The notes below the pieces were generated by a model, which worked only from the letters and a program-made list of their open reading frames with translations, was not told the origin of the DNA and searched no databases. A program made the translations under genes and the position numbers. Of a stretch of DNA of 64,000 bases, positions 1 to 64,000 are shown piece after piece. This DNA is from Otis tarda. Its lineage: Eukaryota > Chordata > Aves > Otidiformes > Otididae. Position 1 is the stretch's first letter. The number at the start of each line of letters is the position of its first letter. The stretch spans positions 62,001-126,000 of the forward strand of contig CM048557.1 of assembly GCA_026413225.1 (NCBI GenBank). The letters run 5' to 3'.

Positions 1-189
1 AGGTGCGCTGCCAATGGCCGCTGAGGAGCAGCAAGAACTTGAGTGGCTGGCAGTTTTGGTGTGGGAGCAATCGTCCGACGTTCTTGATTTTTAGGGGTTT
101 TTTTTCATGGGTCGCCCACGTGCATCTGGTGGTAAAAGTCGAAGCCCTGTTTGTCAGGGAAAGCCCGGAGCCCCAAGGTCTGTGCTGCT

Positions 190-3100
190 GTAGGTGCGCT
201 GCAAATGGCCGCTGAGGAGCAGCAAGAGCTTGAGTGGCTGGCACATTTGGTGTGGGAGCAATCGTCCGACGTTCTTGATTTTTCGATGTCTTTTTTCAGT
301 GGGAGCCCACGTGCAGCTGGTGGTAAACGTCGAAGCCCTGTTCGTCATAGAAAGCCCGGAGCCCCAGTGTCTGTTCTGCTGCAGTTGCGCTGCCAATGGC
401 CGCTGAGGAGCAGCAAGAGCTTGAGTGGCTGGCACATTTGGTGTGGGAGTAATGGTCCGACGTTCTTGACTTTTCGTTGTCTATTTTCAGTGGGCGCCCA
501 GGTGCAGCTGGTCGTAAACGTCGAAGCCCTGTTTGTCAGAGAAAGCCCGAAGCCCCAATGTCTGTGCTGTTGTAGGTGCACTACCAATGGCCGCTGAGGA
601 GCAGCAAGAGCTTGAGTGGTTGGCACTTTTGGTGTGGGAGCAATGGTCCGACGTTCTTGATTTTTCGGGGTTTTTTTTCAGTGGGCGCCCAGGTGCAGCT
701 GGTGGTAAACGTTGAAGCCCTGTTCGTCATGGAAAGCCCGGAGCCCTAATATCTGTGCTGCTGTAGGTGCGCTGCCAATGGCCGCTGAGGAGCAGCAAGA
801 GTTTGACTGGCTGGCACATTTGATGTGGGAGCAATGGTCAGACGTTCATGATTTTTCGGGGTTTTTTTTTAAGTGGTCGCCCTTGTGCAGCTGGTGGTAA
901 ACTTCGAAGACCTGTTCATCAGGGAAAACCTGGAGCCCCAGTGTCTGTGCTGCTGTAGATGCGCTGCCAATAGCCACTGAGGAGCAGCAAGAGCTTGAGT
1001 GGCTTGCACTTTTGGTGTGGGAGCAATGGTCCGACGTTCGTGATCTTTTGGGGGTTTTTCTCAGGGGGCGCCCACGTGCACCTGGTGGTAAACGTCGAAC
1101 CCCTGTTCGACAGGGAAAGCCCGGAGCCCCCATGTCTGTGCTGCTGTAGGTGCGCTACCAATGGCCGCTGAGGAGCAGCAAGAGCTTGAGTGGCTGGCAC
1201 TTTTGGTGTGGGAGCAATGGTCCGACGTTCTTGATTTTTCGGGGTTTTTTTTCATGTGTCACCCAGGTGCAGCTGGTGGTAAACGTCGAAGCCCTGTTCG
1301 TCAGGGAAAGCCCGGAGCCCCAGTGTCTGTGCTGCTGTAGGTGCGCTGCCAATGGCCACTGAGGAGCAGCAAGAGCTTGAGTGGCAGGCACTTTTGGTGT
1401 GGGAGCAATGGTCCGACGTTTTTGATTTTCCAGGGTTTTTTTTCAGGGAGGGCCCAGGTGCAGCTGGTGGTAAACGTCGAAGCCCTGTTCGTCAGGGAAA
1501 GCCCGGAGCGCCAATGTCTGTGGTGCTGTAGGTGCGCTGCCAATGGCCGCTGAGGAGCAGCAAGAGCTTGAGTGTCTGGCACTTTTGGTGTGGGAGCAAT
1601 GGTCCGACGCTTTTGATTTTTTCCGGGTTTTTTTTCATGGGTCGCCCACGTGCAGCTGGTGGTAAACGTCGAAGCCCTGTTCGTCAGGGAAAGCCCGGAG
1701 CCCCCATGTCTGTGCTGCTGTAGGTGCGCTGCCAATGGCCGCTGAGGAGCAGCAAGAGCTTGAGTGGCTGGCACTTTTGGTGTGGGAGCAATCGTCCGAC
1801 GTTCTTGATTTTTCGGGGTTTTTTTTCATGGGTCACCCACGTGCATCTGGTGGTAAAAGTCGAAGCCCTGTTCATCAGGGAAAGCCCGGAGCCCCAATAT
1901 CTGTGCTGCTGTAGGTGCGCTGCCAATGGCCGCTGAGGAGCAGCAAGAGCTTGAGTGGCTGGCACATTTGGTGTGGGAGTAATGGTCCGACGTTCTTGAC
2001 TTTTCGTTGTCTATTTTCAGTGGGCGCCCAGGTGCAGCTGGTGGTAAACGTCGAAGCCCTGTTTGTCAGGCAAACCCCGAAGCCCCAATGTCTGTGCTGT
2101 TGTAGGTGCACTACCAATGGCCGCTGAGGAGCAGCAAGAGCTTGAGTGGTTGGCACTTTTGGTGTGGGAGCAATGGTGCGACGTTCTTGATTTTTCGGGG
2201 TTTTTTTTCAGGGGGCGCCCAGGTGCAGCTGGTGGTAAACGTCGAAGCCCTGTTCATCATGGAAAGCCCGGAGCCCTAATATCTGTGCTGCTGTAGGTGC
2301 GCTGCCAATGGCCGCTGAGGAGCAGCAAGAGCTTGAGTGGCTGGCACATTTGGTGTGGGAGCAATGGTCCGACGTTCTTGATTTTTCGATGTCTTTTTTC
2401 AGTGGGAGCCCACGTGCAGCTGGTGGTAAAAGTCGAAGCCCTGTTCGTCATAGAAAGCCCGGAGCCCCAGTGTCTGTGCTGCTGCAGTTGCGCTGCCAAT
2501 GGCCGCTGAGGAGCAGCAAGAGCTTGAGTGGCTGGCACATTTGGTGTGCGAGTAATGGTCCGACGTTCTTGACTTTTCGTTGTCTATTTTCAGTGGGCGC
2601 CCAGGTGCAGCTGGTCGTAAACGTCGAAGCCCTGTTTGTCAGGGAAAGCCCGAAGCCCCAATGTCTGTGCTGTTGTAGGTGCACTACCAATGGCCGCTGA
2701 GGAGCAGCAAGAGCTTGAGTGGTTGGCACTTTTGGTGTGGGAGCAATGGTCCGACGTTCTTGATTTTTCGGGGTTTTTTTTAGTGGGCGCCCAGGTGCAG
2801 CTGGTGGTAAACGTCGAAGCCCTGTTCGTCATGGAAAGCCCGGAGCCCTAATATCTGTGCTGCTGTAAGTGCGCTGCCAATGGCCGCTGAGGAGCAGCAA
2901 GAGTTTGACTGGCTGGCACATTTGATGTGGGAGCAATGGTCAGACGTTCTTGATTTTTCGGGGTTTTTTTTTAAGTGGTCGCCCTTGTGCAGCTGGTGGT
3001 AAACTTCGAAGACCTGTTCATCAGGGAAAACCTGGAGCCCCAATGTCTGTGCTGCTGTAGATGCGCTGCCAATAGCCACTGAGGAGCAGCAAGAGCTTGA

Positions 3101-4390
3101 GTGGCTTGTACTTTTGGTGTGGGAGCAATGGTCCGACGTTCGTGATTTTTTGGGGGTTTTTCTCAGGGGGCGCCCACGTGCACCTGGTGGTAAACGTCGA
3201 ACCCCTGTTCGAGAGGGAAAGCCCGGAGCCCCCATGTCTGTGCTGCTGTAGGTGCGCTAGCAATGACCGCTGAGGAGCAACAAGAGCTTGAGTGGCTGGC
3301 ACTTTTTGTGTGCGAGCAATGGTCCGACGTTCTTGATTTTTCGGGTTTTTTTTTCATGTGTCACCCAGGTGCAGCTGGTGGTAAACGTCGAAGCCCTGTT
3401 CGTCAGGGAAAGCCCAGAGACCCCATGTCTGTGCTGCTGTAGGTGCGCTGCCAATGGCCGCTGAGGAGCAGCAAGAGCTTGAGTGGCAGGCACTTTTGGT
3501 GTGGGAGCAATGGTCCGACGTTCTTCATTTTTCGGGGTTTTTTTTCATGGGTCGCCCACGTGTATCTGGTGGTAAACGTTGAAGCCCTGTTCGACAGGGA
3601 AAGCCCGGAGCCCCAGTGTCTGTGCTGCTGTAGGTGCGCTGCCAATGGCCACTGAGGAGCAGCAAGAGCTTGAGTGGCAGGCACTTTTGGTGTGGGAGCA
3701 ATGGTCCGAGGTTTTTGATTTTCCAGGGTTTTTTTTCAGGGAGGGCCCAGGTGCAGCTGGTGGTAAACGTCGAAGCCCTGTTCGTCAGAGAAAGCCCGGA
3801 ACCCCAATGTCTGTGCTGCTGTAGGTGCGCTGCCAATGGCCGCTGAGGAGCAGCAAGAGCTTGAGTGGCTGGCACTTTTGGTGTGGGAGCAATGGTCCGA
3901 CGCTTTTGATTTTTTCCGGGTTTTTTTTCATGGGTCGCCCACGTGCAGCTGGTGGTAAACGTCGAAGCCCTGTTCGTCAGGGAAAGCCCGGAGCCCCCAT
4001 GTCTGTGCTGCTGTAGGTGCGCTGCCAATGGCCGATGAGGAGCAGCAAGAGCTTGAGTGGCTGGCAGTTTTGGTGTGGGAGCAATCGTCCGACGTTCTTG
4101 ATTTTTCGGGGTTTTTTTTCATGGGTCGCCCACGTGCATCTGGTGGTAAAAGTCGAAGCCCTGTTGGTCAGGGAAAGCCCGGAGCCCCAAAGTCTGTGCT
4201 GCTGTAGGTGCGCTACCAATGACCGCTGAGGAGCAGCAAGAGCTTGAGTGGCTGGCACTTTTGGTGTGGAGCAATGGTCCGACGTTCTTGATTTTTCGGG
4301 GTTTTTTTTCAGTGGGCGCCCAGGTGCAGCTGGTGGTAAACGTCGAAGCCCTGTTCATCATGGAAAGCCCGGAGCCCTAATATCTGTGCT
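190..4390 (+). repeat. Higher-order repeat in array 1, ~2.1-2.3 kb (11-12 monomers), two copies
   Basis: Diagnostic monomer variants recur in the same order at a fixed offset. The GATGTCTTTTTTCAGTGGGA type is at ~285 and ~2,388. The GTTGTCTATTTTCAGTGG type is at ~475 and ~2,578. The AAGTGGTCGCCCTTG type is at ~871 and ~2,973. The offset is 2,102-2,103 bp in the first half. It becomes 2,293 bp after ~3,440, where copy two has gained one monomer. A third copy begins at ~4,390 but is lost by ~4,600. Confidence 0.8.
1149..1339 (+). repeat. Representative array-1 monomer (191 bp)
   Basis: A typical unit for orientation. The GAGGAGCAGC core is at 1,170-1,179, the GTTCTTGATTTTTCGGGG block at 1,227-1,244, the poly-T tract at 1,245-1,252, CAGGTG at 1,264-1,269, CAGCTG at 1,269-1,274, GTAAAC at 1,279-1,284, and the dyad CCCTG/CAGGG at 1,292-1,296 and 1,302-1,306. 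The next unit begins at 1,340. Confidence 0.9.
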
Positions 4391-7300
4391 GCTGTAGGTG
4401 CGCTGCCAATGGCCGCTGAGGAGCAGCAAGAGCTTGAGTGGCTGGCACATTTGGTGTGGGAGCAATCGTCCGACGTTCTTGATTTTTCGATGTCTTTTTT
4501 CAGTGGGAGCCCACGTGCAGCTGGTGGTAAACGTCGAAGCCCTGTTCGTCAGTGAAAGCCCGGAGCCCCTATGTCTGTGCTGCTGTAGTTGGCTGCCAAT
4601 AGCCACTGACAAGCAGCAACAGCTTGAGTGGCTGGCACTTTTGGTGTGGGAGCAATGGTCTGACGTTCGTGATTTCTCGGGGTTTTTTTCAGGGGGCGCC
4701 CAGGAGCAGCTGGTGGTAAACGTCGAAGCCCTGTTCGTCAGGAGAAGCCCGGAGCCCCAATGTCTGTTCTGCTGTAATTGCGCTGCCATTAGCCACTGTT
4801 GAGCAGCAAGAGCTTGATTGGCTGGCACTTTTGGTGTGGGAGCAATGGTCAGACGTTCGTGATTTTTCGGGGTTTGTTTCAGGTGGCGCCCACTTGTCGC
4901 TGGTGGTAAATGTCGAAGCACTGTTCGTCAGAGAAAGCCCTGAACCCCAATGTCTGTGCTGGTGTAGATGCGCTACCAATGGCCGCTGAGGAGCAGCAAG
5001 AGCTTGAGTGGCTGGCACTTTTGGTGTGGGACCAATGGTCCGACGTTGATATTTTTCGGTTTTTATTTTCAATGGGCGCCCAGGTGCAGCTGGTGGAAAA
5101 CGTCGAAGGCTTCTTCGTCAGAGAAAGCCCGGAGCCCCAATGTCTGTGCTGCTGTAGATGTGCTGCGATGGGCCACTGAGGAGCAGCAAGAGCGTGAGTA
5201 GCTGGCAATTTTGGTGCGGGAGCAATGGTCCGACGTTCGTTATATTTCGGGGTTTTTTTTCAGGGAGCGCCCAGGTGCAGCTGCTGATAAACGTCTAAAC
5301 CCTGCTCGTCAGGGAAACCCAGAGCCCCAATATCTGCGGTGCTGTAGTTGAACTACCAATGGCCAGTGAAGAGCAGTAAGAGCTTGAGTGGCTGGCATTT
5401 TTGGTGTGGGAGCAATGTCCGACTTTCGAGATTTTTTAAGGTTTTTTTCAGTTGGAGCCCAGGTGCAGCTGGTGGTAAACGTCGAAGCCCTGAGCGTCAG
5501 GGAAAGCCCGGAGCCCCAATCTCTGTGCTGCTGTAGGTGTACTGGCAATGGCCGCTGAGGAGCAGCAAGAGCTTGAGTGGCTGGCACTTTTGGTGTGGGA
5601 CCAATAGTCCGACGTTGATATTTTTCGGTTTTTATTTTCAATGGGCGCCAATGTGCAGCTGGTGGAAAACGTCGAAGGCTTCTTCGTCAGAGAAAGCCCG
5701 GAGCCCCAATGTCTGTGCTGCTGTAGATGTGCTGCGATGGGCCACTGAGGAGCAGCAAGAGCGTGTGTAGCTGGCAATTTTGGTGTGGGAGCAATGGTCC
5801 GACCTTCGTGATTTTTCGGGGTTTTTATTAAGTGGGCGCCCAGCTGCAGCTGGTGGTAAATGTCGAAACCCTGTTCGTCAGGGAAAGCCCAGAGCCCCAA
5901 TGTCTTTGTTGCTGTACGTGAACTGCCAAAGGCCACTGAGCAGCAGCAGCAGCTTGAGTGGTTGGCACTTTTGGTGTGGGAGCAATGGTTCGACGTTAAT
6001 GATTTTGCAGGGTTGTTTTTCAGTGGGCGCCCAGGTGCAGCTGGTGGTAAACGTCGAAGCCCTGTTCGTCAGAGGAAGCCCGGAGCCCCAATGTCTGTGC
6101 TGCTGTAGGTGCGCTGCCAATGGCCGCTGAGGAACAGCAAGAGCTTGAGTAGCTGGCACTTTTGGTGTGGGAGCAATGGTCGAACGTTAGTGATTTTCCG
6201 GTTTTATCTTCAATGGGCGCCCAGGTGCAGCTGGTGGTAAACGTCGAAGCCCTGTTCGTCAGGGAAAGCCCAGAGCCCGAATGTCTGTGCTGCTGTAGAT
6301 GCGCTGCGAATGGTCAGTGAGGAGCAGCAAGAGCTTGAGTGGCTGGCACTTTTGGTGTAGGAGCAATGGTCCGACGTTCGAGATTTTTAGGGGTTTTTTC
6401 AGTTCGCGCCCAGGTGCAGCTGGTGGTAAACGTCAAAGGCCTGTCCATCAGGGAAAGCCCGGAGCCCCGGTGTCTGTGCTGCTGTAGGTGCGCTGCCAAT
6501 GGCTGCTGAGGAGCAGCAAGAGCTTGAGTGGCTGGCACTTTTGGTGTGGGAGCAATGGTCCGACGTTCGTAATTTTTTGGGGTTTTTTTTCATGGGTCGC
6601 CCACGTGCAGCTGGTGGTAAACGTCGAAGCCCTGTTCTTCAGTGAAAGCGGGGAGCACCAATGTCTGTGCTGCTGTAGGTGCGCTGCCAATGGCCGCTGA
6701 GGAGCAGCAAGAGCTTGAGTGGCTGGCACTTTTGGTGTGGGAGCAATGGTCCGACGTTCAAAATTTTTCGGGGTTTTTTTCAGTGGGCGACAAGGTTCAG
6801 TTGGTGGTAAACGTCGAAACCCTGTTCGTCAGGGAAAGCCTGGAGCCCCAATATCTGCGGTGCTGTAGTTGGACTGCCAATGGCCGCTGAGGAGCAGCAA
6901 GAGCTTGAGTGGATGGCACTTTTGGTGTGGGAGCAATGGTCCGACGTTCTTATTTTTCGGTTTTTATTTTCAATGGGCGCCAAGGTGCAGCCGGTGGTAA
7001 ACGTCGAAGGCCTCTTCGTCAGAGAAAGCCCGGAACCCCAATGTCTGTGCTACTGTAGATGTTCTGCGACTGGCCGCTGAGGAGCAGCAAGAGCTTGAGT
7101 GGCTGGCACTTTTGGTGTGGGAGCAATGGTCCGACCTTCGTGATTTTTCGGGGTTTTTATTCAGTGGGCGCCCAGGTGCAGCTGGTGGTAAACGTTGAAG
7201 CCCTGTTTATCAGGAAAGCCCGGAGCCCCAATGTCTTTGTTGCTGTAGGTGCACTGCCCATGGCCACTGAGGAGCAGCAGAAGCTTAAGGGGCTAGCACT

Positions 7301-7999
7301 TTTGGTGTGGGAGCAATGGTCCAACGTTCGTGATTTTCCGGGTTTTACCTTCAATGGGCGCCCAGGTGCAGGTGGTGGTAAACGTCGAAGCCCTATTCAT
7401 CAGGGAAAGTTCTGAGCTCCAATATCTGTGCTACTATAGGTGCGCTGCCAATGGCCGCTGAGGAGCAGCAAGAGCTTGAGTGGTTGGCACTTTTGATGTG
7501 GGAGCAATGGTGCGACGTTCGTGATTTTTCGGGTTTCTTTTTCAGGGGTGTCCCAGGTGCAGCTGGTGGTAAACGTCGAAGCCCTGTTCGTCAGGGAAAG
7601 CCCGGAGCCGCAAAGTCTGTGCTGCTGTAGGTGCGCTGCCAATGACCGCTGAGGAGCAGCAAGAGCTTGAGTGGCTGGCACTTTTGGTGTGGGAGCAATG
7701 CTCCGACGTTCGTGATTTTTCGGGGTTTTTTTTCAGGGGGCGCCCAGTTGCAGCTGGTTTGAAACGTCGAAGCCCTGTTCGTCATAGAAAGCCCAGAGCC
7801 CCAATGTCTGTGGTGCTGTAGGTGCGCTGCCAATGGCCGATGAGGAGCAGCAAGAGCTTGATTGGCTGGCACTTTTGGTGTGGGAGCAATGGTCTGACTT
7901 TCGTGATTTTTTTGGTATTTTTTTCAGTTGGAGCCCGGGCGCAGCTGGTAGTAAACGTCGAAGCCCTATTCATCAGGGAAAGCCCGGAGCCCCAATGTC

Positions 8000-8380
8000 T
8001 GTGCTGCTGTAGGTGCGCTGCCAATGGCCACTGAGGAGCAACAAGAGCTTGAGTGGCTGGCACTTTTGGTGTGGGAGCTATTCTCCGACGTTCGTGATTT
8101 TTAGGTGTTTTTTTTGAGGGGTCTCCCAGATGCAGCTGGTGGTAAACGTCGAAGCCCTGTTCGTCAGGGAAAGCCCGGAGCCCCAATGTCTCTACTGCTG
8201 TAGGTGCGCTGCCAATGGCCACTGAGGAGCAACAAGAGCTTGAGTGGCTGGCACTTTTGGTGTGGGAGCTATTCTCCGACGTTCGTGATTTTTAGGTGTT
8301 TTTTTTGAGGGGTCTCCCAGATGCAGCTGGTGGTAAACGTCGAAGCCCTGTTCGTCAGGGAAAGCCCGGAGCCCCATTGT
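8000..8380 (+). repeat. Recent single-monomer tandem duplication
   Basis: Two adjacent monomers share private variants (GAGCAACAAGAG, GAGCTATTCTCCGACG, TTTTTTTTGAGGGGTCTCCC) and appear identical over about 160 bp at a 191-bp offset, unlike neighbouring monomers. Confidence 0.85.
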
Positions 8381-8924
8381 CTGTGTTGCTGTATATGAGC
8401 TGCCAAAGGCCGCTGAGGAGCAGCAAGAGCTTGAGTGGCTGGCACTTTTTGTGTGGGAGCAATCGTCCGACGTTCGTGATTTTTCGGTGTTTTTTTTCAG
8501 TGTGCGCCCAGGTGCAGCTGGTGGTAAACTTCGAAGCCCTGTTCGTCAGGGAAAGCCTGGAGCCCCAATATCTGCGGTGCTGTAGTTGGACTGCCAATGG
8601 CCACTGAGGAGCAGCAAGAGCTTGAGTGTCTGGCACATTTGGTGTGGGAGCAATGGTCCGACGTTCGAGATTTTTCGGGGTTTTTTCAGTGGGCGCCGAG
8701 GTGCAGCTGGTGGTAAACGTCGAAGCCCTGTTCTTCAGGGAAAGCCCGGAGCCGCAGTGTCTTTGTTGCTGTAGGTGCGCTGCCAATGGCCGCTGAGGAG
8801 CAGAAAGAGCTTGAGTGGCTGGCACTTTTGGTGTGGGAGCAATGGTCCGACGTGGTTATTTTTCGGTTTTTATTTTCAATGGGCGCCAAGGTGCAGCCGG
8901 TGGTAAACGTCGAAGGCCTCTTCG

Positions 8925-11900
8925 TCAGAGAAAGCCCGGAACCTCAATGTCTGTGCTGCTGTCGATGTGCTGCGACTGGCCGCTGAGGAGCAGCAAGAGC
9001 TTGAGTGGCTGGCACTCTTGGTGTGGGAGCAATGGTCCGACATTCGTGATTTTTCGGGGTTTTTTTTCAGGGAGCGCCCAGGTGCAGCTGGTGGTAAACG
9101 TCGAAGCCCTGTTCGTCAGGGAAAGCCCGGAGCCCCAATGTCTGTGCTGCTGTACGTGCGCTGCCAACGGCAACTGAGGATCAGCAAGAGCTTGAGTGGC
9201 TGGCACTTTTGGTGTGGGAGTAATCGTCCGACGTTCGTGATTTTTCGGTGTTTTTTTTCAGGGGGCTCCCTGGTGCTGCTGGTGGTAAACGTCGAAGCCC
9301 TGTTCGTCAGGGAAAGCCCGGAACCCCTTGTCTGTGTTTCTGTATATGCGCTGCCAAAGACCACTGAGTATCAGCAAGAGCTTGAGTGGCTGGCACTTTT
9401 GGTGTGGGAGCAATGGTCCGACGTTCGAGATTTTTAGGTGGGTTTTTTGAGGGGGCGCCCAGGTGCAGCTGGTGGTAATCTTCGAAGCCCTGTTCGTCAC
9501 GGAAAGGCCGGAGCCCCAATGTCTGTGTTGCTGTATATGCACTGCCAAAGGCCGCTGAGGAGCAGCAAGAGCTTGAGTGGCTGGCACATTTGGTGTGGGA
9601 GCAATGGTCCGACGTTCGTGATTTTTCGGTGTTTTTTTTCAGGGGGCACCCAGGTGCAGCTGGTTTGAAACGTCGAAGCCCTGTTCGTCATAGAAAGCCC
9701 AGAGCCCCAATATCTGTGCTACTGTAGGTGCGCTGCCAATGGCCGATGAGGAGCAGCAAGAGCTTGAGTGGCTGGCACTTTTGGTGTGGGAGCAATCATC
9801 CGACGTTCGTGATATTTCTGGGTTCTTTTTCAGTGGGCGCCCTCGTGCAGCTGGTGGTAAAGGTCGAAACCGTGTTCTTCAGGGAAAGCCCGGAGCGCCA
9901 ATGCCTGTGCTGCTGTAGGTGCGCTGCCAATGGCTGCTGAGGAGCAGCAAGAGCTTGAGTGGCTGGCACTTTTGGTGTGGGACCAATGGTCCGACGTTCG
10001 TGATTTTTCGCGTTTTTTTTTCAGGGGTGTCCCAGGTGCAGCTGGTGGTAAACGTCGAAGCCCTGTTCGTCAGTGAAAACCGGGAGCACCAATGTCTGTG
10101 CTGCTGTAGGTGCGCTGCCAATGTCCGCTGAGGAGCAGCAAGAGCTTGAGTGTCTGGCAGTTTTGGTGTGGGAGCAATGGTGCGACGTTCGTGATTTTTT
10201 GGGGTTTTTTTTCAGGGGGCGCCCACGTGCAGCTGGTGGTAAACTTCCAAGCCCTGTTCGTCAGTGAAAGCCCGGAGCCCCAGTGTCTGTGGTGCTGTAG
10301 GTGCGCTACCAATGGCCGCTGAGGAGCAGCAAGAGCTTGAGTGGCTGGCACTTTTGGTGTGGGAGCAATGGTCCGACGTTCGTGATATTTTGGGGTTTAT
10401 TTTCAGTAAGCGCCCACGTGCAGCTGGTGGTAAACGTCGAAGCCCTGTTCTTCAGTGAAAGCGGGGAGCACCAATGTCTGTGCTGCTTTAGGTGCGCTGC
10501 CAATGGCCGCTGAGGAGCAGCAAGAGCTTGAGTGTCTGGCACTTTTGGTGTGGGAGCAATGGTCCGACGTTCGCGATTTTTCCGGGTTTTTTTTCAGTGG
10601 GCGGCCACGTGCAGCTGGTGGTAATCGTTGAAGCCCTGTTCGTCAGGGAAAGCCCGGAGCCGCAAAGTCTGTGCTGCTGTAGGTGCGCTGCCAATGGCCG
10701 CTGAGGAGCAGCAAGAGCTTGAGTGGCTGGCACTTTTGGTGTGGGATCAATGGTGCGACGTTCGTGATTTTTCGGGGTTTTTTTTAAGGGGGCGCCCAGG
10801 TGCAGCTGGTTTGAAACGTCGAAGCCCTGTTCGTCATAGAAAGCCCAGAGCCCCAATATCTGTGCTACTGTAGGTGCGCTGCCAATGGCCGATGAGGAGC
10901 AGCAAGAGCTTGAGTGGCTGGCACTTTTGGTGTAGGAGCAATGGTCTGACTTTCGTGATTTTTTTGGTATTTTTTTCAGTTGGAGCCCAGGCGCAGCTGG
11001 TAGTAAACGTCGAAGCCCTATTCATCAGGGAAAGCTCTGAGCTCCAATATCTGTGCTACTGTAGGTGCGCTGCCAATGGCCGCTGAGGAGCAGCAAGAGC
11101 TTGAGTGTCTGGCACTTTTGATGTGGGAGCAATGCTGCGACGTTCGTGATTTTTCGGGTTTCTTTTTCAGTGGGCGCCCAGGTGCAGCTGGTGGTAAACG
11201 TCCAAGCCCTGTTCGTCAGGGAAAGCCCGGAGCCCCAATGTCTGTGGTGCTGTAGGTGCGCTGCCAATGGCCGCTGAGGAGCAGCAAGAGCTTGAGTGGC
11301 TGGCACTTTTGGTGTGGGAGCAATGGTCCGACGTTCGTGATTTTTAGGTGTTTTTTTTGAGGGGTCTCCCAGATGCAGCTGGTGGTAAAAGTCGAAGCCC
11401 TGTTCATCAGGGAAAGCCCGGAGCCCCAATGTCTGTACTGCTGTAGGTGCGCTGACAAAGGCCGCTGAGGAGCAGCAAGAGCTTGAGTGGCTGGCACTTT
11501 TGGTGTGGGAGCAATGGTCTGACGTTCGTGATTTTTCCGGTTTTTTTTTCTGTGGGCGCCCAGGTGCAGCTGGTGGTAAACGTCGAAGCCCTGTTCGTCA
11601 GGGAAAGCGCGGAGCCCCAATGTCTGTGCTGCTGTAGGTGCGCTGCCAATGGCCGCTGAGGAGCATCAAGAGCTTGAGTGGCTTGCACTTTTGGTGTGGG
11701 AGCAATCGTCCGACGTTCGTGATTTTTCGGGGTTTTTTTTCAGGGGTGCCCAGGTGAAGCTGGTGGTAAACGTCGAAGCCCTGTTCTTCAGGGAAAGCCC
11801 GGAGCCCTAGTGTCTGTGCTGCTGTAGTTGGACTGCCAATGGCCACTGAGGAGCAGCAAGAGCTTGAGTGGCTGGCACTTTTGGTGTGGGAGCAATGGTC

Positions 11901-14140
11901 CGACGTTCGTGATTTTCCGGGGTTTATTTTCAGTGGGCGCCCAGGTGCAGCTGGTGGTAAACGTCGAAGCCCTGTTCGTCAGGGAAAGCCCGGAGCGCCA
12001 ATGTCTGTGCTGCTGTAGTTGGACTACCAACGGCCGCTGAGGAGCAGTAAGAGCTTGAGTGGCTGGCAGTTTTGGTGTGAGAGCAATGGTCCGACGTTCG
12101 TGATTTTTCGGGGTTTTTTTTCAGGGGGCGCCCAGGTGCAGCTGGTGGTAAACGTCGAAGCCCTGTTCGTCAGGGAAACCCCGGAGCCCCAATGTCTGTG
12201 CTGCTGTAGGTACACTACCAACGACCGCTGAGGAGCAGCAAGAGCTTGAGTGTCTGGCACTTTTGGTGTGGGAGCAATCATCTGACGTTCGTGACTTTTC
12301 GGGGTTTATTTATAGGGAGCATCCTGGTGCAGCTGGTAGTAAACGTCGAAGCCCTGTTCATCAGGAAGAGCTCGGAGCCCCAATGTGTGTGCTGCTGTAG
12401 GTGCGCTGGCAATGGCCGCTGAGGAGCAGCAAGAGCTTGAGTGGCTGGCAGTTTTGGTGTGGGAGCAATGGTCCGACGTTCGTGATTTTTCGGGGTTTTT
12501 TTTCAGGGGTGCGTAGGTGCAGCTTGTGGTAAACGTCGAAGCCCTGTTCGTCAGGGAAAGCCCGGAGCCCCAGTGTCTGTGCTGCTGTAGTTGGACTGCC
12601 AATGGCCACTGAGGAGCAGCAAGAGCTTGAGTGGCTGGCACTTTTGGTGTGGGAGCAATTGCCCGACGTTCGTGATTTTTCAGGGTTTTTTTCAGTGGGC
12701 GCCCACTTGCAGCTGGTGGTAAACGTCGAAGCCCTATTCATCAGGGAAAGCTCTGAGCTCCAATATCTGTGCTACTGTAGGTGCGCTGCCAATGGCCGCT
12801 GAGGAGCAGCAAGAGCTTGAGTGGCTGGCACTTTTAATGTGGGAGCAATGGTGCGACGTTCGTGATTTTTCGGGTTTCTTTTTCAGTGGGCGCCCAGGTG
12901 CAGCTGGTGGTAAACGTCGAAGCCCTGTGCGTCAGGGAAAGCCCGGAGCCCCAATGTCTCTACTGCTGTAGGAGCGCTGACAAAGGCCGCTGAGGAGCAG
13001 CAAGAGCTTGAGTGGCTGGCACTTTTGGTGTGGGAGCAATGCTCTGACGTTCGTGATTTTTCTGGTTTTTTTTTCAGTGGGCGCCCAGGTGAGGCTGGTG
13101 GTAAACGTCGAAGCCCTGTTCTTCAGGGAAAGCCCAGAGCCCCAATGTCTGTGCTGCTGTACGTGCGCTGCCAACGGCAACTGAGGATCAGCAAGAGCTT
13201 GAGTGGCTGGCACTTTTGGTGTGGGACAAATCGTCTACGTTCGTGATTTTTCGATGTTTTTTTTCAGGGGGCTCCCTGGTGCTGCTGGTGGTAAACGTCG
13301 AAGCCCTGTTCGTCAGGGAAAGCCCGGAGCCCCAATGTCTGTGTTGCTGTATATGCACTGCCAAAGGCCGCTGAGGAGCAGCAAGAGCTTGAGTGGCTGG
13401 CACTTTTGGTGTGGGAGCAATGGTCCGACGTTCGTCATTTTTCGGGGTTTTTTTTCAGGGGGCACCCAGGTGCAGCTGGTTTGAAACGTCGAAGCCCTGT
13501 TCGTCATAGAAAGCCCAGAGCCCCGATATCTGTGCTACTGTAGGTGCGCTGCCAATGGCCGCTGAGGAGCAGCAAGAGCTTGAGTGGCTGGCACTTTTGG
13601 TATGGGAGCAATCATTCTGACGTTCGTGATATTTCGGGTTTCTTTTTCAGTGGGCGCCCTCGTGCAGCTGGTGGTAAAGGTCGAAACCCTGTTCTTCAGG
13701 GAAAGCCCGGAGCGCCAATGCCTGTGCTGCTGTAGGTGCGCTGCCAATGGCTGCTGAGGAGCAGCAAGAGCTTGAGTGGCTGGCACTTTTGGTGTGGGAC
13801 CAAGGGTCCGACGTTCGTGATTTTTCGCGTTTTTTTTTCAGGGGTGTCCCAGGTGCAGCTGTTGGTAAACTTCCAAGCCCTGTTCGTCAGTGAAAGCCCG
13901 GAGCCCCAGTGTCTGTGGTGCTGTAGGTGCGCTACCAATGGCCGCTGAGGAGCAGCAAGAGCTTGAGTGGCTGGCACTTTTGGTGTGGGAGCAATGGTCC
14001 GACGTTCGTGATTTTTTGGGGTTTATTTTCAGTAAGCGCCCACGTGCAGCTGGTGGTAAACGTCGAAGCCCTGTTCTTCAGTGAAAGCGGGGAGCACCAA
14101 TGTCTGTGGGGCTGTAGGTGCGCTGCCAATGGCCGCTGAG
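8925..14140 (+). repeat. Duplicated monomer block ~8.9-10.5 kb / ~12.9-14.1 kb
   Basis: Monomer variants of 8,925-10,510 recur in order at 12,932-14,140. The offset falls from about 4,007 bp at the left through 3,817 bp to 3,626 bp at the right, stepping by whole monomers. Examples are the GGGGGCTCCCTGGTGCTGC variant at ~9,263 and ~13,267, and the CAGTAAGCGCCCACGTG variant at ~10,404 and ~14,030. This indicates an older higher-order duplication followed by loss of single units in one copy. Confidence 0.7.
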
Positions 14141-15067
14141 GAGCAGCAAGAGCTTGAGTGGCTGGCACTTTTGGTGTGGGAGCAATGGTCCGACGTTCGT
14201 GATTTTTCGGTGTTTTTTTCAGGGGGCGCCCAGGTGCAGCAGGTGGTAAACGTCGAAGCCCTGTTCGTCAGGGAAAGCCCGCAGCAGAAATATCTGTGCT
14301 GCTGTAGGTGGGCTGCCAATGGCCGCTGAGGAGCAGCAAGAGCTTGAATGGCTGGCACTTTTGGTGTGGGAGCAATGGTCTGACTTTTGTGATATTTCGG
14401 GGTTTATTTCAGGGGCCGTCCACCTGCAGCTGGTGATAAATGTCGAAGCCCTGTTCGTCAGGGAAAGCCCGGAGCCCCAGTGTCTGTGCTGCTGTAGTTG
14501 GACTGCCAATGGCCGCTGAGGAGCAGCAAGAGCTTGAGTGGCTGGCACTTTTGGTGTGGGAGCAATGGTCCGACGTTCGTGATTTTTAGTGGGTTTTTTT
14601 CAGGGGCACCCTGGTGCAGCTGGTCGTGAAAGTCGAAGCCCTGTTCGTCAGGGAAAGCCCGGAGGCCCAGTGTCTGTGCTGTGAGATGCTCTGCCAGTGG
14701 CCGCTGAGGAGCAGCAAGAGCTTGATTAGCTGTCACCTTTGGTGTGGGAGAAATGGTCCGACGTTCGTGATTTTTCGGGTTTTTTTTTAGGAGGCGCCCT
14801 GGTGCAGCTGGTGGTGAGCGTCGAAGCCCTGTTCGTCAGTGAAAGCGGGGAGGCCCAATGTCTGTGCTGCTGTAGGTGCACTCCGAATGGCCGCTGAGGA
14901 GCAGCAAGAGCTTGAGTGGCTGGCACTTTTGGTGTGGGAGCAATGGTCCAACGTTCGTGATATTTCGGGGATTTTTTTCAGGAGCCGTATAGCTGCAGCT
15001 GGTGGTAAATGTCGAAGCCCTGTTCGTCAGGGAAAGCCCGGAGCCCCAGTGTCTGTGCTGCTGTAGG

Positions 15068-18000
15068 TGCGCTACGAATGGCCGCTGAGGAGCAGCAAGA
15101 GTTTGAGTGGCTGGCACTTTTGGTGTGGGAGCAATCATCCGACGTTCGTTATTTTTCGGGATTTTTTTTCAGTGGGCGCCCAGGTGCAGCTGGTGGTTAA
15201 CGTCAAAGCCCTGTTCGTCAGGGAAAGCCCGGATCCCCAATGTCTGTGGTGCTGTAGGTGTGCTGCCAATTGCCGCTGAGGAGCAGCAAGAGCTTGAGTG
15301 GCTGGCACTTTTGGTGTGGGAGCAATCGTCCGATGTTCGTGATTTTTCGGGTTTTTTTTTCAGTGGGCGCCCAGGTGCAGCTGGTGGTGAACGTCGAAGC
15401 CCTCTTCGTCAGGGAAAGACCGGAGCCCCAATGTCTGTTCTGCTGCAGATGAGCTGCCAATGGCCACTGAGGAGCAGCAAGTGCTTGAGTAGCTACACCT
15501 TTAGTGTGGGAGCAATGGTAAGACATTCGTTATTTGTAGGGGTTTATTTTCAGGGGCGCCCAGGTTCAGCTGGTGGTAAACGTCGAAGCCCTGTTCGTCA
15601 GAGAACGCCCGGAGCCCCAATATCTGTCCTGCTGCAGATGCCCTGCGCATGGCCGCTGAGGAGCAGCAATAGCTTGAGTAGCTGGCACCCTCGGTGTGGG
15701 AGCAACCGTCCGACGTTCGTGATCTTTAGGGGTTTATTCACGGGGCGCCCACGTGCAGCTAGTGGTGAACGTCGAAGCCCTGTTTATCAGGGATAGCCCG
15801 GAGTCCCAATGTCTGTGCTGCTGTAGGGGCGCTGCGAATGGCCGCTGAGGAGCAGCAAGACCTTGAGTGGCTGGCACTTTTGGTGTGGGAGCAATGGTCC
15901 GACATTTGTGATATTTCGGGGTTTTTTTTCAGGGGCCATCCACCTTTAGCTCGTGTTAAATTTCAAAGCCCTGTTCGTCAGGGAAAGCCCGGAGCCCCAG
16001 TGTCTGTGCTGTTAGATGCTCTGCCACTGTCCGCTGAGGAGCAGCAAGAGCTTGATTAGCTGTCGCCTTTGGTGTGGGAGCAATGGTCCGACTTTCATGA
16101 TTTTTCGGGGTTTTTTTCCAGGGGGCGCCCAGGTGCAGCTGGTGGTAAATGTCGAAGCCCTGTCCGTCAGGGAAAGCCTGGAGTCCCAGTGTCTGTGCTG
16201 CTGTAGGTTTGCTGCCAATGGCCGTTGAGGAGCAGCAAGAGCTTGAGTGGCTGGCACTTTTGGTGTGGGAGCAATGGTCTGACTTTTGTGATATTTCGGC
16301 GTTTATTTCAGGGGCCGTCCACCTGCAGCTGGTGGTAAATGTCGAAGCCCTGTTCGTCAGAGAAAGCCCGGAGCCCCAGTGTCTGTGCTGCTGTAGTTGG
16401 ACTGCCAATGGCCGCTGAGGAGGAGCAAGAGCTTGAGTGGCTGGCTCTTTTCGTGTGGGAGCAATCATCCGATGTTCGTGATTTTTCGGGGTTTTTTTTC
16501 AGGGGCGCCCTCCTGCAGCTGGTGGTGAACGTCGAAGCCCTGTTCGTCAGGGAAAGCCCAGAGCCCCAGTGTCTGTGCTGCTGTAGGTGCGCTGCCAATG
16601 GCCGCTGAGGAGCAGCAAGAGCTTGAGTGGCTGGCACTTTTGGTGTGGGAGCAATCATCTGACGTTCGTAATTTTTAGGGGTTTTTTCCCAGTGAGCGCA
16701 CTGGTGCAGCTGGTGGTAAAGGTCGAAGCCCTGTTCGTCAGGGAAAGCCCGGAGCCCCAGTGTCTGTGCTGTGAGATGCTCTGCCAATGGCCACTGAGGA
16801 GCAGCAAGAGCTTGATTAGCCATCATCTTTGGTGTGGGAGCAATGGTCCGACGTTCGTGATTTTTCGGGGTTTTTTTTTAGGAGGCGCCCTGGTGCAGCT
16901 GGTGGTGAACGTCGAAGCCCTGTTTATCAGGGAAAGCCCGGAGCCCCAGTGTCTGTGCTGCTGTAGGTGCGCTACCAATGGCCGCTGAGGAGCAGCAAGA
17001 GCTTGAGTGGCTGGCACTTTTGGTGTGGGAGCAATGGTCCGACGTTTCTGATATTTCGGGGTTTATTTCAGTGGCCGTCCACCTGCAGCTGGTGGTAAAT
17101 GTCGAAGCCCTGTTCGTCAGAGAAAGCCCGGAGCCCCAGTGTCTGTGGTGCTGTAGATGGGCTGTCAATGGCCGCTGAGGATCATCAAGAGCTTGAGTGG
17201 CTGGCACTTTTGGTGTGGGAGCAATGGTCCGACATTTGTGATTTTTTGGGTTTTTTTCAGGGGCCGTCCACCTGCAGCTCGTGTTAAATGTCGAAGCCCT
17301 GTTCGTCAGGGAAATCCCGGAGCCCCAGTGTCTGTGCTGTTATATGCTCTGCCATTGTCCGCTGAGGAGCAGCAAGAGCTTGATTAGCTGTCGCCTTTGC
17401 TGTGGGAGCAATGGTCCGACTTTCATGGTTTTTCGGGGTTTTTTTCCAGGGGGCGCCCAGGTGCAGCTGGTGGTAAATGTCGAAGCCCTGTCCGTCAGGG
17501 AAAGCCTGGAGTCCCAGTGTCTGTGCTGCTGTAGGTTTGCTGCCAATGGCCGTTGAGGAGCAGCAAGAGCTTGAGTGGCTGGCACTTTTGGTGTGGGAGC
17601 AATGGTCTGACTTTTGTGATATTTCGGCGTTTATTTCAGGGGCCGTCCACCTGCAGCTGGTGGTAAATGTCGAAGCCCTGTTCGTCAGAGAAAGCCCGGA
17701 GCCCCAGTGTCTGTGCTGCTGTAGTTGGACTGCCAATGGCCGCTGAGGAGGAGCAAGAGCTTGAGTGGCTGGCACTTTTCGTGTGGGAGCAATCATCCGA
17801 TGTTCGTGATTTTTCGGGGTTTTTTTTCAGGGGCGCCCTCCTGCAGCTGGTGGTGAACGTCGAAGCCCTGTTCGTCAGGGAAAGCCCAGAGCCCCAATGT
17901 CTGTGCTGCTGTAGGTGCGCTGCCAATGGCCGCTGAGGAGCAGCAAGAGCTTGAGTGGCTGGCACTTTTGGTGTGGGAGCAATCATCTGACGTTCGTAAT

Positions 18001-19930
18001 TTTTAGGGGTTTTTTCCCAGTGAGCGCACTGGTGCAGCTGGTGGTAAAGGTCGAAGCCCTTTTCGTCAGGGAAAGCCCGGAGCCCCAGTGTCTGTGCTGT
18101 GAGATGCTCTGCCAATGGCCACTGAGGAGCAGCAAGAGCTTGATTAGCCATCATCTTTGGTGTGGGAGCAATGGTCCGACGTTCGTGATTTTTCGGGGTT
18201 TTTTTTTAGGAGGCGCCCTGGTGCAGCTGGTGGTGAACGTCGAAGCCCTGTTCGTCAGGGAAAGCCCGGAGCCCCAGTGTCTGTGGTGCTGTAGGTGCGC
18301 TACGAATGGCCGCTGAGGAGCAGCAAGAGTTTGAGTGGCTGGCACTTTTGGTGTGGGAGCAATCATCCGACGTTCGTTATTTTTCGGGATTTTTTTTCAG
18401 TGGGCGCCCAGGTGCAGCTGGTGGTTAACGTCAAAGCCCTGTTCGTCAGGGAAAGCCCGGATCCCCAATGTCTGTGGTGCTGTATGTGCGCTGCCAATGG
18501 CCGCTGAGGAGCAGCAAGAGCTTGCGTGGCTGGCACTTTTGGTGTGGGAGCAATCGTCCGATGTTCGTGATATTTCGGGTTTTTTTTTCAGTGGGCGCCC
18601 AGGTGCAGCTGGTGGTGAACGTCGAAGCCCTCTTCGTCAGGGAAAGACCGGAGCCCCAATGTCTGTTCTGCTGCAGATGAGCTGCCAATGGCCACTGAGG
18701 AGCAGCAAGTGCTTGAGTAGCTACACCTTTAGTGTGGGAGCAATGGTAAGACATTCGTTATTTGTAGGGGTTTATTTTCAGGGGCGCCCAGGTTCAGCTG
18801 GTGGTAAACGTCGAAGCCCTGTTCGTCAGAGAACGCCCGGAGCCCCAATATCTGTCCTGCTGCAGATGCCCTGCGCATGGCCGCTGAGGAGCAGCAATAG
18901 CTTGAGTAGCTGGCACCCTCGGTGTGGGAGCAACCGTCCGACGTTCGTGATCTTTAGGGGTTTATTCACGGGGCGCCCACGTGCAGCTAGTGGTGAACGT
19001 CGAAGCCCTGTTCGTCAGGGAAAGCCCAGAGCCCCAGTGTCTGTGCTGCTGTAGGTGCGCTGCCAATGGCCGCTGAGGAGCAGCAAGAGCTTGAGTGGCT
19101 GGCACTTTTGGTGTGGGAGCAATCATCTGACGTTCGTAATTTTTAGGGGTTTTTTCCCAGTGAGCGCACTGGTGCAGCTGGTGGTAAAGGTCGAAGCCCT
19201 GTTCGTCAGGGAAAGCCCGGAGCCCCAGTGTCTGTGCTGTGAGATGCTCTGCCAATGGCCACTAAGGAGCAGCAAGAGCTTGATTAGCCATCATCTTTGG
19301 TGTGGGAGCAATGGTCCGACGTTCGTGATTTTTCGGGGTTTTTTTTTAGGAGGCGCCCTGGTGCAGCTGGTGGTGAACGTCGAAGCCCTGTTTATCAGGG
19401 AAAGCCCGGAGCCCCAGTGTCTGTGCTGCTGTAGGTGCGCTACCAATGGCCGCTGAGGAGCAGCAAGAGCTTGAGTGGCTGGCACTTTTGGTGTGGGAGC
19501 AATGGTCCGACGTTTGTGATATTTCGGGGTTTATTTCAGGGGCCGTCCACCTGCAGCTGGTGGTAAATGTCGAAGCCCTGTTCGTCAGAGAAAGCCCGGA
19601 GCCCCAGTGTCTGTGGTGCTGTAGATGGGCTGTCAATGGCCGCTGAGGATCATCAAGAGCTTGAGTGGCTGGCACTTTTGGTGTGGGAGCAATGGTCCGA
19701 CATTTGTGATTTTTTGGGTTTTTTTTCAGGGGCCGTCCACCTGCAGCTCGTGTTAAATGTCGAAGCCCTGTTCGTCAGGGAAATCCCGGAGCCCCAGTGT
19801 CTGTGCTGTTAGATGCTCTGCCAATGTCCGCTGAGGAGCAGCAAGAGCTTGATTAGCTGTCGCCTTTGGTGTGGGAGCAATGGTCCGACTTTCATGGTTT
19901 TTCGGGGTTTTTTTCCAGGGGGCGCCCAGG
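15068..19930 (+). repeat. Recently amplified higher-order block in array 1
   Basis: Three nested near-identical duplications are visible. About 15,068-15,780 matches 18,296-19,008 (offset 3,228 bp). About 15,950-16,960 matches 17,278-18,288 (offset 1,328 bp, seven monomers). About 16,555-17,460 matches 19,023-19,928 (offset 2,468 bp). The segment 16,555-16,960 is therefore present three times, also at ~17,883 and ~19,023. Rare variants such as GTAAGACATTCGTTATTTG and GAGATGCTCTGCC are shared between copies, so unequal exchange here is younger than in the rest of the array. Confidence 0.85.
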
Positions 19931-22205
19931 TGCAGCTGGTGGTAAACGTCGAAGTCCTGTTCGTCAGAGAACGCCCGGAGCCCCAACGTCTGTCCTGCTG
20001 TAGATGCCCTGCGCATGGCCGCTGAGGAGCATCAATAGCTTGAGTCGCTGTCACCTTTGGTATGGGAGCAATGGTCCGACTTTCATGATTTTTCGGGGTT
20101 TTTTTCCAGGGGGCGCCCAGGTGCAGCTGGTGGTAAATGTCGAAGCCCTGTTCGTCACGGAAAGCCCGGAGCACCAATGTCTGTGCTGCTGTAGGGGCGC
20201 TGAGAACGGCCGCTGAGGAGCAGCAAGAGCTTGAGTGGCTGGCACTTTTGGTGTGGGAGCAATGGTCCGACGTTCGTGATTTTTCGGGGTTTATTTTCAG
20301 GATCCGTATACCGCCCAGGTGCAGCTGGTGGTGAAAGTCGAAGCCCTGTTCGTCAGGGAAAGCCCGGAGCCCCAATGTCTCTGCTGCTGTAGGTGCACTG
20401 CGAATGGCCGCTGAGGAGCAGCAAGAGCTTGAGTGGCTGGCACTTTTGGTGTGGTAGCAACGGTCTGACGTTCGTGATTTTTCGGGGATTTTTTCAGGGG
20501 ACGCCCAGGTGCAGCTGGTGGTAAATGTCAAAGCCCTGTTCGTCAGAGAAAGCCCGGAGCCCCAATGTCTGTGGTGCTGTAGGTGTGCTGCCAATGGCCG
20601 CTGAGGAGCAGCAAGAGCTTGATTGGCTGGCACTTTTGGTGTGGGAGCAATTGTCCGACGTTTGTGATATTTCGGGGTTTATTTCAGGGGCCGTCCAGCT
20701 GCAGCTCGTGTTAAATGTCGAAGCCCTGTTCATCAGAGAAAGCCCGGAGCCCCAACGTCTGTGCTGCTGTAGTTGGACTGCCAATGGACGCTGAGGAGCA
20801 GAAGAGCTTGAGTGGCTGGCACTTTTGGTGTGGGAGCAATGGTCCGATGTTCGTGATTTTTAGGGGTTTTTTTTGAGGGGCGCCCTGGTGCAGCTGGTGG
20901 TAAACGTCGAAGCCCTGTTCGTCAGGGAAAGCCCAGAGCCCCAATGTCTGTGCTGCTGTAGGTGCGCTACCAATGGCCGCTGAGGAGCAGCAAGAGCTTG
21001 ATTAGCTGTCACCTTTGGTGTGGGAGCAATCGTCCGACGTTCGTGATTTTTCGGGGTTTTTTTTCAGGAGGCGCAAAGCTGCAGCTGGTGGTGAACGTCG
21101 AACCCCTGTTCATCAGGGAAAGCCCGGAGCCCCAATGTCTGTGCTGCTGTAGGTGCGCTGCCAATGGCCGCTGAGGAGCAGCAAGAGCTTGCGTGGCTGG
21201 CACTTTTGGTGTGGGTGCAATGGTCCGACGTTCGAGATTTTTCTGTTCTTTTCTTCAGGGGGCGCCGACGTGCATCTGGTGGTAAACGTCGAAGCCCTGT
21301 TCGTCAGAGAAAGCCCGGAGCCCCAATGTCTGTCCTGCTGTAGTTGGACTGCCAATGGCCGCTGAGGAGGAGCAAGAGCTTGAGTGGCTGGCACTTTTGG
21401 TGTGGGAGCAATGGTCTGACGTTTGTGATATTTCGGGGGTTTATTTCAGGGGCCGTCCACCTGCAGCTCTTGTGTAAATGTCGAAGCCCTGTTCATCAGG
21501 GAAAGCCCGGAGCCCCAATGTCTGTGCTGCTGTAGGTGCGCAGCCAATGGCCGCTGAGGAGCAACAAGAGCATGAGTGGCTGGCACTTTTGGTGTCGGAA
21601 CAATGGTCCGACGTTCGTGATTTTTCGGGGTTTTTTTTCAGTGGGCGCCCACTTGCAGCTGGTGGTAAACGTCAAAGCCCTGTTCGTCAGGGAAAGCCCT
21701 GAGCCCCAATGTCTGTGCTGCTGTAGGTGCGCTGCCAATGGCCGCTGAGGAGCAGCAAGATCTTGAGTGGCTGGCACTTTTGGTGTGGGAGCAATGGTCC
21801 AACGTTCGTGATTTTTCGGGGATTTTTTTCAGGAGCTGTATACCTGCATCTGGTGGTGAACATCCAAGCCCTGTTCATCAGGGAAAGCACGGAGCCCCAG
21901 TGTCTGTCCTGCTGTGTATGCGCTGTGAATGGCCGCTGAGGAGCAGCAAGAGCTTGAGTAGCTGGCACTTTTGGTGTGGGAGCAGTCATCCGACATTCGT
22001 GATTTTTCGGGGTTTTTTTTCAGGGAGAGCTCTTGTGCTGCTGGTGGAAAACGTCGAAGTCCTGTTCGGCAGGGAACACCCGGAGCTCCAATGTCTGTGC
22101 TACTGTAGGTGCGCTGCAAATGGCCGCTGAGGAGCAGCAAGAGCTTGAGTGGCTGGCACTTCTGGTGTGGGATCTATCGTCCAACGCTCGTGATTTTTAG
22201 GAACT

Positions 22206-22882
22206 TTGCTAACTCTGCAGCAGGTGTATGTGGTGTCAAAAGTCAGAGTCCTGATTGCCTAGGAAAGACCGGAGCCCCAATGTTGGTGGGCTTGTAGATG
22301 CGGTGGCAAGAGATGGTGAGGAGCAGCAAGAGCTTTCAGAGCTGACACTTCTGCTGTGGGATCTATCGTCCAACGTTCGTGATATAGAAGAGATTTTTTT
22401 CACTCGGCGGCGGTAATTACATGCTGGTAAAAGTCAGAGTGCTGTTGTTCTAGGAAATTTCGAACCCCCAATGTTTGTGAGCCTGTAGATGCGGTGGCAA
22501 GAGCCAGGCAGGAGAAGCAAGAGCTTTCAGAAATGTCACTTCTGGTGTGGGAGCAGTTTTCTGACGTTTTTGATTTTTAAGATTTTTTTTTCAAAGGGGA
22601 CTGCCGAGTTGAGGTGATGGTCAATGTCAGAGTCCTGGTGTCCCAGGAAATGCCGGATCCCCAATGTTTGTGAGCCTGTAGATGTGGTGCCTAGAGCTGG
22701 TGAGAAGGAGCAAGAACTTACAGAGCTGACACTTCTGGTGTGGGAGCAGCTGTCCGACGTTCATCATTTTTAAGATGCGTTTTAACACTAGGCGGGCAGC
22801 TGGAGCTGGTGTTAAATGTAGGAGTCCTGGTGGTCTAGGAAATCCCGGATTTCCGTCTAGGAAAGCCCACAGCTCAGATTTT
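22206..22882 (+). repeat. Degenerate satellite monomers at the array-1 edge
   Basis: About four strongly diverged units of ~190 bp; their GTAGATGYGGTGSC starts fall near 22,294, 22,484 and 22,677. They keep the array-1 frame (AGGAGCAGCAAGAGC, CACTTCTGGTGTGGGAG, GACGTT, T-rich tract) but read GAGCTTTCAGAGCTGACACT, which resembles array 2 (GGGCTTTCAGAGCAGCC). They look like unhomogenised intermediates between the two satellites. The last unit is cut at ~22,882 by the proviral LTR. Confidence 0.8.
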
Positions 22883-22917
22883 TGAGAACTGTCCTGGTTC
22901 TCCTTCAAGTAGGTATG

Positions 22918-22923
22918 TTTATT
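22918..22923 (-). terminator. LTR polyadenylation signal AATAAA
   Basis: TTTATT on the plus strand is AATAAA in the provirus orientation, 35 bp before the LTR end. Confidence 0.65.
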
Positions 22924-22987
22924 GTGCGCAGATGCACGGGGGATCGCTCCACCACAAGCGTGCATGCCCGAGGTAGCAAACGGTCCC

Positions 22988-22999
22988 ATTTTTATAAAA
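22988..22999 (-). promoter_or_regulatory. TATA-like box of the 3' LTR
   Basis: The minus strand reads TTTATAAAAATGG about 70 bp upstream of the LTR polyadenylation signal, the normal position for a retroviral U3 promoter. Confidence 0.6.
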
Positions 23000-23558
23000 T
23001 AAAACAATGAATATTCAATTGACGCCTATACATATTCATTACCTAAACCCGCCTACTCTCTCTTCGTATGCTAATTAGCTTATCAGTCCTTCGCGCTTGC
23101 ACAAATTCTCCCAATAATTGTGGGCAGGGGTCTTCAGTGGTCTTTGGGAGGAAGGCCGTAGGTCTTCTTCATGGTGTACTTTTCACCTTTAGCCTAGAAT
23201 GCAATGATCCTGCAAGCTTGCAGTGTTCTTATCAGCTTGAGCTGATTCATGTCCTTGTTAACCATCTGTTTTCCTTTAGCAAGGAGGTTTATAGATGTAT
23301 TTGTGACACATGCCACCCTGTTTTTGAATTCTTGTTCTTTCTGATCACTCCCTTGAGATCATGCAAGACTGTTTCTCAGTCCTTACAAATGAGTCCTTCG
23401 TCAGGAAAAGAAAAAAAGACGGACTTCCTCCTCCATTAATTGTTTCTCTAAGCTATATGGTTACATGACAATGTTTTATAAGTATATTCTTTAAGTGCAT
23501 ACATATATAGTTGTGATTAACTTATTTTTCCCATTTCTATGTGGTCTCCTATATCAAT

Positions 23559-23569
23559 CCCCCCTTTTT
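23559..23569 (-). other. Polypurine tract (second-strand primer site)
   Basis: The minus strand reads AAAAAGGGGGG followed by AT and the LTR start TG. This is the typical retroviral polypurine tract directly upstream of a 3' LTR, and it supports the element's orientation and LTR boundary. Confidence 0.8.
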
Positions 23570-23638
23570 ATCACACTAAGTAAATTCTTTTACTTAAACA
23601 GTTTCCCTGAATGATATGAAGCATCATACATAAATGTT
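23570..23638 (-). other. Residual proviral sequence before the polypurine tract
   Basis: About 70 bp of AT-rich sequence lies between the foreign LTR and the polypurine tract. No env coding remains. I recognise nothing else in it. Confidence 0.5.
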
Positions 23639-24355
23639 TGTTGTGGTTTTGTTTAGTGAGGGGTGGACCTAAGGTGATAGCTTCTGTAGGAAACTGCTAG
23701 AAGTCGCTCCCCTTTGTTCAGTGGACTCGGCCATGCCTAGGGCGGACCTGCTGCTGGCCAAGGCCGAGCTGATCGTAGCAGAATGTTCCGTGATAACGCC
23801 TCTGCAATAACGTATTTAAGAAGGGGAAAACAGAAAAAAAAGAGAGGAGAGAAGATGTGAAGAAGCTGAGCAGGGGCAGAGGCACAGAGGGGGAGGCGCA
23901 GGCCTCATGGGCCTTGCAGGCCTCACCCTCTGGCCTCTCGCCAGGGGGCCGACTGGGCCCAAATCGGTCCGGCCCGGCTGCAAGAAGTGGAGAGGAGATG
24001 AGAAGAGATTAAGATGTAAAAAGGATCCTGAGAGACATCTGTCAGCCTGTTGTGAGGAACGGCTGCAGATGCCAAGGTAAGTGAAGAAGGAGGGGAGGAG
24101 TAATGCAGCTCCTGGCCAAGATTCCCCTGCAGCCTGTGGTGATGACCACGGTGGAGCAGGTTGTCCCCCTGCAGCCCACGGAGGTCCACGGAGGAGCAGA
24201 GATCCACTTGGAGCCCGTGAAGGACCCCGTACCGGGGGAGGTGGATGCCTGAAGGCGGCTGTGGCCCGTGGAGGGCCCGCTGGGACAGCCGTTCTGGAGA
24301 GACTGCACCCCGTGGAAGAGATGACCCATGCCGGAGCAGTTTCAGGAAGGACTGA
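23639..24355 (+). mobile_element. Nested avian-type ERV LTR, 3'-truncated
   Basis: It begins near TGTTGTGGTTTTG and contains GCTGGCCAAGGCCGAGC, a TATTTAAGAAGGGG promoter and a GC-rich body of degenerate ~30-bp repeats built on GTGGAGCAGG and CAGCCCACGGAGG. I recognise this composition from LTRs abundant in bird genomes. The unit ends without a clear CA terminus at ~24,355, where integrase sequence resumes on the other strand. It replaces the integrase core and env of the host provirus, so insertion was accompanied or followed by deletion. The family assignment is from memory and needs a library search. Confidence 0.7.
23813..23820 (+). promoter_or_regulatory. TATA-like box of the nested LTR
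   Basis: TATTTAAG followed by AAGGGGAAAA, about 175 bp from the LTR start, sits where the U3 promoter of this LTR type is expected. Confidence 0.55.
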
Positions 24356-24740
24356 ATGTTGTCCCGGACCATTGTCCTTTCCGATTTTTCCAAGTTTTGG
24401 CCCTTTTACAACTTTAGGATTAGTCTGGAGACAAAGATCACATTGTTGAGTTACGTGTCTAAAAGGTAGTGTATAAGTTTCGCGCTATTATGTTCCTGAT
24501 GAGACGTTTATATAGGGCTTTTGCCCCCCAGTGTCCTTTTCTATGTTCTTCTCGGACTACTGACCGTATCATGTAGGAGGGAATTACTACCCTCCTGTGT
24601 GAGGTTATGGCCCACCCTTCCTCATTATATGATCCCTTTAGATCATTAATAAGTTTGCGGTCTTCCTTTGTGTATTCTGGTTTACCTCCTAGAAACACCT
24701 GTCCATCAGGTATTAGCCCACCCCCTACCTTGATTGTTTC
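24356..24740 (-). pseudogene. pol (IN): Proviral integrase, N-terminal zinc-binding part only
   Basis: Integrase joins viral DNA to host DNA. Only the N-terminal HHCC zinc domain and the following linker are left. The paired histidines are seen in EEHRKGHWGAKALYKRL and the paired cysteines in CDLC (24,431-24,442). A one-base frameshift at ~24,460 separates the two halves. The linker runs to ~24,356, a few residues before the catalytic core should start, and is cut by the nested LTR. The D,D-35-E core and C-terminal domain are absent. It follows RNase H directly, as in pol polyproteins. Confidence 0.8.
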
Positions 24741-25161
24741 TCTAGCTGCTTGTTTTGCTTTCCTATCTGCCATTTCATTTCCTCTTTCCAATTCTGTGCT
24801 CACTTTCTGGTGTGCTTTAATATGCATAATTGCTACCTTTTTTGGGAAGTTGGACTGCATTCAGGAGTTTCAAAATCTCTTCTGCGTGTTTGATGGTTTT
24901 TCCATGAGAATTTAACAGTCCTCTTTCCTTCCATATTGCTCCATGGGCATGTACCACCCCAAAGGCGTATTTAGAGTCAGTCCAAATGTTTACAGTCCTT
25001 CCCTGGGCTCTCTCCAGGGCTCGGGTAAGGGCTATGATCTCGGCCTTCTGGGCTGAGATGTCGTCTGATAGTGCCCTGGACTCTATCACCTTTTCGAAAG
25101 TGGTAACAGCATATCTGGAATGTTGCCTTCCATTTAACATATAGCTGCTTCCATCGGTGAC
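24741..25161 (-). pseudogene. pol (RNase H): Proviral RNase H domain, broken
   Basis: RNase H degrades the RNA strand during reverse transcription. The first acidic residue is in TDGSS (Asp at 25,153-25,155), a second site is in QKAEIIALTRAL, the third in NIWTDSKYAFGVV (Asp at 24,976-24,978), and the C-terminal part carries ERGNEMADRKAKQAA. The domain order matches gammaretroviral pol. A frameshift near 24,845, just before the helix preceding MADRKAKQ, breaks it, and a nonsense codon at 25,162-25,164 separates it from the RT connection. No function can remain. Confidence 0.85.
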
Positions 25162-26640
25162 TCAATGTTCGGCTCCATCGATAGGGACATCTTTAAGATC
25201 CGTTCGACTAGAATACGTGGCTTCAATTTTTTCCAAGCAGTCATGTCTCACCGGCTCCCCAATGTTCCCATCAAGGAATGAGGCCAGATTGATGATGTTT
25301 GTGGTCACGATTTCAACATCATCCTGTTCAACCATTATAGCTTGATATTTCAGGAACCTTTGTGGGGAAAGCCAATGCCCTCCTTTTGCTTCAAGGAATG
25401 CAGATACAGTATGGGAAACTAGGACAGTCATTTTCTGGCCTAGAGTGAACTTTCGGGCTTCTTGAATGTTTAGAATGACAGCGGCATCCAGCTGTTTGGA
25501 GAAGTATGCTACCGCCCATCTGTATGGTCCCAAATCTTGTGCCAATATTCCTAGTGCCATTCCTTGTTTTTCGTGGGAAAATAGCAAAAATGGCTTAGTC
25601 ACATCAGGAAGTCCCAATGCTGGTGCCGACATCAGGGCTTTCTTCAGCTGATGGAAGGCTCGATCTGACTCAGCATCCCACTGGAGATCCTTTTGGTTAG
25701 CTGCTATCAGGGAATATAGTGGCTTAACAAGCAGACCATAGTCACCTATCCAAAGTCGGCACCACCCCATCATTCCTAAGAATGTCCGTAGTTCCTTTAT
25801 AGTTCATGATCGGGGGAGGGGATATGGCCTCTTTCCGGGCTTGTCCTAGGATCCGTTGTTTGGCACTGATCTCGTACCCCAGGCACGTGACCTGGGGTTG
25901 TAACAACACCTGTGCCTTTTTCTTAGAAACCCAATATCCCTGTAGTCCCAGGAAATTTAACAGACTCACGGTCCAAATGACACAGGATTCTTCGTTTCTG
26001 GTTGCAATAAGAAGGTCATCTACATATTGTAACGCCTTCCCTTCTTCTGATGGTGGTTCCCATGATTCCAAGTCCTTTGCTAGCTGATTCCCAAAAATTG
26101 TGGGGCTATTTTTGAACCCCTGCGGCAACACCGTCCATGTGAGCTGTGTCTTTCGACCACTTTTGGGATTTTCCTGTGCGAAACCAAAAATTTTCTGTCT
26201 GGCTTCATGGACAGGGAGGCAAAAGAAAGCATCTTTTAAATCTAGGACGGTAAACCAACATAATCAGGTTTTAGTGTGGTTAATAGGGTACAGGGGTTAG
26301 CTACCACAGGGTATAGGTCCTCTGTTCTTTTGTTGATGGCTCTTAAGTCTTGAACTATCCTATAGGACCCATCAGGTTTCTTAACTGGAAGGATAGGTGT
26401 ATTGAATTCTGACTCACATTCTTTTAGTAGGCTTAGTTCTATGAACCGCTCTATGAGTGGACAAATTCCTTCCCTATCTTCCCTTTTCAGTGAGTATTGT
26501 TTGATCCTTATGGCACTCTGTCCCTCCTTTATTATTGGTGGTGCTTTCTTTGCTCCTCCCAGTATATCGGTTGCCCAGACTCCGGGATATACTTGGTCAA
26601 CAATTCTTGCACCAATTTCTCCTGTTGCAGGGGTACTGAC
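25162..26640 (-). pseudogene. pol (RT): Proviral reverse transcriptase, broken
   Basis: The RNA/DNA-dependent DNA polymerase of the provirus. In order: N-terminal VWATDILGGAKKAPP, fingers with LPVKKPDGSYRIVQDLR, a palm with LPQGFKNSP and the catalytic YVDD (26,015-26,026), then a thumb/connection with MMGWCRLWIGDYG and the conserved WDAESDRAFHQLKKAL. Length is normal for a gammaretroviral RT. One frameshift at ~26,255-26,262 falls just before the first palm aspartate motif. Another at ~25,795 falls between palm and connection. An in-frame UGA at 25,162-25,164 ends it. The active-site residues are intact, so inactivation is by frame loss. Confidence 0.92.
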
Positions 26641-26997
26641 CAAGGATAGACTCATAATTTGACCGTATTGGTGATCATTTACCTCCAGAGTAACTTTCCC
26701 TTGCTTAAATTTGATTGTTGCTTCTAGTTGTTCTAATAAATCCCTACCAAGAAGTGCCTTTGGAGAATTTGGCATATACAGAAATTTATGGATCCCCACT
26801 TGCTTCCCCAATTTGTATTTTAAGGGTCTGCAAAAGTAAGCCTCTTCAGTCTGGCCTGTCACACCTTTCACTGTAAGATAATCATTCTCCACAGGCATCA
26901 AAGCTTGATTCAGAACCGAATAAGTCGCTCCCGTGTCTACTAAAAACTGGATTTCTTTTTGTTCTTCCCCTAACTTTATTTTTACTAAGTCGGGTAG
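26641..26997 (-). pseudogene. pol (PR): Proviral aspartic protease
   Basis: Retroviral proteases mature Gag and Gag-Pol as homodimers. The catalytic triad is DTG at 26,929-26,937 within FLVDTGATYSVL. The flap region is less clear, and the conserved C-terminal LLGRDLLEQLEATIKF is present. The frame is open from the gag-pol stop through the protease into the RT N-terminus, so this is the best-preserved piece of the provirus, about 120 residues as in gammaretroviruses. It is a fragment without an intact polyprotein and is classed as a pseudogene. Confidence 0.88.
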
Positions 26998-27000
26998 TCA
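26998..27000 (-). other. In-frame UGA at the gag-pol boundary
   Basis: After the nucleocapsid end (AHLDEEN) a TGA lies in the same frame as the protease (LPDLVKIKLGEE). Gammaretroviruses express pol by readthrough of one stop at this position, usually UAG. Whether UGA was the original signal or a later change cannot be told from one copy. Confidence 0.75.
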
Positions 27001-27543
27001 ATTTTCTTCATCCAAGTGAGCTACCGTCTTCCCTTGATTATTGCGCCACCTAGCTTTTCTTTGGCGCTCTGGGCACTCGTTCTTCCAGTGTCCGCTCTTT
27101 TTTATAGATCGCACATTGATTCCTACCCAGAGGCGTCAGGCCACGCCTTGGTTTAACTTTAAATTTCCGATATTCATTTTCTCTTACCACTGCTAGTATT
27201 TTCTTCTGGTCTCGCCCGTAACTTTCCTCTCGATTGCTAAATATTCTCCGTGCTTCTTCTAATAACCTTTCTAAGGCTCTATTTTCAGGAGGACTTAGTT
27301 TTTGCAATTTACGCCTAATATCCCCTTGTGATTGTCTCAAAAAGAGGGATATTAGTTGCTGTGCGCCTACCTCTGAATTCGGCTCTAGAGATGTGTGCCG
27401 GCACATGGCATCTCTGTCGGTCTAGGAACTCGAAGGGCATTTCAGAAGGACCCTGTCTGAACACAAATAACATTGCCTAATTTATTGTTCTGGGAATTGC
27501 TTTTTCCATCCCTCTGAATATCCATTCCTGGTATGCCTGTAAC
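27001..27543 (-). pseudogene. gag: Proviral gag, C-terminal capsid and nucleocapsid
   Basis: Gag builds the virus particle. What remains is the capsid C-terminal domain (RQGPSEMPFEFLDR; then GAQQLISLFLRQSQGDIRRK), a charged helix PPENRALERLLEEARRIF, and one CCHC-type zinc knuckle region beginning GRNQCAIYKK. Breaks: a stop and frameshift near 27,425 in capsid, and a frameshift at ~27,075-27,090 inside the knuckle, where the second cysteine also reads Tyr. The fragment stops at ~27,543 at the satellite junction, so matrix, p12-like and N-terminal capsid are gone. It is in frame with the UGA and pol downstream. Confidence 0.85.
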
Positions 27544-27592
27544 CAGAGCCGGCACACTGGCTGTTAGCGTCTACTTGGAACCAGCCGCGCAG
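27544..27592 (-). repeat. Partial inverted segment at the provirus junction
   Basis: CAGAGCCGGCACACTGGC through GAACCAGCCGCGCAG is the terminal part of an inverted cassette, cut by the provirus. The next cassette end is 1,322 bp away. Confidence 0.8.
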
Positions 27593-28264
27593 AAAAGCGC
27601 AGGTGCTAAAAAGCGCACGTGAGGAGCAGTACGGGCTTACAGAGCAGCCGTTTCTCATGTTGGAGAGTCGCCAGGCATCCACACTATAAAGTGCCTCACT
27701 TCCCTGGACAGCTTGGAGAACGCGATTGTAGCTGTTCAGGAAAGCACAGAGATACAATGTTCGTGTGCCTTTAGGGCTGCTAGCAAGAAGACTCCGGAGA
27801 ATGCACTTCTCGTGTAGCGGTGATAATCCGCTCTTCGTCGGCTGGAGAACGACTTCCTTCTGTGCGGCTGGTTCCAAGTTGACGGTAAACTGCCAGTGTG
27901 CGGGCTCTGTAAGATAGTGAAGAGGCTCGACGTTTGTGTGTACGTAGATCTGCTAGAAAGCGCACGTGAGGAGCAGGAAGGGCTTTCAGAGCAGCCTGTT
28001 CTCGTGTTGGAGAGTTGCCAGACATCCACACTTTCAGTGCCTCATTTCCCTGGACAGCTTGCAAAAGACATGATTGTAGTTGTCCCAGCGCAAGCTGATC
28101 AGGAAAGCACAAAGATACAATGTTCGTGTGCCTTTAGGGCTGCTAGCAAGAAGATTCCGGAGAATGCACTTCTCGTGTAGCGGCGATCATCCGCTCTTTG
28201 TCGGCTGGAGAACGAATTCCTTCTGCGCGGCTGGTTCCAATTTCCCTGGACTGCTTGGAAAGTT

Positions 28265-28914
28265 CCTTCTCCGGAGTCTTCTTGCTAGCAGCCATAAAGG
28301 CACACGAACATTGTAGCTCTGTGCTTTCCTGAACAGCTTGCGCTGGGACAGCTACAATCGTGTATTTTCCAAGCTGTCCAGAGAAATGAGGCACTGAAAA
28401 TGTGGATGTCTGGCGACTCTCTAAGACGAAAACCAGCTGCTCTGAAAGCCCTTCCTGCTCCTCACGTGCGCTTTCTGCAGATCTACGGACACACAAACGT
28501 CGAGCCTCTTCATTATCCTACACAGATAGCACACTGGCAGGTACGGTCAACTTGGAACGAGCCGAGCAGAAGGAAGTCGTCCTCTATTCGAGGAAGAGCG
28601 GATGATGGCCGTTACACGAGAAGGGCGTTCTCCGGAGTCTTCTTGCTAGCAGCCCTAAAGGCACACGAACATTGTAGCTCTGTGCTTTCCTGAACAGCTA
28701 CAATCGCGTTCTCCAAGCTGTCCAGGGAAGTGAGGCACTTTATAGTGCGGATGTTTGGCGACTCACCAACACCAGAACAGGCTGCTCTGAAAACCCTTCT
28801 TGCTCCTCACGTGCGCTTTCTGCAGATCTACGGACACACAAACGTCGAGCCTCTTCACTATCCTACAGAGCCGGCACACTGGCTGTTACCGCCTACTTGG
28901 AACCAGCCGCGCAG
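28265..28914 (-). repeat. Inverted cassette 1, long, with flipped 98-bp spacer
   Basis: It differs from all later cassettes. The spacer at 28,167-28,264 reads CACTTCTCGTGTAGCGG to GCTTGGAAAGTT, continuing the forward array, and the sequence inverts at CCTTCTCCGG (28,265). The later cassettes contain the reverse complement of this spacer (about 7 differences in 98 bp). The inverted stretch is ~650 bp instead of ~402 bp. Confidence 0.85.
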
Positions 28915-29286
28915 AAAAGCGCAGGTGCTAAAAAGCGCACGTGAGGAGCAGTACGGGCTTACAGAGCAGCCGTTTCTCATGTTGGAGAGTCGCCAGGCAT
29001 CCACACTATAAAGTGCCTCACTTCCCTGGACAGCTTGAAGAACGCGATTGTAGCTGTTCAGGAAAGCACAGAGATACAATGTTCGTGTGCCTTTAGGGCT
29101 GTAGCAAGAAGGCTCCGGAGAAGACACGTCTCGTGTAGCGGCCATCATCCGCGGTTCGTTGGAAAGAGGACGTCTTCCTTCTGCGCAGCTGGTTCCAAGT
29201 TGACAGTACCTGCAAGTGTGCTATCTGTGTAGGATAGTGAAGAGGCTCGACGTTTGTGTGTCCGTAGATCTGCAGAAAGCGCACGT

Positions 29287-29646
29287 GAGGAGCAGGAAGG
29301 GCTTTCAGAGCAGCCTGTTCTCATGTTGGAGAGTCGCCAGGAATCCGCACTTTCAGTGCCTCATTTCCCTGGACAGCTTGCAAAATACACGATTGTAGCT
29401 GTCCCAGCGCAAGCTGATCAGGAAAGCACAGAGCTACAATGTTCGTGTGCCTTTAGGGCTGTAGCAAGAAGGCTCCGGAGAAGACACTTCTCGTGTAGCG
29501 GCGATCATCCGCGTTTCGTTGGAAAGAGGACGTCTTCCTTCTGCGCGGCTGGTTCCAAGTTGACAGTACCTGCAAGTGTTCTATCTGTGTAGGATAGTGA
29601 AGAGGCTCGACGTTTGTGTGTCCGTAGATCTGCAGAAAGCGCACGT
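29287..29646 (+). repeat. Representative array-2 dimer (half B then half A)
   Basis: Half B is about 29,287-29,475 and half A about 29,476-29,646. The conserved GGAG core is at 29,289 in B, 29,477 in A and 29,649 in the next B, giving 188 + 172 bp. The CENP-B-box-like site of half A is at 29,514-29,530. Confidence 0.88.
29514..29530 (+). other. CENP-B-box-like 17-mer in half A
   Basis: TTTCGTTGGAAAGAGGA agrees with the mammalian CENP-B box (YTTCGTTGGAARCGGGA) at 15 of 17 positions; both mismatches lie in the CGGG part needed for binding. Identical copies are at 47,106-47,122, 52,421-52,437, 52,779-52,795, 58,207-58,223 and 61,945-61,961. Sister copies beginning GTTCGTTGG are at 29,154 and near 35,910, 37,239, 42,307 and 44,340. 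No binding is shown. Confidence 0.5.
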
Positions 29647-29843
29647 GAGGAGCAGGAAGGGCTTTCAGAGCAGCCTGTTCTCATGTTGGAGAGTTGCCAG
29701 ACATCCACACTTTCAGTGCCTCATTTCCCTGGACAGCTTGCAAAACGCGATTGTAGCTGTCCCAGCGCAAGCTGATCAGGAAAGCACAGAGATACAATGT
29801 TCCTGTGCCTTTATGGCTGCTAGCAAGAAGACTCCGGAGAAGG

Positions 29844-30246
29844 AACTTTCCAAGCAGTCCAGGGAAATTGGAACCAGCCGCACAGAAGGAAGACGTCCTC
29901 TAGCCGACCAACAGCGGATGATCGCCGCTACACGAGATGTGCCTTCTCCGACTCTTCTTGCTAGCAGCCCTAAAGGCACACGAACATTGTAGCTCTGTGC
30001 TTTCCTGAACAGCTTGCCCTGGGACAGCTACAATCGCGTTCTCCAAGCTGTTCAGGGAAGTGAGGCACTTTATAGTGCGGATGTTTGGCGACTCTCCAAC
30101 ACCAGAACAGGCTGCTCTGAAAGCCCTTCCTGCTCCTTCACGTGCGCTTTTTAGCAGATCTACGGACACACAAACGTCGAGCCTCTTCACTATCCTACAG
30201 AGCCGGCACACTGGCTGTTACCGTCTACTTGGAACCAGCCGCGCAG
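29844..30246 (-). repeat. Inverted cassette 2
   Basis: Spacer 29,844-29,941 (98 bp), then the inverted arm from CCTTCTCCGACTC to GCCGCGCAG. It ends 1,332 bp after the previous one (n = 1). Confidence 0.92.
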
Positions 30247-31532
30247 AAAAGCGCAGGTGCTAAAAAGCGCACGTGAGGAGCAGTACGGGCTTACAGAGCA
30301 GCCGTTTCTCATGTTGGAGAGTCGCCAGGCATCCACACTATAAAGTGCCTCACTTCCCTGGACAGCTTGGAGAACGCGATTGTAGCTGTTCAGGAAAGCA
30401 CAGAGATACAATGTTCGTGTGCCTTTAGGGCTGTAGCAAGAGGGCTCCGGAGAAGACACTTCTCGTGTAGCGGCCATCATCCGCGGTTCGTCGGAAAGAG
30501 GACGTCTTCCTTCTGCGCAGCTGGTTCCAAGTTGACAGTACCTGCCAGTGTGCTATCTGTGTAGGATAGTGAAGAGGCTCGACGTTTGTGTGTCCGTAGA
30601 TCTGCAGAAAGCGCACGTGAGGAGCAGGAAGGGCTTTCAGAGCAGCCTGTTCTCATGTTGGAGAGTTGCCAGACATCCACACTATAAAGTGCCTCATTTC
30701 CCTGGACAGCTTGCAAAAGACATGATTGTAGCTGTCACCAGGGCAAGCTGATCAGGAAAGCACAGAGCTACAATGTTCGTGTGCCTTTATGGCTCTAGCA
30801 AGAAGGCTCCGGAGAAGCCACTTCTCGTGTAGCGGCCATCATCCGCTGTTGGTCGGAAAGAGGACGTCTTCCTTCTGCGCGGCTGGTTTCAAGTTGACCG
30901 TACCTGCCCGTGTGCTATCTGTGTAGGATAGTGAAGAGGCTCGACGTTTGTGTGTCCGTAGATCTGCTAAAAAGCGCACGTGAGGAGCAGGAAGGGCTTT
31001 CAGAGCAGCCTGTTCTCATGTTGGAGAGTTGCCAGACATCCACACTTTCAGTGCCTCATTTCCCTGGACAGCTTGGAAAACGCGATTGTAGCTGTCCCAG
31101 CGCAAGCTGATCAGGAAAGCACAGACATACAATGTTCGTGTGCCTTTAGGGCTGTAGCAAGAAGACTCCGGAGAAGGCACTTCTCGTGTAGCGGCCATCA
31201 TCCGCTCTTCGTTGAATAGAGGACGACTTCCTTCTGCGCGGCTCGTTCCAAGTTGACGGTAAGTGTGTCTGCTCTGTAGGATAGTGAAGAGGCTCGACGT
31301 TTGTGTGTCCGTAGATCTGCAGAAAGCGCACGTGAGGAGCAGGAAGGGCTTTCAGAGCAGCCTGTTCTCATGTTGGAGAGTTGCCAGACATCCACACTTT
31401 CAGTGCCTCATTTCCCTGGACAGCTTGCAAAAGACAAGATTGTAGCTGTCCCAGCGCAAGCTGATCAGGAAAGCACAGAGCTACAATGTTCGTGTGCCTT
31501 TATGGCTGCTAGCAAGAAGACTCCGGAGAAGG

Positions 31533-31933
31533 AACTTTCCAAGCAGTCCAGGGAAATTGGAACCAGCCACGCAGAAGGAAGACGTCCTCTGGCCGACCAA
31601 CAGCGGATGATCGCCGCTACACGAGATGTGCCTTCTCCGACTCTTCTTGCTAGCAGCCCTAAAGGCACACGAACATTGTAGCTCTGTGCTTTCCTGAACA
31701 GCTTGCGCTGGGACAGCTACAATCGCGTTCTCCAAGCTGTTCAGGGAAGTGAGGCACTTTATAGTGCGGATGTTTGGCGACTCTCCAACACCAGAACTGG
31801 CTGCTCTGAAAGCCCTCCTGCTCCTCACGTGCGCTTTTTAGCAGATCTACGGACACACAAACGTCGAGCATCTTCACTATCCTACAGAGCCGGCACACTG
31901 GCTGTTACCGTCTACTTGGAACCAGCCGCGCAG
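31533..31933 (-). repeat. Inverted cassette 3
   Basis: It ends 1,687 bp after the previous one (n = 2). It shares a single-base-shorter AAGCCCTCCTGC tract (others AAGCCCTTCCTGC) with cassettes 5 and 9. Confidence 0.92.
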
Positions 31934-33222
31934 AAAAGCGCAGGTGCTAAAAAGCGCACGTGAGGAGCAGTACGGGCTTACAGAGCAGCCGTTTCTCATG
32001 TTGGAGAGTCGCCAGGCATCCACACTATAAAGTGCCTCACTTCCCTGGACAGCTTGGAGAACGCGATTGTAGCTGTTCAGGAAAGCACAGAGATACAATG
32101 TTCGTGTGCTTTAATGGCTGTAGCTAGAAGGCTCCGGAGAAGACACGTCTCGTGTAGCGGCGATCATCCGCGGTTCGTCGGAAAGAGGACGTCTTCCTTC
32201 TGCGCAGCTGGTTCCAAGTTGACAGTACTTGCCAGTGTGCTATCTGTGTAGGATAGTGAAGAGGCTCGACGTTTGTGTGTCCGTAGATCTGTTAAAAAGC
32301 GCACGTGAGGAGCAGGAAGGGCTTTCAGAGCAGCCTGTTCTCATGTTGGAGAGTTGCCAGACATCAACACTTTCAGTGCCTCATTTCCCTGGACAGCTTG
32401 CAAAAGACATGATTGAGGCTGTCCCAGCGCAAGCTGATCATCAAAACACAGAGCTACAATGTTCGTGTGCCTTTAGGGCTGTAGCAAGAAGGCTCCGGAG
32501 AAGACACTTCTCGTGTAGCGGCGATCATCCGCTGTTGGTCGGAAAGAGGACGTCTTCCTTCTGCGCGGCTGTTTCCAAGTTGACCGTACCTGCCAGTGTG
32601 CTATCTGTGTAGGATAGTGAAGAGGCTCGACGTTTGTGTGTCCGTAGATCTGTTAAAAAGCGCACGTGAGGAGCAGGAAGGGCTTTCAGTGCAGCCTGTT
32701 CTCATGTTGGAGAGTTGCCAGACATCCACACTTTCAGTGCCTCATTTCCCTGGACAGCTTGCAAAACGCGATTGTAGCTGTCCCAGCGCAAGCTGATCAG
32801 GAAAGCACAGAGATACAATGTTCGTGTGCCTTTAGGGCTGTAGCAAGAAGACTCCGGAGAAGGCACTTCTCGTGTAGCGGCCATCATCCGCTCTTCGTTG
32901 AATAGAGGACGACTTCCTTCTGCGCGGCTCGTTCCAAATTGACGGTAAGTGTAAGTGTGTCAGCTCTGTAGGATAGTGAAGAGGCTCGACGTTTGTGTGT
33001 CCGTAGATCTGCAGAAAGCGCACGTGAGGAGCAGGAAGGGCTTTCAGAGCAGCCTGTTCTCATGTTGGAGAGTTGCCAGACATCCACACTTTCAGTGCCT
33101 CATTTCCCTGGACAGCTTGCAAAACGCGATTGTAGCTGTCCCAGCGCAAGCTGATCAGGAAAGCACAGAGCTACAATGTTCGTGTGCCTTTATGGCTGCT
33201 AGCAAGAAGACTCCGGAGAAGG

Positions 33223-33625
33223 AACTTTCCAAGCAGTCCAGGGAAATTGGAACCAGCCGCACAGAAGGAAGACGTCCTCTAGCCGACCAACAGCGGATGA
33301 TCGCCGCTACACGAGATGTGCCTTCTCCGACTCTTCTTGCTAGCAGCCCTAAAGGCACACGAACATTGTAGCTCTGTGCTTTCCTGGAACAGCTTGCCCT
33401 GGGACAGCTACAATCGCGTTCTCCAAGCTGTTCAGGGAAGTGAGGCACTTTATAGTGCGGATGTTTGGCGACTCTCCAACACCAGAACTGGCTGCTCTGA
33501 AAGCCCTTCCTGCTCCTTCACGTGCGCTTTTAGCAGATCTACGGACACACAAACGTCGAGCCTCTTCACTATCCTACAGAGCCGGCACACTGGCTGTTAC
33601 CGTCTACTTGGAACCAGCCGCGCAG
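33223..33625 (-). repeat. Inverted cassette 4
   Basis: Reference copy for the geometry: left arm ~32,920-33,222, spacer 33,223-33,320, right arm 33,321-~33,625. It ends 1,692 bp after the previous one (n = 2). Confidence 0.93.
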
Positions 33626-35267
33626 AAAAGCGCAGGTGCTAAAAAGCGCACGTGAGGAGCAGTACGGGCTTACAGAGCAGCCGTTTCTCATGTTGGAGAG
33701 TCGCCAGGCATCCACACTATAAAGTGCCTCACTTCCCTGGACAGCTTGGAGAACGCGATTGTAGCTGTTCAGGAAAGCACAGAGCTACAATGTTCGTGTG
33801 CCTTTAGGGCTGTAGCAAGAGGGCTCCGGAGAAGACACTTCTCGTGTAGCGGCCATCATCCGCGGTTCGTCGGAAAGAGGACGTCTTCCTTCTGCGCGGC
33901 TGGTTCCAAGTTGACAGTACCTGCCAGTGTGCTATCTGTGTAGGATAGTGAAGAGGCTCGACGTTTGTGTGTCCGTAGATCTGCAGAAAGCGCACGTGAG
34001 GAGCAGGAAGGGCTTTCAGAGCAGCCTGTTCTCATGTTGGAGAGTTGCCAGACATCAACACTTTCAGTGCCTCATTTCCCTGGACAGCTTGCAAAAGACA
34101 TGATTGAGGCTGTCCCAGCGCAAGCTGATCATCAAAACACAGAGCTACAATGTTCGTGTGCCTTTAGGGCTGTAGCAAGAAGACTCCGGAGAAGGCACTT
34201 CTCGTGTAGCGGCCATCATCCGCTCTTCGTCGAATAGAGGACGACTTCCTTCTGCGCGGCTGTTTCCAAGTTGACCGTACCTGCCAGTGTGCTATCTGTG
34301 TAGGATAGTGAAGAGGCTCGACGTTTGTGTGTCCGTAGATCTGTTAAAAAGCGCACGTGAGGAGCAGGAAGGGCTTTCAGTGCAGCCTGTTCTCATGTTG
34401 GAGAGTTGCCAGACATCCACACTTTCAGTGCCTCATTTCCCTGGACAGCTTGCAAAACGCGATTGTAGCTGTCCCAGCGCAAGCTGATCAGGAAAGCACA
34501 GAGATACAATGTTCGTGTGCCTTTAGGGCTGTAGCAAGAAGACTCCGGAGAAGGCACTTCTCGTGTAGCGGCCATCATCCGCTCTTCGTTGAATAGAGGA
34601 CGACTTCCTTCTGCGCGGCTCGTTCCAAATTGACGGTAAGTGTAAGTGTGTCAGCTCTGTAGGATAGTGAAGAGGCTCGACGTTTGTGTGTCCGTAGATC
34701 TGCAGAAAGTGCACGTGAGGAGCAGGAAGGGCTTTCAGAGCAGCCTGTTCTCATGTTGGAGAGTCGCCAGGAATCCGCACTTTCAGTGCCTCATTTCCCT
34801 GGACAGCTTGGAAAACGCGATTGTAGCTGTCCCAGCGCAAGCTGATCAGGAAAGCACAGAGATACAATGTTCGTGTGCCTTTAGGGCTGTAGCAAGAAGA
34901 CTCCGGAGAAGGCACTTCTCGTGTAGCGGCCATCATCCGCTCTTCGTCGAATAGAGGACGACTTCCTTCTGCGCGGCTCGTTCCAAGTTGACGGTAAGTG
35001 TGTCTGCTCTGTAGGATAGTGAAGAGGCTCGACGTTTGTGTGTCCGTAGATCTTCAGAAAGCGCACGTGAGGAGCAGGAAGGGCTTTCAGAGCAGCCTGT
35101 TCTCATGTTGGAGAGTTGCCAGACATCCACACTTTCAGTGCCTCATTTCCCTGGACAGCTTGCAAAAGACAAGATTGTAGCTGTCCCAGCGCAAGCTGAT
35201 CAGGAAAGCACAGAGCTACAATGTTCGTGTGCCTTTATGGCTGCTAGCAAGAAGACTCCGGAGAAGG

Positions 35268-35668
35268 AACTTTCCAAGCAGTCCAGGGAAATTGGAACCA
35301 GCCGCGCAGAAGGAAGACGTCCTCTGGCCGACCAACAGCGGATGATCGCCGCTACACGAGATGTGCCTTCTCCGACTCTTCTTGCTAGCAGCCCTAAAGG
35401 CACACGAACATTGTAGCTCTGTGCTTTCCTGAACAGCTTGCGCTGGGACAGCTACAATCGCGTTCTCCAAGCTGTTCAGGGAAGTGAGGCACTTTATAGT
35501 GCGGATGTTTGGCGACTCTCCAACACCAGAACTGGCTGCTCTGAAAGCCCTCCTGCTCCTCACGTGCGCTTTTTAGCAGATCTACGGACACACAAACGTC
35601 GAGCCTCTTCACTATCCTACAGAGCCGGCACACTGGCTGTTAACGTCTACTTGGAACCAGCCGCGCAG
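35268..35668 (-). repeat. Inverted cassette 5
   Basis: It ends 2,043 bp after the previous one (n = 3). Its TGTTAACGTCTAC variant recurs in cassette 9, its copy in the ~6.4-kb-offset duplication. Confidence 0.92.
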
Positions 35669-36596
35669 AAAAGCGCAGGTGCTAAAAAGCGCACGTGAGG
35701 AGCAGTACGGGCTTACAGAGCAGCCGTTTCTCATGTTGGAGAGTCGCCAGGCATCCACACTATAAAGTGCCTCACTTCCCTGGACAGCTTGGAGAACGCG
35801 ATTGTAGCTGTTCAGGAAAGCACAGAGATACAATGTTCGTGTGCTTTAATGGCTGTAGCTAGAAGGGTCCGGAGAAGACACGTCTCGTGTAGCGGCGATC
35901 ATCCGCGGTTCGTTGGAAAGAGGACGTCTTCCTTCTGCGCGGCTGTTTCCAAGTTGACCGTACCTGCCAGTGTGCTATCTGTGTAGGATAGTGAAGAGGC
36001 TCGACGTTTGTGTGTCCGTAGATCTGTTAAAAAGCGCACGTGAGGAGCAGGAAGGGCTTTCAGAGCAGCCTGTTCTCATGTTGGAGAGTTGCCAGACATC
36101 AACACTTTCAGTGCCTCATTTCCCTGGACAGCTTGGAAAACGCGATTGTAGCTGTCCCAGCGCAAGCTGATCAGGAAAGCACAGAGCTACAATGTTCGTG
36201 TGCCTTTAGGGCTGTAGCAAGAAGACTCCGGAGAAGGCACTTCTCGTGTAGCGGCCATCATCCGCTCTTCGTTGAATAGAGGACGACTTCCTTCTGCGCG
36301 GCTGGTTCCAAGTTGACAGTACCTGCAAGTGGTCTATCTGTGTAGGATAGTGAAGAGGCTCGACGTTTGTGTGTCCGTAGATCTGCAGAAAGCGCACGTG
36401 AGGAGCAGGAAGGGCTTTCAGAGCAGCCTGTTCTCATGTTGGAGAGTTGCCAGACATCCACACTTTCAGTGCCTCATTTCCCTGAACAGCTTGGAGAACG
36501 CGATTGTAGCTGTCCCAGCGCAAGCTGTTCAGGAAAGCACAGAGCTACAATGTTCGTGTGCCTTTATGGCTGCTAGCAAGAAGACTCCGGAGAAGG

Positions 36597-36997
36597 AACT
36601 TTCCAAGCAGTCCAGGGAAATTGGAACCAGCCGCGCAGAAGGAAGACGTCCTCTAGCCGACCAACAGCGGATGATGGCCGCTACACGAGAAGTGCCTTCT
36701 CCGACTCTTCTTGCTAGCAGCCCTAAAGGCACACGAACATTGTAGCTCTGTGCTTTCCTGAACAGCTTGCGCTGGGACAGCTACAATCGCGTTCTCCAAG
36801 CTGTTCAGGGAAGTGAGGCACTTTATAGTGCGGATGTTTGGCGACTCTCCAACACCAGAACAGGCTGCTCTGAAAACCCTTCCTGCTCCTCACGTGCGCT
36901 TTCTGCAGATCTACGGACACACAAACGTCGAGCCTCTTCACTATCCTACAGAGCCGGCACACTGGCTGTTACCGTCTACTTGGAACCAGCCGCGCAG
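36597..36997 (-). repeat. Inverted cassette 6
   Basis: It ends 1,329 bp after the previous one (n = 1). The spacer ends GAGAAGTG rather than GAGATGTG, a variant shared with cassettes 7, 10, 12 and 17. Confidence 0.92.
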
Positions 36998-37925
36998 AAA
37001 AGCGCAGGTGCTAAAAAGCGCACGTGAGGAGCAGTACGGGCTTACAGAGCAGCCGTTTCTCATGTTGGAGAGTCGCCAGGCATCCACACTATAAAGTGCC
37101 TCACTTCCCTGGACAGCTTGGAGAACGCGATTGTAGCTGTTCAGGAAAGCACAGAGATACAATGTTCGTGTGCTTTAATGGCTGTAGCTAGAAGGCTCCG
37201 GAGAAGACACGTCTCGTGTAGCGGCGATCATCCGCGGTTCGTTGGAAAGAGGACGTCTTCCTTCTGCGCGGCTGTTTCCAAGTTGACCGTACCTGCCAGT
37301 GTGCTATCTGTGTAGGATAGTGAAGAGGCTCGACGTTTGTGTGTCCGTAGATCTGTTAAAAAGCGCACGTGAGGAGCAGGAAGGGCTTTCAGAGCAGCCT
37401 GTTCTCATGTTGGAGAGTTGCCAGACATCAACACTTTCAGTGCCTCATTTCCCTGGACAGCTTGGAAAACGCGATTGTAGCTGTCCCAGCGCAAGCTGAT
37501 CAGGAAAGCACAGAGCTACAATGTTCGTGTGCCTTTAGGGCTGTAGCAAGAAGACTCCGGAGAAGGCACTTCTCGTGTAGCGGCCATCATCCGCTCTTCG
37601 TTGAATAGAGGACGACTTCCTTCTGCGCGGCTGGTTCCAAGTTGACAGTACCTGCAAGTGGTCTATCTGTGTAGGATAGTGAAGAGGCTCGACGTTTGTG
37701 TGTCCGTAGATCTGCAGAAAGCGCACGTGAGGAGCAGGAAGGGCTTTCAGAGCAGCCTGTTCTCATGTTGGAGAGTTGCCAGACATCCACACTTTCAGTG
37801 CCTCATTTCCCTGAACAGCTTGGAGAACGCGATTGTAGCTGTCCCAGCGCAAGCTGTTCAGGAAAGCACAGAGCTACAATGTTCGTGTGCCTTTATGGCT
37901 GCTAGCAAGAAGACTCCGGAGAAGG

Positions 37926-38326
37926 AACTTTCCAAGCAGTCCAGGGAAATTGGAACCAGCCGCGCAGAAGGAAGACGTCCTCTAGCCGACCAACAGCGGA
38001 TGATGGCCGCTACACGAGAAGTGCCTTCTCCGACTCTTCTTGCTAGCAGCCCTAAAGGCACACGAACATTGTAGCTCTGTGCTTTCCTGAACAGCTTGCG
38101 CTGGGACAGCTACAATCGCGTTCTCCAAGCTGTTCAGGGAAGTGAGGCACTTTATAGTGCGGATGTTTGGCGACTCTCCAACACCAGAACAGGCTGCTCT
38201 GAAAACCCTTCCTGCTCCTCACGTGCGCTTTCTGCAGATCTACGGACACACAAACGTCGAGCCTCTTCACTATCCTACAGAGCCGGCACACTGGCTGTTA
38301 CCGTCTACTTGGAACCAGCCGCGCAG
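37926..38326 (-). repeat. Inverted cassette 7
   Basis: It ends 1,329 bp after the previous one (n = 1) and is a near-identical tandem copy of cassette 6 with its flanks. Confidence 0.92.
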
Positions 38327-39615
38327 AAAAGCGCAGGTGCTAAAAAGCGCACGTGAGGAGCAGTACGGGCTTACAGAGCAGCCGTTTCTCATGTTGGAGA
38401 GTCGCCAGGCATCCACACTATAAAGTGCCTCACTTCCCTGGACAGCTTGGAGAACGCGATTGTAGCTGTTCAGGAAAGCACAGAGATACAATGTTCGTGT
38501 GCTTTAATGGCTGTAGCTAGAAGGCTCCGGAGAAGACACGTCTCGTGTAGCGGCGATCATCCGCGGTTCGTCGGAAAGAGGACGTCTTCCTTCTGCGCAG
38601 CTGGTTCCAAGTTGACAGTACTTGCCAGTGTGCTATCTGTGTAGGATAGTGAAGAGGCTCGACGTTTGTGTGTCCGTAGATCTGTTAAAAAGCGCACGTG
38701 AGGAGCAGGAAGGGCTTTCAGAGCAGCCTGTTCTCATGTTGGAGAGTTGCCAGACATCAACACTTTCAGTGCCTCATTTCCCTGGACAGCTTGCAAAAGA
38801 CATGATTGAGGCTGTCCCAGCGCAAGCTGATCATCAAAACACAGAGCTACAATGTTCGTGTGCCTTTAGGGCTGTAGCAAGAAGGCTCCGGAGAAGACAC
38901 TTCTCGTGTAGCGGCGATCATCCGCTGTTGGTCGGAAAGAGGACGTCTTCCTTCTGCGCGGCTGTTTCCAAGTTGACCGTACCTGCCAGTGTGCTATCTG
39001 TGTAGGATAGTGAAGAGGCTCGACGTTTGTGTGTCCGTAGATCTGTTAAAAAGCGCACGTGAGGAGCAGGAAGGGCTTTCAGTGCAGCCTGTTCTCATGT
39101 TGGAGAGTTGCCAGACATCCACACTTTCAGTGCCTCATTTCCCTGGACAGCTTGCAAAACGCGATTGTAGCTGTCCCAGCGCAAGCTGATCAGGAAAGCA
39201 CAGAGATACAATGTTCGTGTGCCTTTAGGGCTGTAGCAAGAAGACTCCGGAGAAGGCACTTCTCGTGTAGCGGCCATCATCCGCTCTTCGTTGAATAGAG
39301 GACGACTTCCTTCTGCGCGGCTCGTTCCAAATTGACGGTAAGTGTAAGTGTGTCAGCTCTGTAGGATAGTGAAGAGGCTCGACGTTTGTGTGTCCGTAGA
39401 TCTGCAGAAAGCGCACGTGAGGAGCAGGAAGGGCTTTCAGAGCAGCCTGTTCTCATGTTGGAGAGTTGCCAGACATCCACACTTTCAGTGCCTCATTTCC
39501 CTGGACAGCTTGCAAAACGCGATTGTAGCTGTCCCAGCGCAAGCTGATCAGGAAAGCACAGAGCTACAATGTTCGTGTGCCTTTATGGCTGCTAGCAAGA
39601 AGACTCCGGAGAAGG

Positions 39616-40018
39616 AACTTTCCAAGCAGTCCAGGGAAATTGGAACCAGCCGCACAGAAGGAAGACGTCCTCTAGCCGACCAACAGCGGATGATCGCCGC
39701 TACACGAGATGTGCCTTCTCCGACTCTTCTTGCTAGCAGCCCTAAAGGCACACGAACATTGTAGCTCTGTGCTTTCCTGAACAGCTTGCCCTGGGACAGC
39801 TACAATCGCGTTCTCCAAGCTGTTCAGGGAAGTGAGGCACTTTATAGTGCGGATGTTTGGCGACTCTCCAACACCAGAACTGGCTGCTCTGAAAGCCCTT
39901 CCTGCTCCTTCACGTGCGCTTTTTAGCAGATCTACGGACACACAAACGTCGAGCCTCTTCACTATCCTACAGAGCCGGCACACTGGCTGTTACCGTCTAC
40001 TTGGAACCAGCCGCGCAG
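39616..40018 (-). repeat. Inverted cassette 8
   Basis: It ends 1,692 bp after the previous one (n = 2) and is the duplicate of cassette 4. The run after GCGCAG is one A shorter (CAGAAAGCGC). Confidence 0.92.
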
Positions 40019-41659
40019 AAAGCGCAGGTGCTAAAAAGCGCACGTGAGGAGCAGTACGGGCTTACAGAGCAGCCGTTTCTCATGTTGGAGAGTCGCCAGG
40101 CATCCACACTATAAAGTGCCTCACTTCCCTGGACAGCTTGGAGAACGCGATTGTAGCTGTTCAGGAAAGCACAGAGCTACAATGTTCGTGTGCCTTTAGG
40201 GCTGTAGCAAGAGGGCTCCGGAGAAGACACTTCTCGTGTAGCGGCCATCATCCGCGGTTCGTCGGAAAGAGGACGTCTTCCTTCTGCGCGGCTGGTTCCA
40301 AGTTGACAGTACCTGCCAGTGTGCTATCTGTGTAGGATAGTGAAGAGGCTCGACGTTTGTGTGTCCGTAGATCTGCAGAAAGCGCACGTGAGGAGCAGGA
40401 AGGGCTTTCAGAGCAGCCTGTTCTCATGTTGGAGAGTTGCCAGACATCAACACTTTCAGTGCCTCATTTCCCTGGACAGCTTGCAAAAGACATGATTGAG
40501 GCTGTCCCAGCGCAAGCTGATCATCAAAACACAGAGCTACAATGTTCGTGTGCCTTTAGGGCTGTAGCAAGAAGACTCCGGAGAAGGCACTTCTCGTGTA
40601 GCGGCCATCATCCGCTCTTCGTCGAATAGAGGACGACTTCCTTCTGCGCGGCTGGTTCCAAGTTGACCGTACCTGCCAGTGTGCTATCTGTGTAGGATAG
40701 TGAAGAGGCTCGACGTTTGTGTGTCCGTAGATCTGTTAAAAAGCGCACGTGAGGAGCAGGAAGGGCTTTCAGTGCAGCCTGTTCTCATGTTGGAGAGTTG
40801 CCAGACATCCACACTTTCAGTGCCTCATTTCCCTGGACAGCTTGCAAAACGCGATTGTAGCTGTCCCAGCGCAAGCTGATCAGGAAAGCACAGAGATACA
40901 ATGTTCGTGTGCCTTTAGGGCTGTAGCAAGAAGACTCCGGAGAAGGCACTTCTCGTGTAGCGGCCATCATCCGCTCTTCGTTGAATAGAGGACGACTTCC
41001 TTCTGCGCGGCTCGTTCCAAATTGACGGTAAGTGTAAGTGTGTCAGCTCTGTAGGATAGTGAAGAGGCTCGACGTTTGTGTGTCCGTAGATCTGCAGAAA
41101 GTGCACGTGAGGAGCAGGAAGGGCTTTCAGAGCAGCCTGTTCTCATGTTGGAGAGTCGCCAGGAATCCGCACTTTCAGTGCCTCATTTCCCTGGACAGCT
41201 TGGAAAACGCGATTGTAGCTGTCCCAGCGCAAGCTGATCAGGAAAGCACAGAGATACAATGTTCGTGTGCCTTTAGGGCTGTAGCAAGAAGACTCCGGAG
41301 AAGGCACTTCTCGTGTAGCGGCCATCATCCGCTCTTCGTCGAATAGAGGACGACTTCCTTCTGCGCGGCTCGTTCCAAGTTGACGGTAAGTGTGTCTGCT
41401 CTGTAGGATAGTGAAGAGGCTCGACGTTTGTGTGTCCGTAGATCTTCAGAAAGCGCACGTGAGGAGCAGGAAGGGCTTTCAGAGCAGCCTGTTCTCATGT
41501 TGGAGAGTTGCCAGACATCCACACTTTCAGTGCCTCATTTCCCTGGACAGCTTGCAAAAGACAAGATTGTAGCTGTCCCAGCGCAAGCTGATCAGGAAAG
41601 CACAGAGCTACAATGTTCGTGTGCCTTTATGGCTGCTAGCAAGAAGACTCCGGAGAAGG

Positions 41660-42066
41660 AACTTTCCAAGCAGTCCAGGGAAATTGGAACCAGCCGCGCA
41701 GAAGGAAGACGTCCTCTGGCCGACCAACAGCGGATGATCGCCGCTACACGAGATGTGCCTTCTCCGACTCTTCTTGCTAGCAGCCCTAAAGGCACACGAA
41801 CATTGTAGCTCTGTGCTTTCCTGAACAGCTTGCGCTGGGACCTTCCCAGCTACAATCGCGTTCTCCAAGCTGTTCAGGGAAGTGAGGCACTTTATAGTGC
41901 GGATGTTTGGCGACTCTCCAACACCAGAACTGGCTGCTCTGAAAGCCCTCCTGCTCCTCACGTGCGCTTTTTAGCAGATCTACGGACACACAAACGTCGA
42001 GCCTCTTCACTATCCTACAGAGCCGGCACACTGGCTGTTAACGTCTACTTGGAACCAGCCGCGCAG
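41660..42066 (-). repeat. Inverted cassette 9, with private 6-bp insertion
   Basis: It ends 2,048 bp after the previous one (n = 3) and is the duplicate of cassette 5. GCTGGGACCTTCCCAGC at 41,834-41,850 replaces GCTGGGACAGC and creates a short imperfect dyad. Confidence 0.92.
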
Positions 42067-42993
42067 AAAGCGCAGGTGCTAAAAAGCGCACGTGAGGAGC
42101 AGTACGGGCTTACAGAGCAGCCGTTTCTCATGTTGGAGAGTCGCCAGGCATCCACACTATAAAGTGCCTCACTTCCCTGGACAGCTTGGAGAACGCGATT
42201 GTAGCTGTTCAGGAAAGCACAGAGATACAATGTTCGTGTGCTTTAATGGCTGTAGCTAGAAGGGTCCGGAGAAGACACGTCTCGTGTAGCGGCGATCATC
42301 CGCGGTTCGTTGGAAAGAGGACGTCTTCCTTCTGCGCGGCTGTTTCCAAGTTGACCGTACCTGCCAGTGTGCTATCTGTGTAGGATAGTGAAGAGGCTCG
42401 ACGTTTGTGTGTCCGTAGATCTGTTAAAAAGCGCACGTGAGGAGCAGGAAGGGCTTTCAGAGCAGCCTGTTCTCATGTTGGAGAGTTGCCAGACATCAAC
42501 ACTTTCAGTGCCTCATTTCCCTGGACAGCTTGGAAAACGCGATTGTAGCTGTCCCAGCGCAAGCTGATCAGGAAAGCACAGAGCTACAATGTTCGTGTGC
42601 CTTTAGGGCTGTAGCAAGAAGACTCCGGAGAAGGCACTTCTCGTGTAGCGGCCATCATCCGCTCTTCGTTGAATAGAGGACGACTTCCTTCTGCGCGGCT
42701 GGTTCCAAGTTGACAGTACCTGCAAGTGGTCTATCTGTGTAGGATAGTGAAGAGGCTCGACGTTTGTGTGTCCGTAGATCTGCAGAAAGCGCACGTGAGG
42801 AGCAGGAAGGGCTTTCAGAGCAGCCTGTTCTCATGTTGGAGAGTTGCCAGACATCCACACTTTCAGTGCCTCATTTCCCTGAACAGCTTGGAGAACGCGA
42901 TTGTAGCTGTCCCAGCGCAAGCTGTTCAGGAAAGCACAGAGCTACAATGTTCGTGTGCCTTTATGGCTGCTAGCAAGAAGACTCCGGAGAAGG

Positions 42994-43394
42994 AACTTTC
43001 CAAGCAGTCCAGGGAAATTGGAACCAGCCGCGCAGAAGGAAGACGTCCTCTAGCCGACCAACAGCGGATGATGGCCGCTACACGAGAAGTGCCTTCTCCG
43101 ACTCTTCTTGCTAGCAGCCCTAAAGGCACACGAACATTGTAGCTCTGTGCTTTCCTGAACAGCTTGCGCTGGGACAGCTACAATCGCGTTCTCCAAGCTG
43201 TTCAGGGAAGTGAGGCACTTTATAGTGCGGATGTTTGGCGACTCTCCAACACCAGAACAGGCTGCTCTGAAAACCCTTCCTGCTCCTCACGTGCGCTTTC
43301 TGCAGATCTACGGACACACAAACGTCGAGCCTCTTCACTATCCTACAGAGCCGGCACACTGGCTGTTACCGTCTACTTGGAACCAGCCGCGCAG
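42994..43394 (-). repeat. Inverted cassette 10
   Basis: It ends 1,328 bp after the previous one (n = 1) and is the duplicate of cassette 6. Confidence 0.92.
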
Positions 43395-45388
43395 AAAAGC
43401 GCAGGTGCTAAAAAGCGCACGTGAGGAGCAGTACGGGCTTACAGAGCAGCCGTTTCTCATGTTGGAGAGTCGCCAGGCATCCACACTATAAAGTGCCTCA
43501 CTTCCCTGGACAGCTTGGAGAACGCGATTGTAGCTGTTCAGGAAAGCACAGAGCTACAAATTTCGTGTGCCTTTAGGGCTGTAGCAAGAAGGCTCCGGAG
43601 AAGACACTTCTCGTGTAGCGGCGATCATCCGCGGTTCTTCGGAAAGAGGACGTCTTCCTTCTGCGCGGCTGGTTCCAAGTTGACAGTACCTGCCAGTGTG
43701 CTATCTGTGTAGGATAGTGAAGAGGCTCGACGTTTGTGTGTCCGTAGATCTGCAGAAAGCGCACGTGAGGAGCAGGAAGGGCTTTCAGAGCAGCCGTTTC
43801 TCATGTTGGAGAGTCGCCAGGCATCCACACTATAAAGTGCCTCACTTCCCTGGACAGCTTGGAGAACGCGATTGTAGCTGTTCAGGAAAGCACAGAGATA
43901 CAATGTTCGTGTGCTTTAATGGCTGTAGCTAGAAGGCTCCGGAGAAGACACGTCTCGTGTAGCGGCGATCATCCGCGGTTCGTCGGAAAGAGGACGTCTT
44001 CCTTCTGCGCAGCTGGTTCCAAGTTGACAGTACTTGCCAGTGTGCTATCTGTGTAGGATAGTGAAGAGGCTCGACGTTTGTGTGTCCGTAGATCTGTTAA
44101 AAAGCGCACGTGAGGAGCAGGAAGGGCTTTCAGAGCAGCCTGTTCTCATGTTGGAGAGTTGCCAGACATCCACACTTTCAGTGCCTCATTTCCCTGGACA
44201 GCTTGCAAAAGACATGATTGTAGCTGTCCCAGCGCAAGCTGATCAGGAAAGCACAGAGCTACAATGTTCGTGTGCCTTTAGGGCTGTAGCAAGAAGGCTC
44301 CGGAGAAGACACTTCTCGTGTAGCGGCGATCATCCGCGGTTCGTTGGAAAGAGGACGTCTTCCTTCTGCGCGGCTGGTTCCAAGTTGACCGTACCTGCCA
44401 GTGTGCTATCTGTGTAGGATAGTGAAGAGGCTCGACGTTTGTGTGTCCGTAGATCTGTTAGAAAGCGCACGTGAGGAGCAGGAAGGGCTTTCAGAGCAGC
44501 CTGTTCTCATGTTGGAGAGTTGCCAGACATCCACACTTTCAGTGCCTCATTTCCCTGGACAGCTTGCAAAACGCGATTGTAGCTGTCCCAGCGCAAGCTG
44601 ATCAGGAAAGCACAGAGCTACAATGTTCGTGTGCCTTTAGGGCTGTAGCAAGAAGGCTCCGGAGAAGACACTTCTCGTGTAGCGGCGATCATCCGCGGTT
44701 TGTCGGAAAGAGGACGTCTTCCTTCTGCGCGGCTGGTTCCAAGTTGACCGTACCTGCCAGTGTGCTATCTGTGTAGGATAGTGAAGAGGCTCGACGTTTG
44801 TGTGTCCGTAGATCTGTTAAAAAGCGCACGTGAGGAGCAGGAAGGGCTTTCAGTGCAGCCTGTTCTCATGTTGGAGAGTTGCCAGACATCCACACTTTCA
44901 GTGCCTCATTTCCCTGGACAGCTTGGAAAACGCGATTGTAGCTGTCCCAGCGCAAGCTGATCAGGAAAGCACAGAGCTACAATGTTCGTGTGCCTTTAGG
45001 GCTGTAGCAAGAAGACTCCGGAGAAGGCACTTCTCGTGTAGCGGCCATCATCCGCTCTTCGTTGAATAGAGGACGACTTCCTTCTGCGCGGCTCGTTCCA
45101 AATTGACGGTAAGTGTAAGTGTGTCGGCTCTGTAGGATAGTGAAGAGGCTCGACGTTTGTGTGTCCGTAGATCTGCAGAAAGCGCACGTGAGGAGCAGGA
45201 AGGGCTTTCAGAGCAGCCTGTTCTCATGTTGGAGAGTTGCCAGACATCCACAGTTTCAGTGCCTCATTTCCCTGGACAGCTTGCAAAATACACGATTGTA
45301 GCTGTCCCAGCGCAAGCTGATCAGGAAAGCACAGAGCTACAATGTTCGTGTGCCTTTATGGCTGCTAGCAAGAAGACTCCGGAGAAGG

Positions 45389-45790
45389 AACTTTCCAAGC
45401 AGTCCAGGGAAATTGGAACCAGCCGCACAGAAGGAAGACGTCCTCTAGCCGACCAACAGCGGATGATCGCCGCTACACGAGATGTGCCTTCTCCGACTCT
45501 TCTTGCTAGCAGCCCTAAAGGCACACGAACATTGTAGCTCTGTGCTTTCCTGAACAGCTTGCCCTGGGACAGCTACAATCCCGTTCTCCAAGCTGTTCAG
45601 GGAAGTGAGGCACTTTATAGTGCGGATGTTTGGCGACTCTCCAACACCAGAACAGGCTGCTCTGAAAGCCCTTCCTGCTCCTTCACGTGCGCTTTTAGCA
45701 GATCTACGGACACACAAACGTCGAGCCTCTTCACTATCCTACAGAGCCGGCACACTGGCTGTTACCGTCTACTTGGAACCAGCCGCGCAG
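45389..45790 (-). repeat. Inverted cassette 11
   Basis: It ends 2,396 bp after the previous one (n = 4). ACAATCCCGTTC (others ACAATCGCGTTC) is shared with cassette 13. Confidence 0.92.
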
Positions 45791-47435
45791 AAAAGCGCAG
45801 GTGCTAAAAAGCGCACGTGAGGAGCAGTACGGGCTTACAGAGCAGCCGTTTCTCATGTTGGAGAGTCGCCAGGCATCCACACTATAAAGTGCCTCACTTC
45901 CCTGGACAGCTTGGAGAACGCGATTGTAGCTGTTCAGGAAAGCACAGAGCTACAATGTTCGTGTGCCTTTAGGGCTGTAGCAAGAAGGCTCCGGAGAGGA
46001 CACTTCTCGTGTAGCGGCGATCATCCGCGGTTCTTCGGAAAGAGGACGTCTTCCTTCTGCGCGGCTGGTTCCAAGTTGACAGTACCTGCCAGTGTGCTAT
46101 CTGTGTAGGATAGTGAAGAGGCTCGACTTTTGTGTGTCCGTAGATCTGCAGAAAGCGCACGTGAGGAGCAGGAAGGGCTTTCAGAGCAGCCTGTTCTCAT
46201 GTTGGAGAGTTGCCAGACATCAACACTTTCAGTGCCTCATTTCCCTGGACAGCTTGCAAAAGACATGATTGAGGCTGTCCCAGCGCAAGCTGATCATCAA
46301 AACACAGAGCTACAATGTTCGTGTGCCTTTAGGGCTGTAGCAAGAAGGCTCCAGAGAAGACACTTCTCGTGTAGCGGCGATCATCCGCTGTTGGTCGGAA
46401 GAGGACGTCTTCCTTCTGCGCGGCTGTTTCCAAGTTGACCGTACCTGCCAGTGTGCTATCTGTGTAGGATAGTGAAGAGGCTCGACGTTTGTGTGTCCGT
46501 AGATCTGTTAAAAAGCGCACGTGAGGAGCAGGAAGGGCTTTCAGAGCAGCCTGTTCTCATGTTGGAGAGTTGCCAGACATCAACACTTTCAGTGCCTCAT
46601 TTCCCTGGACAGCTTGGAAAACGCGATTGTAGCTGTCCCAGCGCAAGCTGATCAGGAAAGCACAGAGCTACAATGTTCGTGTGCCTTTAGGGCTGTAGCA
46701 AGAAGACTCCGGAGAAGGCACTTCTCGTGTAGCGGCCATCATCCGCTCTTCGTTGAATAGAGGACGACTTCCTTCTGCGCGGCTCGTTCCAAATTGACGG
46801 TAAGTGTAAGTGTGTCGGCTCTGTAGGATAGTGAAGAGGCTCGACGTTTGTGTGTCCGTAGATCTGCAGAAAGTGCACGTGAGGAGCAGGAAGGGCTTTC
46901 AGAGCAGCCTGTTCTCATGTTGGAGAGTCGCCAGGAATCCGCACTTTCAGTGCCTCATTTCCCTGGACAGCTTGGAAAACGCGATTGTAGCTGTCCCAGC
47001 GCAAGCTGAGCAGGAAAGCACAGAGCTACAATGTTCGTGTGCCTTTAGGGCTGTAGCAAGAAGGCTCCGGAGAAGACACTTCTCGTGTAGCGGCGATCAT
47101 CCGCGTTTCGTTGGAAAGAGGACGTCTTCCTTCTGCGCGGCTGGTTCCAAGTTGACAGTACCTGCAAGTGGTCTATCTGTGTAGGATAGTGAAGAGGCTC
47201 GACGTTTGTGTGTCCGTAGATCTGCAGAAAGCGCACGTGAGGAGCAGGAAGGGCTTTCAGAGCAGCCTGTTCTCATGTTGGAGAGTTGCCAGACATCCAC
47301 ACTTTCAGTGCCTCATTTCCCTGGACAGCTTGGAAAACGCGATTGTAGCTGTCCCAGCGCAAGCTGTTCAGGAAAGCACAGAGCTACAATGTTCGTGTGC
47401 CTTTATGGCTGCTAGCAAGAAGACTCCGGAGAAGG

Positions 47436-47836
47436 AACTTTCCAAGCAGTCCAGGGAAATTGGAACCAGCCGCGCAGAAGGAAGACGTCCTCTAGCCGAC
47501 CAACAGCGGATGATGGCCGCTACACGAGAAGTGCCTTCTCCGACTCTTCTTGCTAGCAGCCCTAAAGGCACACGAACATTGTAGCTCTGTGCTTTCCTGA
47601 ACAGCTTGCGCTGGGACAGCTACAATCGCGTTCTCCAAGCTGTTCAGGGAAGTGAGGCACTTTATAGTGCGGATGTTTGGCGACTCTCCAACACCAGAAC
47701 AGGCTGCTCTGAAAACCCTTCCTGCTCCTCACGTGCGCTTTCTGCAGATCTACGGACACACAAACGTCGAGCCTCTTCTCTATCCTACAGAGCCGGCACA
47801 CTCGCTGTTACCGTTTATTTGGAACGAGCCGCGCAG
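47436..47836 (-). repeat. Inverted cassette 12
   Basis: It ends 2,046 bp after the previous one (n = 3). Its right end carries TTTATTTGGAACGAGCC, shared with cassette 17. Confidence 0.92.
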
Positions 47837-48401
47837 AAAAGCGCAGGTGCTAAAAAGCGCACGTGAGGAGCAGTACGGGCTTACAGAGCAGCCGTTTCTC
47901 ATGTTGGAGAGTCGCCAGGCATCCACACTATAAAGTGCCTCACTTCCCTGGACAGCTTGGAGAACGCGATTGTAGCTGTTCAGGAAAGCACAGAGCTACA
48001 ATGTTCGTGTGCCTTTAGGGCTGTAGCAAGAAGACTCCGGAAAAGGCACTTCTCGTGTAGCGGCCATCATCCGCTCTTCGTCGAATAGAGGACGACTTCC
48101 TTCTGCGCGGCTCGTTCCAAATTGACGGTAAGTGTGTCGGCTCTGTAGGATAGTGAAGAGGCTCGACGTTTGTGTGTCCGTAGATCTGCAGAAAGCGCAC
48201 GTGAGGAGCAGGAAGGGCTTTCAGAGCAGCCTGTTCTCATGTTGGAGAGTTGCCAGACATCCACACTTTCAGTGCCTCATTTCCCTGGACAGCTTGCAAA
48301 AGACAAGCTTGTAGCTGTCCCAGCGCAAGCTGTTCAGGAAAGCACAGAGCTACAATGTTCGTGTGCCTTTATGGCTGCTAGCGTGAAGACTCCGGAGAAG
48401 G

Positions 48402-48804
48402 AACTTTCCAAGCAGTCCAGGGAAATTGGAACCAGCCGCGCAGAAGGAAGACGTCCTCTGGCCGACCAACAGCGGATGATCGCCGCTACACGAGATGTGC
48501 CTTCTCCGACTCTTCTTGCTAGCAGCCCTAAAGGCACACGAACATTGTAGCTCTGTGCTTTCCTGAACAGCTTGCCCTGGGACAGCTACAATCCCGTTCT
48601 CCAAGCTGTTCAGGGAAGTGAGGCACTTTATAGTGCGGATGTTTGGCGACTCTCCAACACCAGAACAGGCTGCTCTGAAAGCCCTTCCTGCTCCTTCACG
48701 TGCGCTTTTTAGCAGATCTACGGACACACAAACGTCGAGCCTCTTCACTATCCTACAGAGCCGGCACACTGGCTGTTACCGTCTACTTGGAACCAGCCGC
48801 GCAG
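48402..48804 (-). repeat. Inverted cassette 13
   Basis: It ends 968 bp after the previous one (n = 0, the minimum spacing). The left arm has a private GCTAGCGTGAAGAC variant. Confidence 0.92.
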
Positions 48805-49731
48805 AAAAGCGCAGGTGCTAAAAAGCGCACGTGAGGAGCAGTACGGGCTTACAGAGCAGCCGTTTCTCATGTTGGAGAGTCGCCAGGCATCCACACTATA
48901 AAGTGCCTCACTTCCCTGGACAGCTTGGAGAACGCGATTGTAGCTGTTCAGGAAAGCACAGAGCTACAATGTTCGTGTGCCTTTAGGGCTGTAGCAAGAA
49001 GGCTCCGGAGAGGACACTTCTCGTGTAGCAGCAATCATCCGCGGTTCTTCGGAAAGAGGACGTCTTCCTTCTGCGCGGCTGGTTCCAAGTTGACAGTACC
49101 TGCCAGTGTGCTATCTGTGTAGGATAGTGAAGAGGCTCGACTTTTGTGTGTCCGTAGATCTGCAGAAAGCGCACGTGAGGAGCAGGAAGGGCTTTCAGAG
49201 CAGCCTGTTCTCATGTTGGAGAGTTGCCAGACATCAACACTTTCAGTGCCTCATTTCCCTGGACAGCTTGGAAAACGCGATTGTAGCTGTCCCAGCGCAA
49301 GCTGATCAGGAAAGCACAGAGCTACAATGTTCGTGTGCCTTTAGGGCTGTAGCAAGAAGACTCCGGAGAAGGCACTTCTCGTGTAGCGGCCATCATCCGC
49401 TCTTCGTTGAATAGAGGACGACTTCCTTCTGCGCGGCTCGTTCCAAATTGACGGTAAGTGTAAGTGTGTCGGCTCTGTAGGATAGTGAAGAGGCTCGACG
49501 TTTGTGTGTCCGTAGATCTGCAGAAAGCGCACGTGAGGAGCAGGAAGGGCTTTCAGAGCAGCCTGTTCTCATGTTGGAGAGTTGCCAGGAATCCGCACTT
49601 TCAGTGCCTCATTTCCCTGGACAGCTTGCAAAACGCGATTGTAGCTGTCCCAGCGCAAGCTGAGCAGGAAAGCACAGAGCTACAATGTTCGTGTGCCTTT
49701 ATGGCTGCTAGCAAGAAGACTCCGGAGAAGG

Positions 49732-50132
49732 ACCTTTCCAAGCAGTCCAGGGAAATTGGAACCAGCCGCACAGAAGGAAGACGTCCTCTAGCCGACCAAC
49801 AGCGGATGATCGCCCCTACTAGAGATGTGCCTTCTCCGACTCTTCTTGCTAGCAGCCCTAAAGGCACACGAACATTGTAGCTCTGTGCTTTCCTGAACAG
49901 CTTGCGCTGGGACAGCTACAATCGCGTTCTCCAAGCTGTTCAGGGAAGTGAGGCACTTTATAGTGCGGATGTTTGGCGACTCTCCAACACCAGAACAGGC
50001 TGCTCTGAAAACCCTTCTTGCTCCTCACGTGCGCTTTCTGCAGCTCTACGGACACACAAACGTCGAGCCTCTTCACTATCCTACAGAGCCGGCACACTGG
50101 CTGTTACCGTCTACTTGGAACCAGCCGCGCAG
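49732..50132 (-). repeat. Inverted cassette 14
   Basis: It ends 1,328 bp after the previous one (n = 1). The spacer begins GACCTTTCC and contains CGCCCCTACTAGAG. Confidence 0.92.
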
Positions 50133-50701
50133 AAAAGCGCAGGTGCTAAAAAGCGCACGTGAGGAGCAGTACGGGCTTACAGAGCAGCCGTTTCTCATGT
50201 TGGAGAGTCGCCAGGCATCCACACTATAAAGTGCCTCACTTCCCCGGACAGCTTGGAGAACGCGATTGTAGCTGTTCAGGAAAGCACAGAGCTACAATGT
50301 TCGTGTGCCTTTAGGGCTGTAGGAAGAAGGCTCCGGAGAAGACACTTCTCGTGTAGCGGCGATCATCCGCGGTTCTTCGGAAAGAGGAGGTCTTCCTTCT
50401 GCACGGCTGGTTCCAAGTTGACAGTACCTGCCAGTGTGCTATCTGTGTAGGATAGTGAAGAGGCTCGACGTTTGTGTGTCCGTAGATCTGCAGAAAGCGC
50501 ACGTGAGGAGCAGGAAGGGCTTTCAGAGCAGCCTGTTCTCATGTTGGAGAGTTGCCAGACATCCACACTTTCAGTGCCTCATTTCCCTGGACAGCTTGGA
50601 AAACGCGATTGTAGCTGTCCCAGCGCAAGCTGATCAGGAAAGCACAGAGCTACAATGTTCGTGTGCCTTTATGGCTGCTAGCAAGAAGACTCCGGAGAAG
50701 G

Positions 50702-51104
50702 AACTTTCCAAGCAGTCCAGGGAAATTGGAACCAGCCGCACAGAAGGAAGACGTCCTCTAGCCGACCAACAGCGGATGATCGCCGCTACACGAGATGTGC
50801 CTTCTCCGACTCTTCTTGCTAGCAGCCCTAAAGGCACACGAACATTGTAGCTCTGTGCTTTCCTGAACAGCTTGCGCTGGGACAGCTACAATCGCGTTCT
50901 CCAAGCTGTTCAGGGAAGTGAGGCACTTTATAGTGCGGATGTTTGGCGACTCTCCAACACCAGAACAGGCTGCTCTGAAAGCCCTTCCTGCTCCTTCACG
51001 TGCGCTTTTTAGCAGATCTACGGACACACAAACGTCGAGCCTCTTCACTATCCTACAGAGCCGGCACACTGGCTGTTACCGTCTACTTGGAACCAGCCGC
51101 GCAG
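50702..51104 (-). repeat. Inverted cassette 15
   Basis: It ends 972 bp after the previous one (n = 0). Confidence 0.92.
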
Positions 51105-53111
51105 AAAAGCGCAGGTGCTAAAAAGCGCACGTGAGGAGCAGTACGGGCTTACAGAGCAGCCGTTTCTCATGTTGGAGAGTCACCAGGCATCCACACTATA
51201 AAGTGCCTCACTTCCCTGGACAGCTTGGAGAACGCGATTGTAGCTGTTCAGGAAAGCACAGAGCTACAAATTTCGTGTGCCTTTAGGGCTGTAGCAAGAA
51301 GGCTCCGGAGAGGACACTTCTCGTGTAGCGGCGATCATCCGCGGTTCTTCGGAAAGAGGACGTCTTCCTTCTGCGCGGCTGGTTCCAAGTTGACAGTACC
51401 TGCCAGTGTGCTATCTGTGTAGGATAGTGAAGAGGCTCGACGTTTGTGTGTCCGTAGATCTGCAGAAAGCGCACGTGAGGAGCAGGAAGGGCTTTCAGAG
51501 CAGCCTGTTCTCATGTTGGAGAGTTGCCAGACATCAACACTTTCAGTGCCTCATTTCCCTGGACAGCTTGCAAAAGACATGATTGAGGCTGTCCCAGCGC
51601 AAGCTGATCATCAAAACACAGAGCTACAATGTTCGTGTGCCTTTAGGGCTGTAGCAAGAAGGCTCCGGAGAAGACACTTCTCGTGTAGCGGCGATCATCC
51701 GCTGTTGGTCGGAAAGAGGACGTCTTCCTACTGCGCGGCTGTTTCCAAGTTGACCGTACCTGCCAGTGTGCTATCTGTGTAGGATAGTGAAGAGGCTCGA
51801 CGTTTGTGTGTCCGTAGATCTGTTAAAAAGCGCACGTGAGGAGCAGGAAGGGCTTTCAGTGCAGCCTGTTCTCATGTTGGAGAGTTGCCAGACATCCACA
51901 CTTTCAGTGCCTCATTTCCCTGGACAGCTTGCAAAACGCGATTGTAGCTGTCCCAGCGCAAGCTGATCAGGAAAGCACAGACATACAATGTTCGTGTGCC
52001 TTTAGGGCTGTAGCAAGAAGACTCCGGAGAAGGCACTTCTCGTGTAGCGGCCATCATCCGCTCTTCGTTGAATAGAGGACGACTTCCTTCTGCGCGGCTC
52101 GTTCCAAATTGACGGTAAGTGTAAGTGTGTCGGCTCTGTAGGATAGTGAAGAGGCTCGACGTTTGTGTGTCCGTAGATCTGCAGAAAGTGCACGTGAGGA
52201 GCAGGAAGGGCTTTCAGAGCAGCCTGTTCTCATGTTGGAGAGTCGCCAGGAATCCGCACTTTCAGTGCCTCATTTCCCTGGACAGCTTGGAAAACGCGAT
52301 TGTAGCTGTCCCAGCGCAAGCTGAGCAGGAAAGCACAGAGCTACAATGTTCATGTGCCTTTAGGGCTGTAGCAAGAAGGCTCCGGAGAAGACACTTCTCG
52401 TGTAGCGGCGATCATCCGCGTTTCGTTGGAAAGAGGACGTCTTCCTTCTGCGCGGCTGGTTCCAAGTTGACAGTACCTGCAAGTGGTCTATCTGTGTAGG
52501 ATAGTGAAGAGGCTCGACGTTTGTGTGTCCGTAGATCTGCAGAAAGCGCACGTGAGGAGCAGGAAGGGCTTTCAGTGCAGCCTGTTCTCATGTTGGAGAG
52601 TTGCCAGACATCCACACTTTCAGTGCCTCATTTCCCTGGACAGCTTGGAAAACGCGATTGTAGCTGTCCCAGCGCAAGCTGATCAGGAAAGCACAGAGCT
52701 ACAATGTTCGTGTGCCTTTAGGGCTGTAGCAAGAAGGCTCCGGAGAAGACACTTCTCGTGTAGCGGCGATCATCCGCGTTTCGTTGGAAAGAGGACGTCT
52801 TCCTTCTGCGCGGCTGGTTCCAAGTTGACCGTACCTGCCAGTGTGCTATCTGTGTAGGATAGTGAAGAGGCTCGACGTTTGTGTGTCCGTAGATCTGTTA
52901 AAAAGCGCACGTGAGGAGCAGGAAGGGCTTTCAGAGCAGCCTGTTCTCATGTTGGAGAGTTGCCAGACATCCACACTTTCAGTGCCTCATTTCCCTGGAC
53001 AGCTTACAAAAGACATGATTGTAGCTGTCCCAGCGCAAGCTGATCAGGAAAGCACAGAGCTACAATGTTCGTGTGCCTTTATGGCTGCTAGCAAGAAGAC
53101 TCCGGAGAAGG

Positions 53112-53514
53112 AACTTTCCAAGCAGTCCAGGGAAATTGGAACCAGCCGCACAGAAGGAAGACGTCCTCTAGCCGACCAACAGCGGATGATCGCCCCTACA
53201 CGAGATGTGCCTTCTCCGACTCTTCTTGCTAGCAGCCCTAAAGGCACACGAACATTGTAGCTCTGTGCTTTCCTGAACAGCTTGCGCTGGGACAGCTACA
53301 ATCGCGTTCTCCAAGCTGTTCAGGGAAGTGAGGCACTTTATAGTGCGGATGTTTGGCGACTCTCCAACACCAGAACAGGCTGCTCTGAAAGCCCTTCCTG
53401 CTCCTTCACGTGCGCTTTTTAGCAGATCTACGGACACACAAACGTCGAGCCTCTTCACTATCCTACAGAGCCGGCACACTGGCTGTTACCGTCTACTTGG
53501 AACCAGCCGCGCAG
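53112..53514 (-). repeat. Inverted cassette 16
   Basis: It ends 2,410 bp after the previous one (n = 4). The spacer has CGCCCCTACACGAG. Confidence 0.92.
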
Positions 53515-54442
53515 AAAGCGCAGGTGCTAAAAAGCGCACGTGAGGAGCAGTACGGGCTTACAGAGCAGCCGTTTCTCATGTTGGAGAGTCGCCAGGCATC
53601 CACACTATAAAGTGCCTCACTTCCCTGGACAGCTTGGAGAACGCGATTGTAGCTGTTCAGGAAAGCACAGAGCTACAATGTTCGTGTGCCTTTAGGGCTG
53701 TAGCAAGAAGGCTCCGGAGAGGACACTTCTCGTGTAGCGGCGATCATCCGCGGTTCTTCGGAAAGAGGACGTCTTCCTTCTGCGCGGCTGGTTCCAAGTT
53801 GACAGTACCTGCCAGTGTGCTATCTGTGTAGGATAGTGAAGAGGCTCGACGTTTGTGTGTCCGTAGATCTGCAGAAAGCGCACGTGAGGAGCAGGAAGGG
53901 CTTTCAGAGCAGCCTGTTCTCATGTTGGAGAGTTGCCAGACATCAACACTTTCAGTGCCTCATTTCCCTGGACAGCTTGCAAAAGACATGATTGAGGCTG
54001 TCCCAGCGCAAGCTGATCATCAAAACACAGAGCTACAATGTTCTTGTGCCTTTAGGGCTGTAGCAAGAAGGCTCCGGAGAAGACACTTCTCGTGTAGCGG
54101 CGATCATCCGCTGTTGGTCGGAAAGAGGACGTCTTCCTTCTGCGCGGCTGTTTCCAAGTTGACCGTACCTGCCAGTGTGCTATCTGTGTAGGATAGTGAA
54201 GAGGCTCGACGTTTGTGTGTCCGTAGATCTGCAGAAAGCGCACGTGAGGAGCAGGAAGGGCTTTCAGAGCAGCCTGTTCTCATGTTGGAGAGTTGCCAGA
54301 CATCCACACTTTCAGTGCCTCATTTCCCTGGACAGCTTGGAAAACGCGATTGTAGCTGTCCCAGCGCAAGCTGATCAGGAAAGCACAGAGATACAATGTT
54401 CGTGTGCCTTTATGGCTGCTAGCAAGAAGACTCCGGAGAAGG

Positions 54443-54843
54443 AACTTTCCAAGCAGTCCAGGGAAATTGGAACCAGCCGCGCAGAAGGAAGATGTCCTCT
54501 AGCCGACCAACAGCGGATGATCGCCGCTACACGAGAAGTGCCTTCTCCGACTCTTCTTGCTAGCAGCCCTAAAGGCACACGAACATTGTAGCTCTGTGCT
54601 TTCCTGAACAGCTTGCGCTGGGACAGCTACAATCGCGTTCTCCAAGCTGTTCAGGGAAGTGAGGCACTTTATAGTGCGGATGTTTGGCGACTCTCCAACA
54701 CCAGAACAGGCTGCTCTGAAAACCCTTCCTGCTCCTCATGTGCGCGTTCTGCAGATCTACGGACACACAAACGTCGAGCCTCTTCACTATCCTACAGAGC
54801 CGGCACACTGGCTGTTACCGTTTATTTGGAACGAGCCGCGCAG
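54443..54843 (-). repeat. Inverted cassette 17
   Basis: It ends 1,329 bp after the previous one (n = 1). The E-box in its right arm is mutated (CTCATGTGCGCG). Confidence 0.92.
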
Positions 54844-55769
54844 AAAAGCGCAGGTGCTAAAAAGCGCACGTGAGGAGCAGTACGGGCTTACAGAGCAGCC
54901 GTTTCTCATGTTGGAGAGTCGCCAGGCGTCCACACTATAAAGTGCCTCACTTCCCTGGACAGCTTGGAGAACGCGATTGTAGCTGTTTAGGAAAGCACAG
55001 AGCTACAATGTTCGTGTGCCTTTAGGGCTGTAGCAAGAAGGCTCCGGAGAAGGCACTTCTCGTGTAGCGGCCATCATCCGCTCTTCGTCGAATAGAGGAC
55101 GACTTCCTTCTGCGCGGCTCGTTCCAAGTTGACGGTAAGTGTGTCGGCTCTGTAGGATAGTGAAGAGGCTCGACGTTTGTGTGTCCGTAGATCTGCAGAA
55201 AGCGCACGTGAGGAGCAGGAAGGGCTTTCAGAGCAGCCTGTTCTCATGTTGGAGAGTTGCCAGACATCCACACTTTCAGTGCCTCATTTCCCTGGACAGC
55301 TTGCAAAAGACAAGATTGTAGCTGTCCCAGCGCAAACTGATCAGGAAAGCACAGAGATACAATGTTCGTGTGCCTTTATGGCTCTAGCAAGAAGGCTCCA
55401 GAGAAGACACTTCTCGTGTAGCGGCCATCATCCGCGGTTTGTCGGAAAGAGGACGTCTTCCTTCTGCGCGGCTGGTTCTAAGTTGACCGTACCTGCCAGT
55501 GTGCTATCTGTGTAGGATAGTGAAGAGGCTCGACGTTTGTGTGTCCGTAGATCTGTTAAAAAGCGCACGTGAGGAGCAGGAAGGGCTTTCAGTGCAGCCT
55601 TTTCTGGTGTTGGAGAGTTGCCAGACATCCACACTTTCAGTGCCTCATTTCCCTGGACAGCTTGCAAAAGACATGATTGTAGCTGTCCCAGCGCAAGCTG
55701 ATCAGGAAAGCACAGAGCTACAATGTTCGTGTGCCTTTATGGCTGCTAGCAAGAAGACTCCGGAGAAGG

Positions 55770-56171
55770 AACTTTCCAAGCAGTCCAGGGAAATTGGAAC
55801 CAGCCGCGCAGAAGGAAGACGTCCTCTGGCCGACCAACAGCGGATGATCGCCGCTACACGAGATGTGCCTTCTCCGACTCTTCTTGCTAGCAGCCCTAAA
55901 GGCACACGAACATTGTAGCTCTGTGCTTTCCTGAACAGCTTGCCCTGGGACAGCTACAATCGCGTTCTCCAAGCTGTTCAGGGAAGTGAGGCACTTTATA
56001 GTGCGGATGTTTGGCGACTCTCCAACACCAGAACTGGCTGCTCTGAAAGCCCTTCCTGCTCCTCACGTGCGCTTTTTAGCAGATCTACGGACACACAAAC
56101 GTCGAGCCTCTTCACTATCCTACAGAGCCGGCACACTGGCTGTTACCGTCTACTTGGAACCAGCCGCACAG
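55770..56171 (-). repeat. Inverted cassette 18
   Basis: It ends 1,328 bp after the previous one (n = 1). The right end reads GCCGCACAG, as in cassette 20, its counterpart in the 3,738-bp repeat. Confidence 0.92.
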
Positions 56172-58537
56172 AAAAGCGCAGGTGCTAAAAAGCGCACGTG
56201 AGGAGCAGTACGGGCTTACAGAGCAGCCGTTTCTCATGTTGGAGAGTCGCCAGGCATCCACACTATAAAGTGCCTCACTTCCCTGGACAGCTTGGAGAAC
56301 GCGATTGTAGCTGTTCAGGAAAGCACAGAGATACAATGTTCGTGTGCTTTTATGGCTCTAGCAAGAAGGCTCCGGAGAAGACACTTCTCGTGTAGCGGCG
56401 ATCATCCGCGGTTCGTCGGAAAGAGGACGTCTTCCTTCTGCGCGGCTGGTTCCAAGTTGACCGTACCTGCCAGTGTGCTATCTGTGTAGGATAGTGAAGA
56501 GGCTCGACGTTTGTGTGTCCGTAGATCTGTTAAAAAGCGCACGTGAGGAGCAGGAAGGGCTTTCAGTGCAGCCTGTTCTCATGTTGGAGAGTTGCCAGAC
56601 ATCCACACTTTCAGTGCCTCATTTCCCTGGACAGCTTGCAAAACGCCATTGTAGCTGTCCCAGCGCAAGCTGATCAGGAAAGCACAGAGCTACAATGTTC
56701 GTGTGCCTTTAGGGCTGTAGCAAGAAGACTCCGGAGAAGGCACTTCTCGTGTAGCGGCCATCATCCGCTCTTCGTTGAATAGAGGACGACTTCCTTCTGC
56801 GCAGCTCGTTCCAAATTGACGGTAAGTGTAAGTGTGTCGGCTCTGTAGGATAGTGAAGAGGCTCGACGTTTGTGTGTCCGTAGATCTGCAGAAAGCGCAC
56901 GTGAGGAGCAGGAAGGGCTTTCAGAGCAGCCTGTTCTCATGTTGGAGAGTCGCCAGGAATCCGCTCTTTCAGTGCCTCATTTCCCTGGACAGCTTGCAAA
57001 ATACACGATTGTAGCTGTCCCAGCGCAAGCTGATCAGGAAAGCACAGAGCTACAATGTTCGTGTGCCTTTAGGGCTGTAGCAAGAAGGCTCCGGAGAAGA
57101 CACTTCTCGTGTAGCGGCGATCATCCGCGGTTCGTCGGAAAGAGGACGTCTTCCTTCTGCGCGGCTGGTTCCAAGTTGACAGTACCTGCCAGTGTGCTAT
57201 CTGTGTAGGATAGTGAAGAGGCTCGACTTTTGTGTGTCCGTAGATCTGCAGAAAGCGCACGTGAGGAGCAGGAAGGGCTTTCAGAGCAGCCAGTTCTCAT
57301 GTTGGAGAGTTGCCAGACATCAACACTTTCAGTGCCTCATTTCCCTGGACAGCTTGCAAAAGACATGATTGAGGCTGTCCCAGCGCAAGCTGATCATCAA
57401 AACAGAGAGATACAATGTTCGTGTGCCTTTAGGGCTGTAGCAAGAAGGCTCCGGAGAAGACACTTCTCGTGTAGCGGCCATCATCCGCTGTTGGTCGGAA
57501 AGAGGACGTCTTCCTTCTGCGCGGCTGGTTCCAAGTTGACCGTACCTGCCAGTGTGCTATCTGTGTAGGATAGTGAAGAGGCTCGACGTTTGTGTGTCCG
57601 TAGATCTGTTAAAAAGCGCACGTGAGGAGCAGGAAGGGCTTTCAGTGCAGCCTGTTCTCATGTTGGAGAGTTGCCAGACATCCACACTTTCAGTGCCTCA
57701 TTTCCCTGGACAGCTTGGAAAACGCGATTGTAGCTGTCCCAGGGCAAGCTGATCAGGAAAGCACAGAGCTACAATGTTCGTGTGCCTTTAGGGCTGTAGC
57801 AAGAAGACTCCGGAGAAGGCACTTCTCGTGTAGCGGCCATCATCCGCTCTTCGTTGAATAGAGGACGACTTCCTTCTGCGCGGCTCGTTCCAAATTGACG
57901 GTAAGTGTAAGTGTGTCGGCTCTGTAGGATAGTGAAGAGGCTCGACGTTTGTGTGTCCGTAGATCTGCAGAAAGTGCACGTGAGGAGCAGGAAGGGCTTT
58001 CAGAGCAGCCTGTTCTCATGTTGGAGAGTCGCCAGGAATCCGCACTTTCAGTGCCTCATTTCCCTGGACAGCTTGGAAAACGCGATTGTAGCTGTCCCAG
58101 CGCAAGCTGAGCAGGAAAGCACAGAGCTACAATGTTCGTGTGCCTTTAGGGCTGTAGCAAGAAGGCTCCGGAGAAGACACTTCTCGTGTAGCGGCGATCA
58201 TCCGTGTTTCGTTGGAAAGAGGACGTCTTCCTTCTGCGCGGCTGGTTCCAAGTTGACAGTACCTGCAAGTGTTCTATCTGTGTAGGATAGTGAAGAGGCT
58301 CGACGTTTGTGTGTCCGTAGATCTGCTAAAAAGCGCACGTGAGGAGCAGGAAGGGCTTTCAGAGCAGCCTGTTCTGGTGTTGGAGAGATGCCAGACATCC
58401 ACACTTTCAGTGCCTCATTTCCCTGGACAACTTGGAAAACGCGATTGTAGCTGTCCCAGCGCAAGCTGATCAGGAAAGCACAGAGCTACAATGTTCGTGT
58501 GCCTTTATGGCTGCTAGCAAGAAGACTCCGGAGAAGG

Positions 58538-58938
58538 AACTTTCCAAGCAGTCCAGGGAAATTGGAACCAGCCGCGCAGAAGGAAGACGTCCTCTAGCCG
58601 ACCAACAGCGGATGATCGCCGCTACACAGATGTGCCTTCTCCGACTCTTCTTGCTAGCAGCCCTAAAGGCACACGAACATTGTAGCTCTGTGCTTTCCTG
58701 AACAGCTTGCCCTGGGACAGCTACAATCGCGTTCTCCAAGCTGTTCAGGGAAGTGAGGCACTTTATAGTGCGGATGTTTGGCGACTCTCCAACACCAGAA
58801 CTGGCTGCTCTGAAAGCCCTTCCTGCTCCTCACGTGCGCTTTTTAGCAGATCTACGGACACACAAACGTCGAGCCTCTTCACTATCCTACAGAGCCGGCA
58901 CACTGGCTGTTACCGTCTACTTGGAACCAGCCGCGCAG
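58538..58938 (-). repeat. Inverted cassette 19
   Basis: It ends 2,767 bp after the previous one (n = 5, the maximum spacing). The spacer has a 2-bp deletion, CTACACAGATG. Confidence 0.92.
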
Positions 58939-59508
58939 AAAAGCGCAGGTGCTAAAAAGCGCATGTGAGGAGCAGTACGGGCTTACAGAGCAGCCGTTTC
59001 TCATGTTGGAGAGTCGCCAGGCATCCACACTATAAAGTGCCTCACTTCCCTGGACAGCTTGGAGAACGCGATTGTAGCTGTTCAGGAAAGCACAGAGATA
59101 CAATGTTCGTGTGCTTTTATGGCTCTAGCAAGAAGGCTCCGGAGAAGACACTTCTCGTGTAGCGGCGATCATCCGCGGTTCGTCGGAAAGAGGACGTCTT
59201 CCTTCTGCGCGGCTGGTTCCAAGTTGACCGTACCTGCCAGTGTGCTATCTGTGTAGGATAGTGAAGAGGCTCGACGTTTGTGTGTCCGTAGATCTGTTAA
59301 AAAGCGCACGTGAGGAGCAGGAAGGGCTTTCAGAGCAGCCTGTTCTCATGTTGGAGAGTTGCCAGACATCCACACTTTCAGTGCCTCATTTCCCTGGACA
59401 GCTTGCAAAACGCGATTGTAGCTGTCCCAGCGCAAGCTGAGCAGGAAAGCACAGAGATACAATGTTCCTGTGCCTTTATGGCTGCTAGCAAGAAGACTCC
59501 GGAGAAGG

Positions 59509-59909
59509 ACCTTTCCAAGCAGTCCAGGAAATTGGAACCAGCCGCGCAGAAGGAAGACGTCCTCTAGCCGACCAACAGCGGATGATCGCCGCTACACGAG
59601 ATGTGCCTTCTCCGACTCTTCTTGCTAGCAGCCCTAAAGGCACACGAACATTGTAGCTCTGTGCTTTCCTGAACAGCTTGCGCTGGAACAGCTACAATCG
59701 CGTTCTCCAAGCTGTTCAGGGAAGTGAGGCACTTTATAGTGCGGATGTTTGGCGACTCTCCAACACCAGAACAGGCTGCTCTGAAAGCCCTTCCTGCTCC
59801 TCACGTGCGCTTTTTAGCAGATCTACGGACACACAAACGTCGAGCCTCTTCACTATCCTACAGAGCCGGCACACTGGCTGTTACCGTCTACTTGGAACCA
59901 GCCGCACAG
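59509..59909 (-). repeat. Inverted cassette 20
   Basis: It ends 971 bp after the previous one (n = 0). The spacer lacks one G (GTCCAGGAAATTGG). Confidence 0.92.
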
Positions 59910-62275
59910 AAAAGCGCAGGTGCTAAAAAGCGCACGTGAGGAGCAGTACGGGCTTACAGAGCAGCCGTTTCTCATGTTGGAGAGTCGCCAGGCATCCACA
60001 CTATAAAGTGCCTCACTTCCCTGGACAGCTTGGAGAACGCGATTGTAGCTGTTCAGGAAAGCACAGAGATACAATGTTCGTGTGCTTTTATGGCTCTAGC
60101 AAGAAGGCTCCGGAGAAGACACTTCTCGTGTAGCGGCGATCATCCGCGGTTCGTCGGAAAGAGGACGTCTTCCTTCTGCGCGGCTGGTTCCAAGTTGACC
60201 GTACCTGCCAGTGTGCTATCTGTGTAGGATAGTGAAGAGGCTCGACGTTTGTGTGTCCGTAGATCTGTTAAAAAGCGCACGTGAGGAGCAGGAAGGGCTT
60301 TCAGTGCAGCCTGTTCTCATGTTGGAGAGTTGCCAGACATCCACACTTTCAGTGCCTCATTTCCCTGGACAGCTTGCAAAACGCCATTGTAGCTGTCCCA
60401 GCGCAAGCTGATCAGGAAAGCACAGAGCTACAATGTTCGTGTGCCTTTAGGGCTGTAGCAAGAAGACTCCGGAGAAGGCACTTCTCGTGTAGCGGCCATC
60501 ATCCGCTCTTCGTTGAATAGAGGACGACTTCCTTCTGCGCAGCTCGTTCCAAATTGACGGTAAGTGTAAGTGTGTCGGCTCTGTAGGATAGTGAAGAGGC
60601 TCGACGTTTGTGTGTCCGTAGATCTGCAGAAAGCGCACGTGAGGAGCAGGAAGGGCTTTCAGAGCAGCCTGTTCTCATGTTGGAGAGTCGCCAGGAATCC
60701 GCTCTTTCAGTGCCTCATTTCCCTGGACAGCTTGCAAAATACACGATTGTAGCTGTCCCAGCGCAAGCTGAGCAGGAAAGCACAGAGCTACAATGTTCGT
60801 GTGCCTTTAGGGCTGTAGCAAGAAGGCTCCGGAGAAGACACTTCTCGTGTAGCGGCGATCATCCGCGGTTCGTCGGAAAGAGGACGTCTTCCTTCTGCGC
60901 GGCTGGTTCCAAGTTGACAGTACCTGCCAGTGTGCTATCTGTGTAGGATAGTGAAGAGGCTCGACTTTTGTGTGTCCGTAGATCTGCAGAAAGCGCACGT
61001 GAGGAGCAGGAAGGGCTTTCAGAGCAGCCAGTTCTCATGTTGGAGAGTTGCCAGACATCAACACTTTCAGTGCCTCATTTCCCTGGACAGCTTGCAAAAG
61101 ACATGATTGAGGCTGTCCCAGCGCAAGCTGATCATCAAAACAGAGAGATACAATGTTCGTGTGCCTTTAGGGCTGTAGCAAGAAGGCTCCGGAGAAGACA
61201 CTTCTCGTGTAGCGGCCATCATCCGCTGTTGGTCGGAAAGAGGACGTCTTCCTTCTGCGCGGCTGTTTCCAAGTTGACCGTACCTGCCAGTGTGCTATCT
61301 GTGTAGGATAGTGAAGAGGCTCGACGTTTGTGTGTCCGTAGATCTGTTAAAAAGCGCACGTGAGGAGCAGGAAGGGCTTTCAGTGCAGCCTGTTCTCATG
61401 TTGGAGAGTTGCCAGACATCCACACTTTCAGTGCCTCATTTCCCTGGACAGCTTGCAAAACGCGATTGTAGCTGTCCCAGGGCAAGCTGATCAGGAAAGC
61501 ACAGAGCTACAATGTTCGTGTGCCTTTAGGGCTGTAGCAAGAAGACTCCGGAGAAGGCACTTCTCGTGTAGCGGCCATCATCCGCTCTTCGTTGAATAGA
61601 GGACGACTTCCTTCTGCGCGGCTCGTTCCAAATTGACGGTAAGTGTAAGTGTGTCGGCTCTGTAGGATAGTGAAGAGGCTCGACGTTTGTGTGTCCGTAG
61701 ATCTGCAGAAAGTGCACGTGAGGAGCAGGAAGGGCTTTCAGAGCAGCCTGTTCTCATGTTGGAGAGTCGCCAGGAATCCGCACTTTCAGTGCCTCATTTC
61801 CCTGGACAGCTTGGAAAACGCGATTGTAGCTGTCCCAGCGCAAGCTGAGCAGGAAAGCACAGAGCTACAATGTTCGTGTGCCTTTAGGGCTGTAGCAAGA
61901 AGGCTCCGGAGAAGACACTTCTCGTGTAGCGGCGATCATCCGTGTTTCGTTGGAAAGAGGACGTCTTCCTTCTGCGCGGCTGGTTCCAAGTTGACAGTAC
62001 CTGCAAGTGTTCTATCTGTGTAGGATAGTGAAGAGGCTCGACGTTTGTGTGTCCGTAGATCTGCTAAAAAGCGCACGTGAGGAGCAGGAAGGGCTTTCAG
62101 AGCAGCCTGTTCTGGTGTTGGAGAGATGCCAGACATCCACACTTTCAGTGCCTCATTTCCCTGGACAACTTGGAAAACGCGATTGTAGCTGTCCCAGCGC
62201 AAGCTGATCAGGAAAGCACAGAGCTACAATGTTCGTGTGCCTTTATGGCTGCTAGCAAGAAGACTCCGGAGAAGG

Positions 62276-62676
62276 AACTTTCCAAGCAGTCCAGGGAAAT
62301 TGGAACCAGCCGCGCAGAAGGAAGACGTCCTCTGGCCGACCAACAGCGGATGATCGCCGCTACACAGATGTGCCTTCTCCGACTCTTCTTGCTAGCAGCC
62401 CTAAAGGCACACGAACATTGTAGCTCTGTGCTTTCCTGAACAGCTTGCCCTGGGACAGCTACAATCGCGTTCTCCAAGCTGTTCAGGGAAGTGAGGCACT
62501 TTATAGTGCGGATGTTTGGCGACTCTCCAACACCAGAACTGGCTGCTCTGAAAGCCCTTCCTGCTCCTCACGTGCGCTTTTTAGCAGATCTACGGACACA
62601 CAAACGTCGAGCCTCTTCACTATCCTACAGAGCCGGCACACTGGCTGTTACCGTCTACTTGGAACCAGCCGCGCAG
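62276..62676 (-). repeat. Inverted cassette 21
   Basis: It ends 2,767 bp after the previous one (n = 5). It shares the CTACACAGATG deletion with cassette 19, 3,738 bp upstream. Confidence 0.92.
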
Positions 62677-63247
62677 AAAAGCGCAGGTGCTAAAAAGCGC
62701 ATGTGAGGAGCAGTACGGGCTTACAGAGCAGCCGTTTCTCATGTTGGAGAGTCGCCAGGCATCCACACTATAAAGTGCCTCACTTCCCTGGACAGCTTGG
62801 AGAACGCGATTGTAGCTGTTCAGGAAAGCACAGAGATACAATGTTCGTGTGCTTTTATGGCTCTAGCAAGAAGGCTCCGGAGAAGACACTTCTCGTGTAG
62901 CGGCGATCATCCGCGGTTCGTCGGAAAGAGGACGTCTTCCTTCTGCGCGGCTGGTTCCAAGTTGACCGTACCTGCCAGTGTGCTATCTGTGTAGGATAGT
63001 GAAGAGGCTCGACGTTTGTGTGTCCGTAGATCTGTTAAAAAGCGCACGTGAGGAGCAGGAAGGGCTTTTCAGAGCAGCCTGTTCTCATGTTGGAGAGTTG
63101 CCAGACATCCACACTTTCAGTGCCTCATTTCCCTGGACAGCTTGCAAAACGCGATTGTAGCTGTCCCAGCGCAAGCTGAGCAGGAAAGCACAGAGATACA
63201 ATGTTCCTGTGCCTTTATGGCTGCTAGCAAGAAGACTCCGGAGAAGG

Positions 63248-63649
63248 ACCTTTCCAAGCAGTCCAGGGAAATTGGAACCAGCCGCGCAGAAGGAAGACGT
63301 CCTCTAGCCGACCAACAGCGGATGATCGCCGCTACACGAGATGTGCCTTCTCCGACTCTTCTTGCTAGCAGCCCTAAAGGCACACGAACATTGTAGCTCT
63401 GTGCTTTCCTGAACAGCTTGCGCTGGAACAGCTACAATCGCGTTCTCCAAGCTGTTCAGGGAAGTGAGGCACTTTATAGTGCGGATGTTTGGCGACTCTC
63501 CAACACCAGAACAGGCTGCTCTGAAAACCCTTCCTGCTCCTCACGTGCGCTTTTTAGCAGATCTACGGACACACAAACGTCGAGCCTCTTCACTATCCTA
63601 CAGAGCCGGCACACTGGCTGTTACCGTCTACTTGGAACCAGCCGTGCAG
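63248..63649 (-). repeat. Inverted cassette 22
   Basis: It ends 973 bp after the previous one (n = 0). The right end reads GCCGTGCAG and the following forward unit reads CACGTGAGCAGCAG, private changes. Confidence 0.92.
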
Positions 63650-64000
63650 AAAAGCGCAGGTGCTAAAAAGCGCACGTGAGCAGCAGTACGGGCTTACAGA
63701 GCAGCCGTTTCTCATGTTGGAGAGTCGCCAGGCATCCACACTATAAAGTGCCTCACTTCCCTGGACAGCTTGGAGAACTCGATTGTAGCTGTTCAGGAAA
63801 GCACAGAGCTACAATGTTCGTGTGCCTTTAGGGCTGTAGCAAGAAGACTCCGGAGAAGGCACTTCTCGTGTAGCGGCCATCATCCGCTCTTCGTTGAATA
63901 GAGGACGACTTCCTTCTGCGCGGCTCGTTCCAAATTGACGGTAAGTGTAAGTGTGTCGGCTCTGTAGGATAGTGAAGAGGCTCGACGTTTGTGTGTCCGT

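Follow-up and report, generated by a model that had tools for sequence, protein, structure and literature searches.

The window analysed here is a stretch of 64,000 nucleotides (positions 62,001 to 126,000 of contig C6) in a bird genome assembly of 1.198 Gb. Its left part is a forward array of a 191-bp satellite (positions 1 to 22,198; TRF period 191, 116.5 copies), which reaches left to about C6:43,201 and has a G+C content of about 55%. Diverged 191-bp repeats, also forward, lie at 22,128 to 22,775, as identified by TRF and by alignment to the satellite that follows. Retrovirus-like sequence on the reverse strand occupies 23,897 to 27,543, with four of five pieces over the Pfam cut-off; protease, reverse transcriptase and RNase H pieces fall between 24,820 and 26,997, and their frames are separate and broken. 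From position 27,544 to the end of the window (64,000) extends a forward array of a satellite with a unit of about 359 bp, hereafter D, which runs on to C6:157,475. The whole D array spans C6:89,544-157,475 (68 kb), and C6:1-256,000 contains zero N. The array lies close to one chromosome end, a site where the centromere would be expected, and its design is unusual. The pointers to a putative centromere are only the location at the contig start and the 191-bp satellite flanks.

The array is enclosed by an inverted duplication. The retrovirus-like stretch has an inverted duplicate at the opposite end of the array (99.4% identity over 3,709 bp to C6:157,419-161,124). Together with the first D units it forms the left copy (23,897 to 28,243) of a 4.35-kb inverted duplication (98.2% over 4,352 bp), of which the right copy is C6:156,781-161,124. 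Two copies of the provirus/D joint therefore bound the array. We also considered the 191-bp arms flanking the main array as a register-specific inverted duplication and rejected this, as the top registers all gave 86-87%.

Inverted units in a forward satellite

Satellite arrays usually run in one direction over long stretches. A reading of the sequence alone had described 22 complete inverted segments in the otherwise forward D array. Segmentation on shared 11-mers, by which we assigned strand, also found 22, one of 665 bp and 21 of 393-404 bp, and, in addition, a cut inverted piece that starts where the array does, at 27,544. All 22 are on the reverse strand. The first (28,242-28,906) is the non-standard 665-bp segment, and a junction search located the left junction, in reversed orientation, across its left end. 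The second to the eighth segments are the cassettes at 29,839-30,238, 31,528-31,925, 33,218-33,617, 35,263-35,660, 36,592-36,989, 37,921-38,318 and 39,611-40,010; detailed alignment of the one at 31,528 identified one whole inverted D unit. The ninth to the fifteenth are at 41,655-42,058, 42,989-43,386, 45,384-45,782, 47,431-47,828, 48,397-48,796, 49,723-50,124 and 50,697-51,096, and the last seven at 53,107-53,506, 54,438-54,835, 55,765-56,157, 58,533-58,930, 59,500-59,895, 62,271-62,668 and 63,239-63,634.

The 21 distances between segments listed in the sequence-only reading were reproduced by our right-end distances, identical in 16 and off by 6-7 bp in five. The quantised spacing proposed for the window extends over the complete array, which holds 40 standard cassettes of 393-404 bp. 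Leaving out two odd end segments of 665 and 933 bp, the 39 left-end spacings fit 968 + 359.5n bp, with n from 0 to 5 (7, 11, 10, 6, 2 and 3 spacings, respectively). The fit has an rms of 6.8 bp, with no residual above 17.5 bp; for spacings drawn at random from a uniform distribution the rms averaged 102 and never fell below 72 in 20,000 draws. Such a lattice is in itself expected from any tandem array, and it means that plain units are gained or lost as whole units. The offset of 968 bp is made up of the cassette (~400 bp), ~29 bp to the first anchor, a first unit of ~344 bp and ~197 bp of a truncated last unit. Because 968 cannot be divided evenly by 359.5, the two sides of a cassette are out of phase, and we rejected a balanced in-situ inversion as its origin. 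The array period had previously been taken as a 361-bp dimer. We confirmed the periodicity (~359 bp), but evidence for a dimer ancestry is weak: the similarity between the two halves of the unit reaches z 6.3 at one of the four cuts tried and 2.0-3.7 at the other three.

Every cassette is composed of one whole inverted D unit and a short filler. Each of the 40 aligned with the whole unit over 366-378 bp, and among the 780 pairs the mean identity is 98.5% (lowest 96.3%, up to 100%). We searched the whole 1.198-Gb assembly for the two junctions, allowing up to three mismatches. The left junction (41 bp) occurs 47 times and the right one (40 bp) 42 times; every occurrence of either lies within C6:6.1-157.4 kb, and a backward control gave 0. 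Outside the main array, the junctions occur in further islands, C6:6.1-10.1 kb and C6:21.4-22.4 kb. Within the main array the left junction is present in 39 of the 40 standard cassettes and the right junction in 34; in the 40th cassette (C6:121,500) the left-junction region was matched at 97% over 141 bp. As the breakpoint sequences recur from copy to copy and are confined to C6, they indicate one founding event that was then amplified.

That the inverted segments hardly vary in length or phase would also be expected if they had arisen by repeated independent inversions, cassette by cassette, for example through a site-specific recombinase. The same filler at the left breakpoint in nearly all cassettes and at the right one in most, the fixed kind of the neighbouring unit and the phase shift, which a balanced inversion would not leave, make this explanation extremely improbable. 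An assembly artefact, with inverted segments made by chimeric or mis-joined reads, deserves consideration because long near-identical repeats are difficult to assemble. Still, it is very unlikely: dozens of copies share breakpoints yet bear their own variants, in the cassettes as well as in the left junctions (96-100% identity among the 40 full-length matches listed), they sit in modules of varied composition, the breakpoints recur in the separate islands, and C6:1-256,000 has no N.

A higher level of order and its likely origin

The typed units between the cassettes show a recurring module, repeated 40 times in the main array: an inverted unit, a first unit of fixed kind, zero to five further units and a truncated unit. 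In the 40 typed runs (runs 1-40; 39 preceded by a standard cassette and one by the 665-bp segment), the first unit is always of subtype A, F or H. These subtypes are found beyond the first place only once (F in the second place of run 10), perhaps because a cassette was lost. Run 41, which follows the 40th standard cassette and was outside the subtype clustering, starts with a unit 98.0% like A. At the left array edge, the unit that opens run 0 falls into a separate kind, J, whose nearest subtype is H (94.4%). Strings of units also recur: A-C-G in seven runs and, in two places, F-B-E-D-B-E with a lone F after it. This recurrence along the array fits block duplication. Differences within subtypes of at least three units are 0-0.023, compared to 0.036-0.13 between whole-unit subtypes. 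Subtypes recur in register and copies of the module are closer to each other than are the units within a module, as in a higher-order repeat (HOR) satellite. This HOR is specific to the chromosome, with junctions on C6 alone at up to three mismatches and no cassettes in the D arrays sampled on C5 and C22. The earlier proposals that one palindrome-bearing module was amplified, and that the number of plain units between modules varies by whole units, are borne out by the shared breakpoints, the fixed kind of neighbouring unit, the cassette identity of 98.5%, the lattice and the typed runs.

Pairwise distances among cassettes track the distances among the 330 bp that follow them (Mantel r 0.53, against at most 0.39 in 999 shuffles). 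They track neither the distances among the 200 bp before the cassettes (r 0.17; the null reached 0.25) nor physical distance (r 0.08), so exchange was not a purely local process.

We consider it probable (roughly 0.78) that the array is a HOR within a satellite block at the chromosome end, whose inverted unit arose in one event and spread by array turnover. D itself may derive from the 191-bp satellite family. On alignment the two are related (z 7.4; reverse-complement control -1.0), and the diverged repeats at 22,128 to 22,775 are the most D-like part (z 13.5; control -1.5). Judged solely from the junction anatomy, the founding event may have been a replication template switch (fold-back) within the D array, which would have put an inverted copy of a whole unit in place of part of one unit. 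Unequal exchange and block duplication would then have multiplied the module along with the array, and the same exchanges would add or remove plain units in whole numbers and so produce the quantised spacing. Nothing that contradicts module amplification was found in this analysis.

Dyad symmetry, folding and selection

In the simplest reading, the inverted unit is a passenger of array turnover. The sequence-only reading had raised the possibility that the palindromes form hairpins or cruciforms. All 40 cassettes have long inverted arms (212 and 274 bp, range 206-275 bp), with a median identity of 91% (88.5-94.3%) and median spacers of 92 and 101 nt. Folded as single-stranded DNA, a cassette module was far more stable than its shuffles (z -28), which was true neither of plain D units (z -0.9) nor of the 191-bp satellite (z +0.8) (one stretch of each, 20 shuffles). 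This strong folding follows from any inverted copy. Spacers of about 100 nt and 91% arm identity are unfavourable for cruciform extrusion in duplex DNA. Measures of short dyads disagree: a published-style measure, applied to 3 kb of the C6 array, gave 0.22 versus a null of 0.23 and hence no enrichment, whereas a stricter one devised here was enriched in the first 20 kb of that array (4.15 versus 1.54 per kb). The case for hairpins or cruciforms is weak and at best partial: the long arms exist, yet the spacers are long, the arms imperfect and the dyad measures discordant.

The core of the CENP-B box is NTTCGNNNNANNCGGGN. We found no full core match in the C6 D array or in the C5, C22 and 191-bp samples. 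The best match, at eight sites of the C6 array, agrees with the long consensus at 15 of 17 positions but lacks the CGGG core. A match of this level is rare by chance (2 of 20,000 random 376-bp sequences), though with the core missing we rejected a CENP-B box in the array. A search with PF09026 returned no match, and its control was equally silent.

Selection could keep the inverted units if the dyads provided hairpins, cruciforms or symmetric nucleosome or kinetochore units that aid the centromere. The folding of the cassette module, which plain units do not share, would agree with this, as would a cassette every 1-2.8 kb along 68 kb, similar arms in all 40 cassettes and the larger dyads that surround D arrays. 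The spacers, the published-style dyad density and the sampled C5 and C22 arrays, which manage without a cassette, argue in the opposite direction, and homogenisation of the array also yields regular presence. We regard selection as unlikely. The passenger reading is kept as the default; a cassette in every module and arms this alike would be expected under selection too. A structural effect of the inverted units on chromatin is possible but unproven. The dyad-symmetry hypothesis of Kasinathan and Henikoff for centromeres without CENP-B (as described in PMC9070824) shares with our case inverted repeats in a putative centromeric satellite lacking the CENP-B box; the dyads in that description are shorter than 10 bp, whereas the arms here measure hundreds of bp around spacers of ~100 nt. 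With one inverted unit per HOR module over the whole array of a single chromosome, and D arrays in the same genome that lack it where sampled, the bird provides a natural experiment on the importance of large dyads for the centromere.

We know of no human alpha satellite with a design of one inverted unit per module. In other respects the C6 array resembles HOR satellites as portrayed for human alpha satellite and the chicken CNM 41-bp HORs (PMC9974502), with subtypes in recurring order, modules differing by whole units, chromosome-specific variants and block duplications. Unlike in the chicken HORs, one unit of each C6 module faces the other way; neither 'inverted' nor 'palindrom' appears in the text examined from that paper. 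A literature search, outside of which most subscription literature lay, returned no report of a bird satellite with an inverted unit in each module.

Strand switches on C6 and other chromosomes

In unit length the 191-bp satellite resembles the avian satellites RBMII, APL-HaeIII and AFA-HinfI-L, which form centromeric arrays (PMC6435179, PMC7787181, PMC11745021). Compared by description, these have units of 190-192 bp and a G+C content of 51.6%, against 191 bp and about 55% here. Identity with the zebra finch satellites Tgut191A and Tgut716A was considered and dropped: neither name turned up in the literature searched, and contig C1, which carries beta-globins close to its end, did not fit the zebra finch. 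The haemoglobin exons of the assembly are those of a bird, with no identical chain among the matches listed. We mapped the strand of the 191-bp satellite over C6:1-259 kb in steps of 300 bp, dropping blocks under 600 bp, and its strand switches coincide with D islands three times out of three, both ways. Among the six D islands with both flanks sampled, the satellite switches strand at five (three on C6, C5 143 kb and C22 9.665 Mb). D arrays also change strand, from forward to reverse. One such change lies within C6:6.0-10.2 kb, where the arms are 96% alike and reach 1.8 kb; others, each recorded separately, are at C22:9.44 Mb and, by sampling, in the interval from 220 to 230 kb of C5. No single-unit inverted segment was observed in the sampled D arrays of C5 and C22, which are 86-87.5% alike to one C6 unit.

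These switches suggest, in a bird, an architecture described as documented so far only in Tribolium flour beetles (PMC13081366, 2026); a single later paper that uses the term macro-dyad, PMC13427858, has it in the reference list only. The Tribolium arrays likewise switch strand, with inversion points conserved to 98-99%, and two related satellites alternate. In Tribolium kilobase subarrays face each other, whereas on C6 single units are inverted at steps of 1-2.8 kb; the larger dyads on C6 form an extra layer. It is conceivable, though improbable, that strand switching is a design principle of the (peri)centromeres of this bird, with D islands at 191-bp strand changes, mirror-symmetric D arrays and an inverted unit in each C6 module, and that a change of orientation, rather than sequence, marks the core. 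If true, the Tribolium macro-dyads would have a counterpart in a vertebrate, with a further layer of symmetry at fine scale.

A strict rule equating 191-bp strand switches with D islands was dropped in view of the following observations. The D island at C22 9.44 Mb has the forward satellite on both sides. At least two 191-bp strand changes occur between the points sampled at 1, 50 and 100 kb of C5, and in this zone (1-100 kb) there is no D copy with zero or one mismatch among the matches listed. For a D sample at C22:9.500 Mb, which was not counted, the nearest 191-bp samples, 50 and 100 kb off, are both forward. Further along C22, another strand change of this satellite falls in the interval from 9.600 to 9.655 Mb.

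Inverted cassettes and the module that carries them

The main array of D, a satellite with a unit of ~359 bp, spans positions 89,544-157,475 of contig CM048557.1 (hereafter C6), of which the window covers 62,001-126,000 on the + strand. We called strands by a two-state segmentation with 11-mers taken from forward units. Complete inverted segments identified in the window number 22, and the distances given by the sequence-only reading were reproduced to within 7 bp. The complete array contains 40 standard cassettes (inverted segments of 393-404 bp, each holding one whole inverted D unit and filler), and two odd inverted segments of 665 and 933 bp at its ends. When both odd segments are excluded, the 39 cassette spacings fit 968 + 359.5n with an rms of 6.8 bp. 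The previously proposed rule, 970 + n x ~360, was correct in its arithmetic, and its cause is ordinary. The last upstream anchor, set at a fixed point of the unit, lies 195-202 bp before the cassette in 40/40 standard cases (282 bp for both odd segments), and therefore the last unit is truncated. Downstream of the cassette the first anchor occurs at 28-36 bp, and the first unit measures 338-345 bp from anchor to anchor, compared to 352-363 bp for most others (units of subtype G often measure 343 and one B 337). The offset of 968 bp thus results from the cassette plus the first and the truncated units, and the steps of 359.5 bp from extra units.

Clustering at 3.5% divided the D units into subtypes A to J. 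The first place of runs 1-40, a run being the units between cassettes, is always taken by A, F or H (40/40); 39 of these runs come after standard cassettes and one after the 665-bp segment. Run 41, which follows the last standard cassette and had been grouped by the clustering with truncated units, starts with a unit 98.0% like A. Run 0 at the left edge, whose preceding cassette is cut, starts with J, a subtype seen once and nearest to H (94.4%). The sole further F stands second in run 10 and is perhaps the trace of a lost cassette. Middle units are B, C, D, E, G and I, arranged in repeated strings (A-D-B-E, A-C-G, F-B-E-D-B-E). The distances of H to A (0.066) and B (0.056) are smaller than that between A and B (0.106), which suggests that H is a recombinant. 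All 40 cassettes align with a whole D unit over 366-378 bp (372 bp for the cassette examined in detail). On the left, the forward end is separated from the inverted unit by a short inverted piece in another phase of the unit, and at the right end there is a filler of ~10 bp; these fillers would fit template switching. The array belongs to a known kind, the HOR satellites, and what is new is the presence of one inverted unit per module.

Cassette junctions across the assembly

We searched the assembly (1,198,220,595 bases in 116 contigs, C6 being 71.36 Mb) for the two recurring breakpoint sequences of the cassette, allowing up to 3 mismatches. The left junction (41 bp) returned 47 sites and the right junction (40 bp) 42, all confined to C6:6.1-157.4 kb, and the same patterns read backwards as a control gave no site in the whole assembly. 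The left junction was found in 39/40 standard cassettes and the right one in 34/40; in the cassette at C6:121,500 the left junction matches at 97% over 141 bp. The shared junctions point to a single origin of the cassettes. A fold-back template switch within a D array of C6 most likely formed the module with the inverted unit, which unequal exchange and block duplication would then have spread.

In the assembly, 973 sites (624 + and 349 -) match a 32-bp D marker, and the 100 places listed are on C6 and C5 only. In 10-kb samples of D arrays on C5 and C22, two other contigs, the marker map detected no single-unit inverted segment. The sample C5:196,001-206,000 (+) has 28 matches spaced by 358-371 bp, except for one spacing of 209 bp, which is probably a partial unit. 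C22:9,664,001-9,674,000 (-) has 25 matches at 328-362 bp; the mixture of ~328- and ~361-bp units, without inversions over the 10 kb read, is perhaps another higher-order form. C22:9,438,001-9,448,000 has 12 + matches followed by 11 -, and two gaps, of 1,514 and 469 bp, interrupt the spacing. The absence of cassette junctions outside C6 is derived from the whole-assembly searches, the C5 and C22 arrays being read as samples only.

The satellite block and its larger symmetry

We read C6:1-276,000 and mapped strand and satellite at 300-bp steps, dropping blocks below 600 bp. A 191-bp satellite (hereafter 191) runs on the + strand up to 5.7 kb, followed by a D island (6.0-10.2 kb), 191(-) to 21.3 kb, a small D island to 22.2 kb and 191(+) to 84.3 kb, interrupted by non-satellite sequence at 33.9-43.2 kb. 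Unclassified and provirus sequence precedes the main D array at 89.5 kb. After the array come an inverted provirus copy, 191(-) at 161.1-259.2 kb (apart from 163.2-165.9, which is unclassified) and non-satellite DNA as far as read. The cassette array therefore sits within a satellite block at the contig start, where an acrocentric bird chromosome is expected to have its centromere, and the block is a putative centromere by position only. Haemoglobin exons mark the genome as a bird's; one beta exon-2 piece is nearest to goose, duck and ostrich chains, and none of the chains listed is identical to it. The same genome supplies its own controls for testing a putative kinetochore role of the inverted units.

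The segment C6:85,897-90,243 recurs in inverted orientation at C6:161,124-156,781, with 98.2% identity over 4,352 bp (99.4% over a 3,709-bp part), and both copies include the exact joint between provirus and cassette end. Inverted repeats ~66.5 kb apart thus flank the array. The left junction occurs in reverse orientation near both ends, at C6:90,229 and 156,460, and the odd segments bearing it lie at C6:90,242-90,906 and 156,473-157,475. The provirus itself, a broken retrovirus-like fragment, forms a 99.4% inverted pair (window 23,897-27,543, that is C6:85,897-89,543, and C6:157,419-161,124). Among the best 40 of 4,450 candidate matches of a 1-kb provirus piece, 38 are outside C6, with 92-94% identity over positions 356-1001, and 30 of these 38 fall within the initial 450 kb of their contig, several on high-numbered contigs of unverified size. 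Within these best 40, the matches hint at enrichment towards centromeric ends.

The island at 6.0-10.2 kb, between 191(+) and 191(-), is a palindrome of the cassette-bearing D repeat, whose arms reach 1.8 kb and are 96% alike. Sampled points on C5 returned 191(-) at 141-142 kb, D(+) at 143, 191(+) at 150 and 170, D(+) at 196-206 and 220, D(-) at 230-257 and non-satellite sequence at 260 kb. On C22 they returned 191(+) at 9.405-9.430 Mb, D(+) then D(-) at 9.434-9.448, 191(+) at 9.4495, D(+) at 9.500, 191(+) at 9.600, 191(-) at 9.655-9.664, D(-) at 9.665-9.674 and 191(+) at 9.6755. Of the six D islands sampled on either side, five lie between opposite 191 strands; the exception is the C22 island at 9.434-9.448 Mb, which has 191(+) on both sides. 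Comparable strand-switch symmetry has been reported for Tribolium satellite DNA in PMC13081366, which states that macro-dyads had so far been described in that genus alone; PMC13427858 only cites that paper. The putative macro-dyad setting of the C6 array merits a genome-wide look.

Dyads, CENP-B motifs and descent of D

All 40 cassettes form long dyads, with left arms of median 212 bp (91.4% alike, spacer 92) and right arms of 274 bp (90.9% alike, spacer 101). When single-stranded DNA was folded, one stretch each, z was -28 for the cassette module, -0.9 for plain D and +0.8 for 191. Short dyads with arms of at least 7 and loops up to 20 reached a density of 4.15 per kb in C6 D (its first 20 kb), compared to 1.54 +/- 0.39 in 10 shuffles, and 2.12 compared to 1.54 +/- 0.70 in C5 D; 191 was under its shuffles and the non-satellite flank had 1.60 compared to 1.87. 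The published recipe (arms of at least 5, 3-kb pieces, four nulls each) returned 0.22 and 0.23 for C6 D and its null, 0.27 and 0.21 for C5, 0.30 and 0.18 for C22, 0.14 and 0.17 for 191, and 0.30 and 0.25 for the flank. The two measures disagree on C6 D, and repeats are non-independent samples. The earlier suggestion of hairpins is partly supported by the long arms, but these are only ~91% alike and are separated by spacers of 92 and 101.

The full core of the human CENP-B box had no match in the C6 D array or in the C5, C22 and 191 samples. Eight 17-bp stretches of the C6 array, seven in E units and one in a G unit, match 15/17 positions of the human box without keeping the CGGG core; 2/20,000 random sequences of unit length attain this match. 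Three loci, whose open frames span 579-607 aa, match PF04218; they are probably transposase-derived genes.

When aligned with two copies of the 191 consensus, the D consensus scores z 7.4 (-1.0 for the reverse complement) and that of C5 D scores z 5.2; diverged 191 repeats adjoining the provirus align with D at z 13.5 (control -1.5). D and the 191 family are thus related, and from these alignments D is probably an offshoot of the latter. The description of the unit as a dimer has weak support as ancestry: D may once have been one, as its halves are alike at one cut (z 6.3), but the score falls to 2.0-3.7 at three others.
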